Made by a program: the position numbers and the translations under genes
In this document: positions 1 through 64,000 of the stretch, piece after piece
Position numbering within the stretch: the stretch's first letter is position 1
How the letters are laid out: the number at the start of each line of letters is the position of its first letter
Assembly (NCBI GenBank): GCA_015956445.1
Contig: WIUZ02000027.1
Location: 62,001-126,000 of the forward strand
DNA: 64,000 bases
From: Thelephora terrestris
Lineage: Eukaryota; Basidiomycota; Agaricomycetes; Thelephorales; Thelephoraceae
Direction: 5' to 3'
The notes under the pieces: model-generated
Databases searched by the model: none
Told to the model about the DNA's origin: nothing
What the model saw: the letters and a program-made list of their open reading frames with translations, nothing else

Positions 1-95
1 ACTGTCCATCCCGGAGATTGTAGTGCTGGCCCCTCCTTGCAAGGACCTCCCCGAACATGGCATCACCATCTTCGGCGCTCAGCTGAACGACTAGT

Positions 96-1698
96 TCAAG
101 CCGATAGGAAGAGATGCCTTCGAGCGGACCGATCAACCTCCCAGATGTCACTGAACTGCTGAACACCTGGTCCCACATCTCCATCACCGGGTGACTGCTC
201 GACAGCACTATCGACGTAGTCGGCAAGCGACCCTCCGTCTCCCTCATCGGACCCCTGGGTGGGATCCTGCCTTGCGAGGCGAAGCTGGTGTCGGAGTTGG
301 ATCTCGGACTCGACCTGTCGGTAAGGACAGTGGACCCGATATCGGAATCCTCGCTCCTCACCTCGACCAGATTGGTCACCATCTGACTCAACTGGTCGAG
401 GGTAAGGATTAGCCAACGCGGTCATATGATGGGCGGGACGGCGTTGAGAGTGTTTGCAACGTTGCCCCTTAGTCACCGGACGTACCTCGGCGACCCTCGG
501 AGCATCTTCAGCTCGGTCAACCTCCATGACCTCATCCTTGATCTTCACCAACTGATGGATCGGCTGCAAGACGCACCGCCCACAGTTCTCCTTGTCGGAA
601 GCGGCCAAAGTGGAAGCCGGAGCCGGAGTCGGAACAGGAACTGAGTTCTCAATCGGAGGCGTCACGTAGGACGACGGGTTAGGAGATGGGAGTACCACCT
701 CGTTGGCGTACTCCAACTCGAACGGAACATTGGCTGTCCCCTCACCAACCAATTTGGGACCCTCCTTGCAGTTACAGGTTTTGTCCTGCAAGGACTCGAC
801 CTGCGCCGTCAACACAGCCACCACATTCTCGAGTTCTTCCGTCTAGAAGAAGTGTCAGCTTCCCTCATTTCGTCTTCGAGATGAGGAAAGCTACCTTTTC
901 ATCTCTCCTGGCCAATGCCCCCTTGATGTTGTTGTCACGAACCCTCAACCCGGCGATCAGCTCTTGATGATTGGCGACCATTGCCTCCAATGCCTCGTTC
1001 GTTCCCTGCTGGAAAGCAGCTAAGGTCTCCTTCATCTGAAGACCCTCCGCTGATAAACGAAGGACGTCTGCCTTCGCCTCCTTCACCTCCCGCTCCAATC
1101 GTTCAACCTAGGTAGTTTGATTAGTCAAGAGTCATACTCAAATATTCAAACAGAGAACCTACCCGGCTCTCTCCTTCCCGAACGAGCGACCACAAGAGAC
1201 TAGTGGAAGCAGTGGCATGGCGGACGGCCCGAGGAACGGTCGCTCCATGCTCCAATAGGTCCTGATTGTAGATTCCCCTCTGCAGGGTGTACCAGAGCTC
1301 CTTCTTGATCGGATGCTCCAATTCTCCGAACCTACCCCTCATCTGGAAGGCCACCTTCTCGGCGATTATCGTACGGACCCAGAGCTCATCGTCCCAGGTC
1401 AATCCCATCGAGTGAGGGATCGTCTCCCTGAGACGTTCGGTGTCCACTTCCGTGACAACCTCCAAGATCTAGAAGCCGTTAGTTTGACATCAACGCCGAA
1501 AGAACGGACCTCTACCTAGAGGAAGGCGTTAGTGCGAACACACAAAGCTCTAGGCCTCCCCCATACCTGATCATCAGTGGTATAGGGAGTCCCTGCCGCA
1601 CAGGCATAGGTCCTGCGAGCGGCGGCACGACAGTCAATACGGGATATGGTGGAGATGCCGTTGGCGACTTTGTAGGTATGGTTGTTGGGGAAGGACAT
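96..1698 (-). CDS. Antisense accessory gene of a Gypsy element, coiled-coil protein (465 aa, 4 exons)
   Basis: I do not recognise a named family. Exons 1698-1567, 1468-1163, 1107-895 and 842-96 are joined by GT..AG introns; each exon length is a multiple of three and the total encodes 465 aa with no stop. The middle (from exon 3 into exon 4) is a heptad-like coiled coil. It is followed by a CxC pair (KTCNCKEG), then an ELEYANEV motif, a Pro/Ser-rich linker and a disordered, charged tail. The coil - CxC - ELEYA order recurs in the minus-strand gene at 32.6-38.1 kb, which also lies just upstream of a Gypsy-type LTR. The gene runs opposite to that LTR, so it is best read as an accessory gene in the 3' part of a Gypsy element whose gag-pol lies left of the window. 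Function unknown. Exon limits rest on phase consistency, not transcripts. Confidence 0.6.
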
Positions 1699-2011
1699 GT
1701 TTTGGTAAGATGATGGGGAAGTTGCTGGTGTTGCTGATCAAGGATGGCTCCAAGAAGACGTCCTTCTTATAGCCTAGATCGGTGATCCTTCACGTGACCT
1801 ACCTCAACGAACCTCATTGGTCCAGGTCACATCAACTTCCGCCCCTGTACCATCACCGTTGGCTTACTACATCAAGCTGACACCTCGGCCCGCGGGACGG
1901 CCTTGGAAGAACTTCGTTCCGGAACGCCTAGAACGCGCGTGCACTCAAAATAGGTCTCAAGACCCTGATGACCCCTTCATGACATCACGAACCCCTTTTC
2001 ACGACCCCTTA

Positions 2012-3103
2012 TGACATCATGATAACGACCAACCCTGGACCCTGGAACACACACGTGGGCACGGGGTATCAACATTTGGACACTGTGCTTCTACTCGGAT
2101 AAGTACCCCTATCTGATCTGGTTGTGCTTTGGAAGCAGAGTAGGCCCGAGCCGAGAACAGCGGCCGAAGAATATAATCCCTGGTGCCACTTAGGAAGAAC
2201 GATATTCCCAGGTGCTATGCCTAATCAAGACTGGGTCTGATCAAGCGATTACGGTTGCAACTCCCAGGTTACTGCCTGTCCGTTGGTATCATACCACCTA
2301 CCAACAACAAGGGATGTGTAGAGTTCCTTCGATCTCTAGCCAATCACAGAAGCTCAGAGACGGTGCTCACCTGACCCTTGGGTGTGGTCTAGATTCAGGT
2401 ACGAACTTTCATGACCCATGCCCCTTTTTCTTTTAGGACTAGTGTTATCTTTACCCCTATGTTTCATGCGGATATTTCTTATCTCTTATGCAATCCTTCA
2501 CACGCTAGTAAGGCCCTTTGTCCTTTATTCTCCCACGCGTCACATTGTTCGCTTCCCTTACTTAGCGTTCTCACACTCCTTATCTCCCTTTGTTCTGGAC
2601 TCGATAAGGGTATATTAGGGTATTGACGTCATGGCCACTCCTTTAGTATAAGTAGCAACTGTGGCTGTATCGTAGTACCTTAGTTTTGTTACCTCAGGAA
2701 ATCTTCTGCCCTTCTCAGCCCAGTTGCAGTTAAGGCCAAGTCAGAGTTTCTTGTTTGATTCAAGACATCCCCATCTGCTCTCCCTCCCGCTCTGCGCGTC
2801 AACTGCGCCTCGTAACTATAGAACCTCCGCGTTCATATTAGAATACCTCGAGCGTCCAGTCGATCAACTGGTGGAGTCATCAATCCTGTTGTAGGGATAA
2901 ACCCTTGCGTGTTAAACCGAACAAAGTACGGTTTAGGTTGGGTTTCTCTTTGGGATTTCGACCTGACTTGCAGTGACCTCAGACAACCTACCAGAAGAAT
3001 AGAGACGTGATCGTTCTCTCACAAGCTAGTTGGACTAGTGAGTACTCTGCGGAGTCGGCTCAGTGCACTGGTAGTTGTTGGGGTAGAGTGGCCCTGACAT
3101 TCG
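2012..3103 (+). mobile_element. Probable LTR of the left-edge Gypsy element
   Basis: No gene is seen from 1699 to 3103. The stretch carries LTR-like features: a TATA-type box near 2647 (agtataagtag), a TG start candidate near 2012 and a CA end candidate near 3102 where the sequence switches abruptly to a different LTR type. A CATGAC/CACGACCCC motif near 1980-2010 resembles the sequence just after the pol stop at 21790. Boundaries are approximate because the second LTR copy lies outside the window. Confidence 0.35.
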
Positions 3104-3919
3104 CCATCGCTATCTATTGTTAGTGATTCCTCCCGCCATCGATCTCCGGTTATCCCATCGTTCTGCACTCTCGTCCCCACGATTCCTTATCGATCGGAAC
3201 TTCCCGGTCAATCGATCAGTTCCATTCCCTGCACCGTTCCGTTCTCCGGGCATTTGCCTCCGTTGCTATCTTCCGCTCTCGATTCCTGTTCCCCTGCGTC
3301 TTCTCCTTTATGACACGGCTTCCTCTCGTGCCATCGTCACCCCTTCGTCATCGTCCCTGTAGTTACTCAGCCTTCGTCATCATTCCCCCCTAGTAGTTAC
3401 CCCTCTTACCTAGCTCCTCTTAGTTTCGCTTTTCCGTTCCCTTCTCTCTCCCAGACTATCTCGACACTGCCTATTTAGGAGAGTCTTCGGTTTCCTTTAT
3501 ATACTGTGTCTTAGATAACCTGGAATGCATCGACTCAGATCCCCCAGTTCAGTTTCAGTCCGAGTTCTCCAGTTCTCCGGTTCGCTCTCCAGTTCTCAAG
3601 TCAAGTTCTCGGCTTCTCTGTGTCTTCTCTCTTGCTCCTACCAAAAGCCTGCCTCAGCTACTTTACGACTTCGCGGTGATTCTCCATCGCAACTCTCCGC
3701 AACCTCGGTTCCTATCCCCCTCTGCTTTGTCTCGAATCTCGCACTTTACTCTAGTCGTCGCGGTCTTCCCCAGCGATTCTCCAGACATCTTCGGGCATCT
3801 CTGAACAGATCTTCTGTTCCGGTGGTCGTACAGAACTCAACACTCAACCGGTACCCACCTCAACTGCTTGTACATTCTTTTTAGGGTATCCGACTACCAG
3901 GAGTGTTCAGCAAGTTCAG
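3104..3919 (+). mobile_element. 5'-truncated Gypsy LTR copy, same family as the 9992 and 27864 LTRs
   Basis: About 800 bp closely matches 10277-11111 and 28150-28968, including the tail GGGTATCCGACTACC..GTTCA. The 5' third of the LTR is missing and replaced by unrelated sequence ending at 3103. The LTR ends at GCAAGTTCA (3911-3919), after which minus-strand F-box coding sequence begins, so this LTR removed the 3' end of that gene. A TATA-like box (TTTATATACTG) is near 3495. Confidence 0.7.
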
Positions 3920-4439
3920 TGTCCCCTGCGATGACGATTGATTCTGTCGTGATCTCAAGTGTCCGAAGGAGCTTTTTCTGTGACAAATTGAAACACATGC
4001 TTTTCGCTGCAGATTGTTCCGTTGAGTCCACCGCCTCTTCTCCAGAAGAGAAAGCCTCACCGTATGGATTGGTTGGGTACAACCTCAGCATCTCCAGGGT
4101 CCCTGCACATTTTTCCGAAAGGAGTGGCAGGCACTTCACCCCGAAGAGGTCCATGCGATGAAACCGAAGTCCCCCGAAGAGAGTGATCATGTCCTTCATG
4201 ATCTGTTCCCTCGTGAAGAATATGAGCGTTAACCGTCCTCGCAGTGGGGGTGAGGAGAGGGGAATGAGTGTTGTGTCGGCCACATTCTCATGGCAATTCT
4301 TGAGGTCAGAGTAGTGAAGCTTGAGGTCTTGGAGATTTGGGAAGAGTCCAATGAAATACACAATCTGTCGGGAAGAGCCGATCGGCTCACTGAGGGCAAG
4401 GAACCGAAGTGTTGGGTGTCGAGCCCATTCAGCTACTTT

Positions 4440-4912
4440 TTCCTCATGACCCATGGACCGTACGGTGTGACAAAATCCCATGACCCATGGGCCATACGTC
4501 GCCGTACGACAGGTACAAATCCCCATGACCCATGGACCGTACGGTGGTGTGTGGGCCCCATGACCCATGGGTTGTACAGTGCTGTATGACAGTATGGCCT
4601 GTCCATGACCCATGGGTTGTACGATGCCGTACGGTGGTATGCCCTTCCCATGACCCATGGGTTGTACGGCACTGTACGGTGGTATGCCCTGCCCATGACC
4701 CATGGAGCGTACAGCGCCGTACGACAGTGTGCCCTGCCCATGACCCATGGGTTGTACGGCACCGTACGGTGGTATGCCCTGTCCATGACCCATGGGTCGT
4801 ATGGCACCGTACGGGGGTTTGCCCTACCCATGACCCATGGAGCGTACAGCGCTGTACGGTGGTATGCCTTGCCCATGACCCATGGGTTGTACAGTGCCGT
4901 ACGGTGGATTAC
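4440..4912. repeat. 45-bp tandem array, left arm of FB-0
   Basis: About 11 units of roughly 45 bp, each holding two short palindromes: CCCATGACCCATGGG around an NcoI-type CCATGG, and a GTACGGCRCCGTAC dyad. The same array in inverted orientation is at 6620-6770 plus 7808-8216. Because the period is a multiple of three, several frames stay open on both strands and give repetitive peptides; I do not regard these as genes. Confidence 0.9.
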
Positions 4913-5185
4913 CTTGAAAAAAAAATTTAATGGATTACCTAATAATGAACTATATGATGGATTACCTAAAAAAGAAATATTTGATGAATTACCTCAAAAG
5001 GAAATATTTGATGAATTACCTCAAAAGAAAATATTTGATGCATTACCTAAAAAGGAAATATCTGATGAATTACCTAAAAAGGAAATATTTGATAGATTAC
5101 CTAAAAAGAAAAATTTGCTTGACTGCCTAAAAGAGAAATAGTTGATGGATTACCTAAAAAGGAAATATCTGATTGATTCTGGAAA
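4913..5185. repeat. 27-bp tandem array (GGAAATATTTGATGGATTAC type)
   Basis: About ten units, each with AAAAGGAAATATTTGATG and ATTACCT. The inverted counterpart is at 6365-6612. The AAAAGGAAA and TTTGATGG words are shared with the arms of the other foldback elements (23.9-24.5, 26.8-27.2, 33.5-34.1 and 36.9-37.5 kb), linking all of them into one family. Confidence 0.85.
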
Positions 5186-5189
5186 ACAG

Positions 5190-6350
5190 CAACATCCTAA
5201 CCTAACCTCAAGGCACTGCCAGGTCAGGAATCCATTCACCTCTTGCGTTATTTTTCTGTTTGTAGTCCTGACTAACCCAAAGTGGTTAAGCTAACATCAT
5301 CCAATCTAACCTAACCTAACCTAACCTAACCTGAAATAGCCAATCTAACCCATTTCAACCTAACCTAACCTGCAGTGGTCTATCCAACCTGACTATAGCT
5401 TTGCCTAGGCTGACCCATGACAAACAAGTCCTAACTTAAACTTGACCTTGCCTAGCACACCAACATGTAACATGGGTTACAGGAATGCAGTGCAAAGTGC
5501 ATACCCCTTGGGGGACCTCCACCTGTATTTAGCCATAAGCTGGCTATCACTTGAACACACCTACTAACCTGGACCTACCAGTTGGTGGACCTGCAAGCCA
5601 AAAGGTCCTTGGACTGGTATTCCATAAAAGGTCCTGCCACTCAATTACCACCAACCACATTCACAAAACATCTCTTGCCCAGGCCAAAACTCAGCAACAA
5701 CTCAAATTTACCTATCTGAACAGACCCAGAATCCAGCTGGGTGTGTTCCTCCACATTACAGGCCCACAGACTTATAGACTTATGAATTAATGAGTCCACT
5801 GGGTCATAGGTTCAGCCAGGTGGATTGGCTTTATTTGTCATCAAGTTAATATCTGGTACAAGAGAGGTGAATATGGTTGGGTGGCAGGCACAGCTTATGG
5901 AGTATAGTCCATGGACCTGTTGGCTTGCAGGTCTACCAACTGGTAGGTCCAGGTTAGTAGGTGTGTTCAAGTGATAGCCAGCTTATGGCTAAATACAGGT
6001 GGAGGTCCCCCAAGGGGTATGCACTTTGCACTGCATTCCTGTAACCCATGTTACATGTTGGTGTGCTAGGCAAGGTCAAGTTTAAGTTAGGACTTGTTTG
6101 TCATGGGTCAGCTTAGGCAAAGCTATAGTCAGGTTGGATAGACCACTGCAGGTTAGGTTAGGTTGAAATGGGTTAGATTGGCTATTTCAGGTGGGTTGGG
6201 TTAGGTTAGGGTTAGGTTAGGTTAGGTGAGGGTTAGGTTAGGTTAGATTGGATGATGTTAGCTTAACCACTTTGGGTTAGTCAGGACTACAAACAGAAAA
6301 CTAATGCAAGAGGTGAATGGATTCCTGATCTGGCAGTGCCTTGAGGTTAG
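5190..6350. repeat. CCTAA-rich inner arms and core of FB-0
   Basis: Left side 5190-5450 has CCTAA pentamers and derived words; right side 6080-6350 is its inverse (TTAGG). Between them are the inner inverted segments (5450-5760 against 5780-6080) with imperfect matching. No coding sequence is supported here. Confidence 0.8.
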
Positions 6351-6364
6351 GTTAGGATGTTGCT

Positions 6365-6612
6365 ATTTTCCAGAATCAATCAGATATTTCCTTTTTAGAT
6401 AATCCATCAACTATTTCTCTTTTAGGCAGTCAAGCAAATTTTTCTTTTTAGGTAATCCATCAAATATTTCTTTTTTGGGGAGATCCATCAAATCTTTCCT
6501 TTTTAGGTGATTCATCAAATATTTCCTTTTTAGGTAATTCATCAAATATTTCTTTTTTAGGTAATCCATCATATAGTTCCTTATTAGGTAATCCATTAAA
6601 TATTCTTTTCGA
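6365..6612. repeat. 27-bp tandem array, inverted copy
   Basis: Reverse-complement counterpart of 4913-5185 in the right arm of FB-0, with one or two units differing from the left arm. Confidence 0.85.
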
Positions 6613-6770
6613 GGTAATCCACTGTATGGCACTGTACAACCCATGGGTCATGGGCAGGGCATACCACTTTACGGCACCGTACGCTCCATGGGTCATGGGC
6701 AGGGCATACTGTCGTACGGCGCCGTACGACCCATGGGTCATGGGTAGGGCAAACCCCTGTACAGTGCCGT

Positions 6771-7427
6771 TGTCGTGACTGTATTTCGGACACTATCCGG
6801 AATCGCGACCTTCTCTCAACTATCGACAACCGCTGCGCGAGGTCTAGATGACTTCCCTCAGCATTCTCGACTGTCCCGACAAGGACTCGCCTGTCCCTTT
6901 GCTTCGCTACACTTCCCTCTCTCCTTATCCCCCTTCGCGACATCACGACGTCCCGACGTTTTCCCCTTTCGACCTGCGACCTGCGACTTAGACCTGCGAC
7001 CTGCGACCTGCGCCCCCTCGACCCGCGACCTGCGACCTGCGTTTCTTAGCATTTAGTATCCCTAGGACTTTGTTTCCTTCACATTCCTTCCCGATCACGT
7101 CCCGATCAGTCCCGATTGTGTCCCGACTTTTCAGTACGTTTTATATCTTTAGTGCTCATCTCCCTATCTCCATTCTCTGCGTCCCGATCACGTCTCGATC
7201 GATCGCCCTGCTTGCGACTCCAGACCTCCCTCTGGTTCGTTTCTCAACCACATTCCTTTCCTTCATCATTCCCTTCGATCCCCCGCCTTCCCTATGTCAT
7301 AGACTCGTCATAAGGTCTCTTGACATCATTTTGGTTCGTTCCCTTTGGTTCCCTTCGTTCTCAGAGCCCTTAGCATTGTATATAAAGGCCCCTGTATTCG
7401 ATAGACCACAGAATCATTCAGCAGCGT

Positions 7428-7467
<40 letters not shown>

Positions 7468-7807
7468 GAGGCCTAGCAGCGTTGCTACGGTCCTCCCTTC
7501 GGTTCCCTCGTCGTCTTGCCCTCGTTCTCGTCGTCCCTCTGGTCTCTCGTGTCCCGCTGGTGTCCCGATTTCTGACTATCTCGTCCCGACGTTTCCCGAC
7601 GTTTCCCTTAGTTGACTATTGGTAGTTTCGTGCCCTGGCTTTCCTGTCGTCTTCTGTCTCGTTCTCCTGTTCGTATCCCGACTTTCCCTCTCACTGTTCA
7701 TTCGCTTCCCGCAGATTCCCTAGAGGCTCGCGCCTCTAAACCGAGGACCCGACCTTCTAACTGCCATCTCTGCCCTCTCGGACTTCGAAGGCTTTGTGGC
7801 TAGTTCA
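6771..7807 (+). mobile_element. Solo Gypsy LTR inserted in FB-0
   Basis: A 1037-bp sequence starts TGTCGTGACT and ends GGCTAGTTCA, flanked by CCGT on both sides (6767-6770 and 7808-7811). Removing it restores the 45-bp array. It has a TATA box (GTATATAAAGG, about 7378) and a (CT)n tract. The first and last bases resemble the LTRs at 9992 and 27864. The segment 7260-7410 matches 38515-38665 in another LTR, so this LTR family has at least two active-looking subtypes in the window. Confidence 0.8.
7428..7463. repeat. (CT)n microsatellite in the solo LTR
   Basis: About 17 CT units just downstream of the putative LTR TATA box, in the region expected to be R/U5 or the 5' untranslated sequence. Confidence 0.95.
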
Positions 7808-8216
7808 CCGTACGACCCATGGGTCATGGGTAGGGCATACCACCGTACGGTGCTGTACAACCCATGGGTCATGGGCAGGGCATACTGTCGTACGGCGCCG
7901 TACGCTCCATGGGTCATGGGCAGGGCATACCACCGTACGGCGCCGTACGCTCCATGGGTCATGGGCAGGGTGGATGGCTGTCCAGCACCACCGTACGGCC
8001 CATGGGTCATGGGAAGGGCATACCACTGTACGGCATCATACAACCCATGGGTCATGGACAGGGCATACTGTCATACAGCACCGTACAACCCATGGGTCAT
8101 GGGGCCCACACACCATCGTACGGTCCATGGGTCATGGGGATTTGTACCTGTTGTACGGCGACGTATGGCCCATGGGTCATGGGATTTTGTCACGCCATAT
8201 GGCCCATGACCCATGG
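7808..8216. repeat. 45-bp tandem array, right arm of FB-0 (continues from 6620-6770)
   Basis: Inverted counterpart of 4440-4912, with the same CCCATGGGTCATGGG and GTACGG dyads. It is split by the solo LTR 6771-7807, with about 150 bp of array left of the LTR. Confidence 0.9.
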
Positions 8217-8847
8217 GGAAAAAGTAGCTGAAACCTGTGGGGTGTCCAAAGTACTGTCGAAGACCTGGAATAAAGCTGGATACCTGGAGATTATCTATTC
8301 CAAGTTCCTGAAGGTTCTCAAGTGCGGAAAAGTAATACAGGTTGCGTCCACTGAAATCTTCAGGAGTGAACCGGCGGCCACCGTACCAATGGCGGATCCG
8401 AAATCGCTTGACAAGTCGAAGTAGGCCAAACTCGTACATTTTTTCAAGCGGTCCAGGCCAGTGATAGTTCTTGTCCTCCGAGGCGTAGGGGGACTCATCT
8501 GTTGTGAGGGAGTAATGAAGATGAGAGAAGGTGGCAAGGTACCACGAGTGACAAGTCAGGGAGCATGCTAGGAGATTTCGTATGTCGCAAATGAAGTAGG
8601 AGAGAATCTCCTCCACAATTTCTTGCGGCAGCTTGCCGAATGGAGATGGGTGAACGATGGTCGTTCTAGACGCCTTCGTGGCACCTGAACTGAACAACAA
8701 CTTGGTTTTTGTTTTTGTTCGGCACCAAAGTTGGCTGAGAATCGATCGGTTCGCTACAGAAGTGTCAGCGAACGCCACGATTAGATGAAACGATGGGATG
8801 CAGCTTGGATAAGCACCTGTTAACGAGGACATGTATGCCTTTTCCAC

Positions 8848-9090
8848 AGATGTTGTTGTAATCGTGAGTTTTTGCAGGGGAGAGTGCGGTTGTGGCGAAT
8901 CTTTCCGGTGGTGGAGTGGTGTGAGCTGGGAAAGGTCAGTCTGCTACTAGCCGTTGGAGGTGGGGTGATGATAAGCCTAAGTACCATGATCAACCCAGCT
9001 CAGCGGCGAAACCCGCCTGGCCATATTGACTCTTTCAGTGAATTGTATTCGACGAGAACAAGTGAATTCCCTAACATCTAGTATCCTTTT
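8848..9090. other. Intergenic region between divergent broken genes
   Basis: About 240 bp between the F-box start (minus strand) and the plus-strand gene remnant at 9090. I see no recognisable motif other than what would be a shared promoter region. Confidence 0.5.
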
Positions 9091-9991
9091 ATGCTGAGCC
9101 ACTCGTATACTCGTCTAGTGATTTATTCGGCATCCCTCCAAGAGTGCATTGCCCTAGCAAGGCACTGGAACAGCCAGGGCCTACCCTCTTCCCCACCGAC
9201 ACGGACTTCTCCAACCTCACTCTCTACGACGAACACGCCTCGAGCGTCTCTTCCGCCTCCCCTTCGTGATGCCCAAGCTACCAGAGGCGTATCATTGCTT
9301 GAAAAATCTCTATCCAGTCTGCCATCGACTTCGTCCATTTCCGCACGGTCCCGGACCAACAACCACCTGCTGTTATCAGTCCCATCGTGAGCTAGGTCTG
9401 TGTTCTTCCCGGATAGCCTCGCGGTGAGGATGCGTTCAAATCAGCAAATGCCATACTTGCACTCCTCAAGGACAAGGGCATTACAGCCGTGGACATTGAA
9501 TTCCAGAATCGATGTTCGGGCGCTCAGCGGGTGCAGAGCTCTACGAACCTGCCTCGGACCTGGATGTAACCAGGCAAGTTATTGACCCTCTCACTACTGC
9601 ACTTGGACTTCCTATCGCTGCCGCGAATACCCCTTACTTCCCGGGCACTATGGGTTTCTATTTCAAGCTTCAAGGACGACAACGACTTCTACAGCGTCAC
9701 AGCCCACCACGTTCTCTTCCCGGATTCTTCTCCTATGCGCACGAGTACATGGCCAACCAGACTCACCTGGACTCGATTGAATGGACAATCCTCCCATACG
9801 ACAACGACTCAGGCGCGTTCTCCACGGGGAGAGTACGGATCAATGATCGCCTCCGGCACTGGCAAATTCTGCGGCCTACTTACTGGTGGGTCTGGCAAGA
9901 CGGAGTCGTTGGATACCACTTATGCCACGCCAATGTTCTGGCTCCGACTCATCATTAAGGCCAAGTTTCCAGATGCCAACCTCTACGCCGT
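9090..9991 (+). pseudogene. Truncated host-type gene, Agaricomycete hypothetical family
   Basis: Several overlapping plus-strand frames carry pieces that read as one protein: a segment with ANAILALLKDKGITAVDIEF near 9440-9505, GRSAGAELYEPASDLD near 9515-9565, a DFYSVTAHHVLF segment near 9680-9720, and ASGTGKFCGLLTGG near 9850-9890 running to KAKFPDANLY just before 9991. This order matches, from memory, a widespread Agaricomycete family of unknown function whose middle resembles a degenerate serine-protease-like fold. The frame changes indicate introns or decay. It is cut off near its expected C-terminus by the Gypsy LTR at 9992. Confidence 0.55.
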
Positions 9992-11111
9992 TGTCGCGAC
10001 GTCGAAACTCCCAATCTCTGATTCCTTCCTATTGGTCGTTCGACTCCATTGAGTTCTGGACTCTTCTTGGCCTCGCGACTGCCTCGAGGCAGCCTTCACC
10101 CTGATCACCGGACCGCCTCTATTGTTTCTCGGACGTTCTTCCCCGCTTCGCACCTCCCCTCGGGAACCCTGTTTTGAATCCTCATGTTCTGCCATCCGCC
10201 ACACGCTATCCGACCCTCCGGAACTCTGATATCCCCGACGCCTCGTTCCCCTCGCCTTTCATCCTCGTTTCGACTCTTGTTCTAGCCCTTCGCCATCGCT
10301 ATCTATCGTTATCGATCCCTCCCGCCATCAATCTCCGGTTATCCCATCGTTCTGCGCTCTTGTCCCCGCGATTCCTTATCGATCGGAACTTCCCGGTCGA
10401 TCGATCAGTTCCATTCCCCGCACCGTTCCGTTCTCCGGGCATGTGCCTCCATTGCTATCTTCCGCTCTCGATTTCTGTTCCCCTGCGTTTTCTCCTGTAT
10501 GACGCGGCTTCCTCTCATGCCGTCGTCACCCCTTCGTCATCGTCCCTGTAGTTACTCAGCCTTCGTCGTCGTTTCCCCCCCCTAGTAGTTACCCCTCTTA
10601 CCAAGTTCCTCTTAGTTTCGCTTTTCTGTTCCCCTTCTCTCTCATGGACCATCTCGACATTGCTTATTTAGGAGATTCTTCGGTTTCCTTTATATACTGT
10701 GTCTTAGATAACCTGGAATGCATCGACTCAGATCCCCCAGTTCAGTTTCAGTCCGAGTTCTCCAGTTCTCCAGTTCGCTCTCCAGTTCTCAAGTCAAGTT
10801 CTCGGCTTCTCTGTGTCTTCTCTCTTGCTCCTACCAAAAGCCTGCCTCAGCTACTTTACGACTTCGTGGTGATTCTCCATCGCAACTCTCCGCAACCTCG
10901 GTTCCTATCCCCCTCTGCTTTGTCTCGAATCTCGCGCTTTACTCTAGTCGTCACGGTCTTCCCCGGCGATTCTCCAGACATCTTCGGGCATCTCTGAACA
11001 GATCTTCTGTTCCGGTGGTCGTACAGAACTCAACACTCAACCGGTACCCACCTCAACTGCTTGTACACTCTTTTTAGGGTATCCGACTACCCGGAGTGTT
11101 CAGCTAGTTCA
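9992..11111 (+). mobile_element. 5' LTR of the 19-kb Gypsy element
   Basis: Begins TGTCGCGACGTCGAAAC and ends GCTAGTTCA, and pairs with 27864-28968. It contains a TATA-like TTTATATACTG near 10690. The segment 10204-9992, read on the minus strand, is the same first exon that starts the antisense gene in the 3' LTR. The following CCTGGAACCCACGCCAGA (11112-11129) is where the primer-binding site should be; I could not match it to a particular tRNA. The leader 11112-11382 shows no other feature. Confidence 0.8.
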
Positions 11112-11382
11112 CCTGGAACCCACGCCAGACTGGTAACGTTGTGTTCTCCGAATTTCCACCATTCCTACCACTCAAGCTGAAGCTTGAGATCTTGCCGAAC
11201 TTCGAGCTACTTTTGCAGAGATCCACCAGACCTTCCGCACTCTTCAGCGGATCGAGAGAGTCGTTTTATCCTACCCACCCACCCGCGAACACAGCCTGGA
11301 GGAGGATTATCTTTCTTCTTTATCTTCTTTAACTCCTTCCCCAGAGCCTGCTTCGCAACGCTATCTCCACTACTCTCCCTCT

Positions 11383-12855
11383 TTGAATCATATCTGGTCT
11401 TCTTCGCAACTCTCTTCGCAACTCTCTGGATCTCCTGCTCGCTCTTCTACTTCTTCTCCGCCACGGCCTTCTTCGCCGTTTTCCGATACTTCGCAACCCC
11501 CTTTTTCCCTTTTACCTTCAATTTCTTCTCCAATGCCTGACGGTTCCTCCTCCGGTGGTAATGATCACTACATGCCACTATCGCATACCAAAAGTGCCCC
11601 AGTCTTCTCCCGCGCATCAGCTCCGGCTTTCAAAGAGTTCTTCAGGAGCGTTGCCGCACTTGGAAAGCGCTGTGGTTTAGAGGACGCTGAAATGATCGAT
11701 TGGGCTATTCGGTATGCCGGAGATGCCGGGGACGGTTGGGAATTCCTACCGTGCATGGCTGGCAACCCCACCTTCGACGAGTTCGAGCTCGCGGTTCGCA
11801 AGGGATATCCTGCCCTTGACGATGCACGCCGCTACACCCATAACGAACTTACTAGACTCGTTGAACGGACTCAGAAGTCGGCAGATATGACGCGCGAAGA
11901 CGTTGGAGATTACTATCGAGAGTTCCTCGCAATCTCCCAGTACTTGATCTCCAAAGGTCGGCTATCCACGTGGGAACAGGGAGCATCTTACCTTAGAGGT
12001 TTTCCGCAACCGCTTCGCGCTTCTATCCGTCGCCACCTTGCCGCCAAGGATCTTGACGCACTTCCGGAGGATGGTTACAAGTTTGCGGCGATTCACGAAG
12101 CCGCTCACTATGTTCTGTCGGCTGAGATAGATGATGACATCATTTCCGCCCCTCGCGATGTCACTCAGCCACAGGGTATAGATGATTTGCTCAAACTTGT
12201 AACCAACCTCACGAACTTGGTCGCTTCGAACATCCAATTGCAGCAGCAACCACAGAACATCTCACAGCCCCAGGCACCCCCAGTCGCTCAGTACCCTCGC
12301 GCTCCTCTCCCAGCTCCGGGAGGAGCAGTTCCAAATGTTCCCCAGTGGAACCCCCCACGAGTGCCTGAAGGGAACGACTGTATGTTCTGCAGTGCCAAGG
12401 ACTATTACGTGCGAGTATGTCCCGTTGTCGAAGAATACCTCCGATTGGGGAAAGTCGTCCGCAACCAACAAGGGCGGCTTACTCTCCCCAATGGAAGGTA
12501 TCCTCCCTGCAATACCCCCGGTTGCAACATGCGCAAACAGGTGGACAATTGCGCAACAACCGGACAACAGGACTTCAACGCCGTTTCCGCGAACTACCTA
12601 GAAGGTCCGAACGAATACGTGTTCGAGTTTGACCTCTCTCCCGACGACCCGGCGCAGCCTACCGAAGAAGATGAGATCAACGAGCAGTTCAACATCATGA
12701 AAGCCGAGCTCGAGTCTCTTTGGGAAGCCCAAGTCCTAGCTACGCAGCAGGGTCGCCGAGAAAAGTTCGACGGAGTCGAAGTCCCCCAGAGAAAGACTGG
12801 TCCCCCTCCCCGCAGGAATCCTCCTGTTCCCCAGCCTAACGTTCACGGCCAGTGA
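11383..12855 (+). CDS. Gypsy Gag (490 aa)
   Basis: This would be the capsid/nucleocapsid precursor of the retrotransposon. A low-complexity N-terminus (about 60 residues) is followed by a retrotransposon Gag-type helical region (about residues 75-260). A Pro/Gln linker then leads to a nucleocapsid-like knuckle at residues 333-346 (C-x2-C ... C). Where CCHC knuckles have His, this copy has Tyr (codon TAT), one C-to-T change from His. The ORF ends in TGA at 12853-12855, yet the same frame stays open beyond it (PFNPINKDPPP, on to the CACTG MITE at 13130), so protease may be reached by readthrough, or the stop may be a lesion. The start is the first Met in the frame and could lie further in. Confidence 0.75.
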   Translation: MNHIWSSSQLSSQLSGSPARSSTSSPPRPSSPFSDTSQPPFSLLPSISSPMPDGSSSGGNDHYMPLSHTKSAPVFSRASAPAFKEFFRSVAALGKRCGLEDAEMIDWAIRYAGDAGDGWEFLPCMAGNPTFDEFELAVRKGYPALDDARRYTHNELTRLVERTQKSADMTREDVGDYYREFLAISQYLISKGRLSTWEQGASYLRGFPQPLRASIRRHLAAKDLDALPEDGYKFAAIHEAAHYVLSAEIDDDIISAPRDVTQPQGIDDLLKLVTNLTNLVASNIQLQQQPQNISQPQAPPVAQYPRAPLPAPGGAVPNVPQWNPPRVPEGNDCMFCSAKDYYVRVCPVVEEYLRLGKVVRNQQGRLTLPNGRYPPCNTPGCNMRKQVDNCATTGQQDFNAVSANYLEGPNEYVFEFDLSPDDPAQPTEEDEINEQFNIMKAELESLWEAQVLATQQGRREKFDGVEVPQRKTGPPPRRNPPVPQPNVHGQ

Positions 12856-14654
12856 GATCCATTTAATCCAATCAACAAAGATCCACCTCCTCATCTCGCT
12901 GGGAAACCAGGAGCTCTCGCAGGAACTTCCCAGAATCGCCCACAAGGTCCAATTAAGCCTATCACTATGCAGCCCAAGCCATCCGCCGATGAATCTAGAA
13001 CTCACTACCACGCCGCTATCGAGGACTCAGCCAAAGCCTCTGACATTCTCGAACGAGTTCTCAATATAAAGATTCCAGTATCTGCTCGCGAAATCCTCGC
13101 CGTCTCCAACGATGCCCGGAGACAGGTGACACTGGGAGCAAGGGGTCAAATACCCGGTGGGTACATGCTGAACACATTGTGATCACAGTCAACAAGTGAT
13201 CACAATGTGCCCAGTGGGAAAATTTTGAATACATTAAAAATGTGCCTGGCCATGTGAGTCCAATGTGCCCAGTAGGCACATTTTGATTGTGATCACAATG
13301 TACCCATCAATGTGATCTCAATGTGCCCACTGGGGACATTTTGATTGTGATCACAATGTACACATCAATGTGAACTCAATGTGCCTGCTGTGCACATTTT
13401 AATTTCTTTCACAATGTTCCCATCAATGTGTTCACAATGTACCCAGCTCATTACATAATAGTTTCTTTCACAATGTTGTCCACAATGTGTCCAGCATGTG
13501 GCTGAGCCACTCATTCAAACTTCTTTCACAAAATATCCAGTGATGTGTCTAGAATGTGTACAGCCATACACATAGTGATTTCTTTGAGAGTTCATGGTGA
13601 AATCAAACAATATTGTGATTACATTGTGATTACTTCAAAAGGAACCCCCTGGGGACATTATGGACACATCACTGGGTAATCTTTGAAAGAATTTTGAATG
13701 AGTGGCTCAGCCACATGCTGGACACATTGTGGACAACATTGTGAAAGAAACTATTATGCAATGAGCTGGGTACATTGTGAACACATTGATGGGAACATTG
13801 TGAAAGAAATTAAAATGTACACAGCAGGCACATTGAGTTCACATTGATGTGTACATTGTGATCACAATCAAAATGTCCCCAGTGGGCACATTGAGATCAC
13901 ATTGATGGGTACATTGTGATCACAATCAAAATGTGCCTACTGGGCACATTGGACTCACATGGCCAGGCACATTTTTAATGTATTCAAAATTTTCCCACTG
14001 GGCACATTGTGATCACTTGTTGACTGTGATCACAATGTGTTCAGCATGTACCCACCGGGTATTTGACCCCTTGTCCCCAGTGTGAAGGACCTTGTAACCT
14101 CTAAAAAGGTTTCGGCGAATCTACTGGAAGCAGGGACCACTGACTCTACTTATAGGATCGCGGAAACTTCCCCATTCGACGTCTATGAGTACTCGTCTCC
14201 ATCTGCCGCTCCGTTCCTCCCGCTACAGGTGATCACTCTCAACATCGCTCCAGGAGTGACACCCGAGTGTATCCTCGACGGAGGATCGCAGATTGTGGTC
14301 ATGAGACGCGACGTCTGGGAGAAGCTCCGTGTACCTATCACGGCGGACAGAGCTATGAAGATGGAGTCTGCGAACTCTGGGACAACTCTCACTCTCGGAG
14401 AAATCGAGAACTTCCCCGTGAAGATTGGACCAGTTACCGTCCACCTTCAGATCCAAGTCGTCCCTTCAGCTCCATTCGAAGTCCTTCTCGGAAGGCCCTT
14501 TTTCGATGTCCTCAACTGCACTGAATACAGCCGAGCCGGCGGTGTTCACGAGATCAAAATAAAGGACCCCGAGACAGGAACTCCATATGTGTTCGCCACG
14601 CAGCCGCGCCAGCATAAGAACTCTAAGGGATCTGCGGTAAATTTTCGTATGTAG
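12856..14654 (+). CDS. Gypsy protease region, interrupted by a CACTG MITE
   Basis: The frame after the gag stop runs to 13129, is interrupted by the MITE 13130-14082 and resumes at 14083. Joining at the TGA duplication keeps the frame. The downstream part (about 14220-14560) holds a retropepsin-like aspartic protease: an ILDGGSQIVVM segment, where the catalytic triad is normally DSGS/DTGA-like and here reads DGGS, then a flap-like stretch and VLLGRPFFD near the C-terminus. The frame stops at TAG (14652-14654), and the RT frame opens in a different frame within about 20 bases. This layout fits either a programmed frameshift or a lesion. Confidence 0.65.
13130..14082. mobile_element. CACTG-ended foldback MITE, copy 1 (953 bp)
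   Basis: Starts CACTGGGAGCAAGGGGTCAA and ends with a near-inverse of it; flanked by TGA at 13127-13129 and 14083-14085 (3-bp duplication). The whole element is a long palindrome centred near 13606, built from many copies of GTGATCACAATGTGCCCA-like words. CACT(A/G) ends with 3-bp duplications are typical of the CACTA/EnSpm (CMC) superfamily. No coding capacity. Confidence 0.85.
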
Positions 14655-14671
14655 ACGGTCCTTCGAGAGAG

Positions 14672-17570
14672 ATGTCCTCCTCTCGGCAACATTCCCAGCC
14701 CCGGGAAACGTTCGCCCTCGTCGAAGTTCCGTCGCGATTACCCAGTTCTCTTAGAGCCACTTCTGGTTCATCTGTACCCCCTTCACTTTCGTCGTCTTTC
14801 CCCCAGTTCGATTCTCCCCTTTCCCCTTCGTCGCCTGTGACTCGTTTTGAATCTATTGCTCCTTCTTCTTCGTTGTGGACCGTTGCTTCTTCTTCTTCCT
14901 CGATTTCTCCCTCCTCGTCTGCGAATGTCCTTTCCCCGGCGCAACTACCGCTACCTGTTTCCACCTCCATTTTCTGGGACAATAGTGAGTCCCTTCTCGA
15001 GCCTACTGTACTTCCCGATAATGCATCTATTTTGAGCTCGTATTCCCCCGTTCCCTCTGCAATTTCCTCTGAAACTCGGCATGTATTTTCACCTTCGCAT
15101 GTATCCTCTTGCTTTTCTCTCCACTCACCTCAACCTGTATCTTCTCCTTTGCATGTGCCGATCTTCGTTTCTCCGGATTCCTCTCTCCATTCCTCCCTTC
15201 CTGTATCTTCTTCTTCTCGTGTCCCGACTTTGATTCCCTCTCTCTCTCTTTCTCAGCATGTATCTTCATCTTCGCATGTTCTGTTTCCTTTCGATTCTTC
15301 ACTTCGTTCGCCTCCTGCCAGCGTTCTCCACACCTTCTTCCAGTCCCTATCCTCCTTGGATCGTCGGACCGCCTACTCCTCCTTCGCTACCCTTCGCAAC
15401 GCTATTCCTCCTTCACCCACCAATCCCTACACTCCCATCCAGCTTGCTAGCCTCTGGATCTCCGAGCAGTTCACGGAGAATCCCTTTATCGAGCTAGAAC
15501 AGGATGGTGTGGCTTTCCTCTACAAGAAGGTTGCAAATAAAACTAGGCCGGTTGCGACGACTCTTCCGGAGAATTTCCGAATTATTCGCCATGAGCATCC
15601 TGACCCTCTCGCTGGACTACTAGATCTTCCGGTCCACCCTCCTGACTTCCGCCCTACCGGGAGGTTCACTAGCGAGAGACGGGACAATATGGCTATCGGA
15701 AAGGACTTACTTTGGCCCGAGGAAATCAAGCTTGCCGAGTGGATTGTGTCCAAACACGATTCAGCCTTTGCCTGGACAGATGACGAACGAGGATCTTTTG
15801 ACCCCCAGTACTTTGCCCCCATCGAGATTCCGCATATCTCTCACATCCCTTGGGTACTTAAGCAAGGTCCGATCCCTCGCGGCATCCTTCGAGAAGTCAT
15901 AAAAATCATCGAAGACAAGTGGCGGTCTGGAGTGTACGAACCCTCTTCTTCATCGTACAACAGCCGCTGGTTCTGTGTCTTCAAGAAGGATGGCAAGTCT
16001 CTTCGTCTGGTCCACTCGCTCGAGCCATTGAACGCCGTTACCGTTCGCAACGCCGCAATGCCTCCCTATACTGAGGTAGTCGCCGAGGACTTTGCTGGAA
16101 GATCGATCTACACCACTTTAGATCTCTATGTGTCTTTCGACCAGCGACGGTTACACGAGAAGTCCCGCGACATGACGACGTTTAACACTCCTCTCGGCTC
16201 CTTCAGGCTTACGGTTCTCCCTATGGGATGGACTAACTCTCCCGCAGTTCTCCAAGGTGACATCATGCACATTCTTCGCCCTGAGATTCCACATTGGACT
16301 CAGCCCTTCGCCAACAATGTTCCAATTAAAGGCCCCAAGACTCGCTACGAGTTCCCCGACGGATCCTTCGAGACGATTGACGGAAACTCCGGTATCTGTC
16401 AATTCGTCTGGGAACATCTTGAGGCCGTTAATCGAATCATCCATCGCGTTCAGTCCTACGGCGCCACCTTCAGCGGAAAGAAAGCATTCATTGGCGTTCC
16501 GCAGGCTGACATCGTCGGACATGTGTGCACCTACGAAGGAAGAATCGCGGATCCTTCCCGAGTTCAGGCACTTCAGGACTGGCCTATCCCAAAGAGCGTC
16601 TCCGAGGTTCGTGCGTTCCTAGGAACGTGCGGAGTCTTGCAAATCTTCATTAAAGGATATACGCTCATCGCGCGGCCGCTGATTCAGCTGACTCGAAAGG
16701 ACGTCCCCTTTGAGATCGATCCCCAGCAGTTAGAGGCTTTCGAGAGACTGAAGCTAGCCGTGCTCAGTTCTCCGGCTCTACTTCCCATCGAGTATGAGTG
16801 CGATTGTCCTGTTATCTTAGTGGTCGACTCGTGCGCGAATGGAGTAGGGTATATCCTCTTTCAGCTCGGTGACAACGGAAAGCGGTATCCCAGCAGGTTT
16901 GGCTCCATCACCTTCAATGATCGTGAATCCCGCTACTCTCAGGCGAAGCTCGAGTTGTATGGCCTCTTTCGAGCCCTTCGCCACACTCAGCTATTCACGA
17001 TTGGTGTTCGGAAGCTAGTCGTCGAGATGGATGCCAAGTACATCAAAGGCATGATTAATAGCCCTACTCTCCACCCCAACGACGCTATCAACCGCTGGAT
17101 CGCTGCTATCCTCCTCTTTGACTTCGAGCTCGTTCACGTCCCCACAGAGAGACACACTGGAGCTGACGGACTCTCCCGACGCCCCTGAGCTTCAGTAGAT
17201 CCTCCTCGCGATGACGGTGAAGAGCTCGAAGATTGGATTGATGAGAACGCTGGCTTTTTCATTGGACTCCATTCCCCTTTTTCTTCTACTGACCCTTTGC
17301 TTCCTCTCATTCGTTCTCATGTGGCGAAAAAGCATGTATTTTCCTTCGGCTCTCCTTCGGTTTCTTCCTCCTCTGTTTTCTCCTCTTCTTCCGTTTCTCC
17401 TCCTCCGCCCCCTCTTTCCCCGGAGATTCCCAGATCTCCAAAGGCTATCCTTCGCGACAAGAAGACTTCCCTCATTCGGCAGTTCCTCGCCAATCCCCAG
17501 CGTCCTCCAGCCCTCTCTGATGAGCAGTACCGGCTCTTCATTCGACAGGCCACGGAGTTCTTCTTGTTCA
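14672..17570 (+). pseudogene. Gypsy reverse transcriptase - RNase H, with active-site and stop lesions
   Basis: The open frame 14672-17188 (838 aa) has a long Ser/Pro-rich N-terminal region (about 220 residues), then RT (about residues 400-640) and RNase H (about 700-838, ending in the usual DGLSRRP). RT signatures are clear: VFKKDGKSLRLVHSLEPLN, TLDLYVSFDQRRL with the first catalytic Asp kept, and LPMGWTNSPAV. The YxDD box, however, reads FANNV: codons 16313-16318 are AAC AAT, so both catalytic Asp are Asn, each a G-to-A change. A TGA at 17186-17188 interrupts the frame, which then continues in phase to the MITE at 17571. This copy is therefore unlikely to reverse-transcribe. Confidence 0.8.
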
Positions 17571-18071
17571 CACTGGGGGCAGGGGCACCTGGAATCGGTG
17601 ATTACATCTTGATTACATGGTGAGTTCATGTGCACTTTTCAATAATTGTAATTGCCGATTCCAGGTTGATTACATTTCAAATGTTACCTTGACATGCAAT
17701 CCAACCAATGTCCACCAATTCCATTTGAAATGTTCTCAACAGATGTTTCTGGGATGCTTTTGACCTGTCGGCAAAAATGATACTGCAATGTAATCAGCAT
17801 GTTCTTCAATCGTCCGAGATGTAATCTAAATGCACTCAAAAACATGAGATGTTTTCACAATGTACCCACTGGGCACATTCAGGAAACATTGCTTGGGAAC
17901 ATCTTGAGGAAATTTCAAATGGAGTTGGTGGCAACAGTTGGATTACATGTCAAGGTAACATTTTAAATGTAATCAACCTGGAATCGGCAATTACAATTAT
18001 TGAAAAGTGCACATGAACTCACCATGTAATCAAAATGTAATCACTGATTCCAGGTGCCCCTGCCCCCAGTG
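17571..18071. mobile_element. CACTG-ended foldback MITE, copy 2 (501 bp)
   Basis: Starts CACTGGGGGCAGGGGCACCT and ends with its inverse; flanked by TCA at 17568-17570 and 18072-18074. It is palindromic throughout, with a centre near 17820. The subterminal words (GTAATCAA..CATGTAATC) differ from those of copy 1, so it is a subfamily rather than a close copy. Removing it joins the pol frame without loss. Confidence 0.85.
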
Positions 18072-21000
18072 TCAAAGGAAGTCTCTATCGGAAGAATAAG
18101 ACCAGTATTCCCCAGCTCGTCCCCGAGCCCGACGATCGTCTTGAGCTCATTTGCTACGCTCACGATGTTATGGGACACAAGGGAATCTTCGCTACTACCC
18201 AGTCCCTTCTTGTCCGGTTTTTGTGGCCCGAGCTAGCCAAGGACGTCAAGTGGTATGTCAGGACTTGTCACGAGTGCCAAGTACGCCAGACCAAGTACTT
18301 CCACATACCACCGGTTGTTCCTACGGTTCCCTCCTTGTTCCGAAAGGCTCACATGGACACTTTCCTCATGCCTCGCGTTGGAAGTTACCGCTATGTTCTT
18401 CATGCCCGATGCGCGATGAGTTCTTGGCCGGAAGGACGAGCCGTTACCGCTGAGTCCCATCGGACTATCGCCGCCTTTATCTTCCAGGACATCCTCTGTT
18501 GTGTCAGGCCGACGCGACCTCTACAGTTCAATAGCACTCTTGCTATCCAAACCTATCACAATCAGGGGTCAAACACACAGTTATAACCCTGTTGCAAACC
18601 CAGGGATATCGGAAGTTTCTTCACAGACTAGATTGGATAAGAGGAGAAAGAAGGAGACAAGGGTCTTCAGGCACCCTTGCTCTAAGCACACAGCAGTAGA
18701 GGTCACGGAGAGTCTGATGATAACAAATCTAAGGAGTACAGGCTAAACTACTCTGAGTATATATACTACTTAGATTTGTGATGTGACCGTTACATGTAAC
18801 TACCCTAAAGATACAAACACAGACAAACATGGTCCGTGCGCAGCACTGCATGGTCTGTGCGTTACGTGGTGACTAATGCTACAAATTATCAGCTGATAAA
18901 CGAAAGTGTGGCGGCCAATAGCAATTTGAGAGCATTACAAAGCAGTTACAAAGCATGACGTAGCCTGGGAATGTTCGGAAGGAATGTGGGTATGACTGAC
19001 TAACAGCCAATGGCAAAAGGGGAGCATATGACTAAGAAATAGGGGCATATGATGTCATGTGGGTCATACGCAGTAAACAATAGAAATGATGACTCAACTC
19101 CTGAGTCGTGGAAGGGGCGTGGCATTTGGTATATAATCAAAGGGGGTTGGATGACTGGTCTTCTAACAAACCTTCCTTTGTTACACACAGCCAACATGCC
19201 ACGTGCCTCTACTCGCAATCCCACTCGTCGTTCCTCTTCCTACTCTCCTGTTCAGGAGAACAACTACAACATCGATCGTTTCTCTCATGCCCGCCGTGAT
19301 CCATCTCGCCCTTATCCCACCTTGGGAGCCGTTATGGATAGGACCGCCACCGCCGACCCTAATGAGGGGTTCTCTGATTTAGGTGGGGGCCCTGCTTGCA
19401 CATTCCGGTTTAGGAATTCAAGCTAACTCCTTTTAGGTTTCAGGGACTTTCTCCAGGCTGCTCGTAGGGTGTCTCGGCGCAAGTTGGCGCGCATCGAGAC
19501 CAACCTGTATGCGAACGAACTCCTCAATAGGGGTGTTGAGTTCGTGACTGAGTCCAACGAGACCTTCAACTCCGTGTTGGAGGCCAGCGTTCTCCATACG
19601 GGGAACGTTGGGTCCATGTTGATGGATGAAGTGGCTCATGTCAATGAGCGTATCGATGGACGTCGTGAGGAGATCGAAGCCTTGGAGAACTGGAAGGAGG
19701 ATATGCAGGGGGTTATCCACGGACAGGAAGATAGTATTGTTCGGCAGGGGGCCGACATCGATTTGTTGAAAGTAAGAAAGTTTGGGTCCGGAGTAATTGA
19801 CTTTTCTAACTCAAACTTTCTTTTAGGGAGAGGTGACCACTCTCAAGGACTTGGTCCGGGCTCTGGTTACTAAAACCGGGGAATTGGAGGACGATAAGGT
19901 AAGGGGTAGGGGTTGAAGATAATTGATCTCTTCTAACCCTATTCCTTTAGGTTCGCCTTACTCGTCGTGTCTCCGAGTTGACCGGAGAAGTCCGGGATCT
20001 CCAGAGGAGGTGTAACGAGCCGGAAGTCCGAGTCGAAGAAGAGGAGGGAGAGGAAGTTCTGCATCAGGCCGGGTCGCCGATAATTCCCAATCGGGCTGAG
20101 TCGCCGCCTGCTCGTTTGTTGGTCCGTCACGAGAACAGGTTGGTTCCGATCGATGATGAGGTCATTGAGATTGGGAGCGACGAGTTCTATCAGAACGTAG
20201 GAGTTGTCCGCAGGGATACCCCTCGTCCTGAGTTCGTATCTACTCCTTGGGGTAGTCGCCGTCAATGGCCTGCTCTGGAGTACGATCCGTACGCTGAGTT
20301 CGTTCCCGATAGCGAGCCGAACTCTGACACGGAACTTCCAGATTACGACGATCTGTCAGACGTGGACCCGAACGAGATTCGGGAGCAGAACTGGGTGAAT
20401 GAGGAGTTGGTGAGATCGGCATTGGAAGTAGTACAAAGGATCCGAAGAGATATTGATTAAATAACTCTTTTGTACTGTTGGCTTCCAATGAATCTTCTTT
20501 CTATTTTGTCTATTGCGCGTGATCCATGAGTCGTAAAACATAATGGTTTTCATAAGTCCAATCCAAGGGTCAGATTAATAAGCCGGTTGACTTCTGCGAG
20601 AGGTCAGCGCGCGATGCTTATTAATACATCCCTTGTTGTCGGTAGCCTGAATATCTACTAGTCGTCCAGGGGCAACGGAGGGCCAGGTAGGGGGGATCTT
20701 CGTATGAAGGTCCGCCGGTACATGTTCACGTATTATACCTCGGGTCTTCTGGGGTATCTTGACTAGTAGCACGTTCCACGTATTGGACTTTGAGTCGTTA
20801 ATCATAGGGCATACTGCATAATAAACAGTTTACCGCCGTGTTTAGGGCAGGGCACCAACTGACTTAGTGGTGATGAGGCGTTAAATAAAGGAAATGAAAG
20901 AGGGTAAAACGGCGAAATCATCACATGTTGCTGGGGAGGTCTTGCTGAGATCATTACCGATAACGCCGCTCCTTACATCGCCGCGGTGGACCTTCTCGGC

Positions 21001-21774
21001 GAACAGTACGGTATCCACCACATCAGGATCTCTGGCTACAACTCTCAGGCGAACGGCATCGTTGAGTCTAAGCACTTCGACGTTCGCGAAGCGATTATGA
21101 AGACTTGCGGAGGCAACGAGTCAAAATGGCGGGAAGTCCTTCCCCAAGTTTTCTGGGCTGAACAAGTTACTATCCGGAAGTCTACTGGATATTCCCCCTA
21201 CTTCCTCGCTCATGGAGCCCACCCCCTTCTGCCCTTCGATATCCTCGAGTCCACGTTCCTAGCACCCAAGCAGGATTTCGGAATCTCCACCGAGGAACTA
21301 GTAGCGCTCCGAGCGAGGCAATTGGTGAAACGGCCTGAGGATCTAGAAGAAATGAGATCAAAGGTCACAAATTCGCGACAACGGAACATCGAGCAGTTCG
21401 AGAAGCAGCACGGCTCTCGGATCATCGACTTTGACTTCAAGTCTGGAGCCCTTGTTCTAGTTCGCAATACCCGCATTGAGGAGTCCCTCAATCGGAAGAC
21501 CAAGCCCCGCTATCTGGGACCCATGGTAGTCGTTCGCAAGACTATCGGGAAGTCCTACATCGTCGCAGAACTTGACAGCGCTCAGTCCGAGCTGCGAGTG
21601 GCTGGTTTCCGTTTGGTTCCCTACTTTCCCCGGTCGTCTACGGAGATCCCCATCGTTTCAGACGTTCCCGAGGAAGAGGACTCGACGTGGGAAGATCCCA
21701 AGGACACTCAGTTCTTTTCCTCTCTGCCTGTTGACGATAGGCGTTATATTTCTTCTTCTCCTCCTCTGCTATGA
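18072..21774 (+). CDS. Gypsy integrase, split by the coiled-coil element
   Basis: The 5' part (18072-18501) encodes the HHCC zinc-binding N-domain (HDVMGH ... CHECQ) and the first catalytic Asp (AHMDTF). The 3' part (20926-21774) carries the second (ITDN) and the Glu (NGIVESKHF), then a C-terminal SH3-like/GPY region (KPRYLGPMVVVRKTIG). Excising 18502-20925 with one TGTTG copy restores the frame through the ILCCWGG segment. The DDE residues are intact, in contrast to the RT. No chromodomain is visible after the GPY-like region. The frame ends at 21774 with TGA. Confidence 0.8.
18502..20925 (+). mobile_element. 2.4-kb coiled-coil gene element, copy 1
   Basis: Begins TGTCAGGCCGACGCG and ends GGCGAAATCATCACA; flanked by TGTTG at 18497-18501 and 20926-20930. 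About 95% identical to the element at 50662-53398, which has its own different duplication. TG..CA ends and a 5-bp duplication are the marks of integrase-mediated insertion, but I found no direct terminal repeat, no terminal inverted repeat beyond 3 bp and no poly(A). It carries one spliced gene. A hairpin with TTAATAAGC/GCTTATTAA stems sits near 20574-20625. Confidence 0.85.
19196..20460 (+). CDS. Coiled-coil protein of the 2.4-kb element, copy 1 (367 aa, 4 exons)
   Basis: Family not recognised. Exons 19196-19382, 19437-19771, 19827-19898 and 19951-20460 are joined by 51-55 bp GT..AG introns and give 367 aa. A basic Arg/Ser-rich N-terminus precedes a helical region. A coiled coil spans about residues 95-215 (NWKEDMQGV, DLLKGEVTTLKDLV, RLTRRVSELTGEVRDLQ). 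The acidic C-terminal half holds EIGSDEFYQN, EYDPYAEF and a run of Asp/Glu, with a helical end (RSALEVVQRIRRDID). A TATA-like box (GGTATATAATC) lies about 60 bp upstream. The start is the Met after the last upstream stop and is conserved in copy 2. The second copy has only conservative changes and no stop. The coil-plus-acidic-tail layout resembles the antisense genes at 96-1698 and 32.6-38.1 kb, but clear sequence homology is not shown. Confidence 0.7.
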
Positions 21775-22355
21775 TTTTGTTTCCAGTTTATGACCCCTTT
21801 CACGACCCGTTACGATTTTTCATGACCTTCCCATCCTTCATTCTACGAATCTCCACGCATCTTCCTTTTTATTTTCCAAGCTCCTTTCTGCCACCCCCCC
21901 ACGAAACCCGAGCCTATCCCTCCATCACCATTGCATTACCTCAATTCTCTTTCTTCGAAAAGTCCCTTTTAGTTCCTACCGTTTTCTTTCACCCTTTTCC
22001 TCGAATTCCAGATCCTATCTTTCCCATCCCTCCTACCAGTTTATGTTCCGCAACGAGTTCCCCAAGTTTCTCCACCAAGTTTCCAGTTCCGCTGTTCAAT
22101 TTCCCACTTCTATGCAACATCCCGCTTCGTTTCTAAAGTCCCGAGGAGCGTCCCTCTTTGTTTCCACAAGTTTTCACCACGGACTCTTTTCTTAGATACT
22201 TTTCATCTTCATTCTTCATTCCTTCCCTTCGCGAGAACCAAGAAAACGTTGTCACATTCAAAACGCACGGCGGTGACAAAGTGTGGACACGGCAAAACTA
22301 GCAAATATGGAAAGAGAAAGGAAGCGTTACCAAGGGTCCCCAGCCAGATAGTCCT
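21775..22355. other. Spacer between Gypsy pol and the antisense gene
   Basis: About 580 bp, pyrimidine-rich, with no credible gene. It lies between the convergent ends of pol and the antisense gene. A CATGACC/CACGACCC motif near 21790-21830 resembles 1980-2010 in the left-edge element, suggesting a shared element-end region. Confidence 0.5.
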
Positions 22356-25128
22356 TCATTCCCCCTCGGCCTCCTCCGGCTGCTTCTCCTCCCTCGAAAC
22401 CGCCCTCCTCTTCCCCTCCTTCTTCGACATCGCCAACTCGTCTTCGGACTCAGAGGACGAAGGAACTTCGGATCGCGCTGGAGTACCCGGATCTTCAACG
22501 ACCTTCTCCAGTTCTCCGGCCATGGTCTCTTCCGCCTGAGGACTGGCAACTCGAGGCTGCGACGGCCCCGCGACTGGCGAACTATCCACGGACATGGCAC
22601 TGGTTCCAAGCAAGCGAGCCTGGAACTTCCGATCAATGTCCTCCCAGGCACTCTTTCGCAAATCGAGTCGCATCCTCCGGGAGTCCTCGGCGAGGCGAGC
22701 ACCTAGGAAGTCCGCGTACCATTCCCTGATCGTCATCCTCGGGAGATCCAGATTGTCGACTATGTCATCAAACATTTGAAGGGACTCGAGCCCCCCCCGA
22801 CCGGCACCCGGTTCGGTCTCCTGCACCTCCACGTTGCTCCCGTCGGAGAAGGCCTTCTTTATCGGAGTCGCGGCAGCCTTCCTCTTCGCCTCAACGGCCT
22901 TCTTCCTCCTCCCGATCCCCCCTAGGCTCTCCATGATCGACGGCGGATGAAGCATGGTGAACTCGTCCGTAAACGAGCACCGGCACTTGTTCTTCATGCA
23001 GTATTCGCACCAGACGGTGACGTAGGCAAGATAGTACTTCCTCCAGAGCGGAACGCACTTCTCCTTCCTCGACTGGCACTCTCGGCAGGCCTATTCCATT
23101 CTCCAATCAGTTCCTGACCCCTCGCGGTCCTCGCAAATTGATACTCACCGTCGGGAAAAGCTTCTTCGTCTCCGGTGACAGCCTGGAGTCCTCAAGAACT
23201 TTCATCTCGCTCATATCCTTCGCAATCACCTTCTTCTCCTTCTCCTGCTTCGCCGGGGTCTCCTTTTTCGTTTCTCTCTTTACCTTCTTCTGCCCTTTTC
23301 CCCTGAGACTGTGCAACTTCGGCGTTGGAGGGCTCCCCTGAGTCTCCTTCCATTCCTCGTCCATGGCTTCCGTTTCCTCGTCCCGAGTAGCGGTGGTCGG
23401 CGAGTCTGGAGTTACCTCTTTCCTCTTCGGGATGCGCGGCACTGGAGAAGGAGGTATGAGAACATACGGAAGCTTCGCTCTCGGCGAAGGTCTCCCCGTC
23501 TTTGGAGTCTTCAGCGCCTTCACTTCCGTCGATGGAAGCCCCTCCCCACTGATAAGGTTCCGTTGAACCACGTGTCGCAGGTACTTGACAACTGGGCCGT
23601 ACGGCTGCACCCCCGCTTCCCGGCACACTTCATAGTGCCTCACCTGGGTTTCGTCATTAATCGGAAGCTCTCGCGTGAAGGTATCTCTAGGAGGAACTCA
23701 CTATCCAAGCCTTTACGAGAACGCAGTAGTCCTTATTAAAAACATTAATGTTTTAGGAGTTTTTGTCGCAAATTTGAATGATTTTTCTCATGAGTTTTTG
23801 AATGGCCTGAGGGGGGATATTTTACTCATAAAGTTTTAATGGAAATTATGGGGGAGACTGGGACCCAGCTTACTGGGCACTGGTGCTCCCAATTAGGCAG
23901 GTGCCGACAGTGTGGGTGGCCCGGGAGAGTGGATTGCTTATATAATAAAAATTAAAAAATTCAGGGAAATTCCAGAAAATTCTGGAAAAATTCCAAAAAT
24001 TATTAGAAAATTCCCACGGGTGTCAGGGAGGGCAGAAAATGAAAAATGGACTGTGGGAATTTCCGATCAGAATTTCCCAAAAAGGAAATTTTTGATGGCT
24101 TACATAAGCAACTCAAAAATGATTTTGATATTGAATTTCCTTTTTGGGAAATTTTGATGGCTGACATAAGCAGGTCATGTGACTGAAAAAAGTGGGTGTT
24201 GCTTATGTAATCAGGTCATGTGACCGACCAAAAAAGGAAAGTTTTGATGGCTTACATAAGCGTCTCAAAAATGCTTTTGAAGGGGTCTTTCCCAAAAAGG
24301 AAATTCCTTTTTAGGAAATATTTGATGGCTTACATAAGCAGCTCAAAAATGCTTTTTGCAAAAATTACCAAAAAAGGAAATTTTGATGGCTTACATAAGC
24401 AACTCATAAATGATTCTGGCAAAAATTACCAAAAGAAGAAATTTCCTAAAAAGGAAATTATATGCTAGAAAACTCGGAAAAATGCCAGAAAAATCCTAAA
24501 AAATACTGAAAAAATTCCCACACGTCTAGAAAGTGCCCAAAATGGTAAATTATTCCCAGAAATATTCAAAAAATTGTTTTTCTGGCTGGAAAAATCAGGA
24601 AAAAATTCCAAAAAAATTCCAAAAATTCCAGAGTATAGATAAATATTTTATAAAAATTATTCCAATTTTTTTGGTCCATTGAATAGCCCATAATTTTAAT
24701 ATTAATATATTTTTTGCCCAAAAAATTCATAAAAATCCCCAAAAAATAGATGAAAATAGGAAAATACAAATATATCTGTAATATTCATTATATCATGAAG
24801 TACAGACCAGTTTGTGGTCATAAACTAGCCCTAAACCTAGTCCTGGACCTAACTTAACCTAACCTAGCCTAACCTTAACTCTAACCCTAACCTAGCCTAA
24901 CCCTAACTCTAACCCTAACCTAGACCTAAACCTACACCTAACCTAAACCCAAACCTAACCTAACCTAACCTAACCTAAACCTAACCTAACCTAACCTAAC
25001 CCCAAACTTAACCTGCCCTAAACCCAGCCTGCCCCAAACCTATCCTAGCACCAAACCTAAACCTAAACCTAAACCTAACCTGCCCTAAACCTAACTCTGA
25101 CCTGGCCTAGTTCAGCCTTATCTTATCT

Positions 25129-25159
<31 letters not shown>

Positions 25160-26110
25160 TCTTATTCTGTCTTACCTACCCTAGACCCAACCTAACCTGA
25201 AATAGTCAACTTAACCTGGTCCACCACAGATCACCCAACCTAACCTAAAGTGGTCTACCTGACCTAGACTGATGCAACTTGAGTTTATCTCTTCTAATCA
25301 GCTGTTATCCTATCTGGCCTTAATCTAGATACCGTAGCTAACCAACATCTAACCCAACCTCACCTGGCTCACCAGCAAGTAACTGGGCTACAGGAACACA
25401 CCGTGAGCTGCACCATCCCATATCCTATATCCAACTGTCACTCAAACACAAGAACTGTGGTGGACCTACAAGTTAGTGGAAACATCTGTTATCCATCCTC
25501 ACTCATGTACCACCCTCACCCTGTGTTCTGTGCCAGACTGCAACTTCACCACAGCTCATGTTCAGCCACCTAGCTAAACCTGCAAGTCAGGGTGATAGAC
25601 TACTTGTTATGGATCCATGGATTTGTAGACCTGATTGTACATGGGTTTAGCTAGGTGGCTGAACATGAGCTGTGGTGAAGTTGCAGTCTGGCACAGAACA
25701 CAGGGTGAGGGTGGTACATGAGTGAGGATGGATAACAGATGTTTCCACTGAGTGAACAGCCTATACTTGTGGGTCTGTGGGCTTATGGGTCCACTAACTT
25801 GTAGGTCCACCACAGTTCTTGTGTTTGAGTGACAGTTGGATATAGGATATGGGATGGTGCAGCTCACGGTGTGTTCCTGTAGCCCAGTTACTTGCTGGTG
25901 AGCCAGGTGAGGTTGGGTTAGATGTTGGTTAGCTACGGTATCTAGATTAAGGCCAGATAGGATAACAGCTGATTAGAAGAGATAAACTCAAGTTGCATCA
26001 GTCTAGGTCAGGTAGACCACTTTAGGTTAGGTTGGGTGATCTGTGGTGGACCAGGTTAAGTTGACTATTTCAGGTTAGGTTGGGTCTAGGGTAGGTAAGA
26101 CAGAATAAGA

Positions 26111-26141
<31 letters not shown>

Positions 26142-28076
26142 AGATAAGATAAGATAAGATAAGATAAGGCTGAACTAGGCCAGGTCAGAGTTAGGTTTAG
26201 GGCAGGTTAGGTTTAGGTTTAGGTTTAGGTTTGGTGCTAGGATAGGTTTGGGGCAGGCTGGGTTTAGGGCAGGTTAAGTTTGGGGTTAGGTTAGGTTAGG
26301 TTAGGTTTAGGTTAGGTTAGGTTAGGTTAGGTTTGGGTTTAGGTTAGGTGTAGGTTTAGGTCTAGGTTAGGGTTAGAGTTAGGGTTAGGCTAGGTTAGGG
26401 TTAGAGTTAAGGTTAGGCTAGGTTAGGTTAAGTTAGGTCCAGGACTAGGTTTAGGGCTAGTTTATGACCACAAACTGGTCTGTACTTCATGATATAATGA
26501 ATATTACAGATATATTTGTATTTTCCTATTTTCATCTATTTTTTGGGGATTTTTATGAATTTTTTGGGCAAAAAATATATTAATATTAAAATTATGGGCT
26601 ATTCAATGGACCAAAAAAATTGGAATAATTTTTATAAAATATTTATCTATACTCTGGAATTTTTGGAATTTTTTTGGAATTTTTTCCTGATTTTTCCAGC
26701 CAGAAAAACAATTTTTTGAATATTTCTGGGAATAATTTACCATTTTGGGCACTTTCTAGACGTGTGGGAATTTTTTCAGTATTTTTTAGGATTTTTCTGG
26801 CATTTTTCCGAATTTTCTAGCATATAATTTCCTTTTTAGGAAATTTCTTCTTTTGGTAATTTTTGCCAGAATCATTTATGAGTTGCTTATGTAAGCCATC
26901 AAAATTTCCTTTTTTGGTAATTTTTGCAAAAAGCATTTTTGAGCTGCTTATGTAAGCCATCAAATATTTCCTAAAAAGGAATTTCCTTTTTGGGAAAGAC
27001 CCCTTCAAAAGCATTTTTGAGACGCTTATGTAAGCCATCAAAACTTTCCTTTTTTGGTCGGTCACATGACCTGATTACATAAGCAACACCCACTTTTTTC
27101 AGTCACATGACCTGCTTATGTCAGCCATCAAAATTTCCCAAAAAGGAAATTCAATATCAAAATCATTTTTGAGTTGCTTATGTAAGCCATCAAAAATTTC
27201 CTTTTTGGGAAATTCTGATCGGAAATTCCCACAGTCCATTTTTCATTTTCTGCCCTCCCTGACACCCGTGGGAATTTTCTAATAATTTTTGGAATTTTTC
27301 CAGAATTTTCTGGAATTTCCCTGAATTTTTTAATTTTTATTATATAAGCAATCCACTCTCCCGGGCCACCCACACTGTCGGCACCTGCCTAATTGGGAGC
27401 ACCAGTGCCCAGTAAGCTGGGTCCCAGTCTCCCCCATAATTTCCATTAAAACTTTATGAGTAAAATATCCCCCCTCAGGCCATTCAAAAACTCATGAGAA
27501 AAATCATTCAAATTTGCGACAAAAACTCCTAAAACATTAATGTTTTTAATAAGGACTACTGGAGAACGGTCCACGTTCTGTCCCCGGTACCTAGTTCCTC
27601 AAACATACTCAACCTCCACACCTCGCGAACAGATTCCCAGATCCCTTAGTCGACGGATATGCAACCTTCACCTCTTCAAAAGTCCACGGAGAGTCGTTCT
27701 TGATAGATGGGAACAATCCTCCCTTACGATCAATCGCGTCAAGAGGACCGAACGGAGGAAGGGGATTCCCCTTGGCGTCAGATGGGCACCAGGTCATAGA
27801 GAACGAAGGAAAGGTTATCGGATTGGCAACCGAGGACGGTTGATTTTTAAAGTCCCGAGGAGATGTCGTGACGTCGAAACTCCCAATCTCCGATTCCTTC
27901 CTATTGGTCGTTCGACTCCATTGAGTTCCGGACTCTTCTTGGCCTCGCGACTGCCTCGAGGCAGCCTTCACCCTGATCACCGGACCGCCTCTATTGTTTC
28001 TCGGACGTTCTTCCCCGCTTCGCACCTCCCCTCGGGAACCCTGTTTTGAATCCTCGTGTTCTGCCATCCGCCACAC
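22356..28076 (-). CDS. Antisense spliced gene of the Gypsy element, Zn2Cys6-like protein (575 aa)
   Basis: Exons 28076-27622, 23686-23149 and 23090-22356 give 575 aa without stops. Exon 1 begins inside the 3' LTR; intron 1 contains the 3.8-kb foldback. Exon 3 opens with a cysteine cluster at residues 333-369: C-x2-C-x6-C, a 15-residue spacer, then C-x2-C-x6-C with one more Cys inside the second half. This layout recalls fungal Zn2Cys6 DNA-binding domains, with CRECQSRKEKC as the first half. The region before it is Lys-rich and Pro-rich; the tail is acidic and Ser-rich. A role in regulating the element or its host is conceivable but unproven. The duplicate of exon 1 at 10204-9992 in the 5' LTR has no downstream exons. 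Excised of the foldback, intron 1 would be about 91 bp. Confidence 0.65.
23724..27561. mobile_element. Giant foldback element FB-1 (3838 bp)
   Basis: Starts CAGTAGTCCTTATTAAAAAC and ends with its exact inverse; flanked by GAGAACG at 23717-23723 and 27562-27568 (7-bp duplication). Arms of about 1.85 kb are practically identical, and the translated arm segments match residue for residue. A 60-65 bp loop surrounds 25580-25645. Each arm has repeats of GATGGCTTACATAAGC and AAAAGGAAATT (23.9-24.5 kb), AT-rich sequence, CCTAA/CCCTAA-like repeats (24840-25100), a TATCT pentamer run (25115-25165) and unique sequence near the loop. The left arm lacks about 50 bp present in the right arm at about 25750-25800. 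It lies in an intron of the antisense gene. No transposase. Confidence 0.9.
24836..25190. repeat. CCTAA and TATCT pentamer arrays, left arm of FB-1
   Basis: Interleaved CCTAA, CCTAAA and CCCTAA words followed by about nine TATCT units. The inverse lies at 26095-26455. The basic unit is a pentamer, unlike the TTAGGG hexamer expected at basidiomycete telomeres. Confidence 0.9.
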
Positions 28077-28968
28077 GCTATCCGACCCTCCGGAACTCTG
28101 ATATCCCCGACGCCTCGTTCCCCTCGCCTTTCATCCTCGTTTCGACTCTTGTTCTAGCCCTTCGCCATCGCTATCTATCGTTATTGATCCCTCCCGCCAT
28201 CGATCTCCGGTTATCCCATTGTTCTGCGCTCTTGTCCCCGCGATTTCTTATCGATCGGAACTTTCCGGTCGATCGATCGGTTCCATTCCCCGCACCGTTC
28301 CGTTCTCCGGGCATGTGCCTCCATTGCTATCTTCCGCTCTCGATTTCTGTTCCCCTGCGTTTTCTCCTGTATGACGCGGCTTCCTCTCATGCCGTCGTCA
28401 CCCCTTCGTCATCGTCCCTGTAGTTACTCAGCCTTCGTCGTCGTTTCCCCCCCCCCTAGTAGTTACCCCTCTTACCAAGTTCCTCTTAGTTTCGCTTTTC
28501 TGTTCCCCTTCTCTCTCATGGACCATCTCGACATTGCTTATTTAGGAGATTCTTCGGTTTCCTTTATATACTGTGTCTTAGATAACCTGGAATGCATCGA
28601 CTCAGATCCCCCAGTTCAGTTTCAGTCCGAGTTCTCCAGTTCTCCGGTTCGCTCTCCAGTTCTCAAGTCAAGTTCTCGGCTTCTCTGTGTCTTCTCTCTT
28701 GCTCCTACCAAAAGCCTGCCTCAGCTACTTTACGACTTCGTGGTGATTCTCCATCGCAACTCTCCGCAACCTCGGTTCCTATCCCCCTCTGCTTTGTCTC
28801 GAATCTCGCGCTTTACTCTAGTCGTCACGGTCTTCCCCGGCGATTCTCCAGACATCTTCGGGCATCTCTGAACAGATCTTCTGTTCCGGTGGTCGTACAG
28901 AACTCAACACTCAACCGGTACCCACCTCAACTGCTTGTACACTCTTTTTAGGGTATCCGACTACCCGG
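27864..28968 (+). mobile_element. 3' LTR of the 19-kb Gypsy element, truncated at its 3' end
   Basis: Begins TGTCGTGACGTCGAAAC and matches 9992-11111 closely, including an identical 119-residue accidental frame. It stops at CTACCCGG (28968), 17-18 bp short of the expected GTTCA end, where foldback half-element sequence begins. It also contains the start of the antisense gene (ATG at 28076). Confidence 0.8.
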
Positions 28969-31050
28969 GGATTTGTAGACCTGAGAATACATGGTTTCAG
29001 CCAGGTGGCTGAACTTGAGTTGTGGTGAAGTTGCAGTCTGGCACAAAACATGCAGGGTGAGGGTGGTATGTGGGCGAGATTGGATAACAGATGTCTCTAC
29101 TGAGTGAGCAGTCTGTGGGTGTGGGTCTGTGGGCTTATAGGTCCACTAACTTGTAGGTCCACCACAGTTGTTGTGCTTGGGTGACAGATGGATATAGGAT
29201 TGGATGGTGCAGCTCACAGTGTGTTCCTGTAACCCAGTCATGTGCTGGTGAGCCAGGTGAGGTTGGGTTAGATGTTGGTTAGCTAGGGTATTTAGATTGA
29301 GGTTAGATAAGATGACAGCTGATTAGATAAGATCAAGTCAAGTTGCATCAGGCTAGGTCAGGTGGACCACTTTAGGTTAGGTTGAGTGATCTGTGGTGGA
29401 CTGGGTTAAGTGGACTATGTCAGGTTAGGCTAGGCTGGATTAGGTTAGGTTTAGGGTGGGTGAGATAGAATAAGATAGATAAGATAAGATAAGGCCAAAC
29501 TAGGCCAGGTCAGGGTTAGGACTAGGTGAGGTTAGAATTGGGTTAGGTTTAGGACAGGTTGGGTTTAGGTTTAGGTTTAGATTAGGTTAGGTTAGGTTAG
29601 GTTTAGGGCAGGTAAGGTTTAGGGCAGGTTAGGTTTAGCATTAGATTGAGGTTTAGGGTAGGTTTAGGTTTAGGGCAGGTTTAGGTTTAGGGTTAGGGAC
29701 AGGTTTAGAGTTAGGTTAGGTTATGTCTAGCACTAGGTTTAGATTTAGGGTTAGTTTATGACTACAAACAGATCTGAACTTTATGATATAATGAATATTT
29801 TAGATCTCATTGTCATTTTTAATTTTCAGTTACCTTTTTAGGATTTCTATGAATTTTGTGGACAGAAAATACATTGATATCAAAATTATAGGCTACTTAA
29901 TGAATGAAAAATATCAGAATAATTTTCATAAAATATTTATCTATATTCTGGATTTTTTGAAAATTATTTCGGATTTTTTCCTGATTTTTCCAGCCAGAAA
30001 AACAATTTATTTAGATATTTGTGGGATTATTTGCATTTTTTGGGACTTTCTAGATCCGTGGAAATTTTTTCAGTATTTTTTAGGATTTTTCTGGCATTTT
30101 TCCAAATTTTCTAACATATAATTTCTTTTTTTGGTAATTGTTTCCAGTATCATTTTTGAGTCGCTTATGTAAGCCATCAAAATTGCCTATTTTGGAAAGT
30201 CTTTCCTAAAAGGAAATTTCCTGTTTGGGAAATCTCATTTTGAGTTGCTTATGTAAGCAATTAAAATTTCTTTTTTTGGTAATCCATCAAATATTTCTTA
30301 AAAAGGAATTTCATTTTTGAGACACTTATGTAAGCCATCAAAACTTTCCTTTTTTGGTTGGTCACATGACCTGATTACATAACCAACCCCCACTTTTTTG
30401 GTCACATGATCTGTTTATGTCAGCTATCAAAATTTCCCAAAAAGGAAATTCAATGCCAAAATCATTTTGAAGTTGCTTATGTAAGCCATCAAAAATTTCT
30501 TTTTTTGGTCAGTCACATGACTTGCTTACATAATCCTCTCTCACTCATGCATCACATGACCAGCTTATGTTGGCCATCAAAATATCTCCATTTGGAATAT
30601 TCCCTCACAACACCTCTCCATCATTGCTTATATAAGCCATAAAAACTTCCCCTTTTGGAATTCCCTTTCCTGGCCATGTCACATGACCTTCTCACACAAT
30701 CCATCACGGACCCACCAATGCCCCTGTCATATACCCCCATTAGGTCCAAATATATCCCGATTAGGCCTCCAATGCTACTTGACCACCCCTTTGTGCTTCT
30801 CACAGATTTAATGTCAAAACCCCGTCTGCCAACATCATCTGGTCACATGACCCCCTCACACGACCAATTCCGTTCCTACTGATGCTCCTGTTATGTAATC
30901 CCATCAGGCCCAAATATGTCCCAATTAGGCCCCAAATGCTACTTGACCACCCCTTTGTGCTTCCCACACATTTACTATCAAATCCTTCCCACTGATTAAC
31001 TGTAATAAAATGGCACCCTTGCCACACTTTTTACATAAATGGTTGTCACC
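28969..31050. mobile_element. Half of a foldback element (FB-half)
   Basis: Reads like the right arm of FB-1 and FB-2 from the loop outward: the core near 28969-29250, TTAGG and AAGAT pentamers (29380-29760), AT-rich sequence, then GCTTATGTAAGCCATCAAAA and AAAAGGAAA repeats (30120-30650). The left arm is absent and the first base abuts the truncated LTR. Its outer part (30680-30965) holds a direct duplication of about 160 bp (AATGCTACTTGACCACCCC in both copies). The outer end near 31050 is not defined, and no duplication was found. Confidence 0.65.
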
Positions 31051-31261
31051 ACAGCTGATTCAACTCCGTCGGCTGGTCATCCTGGGTCTTCGTCGTGTGG
31101 GTGCCCATGTAATATCATCAGTGTCTTTGTCTGGTTTCCGATGACATGTGAGTCGTGATAAGGGAAATGGATAGAATAAGAAAGGGGTATAGGTAAGGAA
31201 AGTGGGCGAAAGTTGGGTGTGAAAACGGTTCAAAAAGAGGGTAAAATTCAGCACGCTGACA

Positions 31262-32311
31262 CCACCCATCAACATTGCTCCCATCATTCCTGTCTGCACA
31301 AACCCCACTCCGCCTTGCCCTGATGACAGTGTTAGGGGTCACAGCCCTCCTTCACCTGACGTCAATTTCGAAATATCTGCTATTGACATCTACACGCTCT
31401 CGACGTCAATCAACGTCCAGGTCTCATCTACAGGCGAAGACACCACCACATCGGCACTTGCTGAGCTGGGATTTACTGGAAATGTGCCATTCAAACCCAC
31501 TGATGCCATCTCCATCAAGACTCTTGACCTATATTGACTTTTGCGCCGGCGTAAGCCATCGTTCAGTGTTGAGGCCTTTGTAAAGGACATTGCCGACCTT
31601 TATTTGGTACGTCAAATCCTCATCACTTTTTACATTATCACTGGGGGCAAGGGCCCAAATACCCACTGGGCACATTGTGATTACATTGTGGTCACAGTCA
31701 AAAGGTGACTCCAATGTGCCCAGTGGGTATATTGTGAATACATTTTGAATGTACCCCATCATGTGAATCAAATTTCACCACCACCAAACATGTAGATCAC
31801 ATTCAAAACTTTCCCCAAAAAGTGTTTCGAATGCAATCGGCGATCACATTCACAATGTATTCAACATGTGGAGGTACATTGTGAACACATTTTAAATGTC
31901 ATTGATTTTACAATGTGAATCGAATGTATTCAAAATATGCCTGGGACATGCATTTTGGTGCATTATGGTCACATGACTGGGTACATTGTAAATGCGATCA
32001 GTATTTGCTCAGTGGTAATATTAAATTCACATTTTTGGGCACATTTTGAATGTACCTGATTTTTACCCACTGCGCACATTGGGATCACTTGTTGACTGTA
32101 ACCACAATGTAATCACAATGTACCTGGTGGGTATTTGGGCCCTTGCCCCCAGTGTATGCTCACCTAGAAACAGATCCCGTATCGTCCCAGGTACCGCCGC
32201 GTGTTTGCAGACGCCTTCAACATCTATCTGGAGATCATCAGAATCATCGACAAGCATGTCAAGGTGGCGCTTGGTCAGGACGGTCCAGATTGGCGCGTGT
32301 TGAACGCGTGC
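31262..32311 (+). pseudogene. KDZ (Kyakuja-Dileera-Zisupton) transposase N-terminal fragment
   Basis: The frame up to 31606 contains FEISAIDIYTLSTSINV, LAELGFTGNVPFKPTDAISI and RKPSFSVEAFVKDIADLY, apart from a stop near 31537 after TLDLY. An intron (31607-32167) follows, and the exon from 32168 continues with PRYRRVFADAFNIYLEII, DKHVKVALG and DWRVLNAC. This succession is, from memory, the N-terminal CxC-associated region of KDZ transposases, common in Agaricomycetes. The fragment ends where the inverted flank starts, so no catalytic residues are present. The splice junction keeps the frame. Confidence 0.65.
31639..32154. mobile_element. CACTG-ended foldback MITE, copy 3 (516 bp)
   Basis: Starts CACTGGGGGCAAGGGCCCAA and ends with its inverse; flanked by TAT at 31636-31638 and 32155-32157. 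Its ends share the CACTGGGRGCARGGG consensus with copies 1 and 2, and its interior has the same ATTGTGATCACAATG-type words. It sits inside an intron of the KDZ fragment. Confidence 0.85.
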
Positions 32312-32561
32312 TGTCAGCGTGCTGAATGTTATTCCCTTTTTGAACCATTTTCACACCCAACTTTCGCCCACTTTCCTTACCTATACCCCTTTCCTATCTT
32401 ATCATTTCCTTTATCACGACTCACACGTCATCAAGGAACACAGACAAGGACACTGATGACATTACACAAGGCGTGCAGCGAAGACACAAGACTACCAAAC
32501 CGACGGAGTTGAATCCGCACGGACTCTATGGACGAGGACCAAGGTGTACAAACCCTAGCCG

Positions 32562-35500
32562 TCAAGACCTGGTCTGCCAGTACTCCTCAGTACTGGCAAC
32601 CTCCTCCTCCGTCCCCTCCGAGGCATTCTCGTCGACTTCCTCATCGACCATCTCGACGACCCGAGCTTCCTCCAGACGATGAGCGACGGCCAACTGAACC
32701 TCGGCGCGAAGGCGGTTCCTCGCTGAATCAACCGTAGTCTGATCCAGAGTCCTCTGGACTGACCAACCCTCCACTCTCTCGGTCAGTTGAGCCACCAGGC
32801 GAACGGCCTCCGCTGCACGCTGGACCGACAAGAGCGTAAGGTCGGTTAAGCCGTTCACGTCGACGGACTCCACCGGAATCAGCTCGCCGCGATCCACACG
32901 ACACTGTAGCATCGTCGCATCGGAATAAGACAGTGGATTCAATGTCTCCACCCTGGCGGACGACGTTGGGATTACTGGGACGCATACGGTGCGCTGGACG
33001 AAGTGCCCCGCGATAAGGAACCCAACGACGAGCACGGATAGAACGTTGACCACGCACCGGCGAGATCGAAGGAGGCGGAATCGGAACGGCCACCTCGTTC
33101 TCCCCCGCGTACTCCAACTCGGGAGAACTGCTAACCGGATTCACGGCCGTCTCCTTGGACGTCTCGCGGACGACCTCTTCCCCGCCATCAGTGTGCGCTG
33201 GTGTACGGTACGAACCGTCGGAGGCTAAAAAGGATGTCAGTGGACCAATAGCTGCAGCCCAAAAAATATATTAATTCCTGTTAGCAAAGGGAGTGACTTT
33301 TATATTTGACCTGGGTTGTCCTCACAATTATAATTGCAACTTTAACCCAGCAAGAATTATAAATGTAGCCTCCCCTTGCCTGACGTCCCATCCATCGTAC
33401 TGGGTACTGGCCCATTGCTTTGGACCCAAGGAATTGATGGGCTGATGGGATATGCCCAGTGCTTCGGGCACATGCTGGTGCCACAACCGTGGGAAATGAT
33501 TTCCCACGCTCCTGCCCTTTGTTGCTGACATAGGCTGGTCATGTGACCTACCAAAAGGGGGTAATTTTGATGGCTTATATAAGCAAGTCATGTGACTGAA
33601 AAGAGTGGATGTTGATTATATAAGCAGGTCATGACTGACCAAAAAAGGAAAGTTTTGATGGCTTACATAAGCAACTCAAAAATGATTTTGGCATTGAATT
33701 TCCCTTTTAGGAAAATTTGATGGCTGATATAAGCAGGTCATGTGACTGAAAAAAGTGGGTGTTGCTTATGTAATCAGGTCATGTGACTGACCAAAAAAGG
33801 AAAATTTTGATGGCTTACATAAGCGTCTCAAAAATGCTTTTGGAGGGGTCTTTCCCAAAAAGGAATTTCCTTTTTAGGAAATATTTGATGGATTACCAAA
33901 AAAGGAAATTTTGATGGCTTACATAAGCAACTCAAAAATGATTTTGACAAAAATTCCCAAAAAAGAAATTTCCTTTTTAAGAAAGACTTTCCAAAAAAGG
34001 CAATTTGATGGCTTATGTAAGCAACTTGAAAATGCTTTTGGCAAAAATTACCAAAAAAAGAAATTTCCCAAAAAGGAAATTATATGCCAGAAAAATCGGA
34101 AAAATGCCAGAAAAATTCTAAAAAATTCCGAAAAAATTCCCACGGGTTTAGAAAGTGCCCAAAATGGTCAATTAATTCCAAAAATATCGAAAAAATGGTT
34201 TTTCTGGCTGGATAAATCCGGAAAAATTCCGAAAAAATTACCAAAAATTCCAGAATATGTATAAATATTTTATAAAAATTAAATTAATTTTTTTTGCCCA
34301 TTAAACAGCTCACAATTTTGATATTAATGTATTTTCTGCCCCTAAAAATCCAGAAAAATCTCCAAAAATTAATGAAAAATTTAAAATTACATATATATCC
34401 ATAATCTTTGCTATATCATAAAATACAGACCCATTTGTGGTCATAAACTAGCCCTAGACCTAAACCTAGTCCTGGACCTAACCTAACCTAACCTGAACCT
34501 GAACCTAAACCTAAACCTGCCCTAAACCTAACCTAACCTAACCTAACCCTGAACCTAAACCTAACCTAAACCTAAACCTAAACATAACCTAACCTAACCT
34601 AACCTAACCTAACCTAACCTAACCTAACCTAACCTAACCTAACCTAACCTAACCTAACCTAACCTAACCCTAACCCTAAACCTGAACCTAACCTTGCCTA
34701 GTTTGGCCTTATCTTATCTTATCTTATCTTATCTTATTTTGAACCTGCTCTAAACCTAAACTTGAATCTAAACCTAACCTCAACCTCAACTTACCCTACC
34801 CTAACTCAACCTACCCCTAACCTAACCTGCCCTAAACCTAGCCTGCCCTAAACCTAACCTAGCACTAAACCTAACCTAGTACAGAACCTAGCCTAGGACC
34901 AAACCTAAACCTAAACCTAACCTGCCCTAAGCCTAACCCAATTCTAACCTCACCTAGTCCTAACCCTGACCTGGCCTTGTTTGGCCTTATCTTATTTTAT
35001 CTCATCTTATCTTATCTTACCTTATTATGTCTTACCTAACCTAACCCAGCCTAACCTAACCTGACATAGTCCACTCAACCTAATCCACCACACAGATCAC
35101 CCAACCTAACCTAACCTAGGGTGGTCCACCTGACCTAGCCTGATGCAACTTGACTTGATCTCATCTAATCAGCTGTCATCTTATCTAACCTTAATTTCAA
35201 TACCCTAGCTAACCAACATCTGACTCAACCTCACCTGGCTCACTAGCACATGACTGGGCTATAGGAACACACTATCAGCTGTACCATCCCATATCCTGTA
35301 TCCAACTGTCACTCAAGCACAACAACTGTGGTGGACCTACAAGTTAGTGGGCCTACCAGCCCACAGACCCACAACTGTAAACTGCTCACTCAGTGGAGAC
35401 ACCTGTTATCCAACCTCACCCATGTACCACCCTCACCCTGTGTTCTGTGCCAGACCACAACTTCACCACAACTCAAGTTTAATCACCTGGCTGAACCTGC

Positions 35501-38101
35501 AAGCCAGATAGATATAGACTACCAGTTACACATCCATGAATTTGTAAGCCTGAGAGCACATGTTTCAGCCAGGTGGCTGAACTTGAGTTGTGGTGAAGTT
35601 GTGGTCTGGCACAGAACACAGGGTGAGGGTGGTACATGGGTGAGGTTGGATAACAGGTGTCTCCACTGAGTGAGCAGTTTACAGTTGTGGGTCTGTGGGC
35701 TGGTAGGCCCACTAACTTGTAGGTCCACCACAGTTGTTGTGCTTGAGTGACAGTTGGATACAGGATATGGGATGGTACAGCTGATAGTGTGTTCCTATAG
35801 CCCAGTCATGTGCTAGTGAGCCAGGTGAGGTTGAGTCAGATGTTGGTTAGCTAGGGTATTGAAATTAAGGTTAGATAAGATGACAGCTGATTAGATGAGA
35901 TCAAGTCAAGTTGCATCAGGCTAGGTCAGGTGGACCACCCTAGGTTAGGTTAGGTTGGGTGATCTGTGTGGTGGATTAGGTTGAGTGGACTATGTCAGGT
36001 TAGGTTAGGCTGGGTTAGGTTAGGTAAGACATAATAAGGTAAGATAAGATAAGATGAGATAAAATAAGATAAGGCCAAACAAGGCCAGGTCAGGGTTAGG
36101 ACTAGGTGAGGTTAGAATTGGGTTAGGCTTAGGGCAGGTTAGGTTTAGGTTTAGGTTTGGTCCTAGGCTAGGTTCTGTACTAGGTTAGGTTTAGTGCTAG
36201 GTTAGGTTTAGGGCAGGCTAGGTTTAGGGCAGGTTAGGTTAGGGGTAGGTTGAGTTAGGGTAGGGTAAGTTGAGGTTGAGGTTAGGTTTAGATTCAAGTT
36301 TAGGTTTAGAGCAGGTTCAAAATAAGATAAGATAAGATAAGATAAGATAAGGCCAAACTAGGCAAGGTTAGGTTCAGGTTTAGGGTTAGGGTTAGGTTAG
36401 GTTAGGTTAGGTTAGGTTAGGTTAGGTTAGGTTAGGTTAGGTTAGGTTAGGTTAGGTTAGGTTAGGTTAGGTTATGTTTAGGTTTAGGTTTAGGTTAGGT
36501 TTAGGTTCAGGGTTAGGTTAGGTTAGGTTAGGTTTAGGGCAGGTTTAGGTTTAGGTTCAGGTTCAGGTTAGGTTAGGTTAGGTCCAGGACTAGGTTTAGG
36601 TCTAGGGCTAGTTTATGACCACAAATGGGTCTGTATTTTATGATATAGCAAAGATTATGGATATATATGTAATTTTAAATTTTTCATTAATTTTTGGAGA
36701 TTTTTCTGGATTTTTAGGGGCAGAAAATACATTAATATCAAAATTGTGAGCTGTTTAATGGGCAAAAAAAATTAATTTAATTTTTATAAAATATTTATAC
36801 ATATTCTGGAATTTTTGGTAATTTTTTCGGAATTTTTCCGGATTTATCCAGCCAGAAAAACCATTTTTTCGATATTTTTGGAATTAATTGACCATTTTGG
36901 GCACTTTCTAAACCCGTGGGAATTTTTTCGGAATTTTTTAGAATTTTTCTGGCATTTTTCCGATTTTTCTGGCATATAATTTCCTTTTTGGGAAATTTCT
37001 TTTTTTGGTAATTTTTGCCAAAAGCATTTTCAAGTTGCTTACATAAGCCATCAAATTGCCTTTTTTGGAAAGTCTTTCTTAAAAAGGAAATTTCTTTTTT
37101 GGGAATTTTTGTCAAAATCATTTTTGAGTTGCTTATGTAAGCCATCAAAATTTCCTTTTTTGGTAATCCATCAAATATTTCCTAAAAAGGAAATTCCTTT
37201 TTGGGAAAGACCCCTCCAAAAGCATTTTTGAGACGCTTATGTAAGCCATCAAAATTTTCCTTTTTTGGTCAGTCACATGACCTGATTACATAAGCAACAC
37301 CCACTTTTTTCAGTCACATGACCTGCTTATATCAGCCATCAAATTTTCCTAAAAGGGAAATTCAATGCCAAAATCATTTTTGAGTTGCTTATGTAAGCCA
37401 TCAAAACTTTCCTTTTTTGGTCAGTCATGACCTGCTTATATAATCAACATCCACTCTTTTCAGTCACATGACTTGCTTATATAAGCCATCAAAATTACCC
37501 CCTTTTGGTAGGTCACATGACCAGCCTATGTCAGCAACAAAGGGCAGGAGCGTGGGAAATCATTTCCCACGGTTGTGGCACCAGCATGTGCCCGAAGCAC
37601 TGGGCATATCCCATCAGCCCATCAATTCCTTGGGTCCAAAGCAATGGGCCAGTACCCAGTACGATGGATGGGACGTCAGGCAAGGGGAGGCTACATTTAT
37701 AATTCTTGCTGGGTTAAAGTTGCAATTATAATTGTGAGGACAACCCAGGTCAAATATAAAAGTGCTCCCATTGTAACCCCAATAATTATAAAAACTGGGC
37801 TGCAGCTGCTCAGTGGACAAAGCCAAATATGTCAACCGACATCCCACCTATGGGAGAAGCCATCCGATCCGGTATCGACTCGTCCTCGGACTCGTCGCGA
37901 ACCGCAGCCACCGAACGAGTGCGGCAGTGACACAACCGCTCGCTCATCGATTCGACCCGAGCGCCCAACAATGGCAAAGCGTCGTCCAACGTATCGACCT
38001 AGGAGTGGCATGAGCTCTCTTGGACAAAGACCAGGAGAAGTCGCACCGACCTTGGTGTCGAGCTCATTCAGAGCCCTTCTATGACGGTGACATGCCTCCA
38101 T
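32562..38101 (-). CDS. Antisense accessory gene of a third Gypsy element, interrupted by FB-2 in an intron
   Basis: Right part (38101-37820): a helical exon (RRALNELDTK), then an exon with LGARVESMSERLCHC, a coiled coil ending in CxC. Left part (33226-32562): an exon with ELEYAGENEVAVP and a Pro-rich linker, then a helical tail (LVAQLTERVEGW, EARVVEMVDEEVDE) in another frame. A GT..AG intron of about 51 bp with a CTGAC branch site (CACTGACATCCTTTTTAG) would join the coil exon to the ELEYA exon once FB-2 is removed. The coil - CxC - ELEYA order is the same as in the gene at 96-1698. The change of frame near 33050 is unexplained (an intron or a lesion), so the C-terminal limit is uncertain. Function unknown. 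Confidence 0.5.
33246..37809. mobile_element. Giant foldback element FB-2 (4564 bp)
   Basis: Ends CAATAGCTGCAGCCC.. / ..GGGCTGCAGCTGC; flanked by TCAGTGGAC at 33237-33245 and 37810-37818 (9-bp duplication). The arms meet near 35527 and are nearly identical except in the outermost 40-60 bp, which differ. Layout as in FB-1: GGCTTACATAAGC and AAAAGGAAA repeats (33530-34100), AT-rich sequence, long CCTAA runs (34480-34680, more than 20 units in one stretch) and TATCT runs, then the CCACCTGGCTGAA core. Outer unique sequence (33290-33530 and 37530-37765) is not shared with FB-1. No transposase is encoded. Confidence 0.9.
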
Positions 38102-39034
38102 TCTCTGGAGTACTCGTCGGCGACATTCCCTACGTCCCTTTCCCTCGGGATGCTTCGCGATGTTTCGCGACGTTCCTATGCTCTCTATACCTCCCTACCC
38201 CTCCCTATGCATCCCTATACTTCCCTACATACCCGTATATCTCCCTTTACCTCACTACTCCCTTCCCTATACTAACATACTCGTCCCGATGCTTCGCGAC
38301 CTTCCCGATGTTTTAGTATTCTCCCTATCTCTCACTACCCCCCCCCCCCCGACCTCCCTATATCCCTCTCAACACTACACCATTCGCGACCCCTCCATAT
38401 ATCTTCTCCCGACTTCCCTATACCTTCGCGATATCTCCCTACACCATTCCCCTCGATCTCTCGATCCCTATGCTCGATCATTCCCTTTTGGTTCATTTCT
38501 CAACCACATCTCTTTCCTTGGTCGTTCCCTTCGATCCCTCGCCCTCCCTATGTCATAGACTCGTCATTAGGTCTTTTGACATCATTTGGTTCATTCCCTC
38601 TTGCTTCCTACGTTCTCAGAGCCTCCTAGATTAGTATATAAGCCTCTGTATTCGATAGACTCACCAGGGACCAATCCAGGGGACTGATTCCCATGTTTTC
38701 CTCTCCCTATCCTTCTCCTCTCGTCGTCATCGTCTCCCTATAGTCTCCTGCGTCTTCCCTATCGTTCTCGTCGTCATACCTGCGTCCCTGCGTTCTCGTC
38801 GTCGTCTCTAGTGTCCTGTCGTCATCCCGAAGATCCCGACCTCCCGAAGTTCTCATCGTCGTCCCGAAGTTTTCCCTCGTCGTTCCTTTGTCTGTTTCAT
38901 TGATTCCCTTCTGTTATCTTTAGTTATCTTTAGTTCCCTCTTGATATCTACTTCTCCCTACACGTCCCGACGTTCCCGACGTTTCACTACATTTCCCTAC
39001 AGTTCCCTACGTGTCCCTACGGAGCTAGGAGGCA
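38102..39034 (+). mobile_element. Probable LTR of the third Gypsy-like element
   Basis: Pyrimidine-rich sequence matching the solo LTR 6771-7807 best at 38515-38665, including the ATGTCATAGACTCGTCAT block and a TATA box (GTATATAAGCC, about 38633). It lies immediately downstream of the antisense gene, as in the 19-kb element. An end near GGAGCTAGGAGGCA (39034) is guessed from similarity to the GGCTAGTTCA ends. Confidence 0.5.
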
Positions 39035-40459
39035 TCGTACGACCAAGGACCACCTTCATCGACGTTGACAGGGCACCCCATCTTCTCCCCATCGTTTGAA
39101 GGGAATTCCCGGACAAAAATCCAGAGATTACACAACGGCATGTCAATTTAGGCGCTTCCATCGGGGATCATCGATGGTCATCGATGGCCACTCTTCGCCA
39201 CTGTTTATCACTGTGGCAGTGAAGTGGAATGGGATGAGAGAGGATGAGAGACAGTTGTTGCACATGGAATGGGGTGAAGCACTACAGAAACCAGAGGTAT
39301 GTCGACCTAGATGGTTCCAGTGAGCCGCAGTGACTGGGGATGAGGTAGAGTGGAGATTGATTGTGACTTTGCAATCAATCTCCATTTCGTGTATCAGTCG
39401 ATGTCTGACCAGTGAAATAGAATGGGGATTGATTGCCGATTGCATGTCAACCCCATCCCTAGAGCGAGGGAGAGTGGATATTGATTGCCGACGGTATGTC
39501 AGTCCATCCCCCATCACTTCGTACCACTGGAAGTCACTCTCGACTTTATCCCAACCCTCAGGCACCCCCAATTTCCCCTTCTGATGTCATGAGTGGTACC
39601 ATATATAGGCTTATTCATTGGATAAATGGCAGATCGACAGTAGATAGCCGGTGCCTGGTAGGTACTTATCATTGCAAATAGACCACTTATCATTGCAAAT
39701 AGACCACTTATCATTGCAAATAGACACTTATCTTTTCAAATTGGCAGCTTTTGAGAGGGAAGTTCGTCCCAAAAAGCAAGTCATTGAGTCAAATTAGAAG
39801 GCTGCGGAACGGCCTTTGAGAAATTGGAGTTGACGCTGACAGATTGCCGGTTCTCATGGCCAAATATTGCACTCTATATCATAACCTTCGATGTCCCCTA
39901 CCTATAGAACGTACATAGGACAGCTGTATCCACACCACCTCCCTCTATTTCTCAGCTTTTCTTGCACTTGAATCGGCGGAGGTTGAGAGATGGAAGCGGC
40001 TTTAGCTACCCACACTGACGAGGACATTCACGTAATTGTAAGACGTCGCTAAGCACATATGATTCTGAGTTTCAGGTTGACTGTGGGAGGGAGTGCGGAC
40101 AACGGGATTACTTTGACATCACACCCAGCCATCCGCTAACCAAGTAATCTAGATATGGGCCCAATGTTGCAGGGTCAGAGCGGCAGGGAGGGCGGGTTCC
40201 GACAATGAGGGAAGCTGGTGGAATTCAAGTGGGGATGGATACCTTGAAGATGGGCGGAGTGAGGAATGAGGGAAGCGAGGAATCAGAGAAGCGAGTTTCG
40301 GATCTCTGCAAACATGGTATCTTTAGCTGGTAGTAATGTCAAATAAGTGTTTTCAAATAGTACCTAATAACTCATCATTGCCCACAGTGCTGAGAACCCA
40401 AAAGCAAAGTTTACGCCCCAATGTTCTGATGATCCCCCCTTTCCCTTCAGGTTGCTATC
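39035..40459. other. Gene-free stretch with short tandem repeats
   Basis: No credible coding region on either strand. It contains three near-perfect 21-bp units around CACTTATCATTGCAAATAGA (39660-39725) and dispersed GATTGATTGCCGA words (39355-39495). The last few hundred bases may include the promoter of the integrase-like gene that follows. Confidence 0.6.
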
Positions 40460-42236
40460 ATGGATATTGACCGGCTGGGCAATCTTCGTCGAGCATACGA
40501 AGAGCTGGAGAGGCGCGTTCAACGGGCTCTCAACACGCAAGTGGGCGACAGCGTTCATTTGACTGAGGCTCAGAATGAGGTCTTGTCGTATAGCCAAGCT
40601 GTCGAGCGGGTCTGTAAAATACTCCTCTGGCTAAAAAAGGTGTAATAACATAAATTTGAACATATGTTGTAGCACTCCCACCTCTTCTTGCACGAAGAAC
40701 TCTCACATTGCCGGCAAAACACAGAATCGATGACAAATTACTTGGACCGAGCACGGCATGCCTCCAGCGACCCACTGGAAGACGCAGCTATTCCGTTCGT
40801 AAGCATCGTTAGAACTGGTAAATGCGGACGTCCAAGGGTTGAGATAGAGCCAAATCTGCTCTCAACTGCTCTTTCGTTGCGACCGAAGACAAAGGTTGCA
40901 AAGACTGCAAGTTGTTCAGCTCGAACCATCCGTAGAAGACAGCTGGACTATGGGATTGAGATGCCTGGAGCAAGCCATCCCCATCCCCAACAGGTTGGCA
41001 GAGATAACACCAACTCTCTCCCCCACTCAGAAGAAATCAGCGACGAGGAACTTGACCGGTGTTTGGCCATCGTCATACAAGATTTTCCCTCTTTTGGACG
41101 ACGGATGGCGACATCATGTCTTCGAGAAAACGGTGTTATGGTTTCGGAGGCACGTGTGAGGGAGTCGTTTCTCCGAACCAGTGGAGTTCCTGGCACATTT
41201 GGCGGTCGAAGGGTCCACCGCCGCAGGTATCAGGTAGCTGGCGCTAACTCGCTCTGGCATCATGACGGTCAACACGGTATTTGTCGTGCCCAGACGCCAG
41301 CATTTGAAAGACTTAACTAGCCCTAGGCTTAATTCGATGGAAGATTGTGATCCACGCATTTGTTGACGGCAAGAGTCGACTGGTGGTTGGCATCCGAGCC
41401 AATAATAACAACCGCGCAGATACAGTGCTTGGGCTCTTCCTCGATGCCGCCTCCGTCCACGGGATACCCAGCCGTGTAAGGGGAGACCATGGTACAGAGA
41501 ATGTGAGAGTGGCAGAGTGGATGGAGGAGAACCAGGGCACAGGGAGGGGGTCTTATATCTGGGGGAGGTTAATTAGCCCGTTTTCTGCCTTTTGAGATTG
41601 CAGTTCTCACAACCCTTCCTTGATAGAAGCGTCCACAACAGTCGGATTGAAAGGATCTGGTACGACGTCACTGAGGGGTTTGGTGGAAAGTGGAAGAACC
41701 TTTTCACCGACCTAGAGGCCAACGAAGGGCTAGATGTCGACAACCCAGCTCACATTTGGCTCCTCCAACACCTTTTCCTGAACCAAATCAACCAGGACTC
41801 TCTTTCGTGGGCGGAAGCTTGGAATAACCATAAGCTCCAGATTAGAGGTGAACCGCAACAGACCCCGCATGAAATGTTCTTTTTCAGTATGATTGAGGAC
41901 GGCCCTCGAGGTCTCAACGGCCCGCGTCAGGGGGACCAGGATGGTTTAGAAGGTGGGGACCTGTATTTGTACAGGGTCGATTGGGAGGTTATGGAAGACG
42001 ATGAGCTCATGACCAATCACCGTTATTACAATCCCACCCCGCCCGACAATCCATTCAGCACCGCTCCCTCTTCCCTATCCGAGGTAGAATGCACCCCCCC
42101 AAACTGTCCTCTCTCTGCCGAGGGTGTTAGTCAGCTGGATCGTTACCTCTCCCAAGTCGCAGACATTGACTCACGAAGCATGCTCGTCCGAAGAACTATC
42201 TGGATTCAAGCCCTCCGCGCTTGTAGTCAGATTTAA
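40460..42236 (+). CDS. Integrase-like DDE protein of the Agaricomycete integrase-core family (534 aa, 4 exons)
   Basis: Exons 40460-40609, 40673-41276, 41327-41567 and 41627-42236 join in phase to 534 aa. The protein has an N-terminal helical segment and a helix-turn-helix-like middle (ARTIRRRQLDYGI ... RESFLRTSG). An RNase-H-fold integrase core follows, with Asp248 (WHHDGQHG), Asp305 (RVRGDHGTEN) and Glu340 (HNSRIERIW), i.e. 34 residues between the last Asp and Glu as in retroviral and Ginger-type integrases. The sequence after it (DNPAHIWLLQHLFLNQIN) and a C-terminal region with QTPHEMFF are typical, from memory, of a family annotated as integrase core proteins in mushrooms. No gag, RT or LTR is adjacent, so it is either a DNA-transposon enzyme or a domesticated one. 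It converges with the gene at 42310, with 73 bp between stops. Confidence 0.75.
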
Positions 42237-42309
42237 TAGGTTTCTGCCGCCCTGGGGGTTGGTCGATAATATAATCCAACATATGTTTACTGATGTACAA
42301 ATCTTCGAC

Positions 42310-43569
42310 CTAAGACTCCTCTGCATACTCCAGACCACCTTGTAAAACAGGTCTGAGCTCAGCACTCGACAACTGACGACCTGATTGAGAGAACTCGGTG
42401 CACTTACCTTGGTTGGCTTCCTGCACCATTGCTGAAAGCAACGGCTTAAGCTCTGTATTCCCGTACCTCGTTGTGGTCCAATCTACAGGAAGCAGCTTGT
42501 CTCTGTCCCCCACCCACAAACCCACTACACTCCAAGCAGCTCGGTGTGCATCAAGCCCAAAACTTGCCCCACCCCTGTGCTCAACATAAGATTGGAGGGA
42601 CATGATCCTGTTGTACATAGTCAACTTATTTCTCCAGGTGGTCGACGAGTAAGTTAGACCCATGCTGTCTATGAAATAATCCAGAGTAAGAGGGTATCGA
42701 CCCCAGGCTGCGCTGGTGCAAAACTCTCCCTTGCTGATTCTGTTATTGCTCCGGACCTTGATTCCTAGTGCTTCCACTGCGTGAAGTAGGAGTACAGAAT
42801 CGACAAAGTCCCTGTAAGCAGTGCCCCACCCGGTATCTTGGTTGTCCCGGATCATTTGAACCAGCCATCCAAACTGGGCTCGCATCTCTGCCACTGTCTG
42901 ACGTTCCTCCTCCTCCTCCTCTTCGTTGACAGGAAGAGACACAACAGGAGAAGGTGGACCCCAACCTGTAATTGACGAGTGTTCTGGAAATAGATCAGGG
43001 GCCGGAGAGGGAGACCTTCTATCCAAAACAGAGCTGCCTTCCAAGAACAAAGGAAGAGGTGAACAGCTGGATCTTTGTTCTCCAGCCGGCGGGTCTGGAA
43101 ACAAGATCAACTTTCATTCCTTCAACGAGGACCTGAGAGTCACCTTCAGCGGAGGATTCCATTGGCCCTGGCCAGTCTGTGCCGTAGGTAAAAAGATTCT
43201 CAAACAGAGAGGAAGCGGTCATTGAGGTTGGGACGGCGCCTTCGTGAGTGTGAGACTCCAGTATCTCGGAAGGGGGTTCCTGGGGATTCGGAGAAACTTG
43301 GTTGGGATTTGAAGAGGCTTCCTCGGGCTGCGAAGCTGTTTCATCGGGATCTGAAGCTGTTTCTTCAGGATTCAATGGAGTTCATAGGAGCGAGATGTTA
43401 TCCTGAAAAGCTCCGGGGTAGTCGAGAACTGTGCTTCCATACCATCCGCCCGGGCGCGTTCTACCTGCGCTTCTGTCAGCGTAAAAGCCTCCCGACGGTT
43501 GATGTTTTGCCTTCGGCGGCGACTAGATCTTCTTAGGAGAGGCTCATCGGATTGTTCTCCACCTTGCAT
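42310..43569 (-). CDS. Conserved-looking protein of unknown function (376 aa, 3 exons)
   Basis: Exons 43569-43443, 43362-43144 and 43094-42310 join in phase to 376 aa; without splicing the frame breaks twice. The N-terminus is basic (RRSSRRRRQNINRRE), followed by a Glu/Pro/Ser-rich region with short repeats (PDETASQPEEASSNPN). The C-terminal 210 residues look globular: GWLVQMIRDNQDTGWG, a WGRYPLTLDYFIDSMG stretch, WSVVGLWVGDRDKLLP and a final LKPLLSAMVQEAN. I do not recognise the family. It converges on the integrase-like gene and lies in tandem with the 764-aa gene on the same strand, so the three may travel together. Confidence 0.65.
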
Positions 43570-44156
43570 TTTGACTTTTGGTGGGGTGCCGGGGATGGGA
43601 GATACACAGAAAATGGCACTATTCCCTGACAGCCCAAAATGAAGTCACGTGAGCCTGTGAAGTTTTTGGCCGCCAGGAGCCTTTGTAGGTCACAGAGGAA
43701 GTCGGAAGGCCGTTTCAAAAATGCAGTCTAAGTGAAGAGGAGATCCGTCGTATCTGCTGGCTGAAAAAATTAGGGGACTGGCAATGCGTATGTACTTGAA
43801 AATTGAGGGGGGGGGGAAACCAGGGGCGAGGTGGAAGATATTCTAGACAATCGCAGGAAAGTTACAAGGTTGCTATTGAACACTCCTTTGTCAAAAATTC
43901 CCTCCCGATGATCCTCCACTTATCGAAAAACTGCTTTGTTTGGGACTGGTATCTCTCTCGTAGCATATGGTTGGGTTCTGCCCTCTTGGATTTTCTTGAG
44001 ATGCCCCTGGAACCATCTTTCACACAACGGCGTCCAGCACCCAAAATCAAGACCGGATCCTTCCCAGGTGTTAACCTTGGGCCACCAAGACAAGTCCTTC
44101 GTCTGATTCCCCTTCCCTGCTCCAGGGTGAGCTCGACGAAGTTGGTTGAAGTGAAA
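43570..44156. other. Intergenic region between two minus-strand genes
   Basis: About 590 bp. A plus-strand frame at 43803-44171 begins in a G-run, has no recognisable features and is not accepted as a gene. The region should hold the promoter of the 376-aa gene. Confidence 0.5.
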
Positions 44157-46451
44157 TCACCAACCGGTTAGGATCTCGTAACCTCCGACAAGGTAAAACC
44201 ACTCGCCCTCGGTAAGCTCGTGACGCCAGTACTCCTTCTTCTCCACCTTCAAAGAGGACCCTGAGTCGGGATAGGTGTCGAGTATGATGTCGAAGGACCC
44301 TTCTATCCCGAGCACCTCTATAGCAATTCGCCAGGCAATCCCCCCCCCCCCCCCCCCCCGAGAAAAGGCCGCTGCTGCAACGTAAGGACGTTCATGGAAG
44401 AGGGTCCGGACCCTCGACATGTAGGCCCCGAAATCCTCTGGGTTGAGCTGCCAATTTTCTTCCCGGACAGGAAATGTGAGGATGTTGAAGTTTGGGGGAA
44501 CAGAAGGTCCGGCAGCTGGGTACAAGAGGGTGAACTTTGAACCGTTGAGCAAAAGGTAGTTCAAGTGGCTTTCGAGCTTTGCCGCAGTCCCTGCTCTCCA
44601 TACCTCAAGAACGGACAAGGGATGGTGGAACACCAACTGCCTCGAGTCGCCCGCATCGATGAAAGTGAAAACTTCGCCCTGGGTGGAAAGCTCGACTGAA
44701 CTTGAGACAATCATCGTGTTTCTGATTCCATTCTTCCAGGTCTGTTGAAACCTCTCATCGTGGGGAGAATTTTTGCTGAGGTCAGAATGTCCATCGGGGA
44801 GCTGGCCAGAGAGGATGCAGGTGATGAAATTATTGAGGTGTTCTGCCTTTTCTTCAGATGGCTCCAAACCGAGGATTCGGTGTGATTGTGCCTTATCGAA
44901 GGGAAAGATGACAGGGTGGGTCGAGGTGGGATCGCAAGTTAGATAACCGTATCGGCGGTATAAGAACTCGAGCGGCGAAGGGTTTTGGTCAGGGAGGGTG
45001 GCGGGCGGGCCAGGTTCTGCGTACCAGCGCCCCAGAATAAGGGGGTCGTTGTTGTTTACTCCTTCATCCAGGTCATCCGGTGGTCCAGTCTCAACTGCGG
45101 GTGCCCACTTGAAAGGACAGTAGTCCCAAAAGTTACGTCGTGGATCGAAGACCATCGCCTCTTCGTACCAAAGTTCCCAGCTCTCTGCAACTACGGACCG
45201 GTCCTGTAGAATTCTAAAAAACCCACCAGAATCGCAGGCCTCCCAGACGTAGACCCTTGCTCCAGACTTTCCGGGAGCATGAAACTTTAGGGTGTTCCGT
45301 TCCCGAGACAGCCAGGCCTTCTTCTCGTCATCGGACGCAGTCTCAAAATGATTCTTATCAGCTTCCTCTCGTTCTCGGAAGAAGGATTCCCAACTCCTGT
45401 ACCATCGACCGCCAGTTGGAATGCGAGTGGGGGGGGTCGGCGATTCGGGACGGACAGGGGTGTTGAGGTTGACATCGTCGGTCGACAGCTCTGAGGGTGG
45501 GTTGTTGCAAGGAACCGGCAAAGAATCTGTTGGGTTGGCTGGAAGGGAGGGAGCGGCGGCAGGTTTGGCGATCAGGGCTTCGTTGTGCTCAGCTGCTGCT
45601 TTGTGTTGGGCGTCGTAAACCTGCTGCCCAGTCGGCAACCAACTGTTTGCCACAACAAAGCCCCCGTCCAATCTTTCGTAGGAATTGTGTTCGGGGAATA
45701 AAACCCAGATTGGAACGCCGAAGTTCAACGCATTTGAAAGCCATCTGACCGAGGTCGTACGGGGACGGACCCTCACGCCGACGAAATTCCTTTCCTTCCA
45801 TTGCCTATAAACCGCATCCCAGACACTGTCTACCCAAACTGGCCCACATCGGGCCAAAAGGGCCTTCCACCAAAGCTGATCGACCAAGTTTTCGCCCCAT
45901 TTGTACCGCATAGAGACCAAGTACACAAGGTACGCAAGCCTGTGGACAAATCCCTTTCTGCTCTTCTCCGAGGATATACTTGCTCCGCGCTGGGTTTTAT
46001 GGCCTCGAGTGAACCCGAAGCGAACGGGCGATTCAGGTTCTACGTGGCCGAGCTCCACTAGCATTCCCCCACTGACTACTTCGATGGAAGCGGTTAGCTT
46101 GTTGTCCAGAGATGCCCAGAGTATACGAGTGTCCTCGTCCAAGAACCACCGCCCGTCTTTTTGAACGTAGTCCTGGGTTTGGCGCTTGAGGGGCTCCAGA
46201 AGGTGACTTTGGAACGGACGTTCCTTTGGGAGGTATGCGTGGTAGTCCATGCCCTCCTTGATCCAACTAAGTCTAGCCGGCAAGTTGGGGCTTACTCCAG
46301 GGGCTTCGGCAACAGAGGCAGGCAGATAGCTTTCGAACGATGTCACAACATCTTTCATGTTTGGGCAAAAGACCCGGAGGGATGACTTTTCTCCTGAGGG
46401 GAAGAGGGTCAATTGATTAGGCATGACAAGAATCTGCCATTCAAGCGTCAT
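44157..46451 (-). CDS. Large single-exon protein of unknown function (764 aa)
   Basis: One uninterrupted frame. The start could also be the internal Met at 46424, which begins MPNQLTLFPSGE. The N-terminal 250 residues look globular with Trp-rich motifs (DGRWFLDEDTRILWASLDNK, DQLWWKALLARCGP, YRQWKERNFVGVR). A VPIWVLFP segment follows, then a Pro/Thr-rich linker. A second region begins RWYRSWESFFREREEADKN and resembles nothing I can name. Near the C-terminus six Gly codons are written by an uninterrupted run of about 20 G (44340-44359 on the plus strand shown as C), a slippage-prone tract. Length, composition and the absence of stops argue for a real, constrained gene. Proteins with a WFxxREEA stretch are, from memory, recurrent orphans in mushroom genomes. 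Confidence 0.7.
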   Translation of the reverse strand: MTLEWQILVMPNQLTLFPSGEKSSLRVFCPNMKDVVTSFESYLPASVAEAPGVSPNLPARLSWIKEGMDYHAYLPKERPFQSHLLEPLKRQTQDYVQKDGRWFLDEDTRILWASLDNKLTASIEVVSGGMLVELGHVEPESPVRFGFTRGHKTQRGASISSEKSRKGFVHRLAYLVYLVSMRYKWGENLVDQLWWKALLARCGPVWVDSVWDAVYRQWKERNFVGVRVRPRTTSVRWLSNALNFGVPIWVLFPEHNSYERLDGGFVVANSWLPTGQQVYDAQHKAAAEHNEALIAKPAAAPSLPANPTDSLPVPCNNPPSELSTDDVNLNTPVRPESPTPPTRIPTGGRWYRSWESFFREREEADKNHFETASDDEKKAWLSRERNTLKFHAPGKSGARVYVWEACDSGGFFRILQDRSVVAESWELWYEEAMVFDPRRNFWDYCPFKWAPAVETGPPDDLDEGVNNNDPLILGRWYAEPGPPATLPDQNPSPLEFLYRRYGYLTCDPTSTHPVIFPFDKAQSHRILGLEPSEEKAEHLNNFITCILSGQLPDGHSDLSKNSPHDERFQQTWKNGIRNTMIVSSSVELSTQGEVFTFIDAGDSRQLVFHHPLSVLEVWRAGTAAKLESHLNYLLLNGSKFTLLYPAAGPSVPPNFNILTFPVREENWQLNPEDFGAYMSRVRTLFHERPYVAAAAFSRGGGGGGIAWRIAIEVLGIEGSFDIILDTYPDSGSSLKVEKKEYWRHELTEGEWFYLVGGYEILTGW

Positions 46452-46970
46452 CAGCCACGTACAACCCCTGCCGATGCAAGGATCAAAGACGAACCTTTAT
46501 TTGGGGTTTGAAATTCTGTGGGGCTGGTTTCGGTCAAAGTTTTTCGCGTCCTACGAATCAGAGGCACGGGGAGGGCGGAAAGGAGATGTCGGGCCAAGCA
46601 GGAAGCAGCGAGCTTAAATTGGGAGGAGGGCACGGTCGTCACGTGAACCGTAGGCAAATTGCTTCAGAGTCTGAGTCCGTAAATATTACTCATTACATAA
46701 CGATACGAGGGGAGGTCGGTTTTGTGAATACAGAAAATGCCATTCTAGAAGACGACATAAAACGAGCTCGTGAGGAGTTCAGGGAGGACTGGTAGGCTGC
46801 CTAAGTGACGATCGGGAAACAACCGAGAAATACCATTCAACGGACACGAATGGACAATACTTGCTGACAATAAAGCCATGTCGTCGGCTAGGTAGACCCC
46901 AAAGTGGAAAAACCACCCAAGAGGACCTAGAGCAGTTGGCAAGGATGAGAGAAACCCTCTGACAAGATAT
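46452..46970. other. Upstream region of the 764-aa gene
   Basis: About 500 bp without a supported gene; short frames on both strands have no features. It presumably contains the promoter of the 764-aa gene. Confidence 0.4.
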
Positions 46971-46974
46971 CGCA

Positions 46975-47300
46975 TTGTTGACAAGCTGAAAGCCCCCAGA
47001 ACCCACAGCAGCCAGAGCCGCGCAAACCGACAGGCGGTGAACACGGACAGAAGCAAACCTCCGACGAGATAGCAACGTCGTTGACGAGGCGAAACCCCCA
47101 GAACCCACAACAGCTAGAGCCGCGTAAACCGACAGGCGGTGAACGCAGACAGAAGCAAACCTCCGACGAGATAGCAACGTCGTTGACGAGGCGAAAGCCC
47201 CCAGAACCCACAGTAGCCGGAGCCGCGTAAACCGACAGGCGGTGAACGCAGACAGAAGCAAACCTCCGACGCAACAGCGTCTCTTTGACGAGGTACAAAG
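46975..47300. repeat. Minisatellite, about 101-bp unit, three copies
   Basis: Units contain CCCAGAACCCACAGCAGCC, AACCGACAGGCGGTGAAC and CAAACCTCCGACGAGATAGC. The same unit occurs three times at 53650-53945 and twice inverted at 59190-59350. Frames stay open through it and give spurious proteins. Confidence 0.9.
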
Positions 47301-47464
47301 TTCCAGCACAGTTCACACCTGATATATCAGGTGAGAACGAGTGCGACGGGGAGGTGCGAGATCCAGTTCACACCCGATAATTCAGGTGAGAACGAGCGAG
47401 ACAGGAGGCGCAAGACCGGTTCACACCCGATAATTCAGGTGAGAACAAGCACAATGGGGAGCGG
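47301..47464. repeat. Imperfect-dyad repeat GTTCACACCCGATAATTCAG, three copies
   Basis: About 55-60 bp spaced units of GTTCACACCCGATAWWTCAGGTGAGAAC, a near-palindrome. Further copies are at 53965-54055, 54415-54500 (inverted) and 59065-59155 (inverted), with decayed forms at 57285-57315 and 59370. Confidence 0.85.
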
Positions 47465-48688
47465 ATGACGCACAAAGCGTTCAAGAAAAGGGGGCACAGA
47501 CGACGGGCAGGAACCCTCTTGAGGAGGGGTAGAAGTTGTTGCCATCCGACAAACCAGAGGCAACACCAAAGGGGAGGAGAGCGGGATATGGATTTGAAGA
47601 GGGAATTGCCGAGTTTCGATTGGCGATCGGTGCCACGAGGCTCTGAGCCATGCCAGAGGTTAAACACTGAGAGGGGAGAAGCCTCAGGAGGGGCGGGACT
47701 CGGGTGGGACTTCAAGCTTCACCAGTTGCCCGTCAACGTAAGAAATAGCCGAGCCGAAGTCCCGTTGATCGGTGGCCATGGTGCCATTCTTGATTTAGGT
47801 AATCGGAAGCGCCGGTTTGCCGATTCACATGATGTTGTCATTTTAGCCACTTGTCGGCGGAATGAGTACTTGTCCATGGTCCGGCAGATACAGAGTAGCA
47901 AGCTGGCTGGGAGAGAAAATGTAAGAACTGCCATTTTAAGCACCTTATCCCTCGAGGAGGAGGACGGAATGGACTGTGTTGAAGAGGGAGACGGAGCTGG
48001 GGAGAAAATAGCCGAGCGAAGTTTGATAACCGGCGCTGCATGGTTCTCGGCGCTCCACAGATCAGGAAGCCAACCAGAGGGAAGCGGGTGCCACGCTGGG
48101 ATGTTTGCGGTCCCCTGAGAGAGGCTGCACCAGTGAATCTGTCCAAGACAGTAAAGGATGTTGCTGTCCAATAGATCAGAGGCAAGTTTTTGGAGGAGGG
48201 GAGGGGAAGGTACTCGAGCGGGAGAAAGAGTGGAATATGCAATAGCCAAGCCGAAGTCCTGTTGGTCACAAGCTGCGGCACTGCACCCGATATAAGCGAT
48301 CGGTGTGCAAAATACAATTGTAATAGTTGGGACGAAGGGATGGCGAACAAGGTTTGGGTTTGCAAAAGGTAGGTGCCCTTGCAAGTTGTCAATTGGGTGA
48401 CTATCCGTAGGAGTACATTAGACAAGGAATATAGATATCCGTCGTAGAAGGGTGCCAGTTGCCGAGTTTTGCGGTGTTCCTGAGCCTATGGAACGGTCGG
48501 GGTCCTGACACTTATTGACAGTTCCCTTAAACGACCTTAGATATCCATCTGGACTCGAGTGTACACCGTGTAAATCCTATGGACAGTCACCCAGTCACTC
48601 ATTCAATGAGTGTTTTTGCAACCCTGTACAGACAACAGACTGATTTACGACTGCCTCAAGAGGCAACAGCCGAGTAAAACCGTCGCAT
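47465..48688. other. Region without a supported gene between the repeats and the dioxygenase gene
   Basis: Overlapping long frames on both strands (47465-48118 plus; 48384-47719 minus) have no recognisable domain. The word AATARCCGAGCSAAGT recurs at about 47742, 48004, 48238 and 54134. The stretch looks like repeat-derived sequence; an exon fragment cannot be excluded. Confidence 0.4.
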
Positions 48689-50043
48689 TCACAAATGTAA
48701 ACAACAGTCAAAACTATCCCACACGGTCTGGTGAGTGAAGTATGCAGCCGAGATCCTCTGACCGCCCTCCCACCCTTCTACACTATGTGAAAAGGCCCAA
48801 CCTCTGAAAAAGATAAGGTCCCCAGGCAGATATCTGAGGCGAAGGTTCAGCTCATCAATGCGGAAATCTCCACCTTGGGTGAAGGTTCCAGCTGCATGGA
48901 GGGGGGTCCATTCCAGAGGCGGGCTCCTCTTGTCCCTATGTCTTGGTGTCTGAGAGTTAAACAGGAGTGCCCTGCCCTGCCAATAAGAAGGGTCTACCGC
49001 ATTGAAGGCACGAAGGTAGGGCAGCTTGTCCATTGAAGTTTCTCTGAGTTTTGAGTACTGGGATGCAGCTCCGGGATCGAGATGTTCCAGTACATTGTTG
49101 AGTCTCTTTGCGACAAACTGAAACTCCGAGAGGGCTTCCGTGGTGGCAGAAAACTTCTGCCCACTCCCAAGGATGGTTGACGATGGGACAGGGGGCTCTT
49201 TCTGCTCGGATTTGAGTTTTGCACACACAAAGGGGAGAGACCACCCACCGAGTGACCTATTGCATGCCAACAAGTTACTAGTTTTATCCGGCCGCAAAGT
49301 TCGCCTTCAACCTGCCGGTAAGTGGCCTTGGAGTTCCTCCACTTTCCATCGGCATCTTCTCCTACAGTAGGCTTCGTCGTTTCACAAAGTTTAGCACAAT
49401 CATCGTTGAACTTGTCCTGTTTCAAAGTCAGCATGTGAAAATTAGCAAGGCAGAAGGGCGCCAACCAGTGATTTAGTTCGTTGCCAGCAAGGTATGTGGA
49501 GGACTATGGGAATGCCGTTCTTGTCCACAGCAAGACGGGGTTGGTCGTCAAGCCATGCAGTCTCCAGCTCCGGTACCAAATTACAGGGCGGAGGTCCCTT
49601 TCCACCGGCGGCTTCGACAGTCTGACGGAGGTCGAAACCGTCAAAGACAACTTGAGAAGATGATTCAGATCGGTGTTCAATGCAAAACTGAAAGTGACAT
49701 AGAGCCCCTACCCGGCGCCTCTCTGGCTTTTAGGAAGGATCCGACATCATGTCTGAGAAGCCCACGGAGGCGTTCGGCATTGCTTGTCTTGGTCGAAGCG
49801 CGGCTGGAAGGAAGCCTAATTGAGAGCTTCAAGTGGGAAAGACAAACCGGCTTACCTTTTTTTCTTTGAGGTAGATGCATTCCCCTCTTTGTTTGATTTG
49901 CGCTCCATTGGAGGAGATGAGATTCTGGGAGCCTGCCCGGAAGGCTCGTCCTCCTCTAAATCAGTCAACACTGGGTCATCGAAATATGCCTTGTTTATCT
50001 CTTCCCGACTCCAATCGTCGTACTCGTGGCCTTGGGAGTCCAT
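48689..50043 (-). CDS. TET/JBP-like 2-oxoglutarate/Fe(II) dioxygenase (386 aa, 5 exons)
   Basis: Exons 50043-49856, 49815-49746, 49687-49466, 49416-49249 and 49201-48689 sum to 1161 bp, and every junction keeps phase. The N-terminus is acidic and ends in a Lys cluster (STSKKKR) that may be a nuclear signal. The middle has VVFDGFDLRQTVEAAGG and LAVDKNGIPIVLHIP. The catalytic double-stranded beta-helix has His304-x-Asp306 (NSQTPRHRD), a GTFTQGGDFRIDELNLRLRY strand pair, PGDLIFFRGWAFSH with the distal His355, and GGQRI with Arg365 for 2-oxoglutarate. The order and motifs match fungal TET/JBP-family oxygenases, which oxidise 5-methylcytosine and are expanded in basidiomycetes, often near KDZ transposons. 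The exon 2 donor is weak (GTCGGA). Substrate is inferred from family. Confidence 0.75.
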
Positions 50044-50656
50044 GGGGCTGAAATTCCACTGGATTAGAAAGGGAGGGCTGACGATTCAACTAGGGGCAAG
50101 ACAGGACCAACCGGAAAAGGGGGGGGTGCTGCTGGGGCAAAGATTCGACGGAGACCAAGGCCAAGGTATATCCCGATAATCAAGCAGTGGGTGTCTCCCA
50201 AGGGGCGTTGAAGGGAGGAGAGCCAGAGGGTGTCAAAGAGAAGAGGAAGATGCTGACGATTGTCTTTACGGAACGGCAATTGAATTAGGACCCGGCTATC
50301 AGAGACGTCATGGAAGGCTAAAACACTTGAGACAGATTCGGCAGAAGAGAGCCGACTCGGAGGTTTTTGCAAAGTTTCCATTGGGAGGTAGAACGTCCCC
50401 CGCAGAGGACATGTCCGACGTCTACAGGACTGTTTGCCGAACAAGAACGACGCAGGCAGCATTTGCCAGGGAGAAAGGGAAGGACCAAAAGCTCTAGGCA
50501 CTTTGTAATAGTGCCCTTTGCAGCCGAAACTAAGGCCGAGTTGGCAAGTTGGACTAAAAAAGGAAGTGGAAGGGAAGTCGCGCTTGGGTTCAAACTTAGG
50601 CTGGTAAAAAGGGACGTAATGTGCGGCATAAGCCTATCTAGGATCCGGCACGAAAA
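50044..50656. other. Upstream region of the dioxygenase gene
   Basis: About 610 bp with no accepted gene; frames on both strands overlap and look accidental. It ends in a repeat unit (GGATCCGGCACGAAAA) into which the second coiled-coil element is inserted. Confidence 0.45.
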
Positions 50657-50661
50657 GAGCC

Positions 50662-53398
50662 TGTGATGATTTCGCCGTTTACCCTCTTTCATTTCCTTTA
50701 TTTAACGCCTCATCACCACTAAGTCAGTTGGTGCCCTGCCCTAAACACGGCGGTAAACTGTTTATTATGCAGTATGCCCTATGCTTAACGACTCAAAGTC
50801 CAATACGTGGAACGTGCTACTAGTCAAGATACCCCAGAAGACCCGAGGTATAATACGTGAACATGTACCGGCGGACCTTCATAAGAAGATCCCCCCTACC
50901 TGGCCCTCCGTTGCCCCTGGACGACTAGTAGATATTCAGGCTACCGACAACAAGGGATGTATTAATAAAGCATCGCGCGCTGACCTCTCGCAGAAGTCAA
51001 CCGGCTTATTAATCTGACCCTTGGATTGGACTTATGAAAACCATTATGCTTTACGACTCATGGATCACGCGCAATAGAAAATAGAAAGAAGATTCATTGG
51101 AAGCCAACAGTACAAAAGAGTTATCTAATCAATATCTCTTCGGATCCTTTGTACTACTTCCAATGCCGATCTCACCAACCCCTCATTCAACCAGTTCTGC
51201 TCCCGGATCTCGTTCGGGTCTACGTCCGACAGGTCGTCATAATCTGGAAGCTCTGTGTCAGAGTTCGGTTCGCTATCAGGAACGAACTCGGCATACGGAT
51301 CGTACTCCAGAGCAGGCCATTGACGGCGACTACCCCAAGGAGTAGATACGAATTCAGGACGAGGGGTGTCCCTACGAACAACTCCCAAGTTCTGATAGAA
51401 CTCGTCGCTCCCGATCTCGATAACCTCATCATCAACAGGAACCAACCTGTTCTCGTGACGAACTAACAGACGAGCAGGTGGCAACTCAGCCCGATTGGGA
51501 ATTATCGGCGACCCGGCCCGATGCAGAACTTCCTCTTCATCCTCTTCTTCGACTCGGACCTCCGGCTCGTTGCACCTCCTCTGGAGATCCCGGACTTCTC
51601 CGGTCAACTCGGAGACACGACGAGTAAGGCGAACCTAAAGGAATAGGGTTAGAAGATATCAAAAACCTTCAACCCCTACCCCTTACCTTATCGTCCTCCA
51701 ATTCTCCGGTTTTGGTAACCAGAGCCCGAACCAAGTCCTTGAGGGTAGTCACCTCTCCCTAAAAGAAAGTTTGAGTTAGAAAGGTCAATTACTCCTGACC
51801 CAAACTTTCTTACCTTCAACAAATCGATGTCGGCGCCCTGCCGAACAATACTATCTTCCTGTCCGTGAATGACACCCTGCATATCCTCCTTCCAATTCTC
51901 CAAGGCCTCTATCTCCTCACGACGACCATCGATACGCTCATTGACATGAGCCACTTCGTCCATTAACATGGACCCAATGTTCCCCGTATGGAGAACGCTG
52001 GCCTCCAACACGGAGTTGAAGGTCTTGTTAGCCTCGGTCACGAACTCAACACCCCTATTGAGGAGTTCGTTCGCATAAGGATTAGTCTCGATACGCGCCA
52101 ACTTGCGCCAAGACACCCTTCGAGCAGCTTGGAGGAAGTCCCTGAAACCTAAAAGGAGTTAGCTTGGTTTCCTAAACCGGAATTCGCAAGCAGGGCCCCC
52201 ACCTAAATCAGAGAACCCCTCATTAGGGTCGGCGGTGGCGGTCCGGTCCATAACAGCTCCCAAAGTAGGATAAGGGCGGGATGGATCACGACGGGCATGG
52301 GAGAAACGGTCGATGTTGTAGTTGTTCTCCTGAACAGGAGAGTAAGAGGAAGAGCGACGAGTGGGATTGCGAGTAGAGGCTCGAGGCATGTTGGCTGTGT
52401 GTAACAAAGGTGGGTTTGTTGGAAGACCAGTCATCCAACCCCCTTTGGTTATATACCAAATGCCATGCCCCTTCCACGACTCAGGAGTTGAGTCATCATT
52501 TCTATTGTTTACTGCACATGACCCACATGACATCATATGCCCCTATTTCTTAGTCATATGCTCCCCTTTTGCCATTGGCTGTTAGTCAGTCATACCCACA
52601 TTCCTTCCGAACATTCCCAGGCTACGTCATGCTTTGTAATTGCTCTGTAATGCTCTCAAATTGCTATTGGCCGCCACACTTTCGTTTATCAGCTGATAAT
52701 TTGTAGCATTAGTCACCACGTAACGCACAGACCATGCAGTGCTGCGCACGGACCATGTTTGTCTGTGTTTGTATCTTTAGGGTAGTTACATGTCACTGTC
52801 ACATCACAAATCTAAGTAGTATATATACTCAGAGTAGTTTAGCCTGTACTCCTTAGATTTGTTATCATCAGATTCTCCGTGACTCTAGGAACCCTCTAGG
52901 ACAGCTGAGTACGTAGTCCCATTGGCAGTGGCCGGTGCAACATGGTACAAGAGTGCGAGACGGAGGTCTTGTACAAAAGCAGGCCCCTTAGGACCTGTGG
53001 CGCTGGAGGATGGGTAGAGCATGGTAGCTGAGGTAACTATCTCCGCATGCGATAGCGTTATCATGCAAAAAGACCAAAAACATCAGATAATGTTTTTAAA
53101 ACCACTAGCAGTAACGACACCAGGACATTAGTAGAAAATAGTTCTCGCGAAGTTTGTTGCTAGTGACATTATATCAATAACATCAGACTCTCTGTGACCT
53201 CTACTGCTGTGTGCTTAGAGCAAGAGTGCCTGAAGACCCTTGTCTCCTTCTTTCTCCTCTTCTCCAATCTAGTCTGTGAAGAGACTTCCAATATCCCTGG
53301 GTTTGCAACAGGGCTATAACTGTGTGTTTGATCCCTGAGTGTGATAGGTTTGGATAGCAAGAGTGCTATTGAACTGTAGAGATCGCGTCGGCCTGACA
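50662..53398 (-). mobile_element. 2.7-kb coiled-coil gene element, copy 2
   Basis: Reverse-orientation copy of 18502-20925, with the same TGTCAGGCCGACGCG and ATCACA ends; flanked by GAGCC at 50657-50661 and 53399-53403. It carries about 290 bp (52885-53175) that copy 1 lacks. This segment is bordered by two imperfect direct repeats of GTCACRGAGARTCTGATG, so copy 1 probably lost it by recombination between the repeats, or copy 2 gained it. Confidence 0.85.
51125..52389 (-). CDS. Coiled-coil protein of the 2.4-kb element, copy 2
   Basis: Same four-exon structure and length class as 19196-20460, with ATG at 52389 and TAA at 51125. Protein differences from copy 1 are few and mostly conservative (for example Glu/Asp changes in the acidic region), and all introns keep GT..AG. 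Two independently inserted copies with open frames suggest recent movement, selection on the protein, or both. Confidence 0.7.
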
Positions 53399-53403
53399 GA
53401 GCC

Positions 53404-54060
53404 ACCGAACAGGTAAAAAGAGAGAACGCAGAGTATGGCAAGAAACAACCTGTTTGGGATCCGGCAAACACAGAGTCACCGAACAGGTTGAGAGGGAAAC
53501 AAAGAGTGCAGCAAGAAACAACCAGTCCGGGATCCGGCAAACACAGAGTCACCGAACAGGTTGGGAGAGGAAACGAGGTACGGTGGGATTGGGGGGTTAA
53601 TACTGTAGATACAAAAATACCACGAAGACCGAAGATACAAAATCTTCAACAACCCAGAACCCACAGCAGCCAGAGCCGCGTAAACCGACAGGCGGTGAAC
53701 GCAGACAGAAGCAAACCTCCGACGAGATAGCAATGTCGTTGACGAGGTGAAAACCCCCAGAACCCACAACAGCTAGAGCCGCGTAAACCGAGAGGCGGTG
53801 AACGCAGACAGAAGCAAACCTCCGACGAGATAGCAACGTCGTTGATGAGGTGAAAACCCCCAGAACCCACAACAGCCAGAGCCACGCAAACCGACAGGCG
53901 GTGAACGCAGACAGAAGCAAACCTCCGACGCAACAGCGTCTCTTTGACGAGGTACAAAGTTCCAGCACAGTTCACACCCGATATATCAGGTGAGAACGAG
54001 TGCGACGGGGAGGTGTGAGACCCAGTTCACACCCGATAATTCAGGTGAGAACGAGCACGA
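53404..54060. repeat. Minisatellite cluster right of the coiled-coil element
   Basis: Three parts. At 53404-53575, about 70-bp units with GGGATCCGGCAAACACAGAG and ACCGAACAGGTTG. At 53650-53945, three copies of the 101-104 bp unit also seen at 46975. At 53965-54060, two GTTCACACCCGATA dyad units. Unrelated repeat types lie side by side in the same order as at 47 kb. Confidence 0.85.
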
Positions 54061-54641
54061 GGGGTGAGCGGATGACGCACAAGGTGTCCAAGAAAAGAGG
54101 GGCAGGGAAGAGAAGGTGGGAGTTGAAGTTGAAGAGGGAATAACCGAGCGAAGTTCCATCGCGATCAGTGATTGGTACCACGAGGCTCTGAGCTACGCGC
54201 CGGTGCGTGTGACGCTTCGCTTGATTCGGTAATCGAAATTCGAATTCCACCGATTGTTGATGTCAACTCCGCCTCCTGCCTTCTCCTCCCCTTTGGTGTT
54301 GCCTCTGATTTATCGGATGGCAACAATTTCTACCCTTCCTAGGAGGGTTCCTTGCCTGTTGTCTGTGCCCCTTTTTTTTAGACGCCTTGCTCGTCATCCG
54401 TTCCCCTTGTGCTGGTTCTCACCTGATCTATCGGGTATGAACCGGTCTTACGCCACCTGTCTTGCTTGTTCTCATCTGATTTATCGGGTGTGAACTTTAC
54501 TGGAACTTAGTACCTACTCAACGATGTTGCCATCTTGTCAGAGTTTTGTTCACTTTGGTGCGTGCTCCTCCTAAATGGCGCTGGAACCAGCTGCCATAGG
54601 TGTCGGGTGGTTTCTGACGCTCTCGTTGTTTGGTTGCGCAG

Positions 54642-54938
54642 GTCAGACTGGTTTGGGAAAGTCGACATCGATTAACACGCTCTTCGCGTCGCACTTGATT
54701 GATTCGAAAGGCCGCTTCGCTTCAGATGAGGAGGTCCGGCAGACGACGGAAATTCATCCAGTCTCGCATAGTAAGTCGTTCATTCAAGCACGCTTTGCCG
54801 TTGGAGCTTAAACAAGCCGGGGCAAATGAATGCTGGTTACTGATGGGGTACTTCGTGTCCGCTTGATTCGTTGCTGTAGTTATCGTGGAAATGGTGTGAG
54901 GCTGAGGTTGAACATCGTCGATACGCCCGCTTGTATTA
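54642..54938 (+). pseudogene. Septin GTPase fragment
   Basis: The exon 54642-54770, preceded by a clear acceptor (TTGCGCAG), encodes a septin P-loop and start: GQTGLGKSTSINTLFASHLI, then KGRFASDEEVRQTTEI. After an intron (54771-54879) the next exon has the switch region LRLNIVDTP but needs a one-base shift and soon stops (TAG near 54937). Septins are cytoskeletal GTPases of the bud neck and hyphal septa; a full one is over 300 residues, so this is a fragment of about 60, probably captured or left by rearrangement. Confidence 0.75.
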
Positions 54939-55196
54939 GATAGGGAGAATCCAGGACCCTTTACGACAGTTCTTGCTTTCGCGTGTTTGCTTCAACCTCC
55001 CTTGCTCTCACCCGGTTATAGGAGTCCTCTGAACAGGAACCAGTTCGTACTGAGGTTGAAGCTTCACACTCTTGCGGCAATTCAGGATCACATGGAGGAA
55101 ACGAAACAAGGAGCTGGATATTGTTTTGGTTTGCAAAAACCAAAACCATGATAGTAACTACAAATGTACGCGAAGCTCAGTGTAAAAATGATTATA

Positions 55197-56947
55197 TCAA
55201 GGCGGCGATATCAAGGCGGCGAAAATTTTGTCGAGGCGGTCAGGCAGTGGGCGGTACCCCTTCAAACGTCGAACCACAAGGAACCCTGAACACTTCTTGG
55301 TCCCACACTTGAAGACCTGCTTGATGTTGTACCTCTTCTTTGTGGCTTTAGGTACAACCCAAGGACGGTAGGCGTGGCAGATCTTGCACTGCAAAGGGAA
55401 TCTTCCTCCGTTAGGTTGGGCGGTGGGGTGGACTCGTTCGAAACGCTCCATCTCCACACCTGTTTCGGTCCACTGAAGGTGGACAACCCCGGTGTAATGG
55501 AGGGTGGACGATAGAGAGAGGGCGGCAGGGACAGTGTCTTTGGACGGGCGACCGGTGACCAGGACGTTCATCACAAACTCGGCGATGAATGGAGTGATCC
55601 TATAAGGATCAAGGTCGGCCTCCGAAAAAGCGAAGGTGTCGGCAAATTTGAACCTGCCATAGAAAAGGCAGGGCGGTCAACATTGACATCATAACGATGG
55701 GCCTTACTTACGAGTTTGCGACCTCACGGAGCTCTTCGCGGGCAGCGGGAATGCGGACAACGGAGCCGCAGGCAGCCAACACCATCATCGAGTACTTTCT
55801 GGACTGAAAGTACTCGCGCAGATCTGGACCAATGACTTTCTCGAAAAACTAGAGGCAGTCAGTCAAAAGTAAAGTTGAAAAAATGGCTGACGCTCACGTC
55901 AGATATCCCAGTGCTCTGAGAGGTTGTATTGCCGTCCCCGCAATACATGAGGTCGCCCCTTTCTTTGTCCGAATGGGTGTGGACGATCAGGATAGCTTGG
56001 TCAAAGTTTTCACTAGTTGTATCAGGGTTAGCTACTGTATTGAAAACGGGGATAGCCGACTTAGTTGCTCACCGGTTCAACAGATTCACCACTCTGGCAA
56101 CCTTCTCACGGTGCGGTTCGAGGTTGCTGGGGTCAACGTCGAAAGGGACACAACGGTACTTCAGGTCTTGGGGATTTTGCGAGAAGAAACCCTGGAGCTG
56201 CACGTGGAGAGCCAGTGCAGGGGTGCCCTTGCCGGCAACGGAGGCCATGATGAATTCAAGCACTATGACGGATGAGCTCTTGTAACGGACGCCGTGATCT
56301 CCTTTTGCGGTGTCAGCGATGGTCATACCCTGTGGGAAAACCGGCGCATCTCCTTTCCACAGACCCTGCGCAACAGTCAGGGTGGATGAGAGAGAGAGGA
56401 CTGGCAGACGAGAAACTTACGTAGAAGATGTTTCTCCTTCCACAGCAAGTGGGACACTCGTATGTGCAGGAGTCCAGTTCTTCTTTCTCCATCCCTGCTA
56501 ACTCGGGAATGCATCCGGGACAGTTGGACCGCCCGCACTTGCTGCATGTGACCGAGGACGCATGGCCATTCCCGCACAGCGAACACCACTGTCAAATCAT
56601 TAGGACAAGCACTTACAAGATAAAGAGAGGGGTCGTACCAGGTCACCAGGCTGGACGCTGGATGGGCGTCCAGTCCTTACTTTCTTTGGTAGGACAACCG
56701 CCGGGAGTACCGAATCCTGAGAGGATTGGGGAAGAGCCAGTGCCCCGGCTGGGGAGAGTTCCACAGACGTGGAAACCGGTCCAGGGATTCCAAGTGGGCA
56801 ATGTGTTGCCGTCCCGCCGGTGGTCTTGAGCTTGCCGCCGTTCGTCTTCCTTGCGGTGTTCTTCTTACCCTTCGTCTTCTCCACAAGGAGATCGAGCGGG
56901 TTGCTCGGGCTCATCCTGGCCGCAGAATGCTTGTTGACCCTTGCCAT
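55197..56947 (-). CDS. Caspase/CHAT-like protein with zinc-binding cysteine clusters (492 aa, 6 exons)
   Basis: Exons 56947-56639, 56588-56421, 56365-56073, 56012-55898, 55848-55712 and 55653-55197 total 1479 bp and join in phase with canonical GT..AG ends. Residues 1-103 are basic and Pro/Ser-rich. Residues 104-159 form a treble-clef or PHD-like cysteine cluster (WCSLCGNGHASSVTCSKCG, CPGCI, CPTCC). The central domain has LIVHTHSD (His268/His270) after a strand and, 50 residues later, MMVLAACGSVVR (Cys322). This spacing and these motifs resemble the His-Cys dyad of caspase/CHAT peptidases. The C-terminus has CKIC and KCGTKKCSG, a zinc-ribbon-like pair. Proteins of this arrangement are, from memory, a lineage-specific Agaricomycete family. 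Protease activity is inference. The six clean exons argue against decay. Confidence 0.7.
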
Positions 56948-57997
56948 TTTAATGCCCGATGCAATCAGGTAAAAAAACAGTTTCTTGTGAGGTGGCGAAC
57001 GATGGTGGTGAAGACGACAGGAGGAAGAGCAACGGCGGAAGGAGGAGCGAGGGCGGAAGGAGGAGTGAAGGAGGAGCGAGGGCGGAAGAAAGGCAACCCA
57101 ATTTGGAATTTAAATGCTGGCATCGCCGATCGCCGGAACTAATTGACAGGACTTCCAAAGACTTCCGATTGCCTCCAAGCGCTCAGACGGTTAACGTTCC
57201 GAACAAAGGGACTTCTCTCGGTTGTTTCCTTCAACTCCACCAGACTCCACCTCGCGTCCAAGAAGTTTGAGCACTGGCTCCTAACATTGCCCCTCGATTT
57301 ATCGGGCGGTAATAATTTATAATCATCAGCGCCGACAAGCAGCATGGCCCATGACCGGCTTCTGGAATCCTCACACCCTGGGAATAGATTGTTCCAACAG
57401 CCCTCCTTTGACTGGAGTGCGCCAGAGGCATAGTTCCCTCAGTTTCTCAATAAGCCAAGTGAGTAATTGTTTGGTCCATGCAGTCGCAAGAATGGCATGA
57501 GTGAAAGCGAGTGTGGTAGATGGTTGTGTTGGAAGACTGTACAATCCCCAAGCAATGCGGCGTCATCGTAAACGATCGGTCAAGGCAATCAAGATACCGT
57601 GCCATCGAGGCACGAGAATAGAATAATGACCAAGACGGTCTGGTGAAGGGGGGCGAGCGACGAGTATATGTAACAAGCGTTGAGCAACGCGACCGGTCTT
57701 ACCACACACAAGGTCGGGCGAAAGCGTAGACAGCATTGGATTTGACAGGGGCGGCATGCTGGTAGGCACCCTATGACCTCTTGGGCAATGGATGCTTTGC
57801 CTCTATGGGAGCACGAGTCTTGGTTGAGTGCGCTGGTATCGGTGAAGACAATTTCCGGGTATGTGCGTGGTGGTAAGGACCGCCCTCTTTTACTTATGTT
57901 TGTACTGTTGCCCAGTGGTTATGATACCGACCACCAAAAAATAATTCCATTCAAGTAAGCATGCGCGCTGGATAAACGCTTAGTACTGCCTGCCACA
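56948..57997. other. Upstream region of the caspase-like gene and gene-free stretch
   Basis: A purine-rich GGAGGAGCGAGGGCGGAAGG tandem lies at 57015-57095, close to the expected promoter. A decayed dyad repeat is at 57285-57315. Short frames elsewhere have no features. Confidence 0.5.
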
Positions 57998-58620
57998 GTG
58001 GGAGAGCTCTGGTCTCAGTTGAGGGGGACCCAGACCTCCCTCACCAGCCACGATGTCAAGTTCCACCATCTGGATACACTCGTCAACGAGGACAACGGCT
58101 TCAAGCACGATATTGAATTGATCAAGGAATTCATGGAAGAACGCAAGCAAAAAGCTGAAGCTAGAGATCAATGCCATGACAAGGAGTTCTCAACCGACGA
58201 CGACAACACCCGAAGCATCGCCACTGTTGTTCCACATGAATTGTAGAGAGTGGGCAAAGATGAAAAAGCTACTGCCAAACACGAGGACCACCGCCGATCC
58301 AGCCTCGAGGTTGGGTGACCTTCCTTGGCGGAGTTCGACGAAGAGGATCACCACTGGTCCAAACTGAGGTCCCATGTTCCAGAAGGCATCATCCGTCGCA
58401 TCGAAACCCTATCCAGTCAACTCGAGTCGGCACTTGAACTCTCTCTTTCTCTGCAGGCTTGACAGGTCGCCGCTCGGGACACGATCCACCTTCTCAAACT
58501 CGGGGTCACTGAACTTTGACAACTTGCCCAGGCAACACAGACGAAGGTCGACAATCGACACGATGTTCACCAAGTTGCCATTGAGGAGGCAATTGAGTCG
58601 GTGCGTATTCCCGAGTAGGA
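57998..58620 (+). pseudogene. Broken coiled-coil protein gene
   Basis: One plus-strand frame reads as a long helical protein but with stops near 58244, 58313, 58460 and 58520. Segments include LKLGVTEL, IRRIETLSSQLESALELSL and DIELIKEFMEERKQKAEARD. The continuity of heptad-like sequence across the stops indicates decay rather than chance. The parent family is not recognised. Confidence 0.5.
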
Positions 58621-59059
58621 ACGAGAGAATGAGAGAGAGTCACTGACAGAGACGATAAATTAGTGGAAGAAAGGAGTTGAAGGGAATTGTCGTCGGTCCA
58701 AGGACACTGGAATGTGGAGAAGGATCGTCTGTGTCACGCTAGGTTTAGAGAGAGAAATGAACGAGGGCCGTCAGAAAAACCCAAGTAGTCTTTGGGGCTC
58801 GTGAGGTCGGAAAATTGATTTTATAGATCATAATCTCATCTCTCATGTCAACTTTCCCAGCTTGCCCAAAAATAGAAAGGCGCAATGTGTGTGCTTCTCG
58901 GGATTGCTCGCAACGGAACTTCTTTCGGCTAGTCCACCTTGGCAACAGCCTAACTTCCCTCGCCTGCTTTGTCTTCAACTCCCTCCTCCTCCTCCCCAAC
59001 ATCGGGTGGCAATAATTGTTATCTGCCTTATGAGAGTTCTGCAGGTCTCGTGTCGCCCT

Positions 59060-59400
59060 TGTTCTCATCTGATTTATCGGGTGTGAACTGGTCTCGTGCC
59101 AGAACTTTGCGCCTCCCCGTCGCGCTCGTTCTCATCTGATATATCGGGTGCAAACTGCACCGGAACTCTGTGCCTCGTCAACAACACTGCTATCGCATCG
59201 GAGGTTTGCTTCTGTCCGCGTTCACCGCCTGTCGGTTTACGCGGCTCAGGCTACTGTGGGTTCTGGGGCTTTCACCTCATCAACGATGTTGCTATCTCGT
59301 CGGAGGTTTGCTATAATCCGCGTTCACCGCTTTCGGTTATGCAGCTCCACCTCCCGCTTTTCGCTCGTTTTCACCCTAATCATTAGGTGCGTGCAAACCT
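59060..59400. repeat. Inverted copies of the dyad and 101-bp minisatellite units
   Basis: Two dyad units (CTCATCTGATTTATCGGGTG) at 59065-59155, then two inverse 101-bp units (GTTCACCGCCTGTCGGTTTA) at 59190-59350. The cluster is the inverse of that at 46975-47464. Confidence 0.85.
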
Positions 59401-59634
59401 GTCTTGTGCAAGAACGTCAGCACTACGGGCTCTTGCCCTGTCAATAACGCAATGTTTCTCTCCCTCGCGGAGGAGTGCATCCATCTGCGTCGACCGCTTT
59501 AGGTCCTAGTGAATTGTGACTTACCAATTGTTTTGTAAAATAACTCGCGGCGTCACTAGCACTTGTTCCCAAAAGCAGTCATATGGTATTGGAATCTAAG
59601 GGCCTCGAAATGATACATCATACATTACTACCGG

Positions 59635-62600
59635 TCAGACCATATTGTAATCGCATGTGTAAATCTGTCCGTGGAGCCATCGATCAAAGTCAGTGTCTCT
59701 TCCAGGATTCTCAAGGCCCTCCCTAATTGTGAGGTGATCTCTCATCAACTTTAGCAGTGCACCGTTGACCTGAATGCCTAGCCTGTCGAAGCATGTATTA
59801 ACCCTCAGAGGGGGGGGGAACTCCGCCTGTTCTTGGTCCGGCTGCTCGATCATTCCGATATCGACATGGACCTAGGGAGCGAGGGGACCGTGAGTTTTCT
59901 TTTGAAATGGGGGAGCTGTTTGAGAATGTGCTTACAGCCCTGGTGTTCTGTGTGTCTAGTTGTTGGGTTCCATGCCAGTACACCCACAGCATTCTCACCC
60001 TCAAGAGGCCGTTCTCTCTCTCCTTTTCCATCTCTTCATCGGCTATGAAACCGTCTGGAAGCAAAACGTGTCCAGGGCAATTCAAGTACTCTCCGAAGGA
60101 CCTTATGACAATTTCCCCCAACATCGAGGGATCTGTCACCACCGGCGCGGGATCGAAGACAAGGCGGATCTTCTCCCGGGTCCACAAATCTTCAACGCAG
60201 CGGATGGACGACACGGATAACTCTAGGGCTATCGCTGCGGTTCTACCAAGACTTCTACAGGCCTTTGTTGCGTGTCGCACCCGATACGTCAGCATCGCTC
60301 ATTAACAATGGTGCTGGACCTACCTGGAGCCAAGGAGCAGCGCCTTGGAAGCACCTTCGGAAGCCCTTCAACATCTCCACAAATTGTATTGTGGAGAGGA
60401 AGTTGGCATTTCCAAACATTGCGGAGGTGACGATGGCTGTTGTCCACTGAACGTGGTTGGTTTTCCGTCCGGTCTGAGTCACTTTCTGCAGCTGAAGAAT
60501 AGCTATCACTATCTGCAATCAAACACCAACAGGTAGCAATCACTCACTTCGATGCCAAGGTCAACAATAAGGTCCTGGACCAAAGTTCGATGGCCCGTTG
60601 GAAGGTCCCTCCAGTCTTGACCTGGAAGGACGATCATCCAAGGAAGCAAGATCCTAGCCTTGGACTTCTGGAGTTGATTGATGAAGCTGAGGCTCAGATC
60701 CATTGGAGCCCTTGGGTCGGACCGTTCTTCAACATTGGAAAGGAGTGCGTATATGACTGCTGGGGATACAGGGTGGACACCGTCCCCACTGAGCAATGCC
60801 AACGCAATCAATGCGCCCGAAACTTTCCAGTAAGCACGGTCGGTGACAGGCGAGTCATCGGGGACCATGGTGCTGTCGATAACCTTCCAACAGCCTTCGC
60901 GCTCAGCCATGAGGTGTAGTGCTTCTCGAAACGCACTTCTCCGGGGTCCCACTCCTTGAGCATTGCCACTGGTGGGTATACGTCTGAGCACCCTCACTTA
61001 AAGATTCACCAGACTGGACTCACCATATATACTCCACGTTGTAATGGATGACAACGGTGGGGTCCAGGGGTATTTGATCGGCGCTTGGCTCAAGGGTTGT
61101 GCCCGCTGGAGGAGCAAAGGTTCCATCAGAATCTCCAAGTGTGAGGTCAATCTCGGGCGAAATCCTCCATTCGACAAATTTGAACAAAAGTTCCCCCAGC
61201 TCCCTACTGGTACCTGCCTGGAACCGAACCTCGACAGGGGAATAGGTACTGTAGCGACGAGGGTTGGGCTGGTCACTTGGTGATATCCGATCAGGCCATT
61301 GTACAGCAGAATCCCGACACGAAATGTCAAAGGGTGAGAGGGCGAAGGGGGGTTCGAGTGGTTGGGTTTGGGTAAACCCAACAATCCCAGATTCTCGTGC
61401 TTTGCCTTTGCCAACCGGCTCCAGGCCGACAGGCTGAGGAAGATCATTTTAACGAGAGGATGACATGCGCTCTGAAACAATCCGAGTGCTTACCGGTGGG
61501 TTCTACAAACGGAGTTCAATAATCAGCGCGCGTTCGATAATTGTATCGCACAGTTTCTAAATTACCTTGCGAGTTTTCTTCAAATGCCTTGCACCCTCTA
61601 TGGCAGTTTCGATGGGCACTGCCCCTGCCTGTCCGATGTCCTGGTGAGCCAACAAATGGCAAGAGAGATGGACTAAAACTTACAACTTCTCTGCCAGTGT
61701 TATGAGATGCTGCCCTGCTCCGCTTGTTCGCCTTTGGCTGGGTCTGGGGTTTTGTGATCAGCAGGTGGATTGCGGGGGATTGGTTGTAAATCCCTACTGG
61801 ATTGGTTTGTTCAAGAAGCGCAGCAAGCACTGCTTCTAGGTCGTCATCCGCGACATAGTCCCCCATGCTAATCATCTTGTCGGTTTGTAGACTCCCGGAT
61901 GGCAAGGGGGTAAAGACCGGGTCGGGACTGAGAGAGGGGCTCGAGCTGCTTGGGTCGGGACCAAGAGAGGGGCTTAAGCTGCTGGGACATCGTAGGTCCT
62001 TGGTTCCACAAAGATCTGTGACGGAATCGAAGACCTCAACTAGGTCTCTAAATTCCTTGGCCAGGACACGATATGCAAAGCATTCGTGAGAACCAAACCG
62101 ACAGATATTGGTGGGGATCTCCACCATTCTGCTGAGGCTTGTGAGAGAGCCTTCGACGAACCCGGTGAATCGAGGAGCTTCTCCGGATTAGATACAGGTA
62201 TCCGCCAAATACGCTTGAAATCGAAATTACTCACCGATAACAATTAACCGATCAGGAATGGGGTCTTCGTCTGGCCCAGAAATAGGGTTTGTCACCGCAA
62301 GGCTCCCCCTCAAATAATCCAGGGTCCACTGCGATGAAGAGATATGTTCTGGGTGAACCAGAATGTACCTTTTATCGCTCCGACCCCTGGCTGGTTTTAT
62401 CCCACATTTCACGAATGTCCAGCAGGTGCTATTTGCAGAGGGGGGCTGGTTGGCGGGCCTTGGGGGAAGCTGAATCCTGGCTGGTAAGGAAGAAATGCCA
62501 TCCGTGATCTTCCTATCAAACAGACTCCAATTGGATTGCAGCAGTTCATCGTCGGTGAATCTGAGGTGGAAGACCAGACCAATGTCGAACATCCGCTGGG

Positions 62601-63450
62601 CGAATGGTCCAAATGTTCCGTTTGAAATCTCAAACCTGGGAATGCCGGGTTGCAGCTCTTCGATGCTGTCGGGGAACTGGGAAATCTGGCAGGAGGGTTA
62701 GGTGAGCGCATGTGAGAGTGGAGTTGATTGGAAAAACAAAACAGCAATACATTGAGAGGGAAAAACAGGACGGAAACATTTCTGTCAACAGGGTTCGATG
62801 CTGACGGTTCTTCGTAGGCTCTGGCGACCTGGGTTTTCCTCTTGGTCTTGTTGCTGTTCCTGGCTATGCTCCTCTTTCGGTTCTCCTCGCTTGTCGACGA
62901 AGCTTGGTTTTCACGCGGACGGAACTGCCGAAGTATTGGTGCTGATTGATTCAAGGGGATTCCAAAAGGAAGGCCTGGGCGTGAATCAATGGAGGCGGGA
63001 GGGATAGGTCCAGCGAACGGTTGGTAGAGGTGAATAGGCCTGTGAGGGCCAGGTGCTTGGTGAGTAGTAGGCATGGGAGGAGCGTGGGCTGGAGAGAAAC
63101 GATCATTTTGGTTGGCTGCGTCCAGCAAAGGGGGGGGGGAGATCGATGAAGGGTTTCGCCGTGAAAGCAAACGCAGAGGTTGCCGTTGGGGATCTGGATA
63201 TGTGTCAATCAGTTAGCAGGTATGACAAGTAACCTATGGGGGAAAGGAAGCAACGGCGGTTTGTTGTTCATTCCAGTAAACCGGCAATGAAGAGTGAGAG
63301 ACAGGGAAAGAGAACATAGCATTCATGGCCGGTAAACCAGCCATGAATACGAGTACGGGAATTGCTCACATATTCCAAGCAGGTGCAAGTCTGAACCCCG
63401 CATGGCCTCCGATTTAGAGCTTGATTAGGTGGGGGGGGGGGTGGTGCCAT
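59635..63450 (-). CDS. HECT-like E3 ubiquitin ligase with N-terminal zinc motif (about 1050 aa, 11 or more exons)
   Basis: Proposed exons: 63450-63370, 63193-62751, 62685-62235, 62177-61684, 61640-61566, 61502-61494, 61433-61024, 60992-60548, 60512-60324, about 60270-59936 (start unresolved) and 59871-59635. The N-terminus has CGVQTCTC and then CVCFHGETLH, a probable zinc site, followed by a Pro-rich disordered region. The C-terminal 350 residues look like a HECT domain: YWKVSGALIALALLSGDG, VSPAVIYALLS, and near the end RVNTCFDRLGI, where the Cys fits the thioester-forming position four to five residues before a hydrophobic patch. HECT enzymes pass ubiquitin from E2 to substrate. A run of ten C near 63131-63140 shifts the frame in exon 2, and the exon 7-8 intron would be only 31 bp, so the model is provisional. 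Mushroom-specific HECT expansions exist; the substrate is unknown. Confidence 0.6.
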
Positions 63451-64000
63451 CCAGACATCATTTCGAGGCTCAGGAGGGTTGCAGGGGGGAATACAGGGCA
63501 GGGAAAAGTGGGCAAAGAAGAACGAGGGTGGCTTAGACTTCTTTGTATCAGCTATTATCCCCAAGCCGAGCGTGGGTTTACTTGCCGGCACCAGAGACGG
63601 AGGGTCCGCTGGCGCCAGAGACGGAGGTTTTTCCGACCCCAGGAGACGGAGGTTTTACTGACACCAGAGACAGAGGGTTTTGCCGATGCCAGACGCAGAT
63701 GTTTCGCTGACGCTGGAGACGGAGGTTTCACTGATGCTCAAGTGGAAGCTAAGCGGAGCGAACAAGCTTTTTTTGACATGGCTCAGAAGCTGTTCCACCC
63801 CGTCGCCATGACATGACATATGTCATAGAAAAAAGATGGAACTATAATATCTTTTCAGGTACGGATAATTTATACTATCGTTATTTTAATTATAATGACA
63901 TAAATAAATACATTATTCATTTGTGATCAGGAGATTTAAGCATAACCGTTGACAATGGAGAATGTTGTTTGATGGGATGGAGTGATGACAAGTGGGATTT
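63451..64000. other. Right-edge region with a 33-bp minisatellite
   Basis: At 63585-63740 about five degenerate units of roughly 33 bp with CCAGAGACGGAGGTTTT occur. A frame through them gives an Arg/Asp repeat peptide that I do not accept. From 63800 the sequence is AT-rich, with no gene seen. Confidence 0.6.

Follow-up and report, generated by a model that had tools for sequence, protein, structure and literature searches.

The window, by which we mean the whole stretch of 64,000 nucleotides analysed, contained two complete foldback palindromes (B and C), one half element (subtype D) and a diverged palindrome (A). Element B (23724-27561, no strand assigned) was delimited by inverted-repeat and flank comparison and carried the ends CAGTAGTCC...GGACTACTG. 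By inverted-repeat search, its left outer arm (23724-25158, plus strand, 1435 nt) was 100% complementary to its right outer arm (26127-27561, minus strand). Between them lay the core (25165-26123, no strand assigned), in which two inverted core arms surrounded a central loop near 25610-25640, and besides the outer arms an inner inverted repeat of 369 nt at 99% was detected (25117-25485/25785-26153). Element C (33246-37811, no strand assigned), with the termini CAATAGC/GAGCAGC, exhibited inverted arms of 2200 nt at 100% in the search of the window (33296-35495/35564-37763). The arm lengths of B and C are far beyond chance. The long inverted repeats made up most of the element and contained internal tandem repeats, which is the structure of a foldback element. 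The subtype D half (28969-31057, minus strand) started inside the central loop and stopped at the CAGCTG terminus (CAGCTGTGG); the initial annotation had likewise seen a half element here, with its end at 31050 instead of 31057.

The motifs CCTAA, TATCT, AAAAGGAAA and GCTTACATAAGC/GCTTATGTAAGC were observed in B, C and the D half, in agreement with the interior plan first proposed for them. B and C matched each other at 74-81% from ∼350 bp (B) or ∼390 bp (C) inward, while their outer ends did not match, as had also been noticed; matches of the D half reached 77% to B and 78-84% to C. The longest stop-to-stop frames were 121 aa in B, 134 aa in C and 105 aa in the D half, none of them long, in keeping with the initial annotation. 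B was flanked by a 7-bp target duplication, GAGAACG (23717-23723 and 27562-27568, plus strand). For C, a 7-bp duplication AGTGGAC (33239-33245 and 37812-37818, plus strand) fitted the aligned termini, and a 9-bp string, TCAGTGGAC, was likewise present on both sides. Duplications of 7, 7 and 9 bp had been assigned to A, B and C; the first two were retained, and for C the 7-bp reading would place the right end at 37811.

Palindrome A (4421-8239, no strand assigned) was flanked by the 7-bp repeat GGGTGTC (4414-4420 and 8240-8246, plus strand). Its arms were recovered by inverted-repeat search as pieces of 88-97%, were ∼88% alike overall and were interrupted by ∼1 kb, which amends the earlier description of A as complete. 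The longest stop-to-stop frame in A was 207 aa. When GCTTACATAAGC was sought within A it was absent, and the matches of A to B and C were confined to short pentamer and AAAAGGAAA stretches. These two results do not support the inclusion of A in the family, and A appears from its sequence to be an older palindrome that shares only low-complexity motifs with B and C. A 45-bp minisatellite occupied the outer parts of A (4557-4907 and 7806-8103); by eye, the sequence to the right of B pair C18:125664-129737 (CAGGGCATACT) resembled it.

Several other repeats were observed in the window. Two inverted copies, 94% alike, were found 30 kb apart (18702-20507 and 51078-52883), with a frame for a gypsy-type reverse transcriptase nearby (14627-17188), and frames with an integrase core domain (rva_4, PF24764) adjoined the foldback cluster (40673-42236). 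Short palindromes of 287-953 bp with CACTG...CAGTG ends were present at 13130-14082, 17571-18071 and 31639-32154, and also in L009, L011, L015-L017, L021, L024, L026 and L027. Among 14 distinct palindromes of this kind in the window and L009-L028 (19 rows minus four inner matches and one locus seen twice), 13 had 3-bp target duplications, as expected for the CACTA/EnSpm kind.

The genome assembly (40.6 Mb in 60 contigs) was searched for further copies, as the initial annotation had suggested. Its KDZ content and Ty3-like frames suggest that it belongs to a basidiomycete. A 40-base core stretch gave 157 matches (77 + 80, up to 3 mismatches), and its reversed control gave no match genome-wide. 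Among the 100 core matches listed, most paired up as minus/plus at a spacing of 520-613 bases, with five wider pairs (1.6-7.5 kb) and eight matches for which no partner was listed. With up to 3 mismatches allowed, the 27-base B end gave 40 + 40 matches, with none in the control, and the D end gave 6 + 10. For dispersed copies, 40 of 325 candidates were scored and twenty 10-kb stretches were taken, two of which represent one locus; in each of L011 to L028 a long inverted repeat was found at the searched place. Chance, or a one-off duplication in the assembly, was excluded as the origin of the palindromes by these dispersed, differing copies with their own duplications. Inserts of 2.4 kb inside the foldback cores of L012 (∼3977-6396), L013 (3988-6388) and L014 (3752-6147), 85-90% alike, were considered as an autonomous form and rejected, since they lay at three different places with 5-bp repeats and TG..CA ends. 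In sequence they look like independent insertions of a short LTR-type element.

At least 146 B-like ends were found, and the 115 of them with listed flanks yielded 51 adjacent inward-facing pairs; with up to 2 mismatches allowed, the reversed control of this end search matched 29 times, and some weak ends may therefore be chance matches. It was found that 16 pairs had a 7-bp duplication and one an 8-bp duplication, and 34 had none, so that the flank comparison proposed at the outset supplied a duplication length for 17 of the 51 pairs. In the cross-pair control only 2 of 2550 combinations reached 6 bp. For pairs 3.2-4.1 kb long (n = 29), a duplication was present in 11 and absent in 18. The flanks of L021, L026 and L019 aligned to uninterrupted paralogues within the window, overlapping by 7 (579-585), 7 (527-533) and 8 bases (21085-21092), respectively. 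L015, of subtype D, had the unlike termini CAGCTGTGG and CATTAGTGG, arms 90% alike and a 7-bp duplication TTGTCGG. The duplication length expected for KDZ/Kyakuja-like elements, 7 bp, was thus observed in 16 of the 17 duplicated B-like pairs and also in A, B and L015, with C readable as 7 or 9 bp. The termini CA..TG were present in B and D (L015), and C and A each had GA at one terminus. Dispersed copies, target duplications and uninterrupted paralogous sites, together with the short frames of B, C and the D half, confirm the reading as a family of foldback transposons.

A genome-wide search for transposases gave 125 KDZ matches and 2 MULE matches, and the KDZ search matched none of 14 control genomes. 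Eight pairs of B-like ends lay at least 10 kb apart. The four with a 7-bp duplication (C3:1044747-1057121, C5:455340-466448, C10:30644-41437 and C11:753958-764910) all enclosed KDZ matches. The other four (C3:468361, C12:913664, C23:711158 and C56:1986918) enclosed none; each of these pairs probably combines ends of different elements. The C3 element (L029/L030) had terminal inverted repeats (TIRs) of 1283 bp at 100%, and its frames included KDZ and CxC2 domains. The outermost 152 bp of this element matched the B ends at ∼81-83%, so that B shares its terminus with a KDZ-bearing element. An 840-bp palindrome lay between two KDZ pieces of this element, and its KDZ gene is thus interrupted. One of its frames resembled a fungal protein kinase, though weakly and below the cut-off. 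The C5 element (L031/L032) also carried KDZ and CxC2 domains between TIRs of 1311 bp at 100%; it had ∼18 bases in common with B and no blast match to it.

A KDZ locus on C4 had one end resembling subtype D, with 66 of 87 aligned positions identical to L015 and 64 of 87 to the window half. The alignment scores were 77 and 69, compared with shuffle maxima of 22 (500 shuffles, for L015) and 29, and a separate alignment to subtype D gave 75 bp at 77%; one blast had missed the match for want of an 11-base seed. This end showed no similarity to B or C ends, and neither the C ends nor the A ends were encountered on any KDZ element. Judged by these alignments, B and D ends occur on KDZ-bearing loci.

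Most foldback elements are assigned to Mutator, although a few are not, among them Galileo, which belongs to the P superfamily (PMC4079207). Drosophila FB had been the comparison first offered for the palindromes here. A foldback of this kind, moved by a Mutator-superfamily transposase, would account for the long repeat-filled arms without genes and for the 9-bp string flanking C. Duplications of ∼9 bp and a MULE transposase with the same ends would be expected of it; the duplications were instead 7 bp in 16 of 17 cases, MULE matches numbered 2 against 125 for KDZ, and the B and D ends were found on KDZ-bearing elements. We consequently regard this origin as highly improbable, and both it and the kinship with FB were rejected. 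On sequence grounds the family is best classed as non-autonomous foldbacks of the KDZ (Kyakuja-like) type, not of the MULE/FB type.

Four known systems come closest, as described in the consulted parts of each report. Kyakuja transposons (KDZ superfamily) of Agaricomycotina have been reported, for two Laccaria families (Kojima 2025), to have 7-bp duplications, CA..TG termini and no TIRs (PMC12730594). The duplications are alike, as are the termini of B and D, those of C and A having GA on one side; KDZ and CxC2 domains also recur here, in elements with B- or D-like ends. Kyakuja differs in being coding and without TIRs, whereas the family here has gene-free kilobase foldback arms and two KDZ elements with perfect TIRs of 1.28 and 1.31 kb; since the no-TIR feature does not hold, the family was filed as KDZ, Kyakuja-like, rather than as Kyakuja. 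KDZ1-KDZ3 of Cryptococcus neoformans also have a KDZ transposase, a length of ∼9-11 kb and TIRs, but the TIRs are 139-241 bp, the duplications 4-8 bp and the additional domain CxC1, and no foldback form was seen in that source (PMC12810828). Galileo of Drosophila likewise has foldback-like long TIRs outside Mutator and causes inversions through ectopic recombination between copies, but it has a P-type transposase and a fly host (PMC4168063). Tetris/FB-type foldbacks share the gene-free repeat-filled arms, possible repeat homogenisation in some copies and ends in common with a MITE implicated in inversions; they differ in their 8-10-bp duplications, a suggested Mutator origin and an autonomous partner that was not found (PMC4079207). 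In the consulted portions of the literature on foldbacks, KDZ/Kyakuja and basidiomycetes/Agaricomycetes, no KDZ foldback was found, which is not proof of absence.

The arms were compared within and between elements, omitting L011_R, L017_L and L017_R (outer) and L012_R (core) because of low coverage. Over the outer 1.1 kb, the median distance was 0.0009 within elements versus 0.056 between them, and in 13 of 18 elements an outer arm had its own partner as its closest match (the exceptions being L012, L013, L018, L022 and L024). In 11 B elements out of 20 elements, 57 private substitutions of the outer arms were mirrored in both arms and 12 were in one arm. The outer arms therefore change in concert, element by element. 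In the core, the partner was nearest in 6 of 19 cases, with 8 mirrored and 12 one-arm substitutions (11 of these in L026); no concerted signal was observed, in a core so nearly invariant between B copies that the comparison has little power. The pentamer zone was equal in length between the arms in 7 of 14 elements and differed by 5-67 bp in the others.

The symmetry might simply have been inherited, if the elements are recent copies of a symmetrical lineage master or if an arm is re-copied only during transposition. The near-zero outer distance in many copies would be expected if they are young. However, the private substitutions sit in both arms (57 versus 12), implying that a change in one arm was copied to the other at some point, and L014 has zero outer difference as well; the right flank of L014 is part of an insertion that another element shares (its left flank was also compared with L009). 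We find inheritance rather unlikely, and arm-to-arm conversion is most likely the cause of the symmetry. L018 had a left CAGTAGTCC end and a right CAGTAGTAC end. Its arms were ∼85% (inner) and ∼72% (outer) alike, and no duplication flanked it, as if the product of an exchange had yet to be evened out between the arms.

To pair the flanks of elements without duplications, complementary 7-mers were tested in all 115 end flanks in any orientation. Besides the 16 own pairs, two other partnerships were obtained, both right-right and each on one contig (C45 and C59), and three shifted controls gave 2 matches together. The C59 elements (C59:850217-853824 and C59:930941-937192) had right flanks 83 kb apart. 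In uninterrupted paralogues, twice in L009 and at the L015/L016 locus, these flanks adjoined each other back to back and overlapped by exactly 7 bases; the left flanks did not match each other. Such a pattern could result from an inversion between the two elements or from an assembler having flipped the segment. The C45 pair had no usable paralogue. Mirrored flanks were also observed at a B-type pair (G000 C16:590314-597975, in L034, L035, L038 and L039), where the palindrome reached beyond the element: the flanks were 98.8% alike over the nearest 2.19 kb (of which ∼0.19 kb is element) and 94.8% alike over the next 1.6 kb, the similarity stopping ∼3.6 kb out.

An assembler can flip a segment between two palindromes, and both the missing duplications and the inversion signature might be errors made where no read crossed the whole palindrome. 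Duplications were indeed present in 13 of 14 of the easily spanned CACTG palindromes (0.29-0.95 kb) and in 11 of 29 full-size B pairs (3.2-4.1 kb). Yet mis-joins should leave the partner flanks elsewhere, and just two non-own 7-bp pairs occurred among the 115 listed ends; moreover, flanking duplications were present in 4 of 4 cases for the KDZ elements, which are 11-12 kb long and have TIRs of 1.3 kb (measured in 2 of them). Assembly error is therefore considered unlikely. Aberrant transposition, joining the ends of two elements or of sister copies, might instead have changed the flanks, with no recombination inside the arms. L014, L023, L025 and L027, all without duplication, have zero outer-arm differences, which disfavours crossing-over between unlike arms, and mis-pairing would be easy as all ends are alike. 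Against this, the form of the hybrid L018 and of the half cut at its loop suggests that palindromes were exchanged or broken internally, and aberrant transposition as the sole cause seems doubtful. The missing duplications were probably caused by recombination or aberrant transposition.

In our judgement, the B, C and D palindromes are likely to be non-autonomous DNA transposons of the foldback class, mobilised in trans by Kyakuja-like transposases of the KDZ superfamily that the same genome encodes. The dispersed copies, 7-bp duplications, uninterrupted paralogous sites and the termini that B and D share with KDZ loci were observed directly, and they point to mobilisation by KDZ. Counting against KDZ are the description of Kyakuja without TIRs, the end shared with the C3 element, which spans just 152 bp, and the 34 of 51 pairs without duplication. 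Further points against it are the ∼18 bases that the C5 family has in common with B, the failure to find C or A ends on KDZ elements, the GA at one terminus of C and of A, the lack of a concerted signal in the core and the palindrome that interrupts the C3 KDZ gene, a doubtful source of active enzyme. A KDZ transposase would bind the B, C or D ends, excise the element and insert it elsewhere, with a gene-free palindrome as passenger inside the ends. An extruded palindrome may be broken or copied, so that one arm is converted from the other and the outer arms stay alike. The same recombination could produce the hybrids, loop-cut halves, elements without duplications and inversions whose signatures were seen. 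Tentatively, and with less than even confidence, we suggest that the palindrome acts as a self-copying platform: conversion would spread a one-side terminus to both sides, the inner module would swap ends (B, C and D, with L018 half-way) and could thereby change transposase, and loop breakage would make the elements hot spots for inversions and flank loss.

A KDZ origin would add another source superfamily for foldback elements, with candidate mobilisers in the same genome. The dozens of individually mirrored copies could be used to measure how the symmetry of a kilobase palindrome is kept up and how chromosomes are rearranged, and these foldbacks may shuffle the surrounding chromosome.
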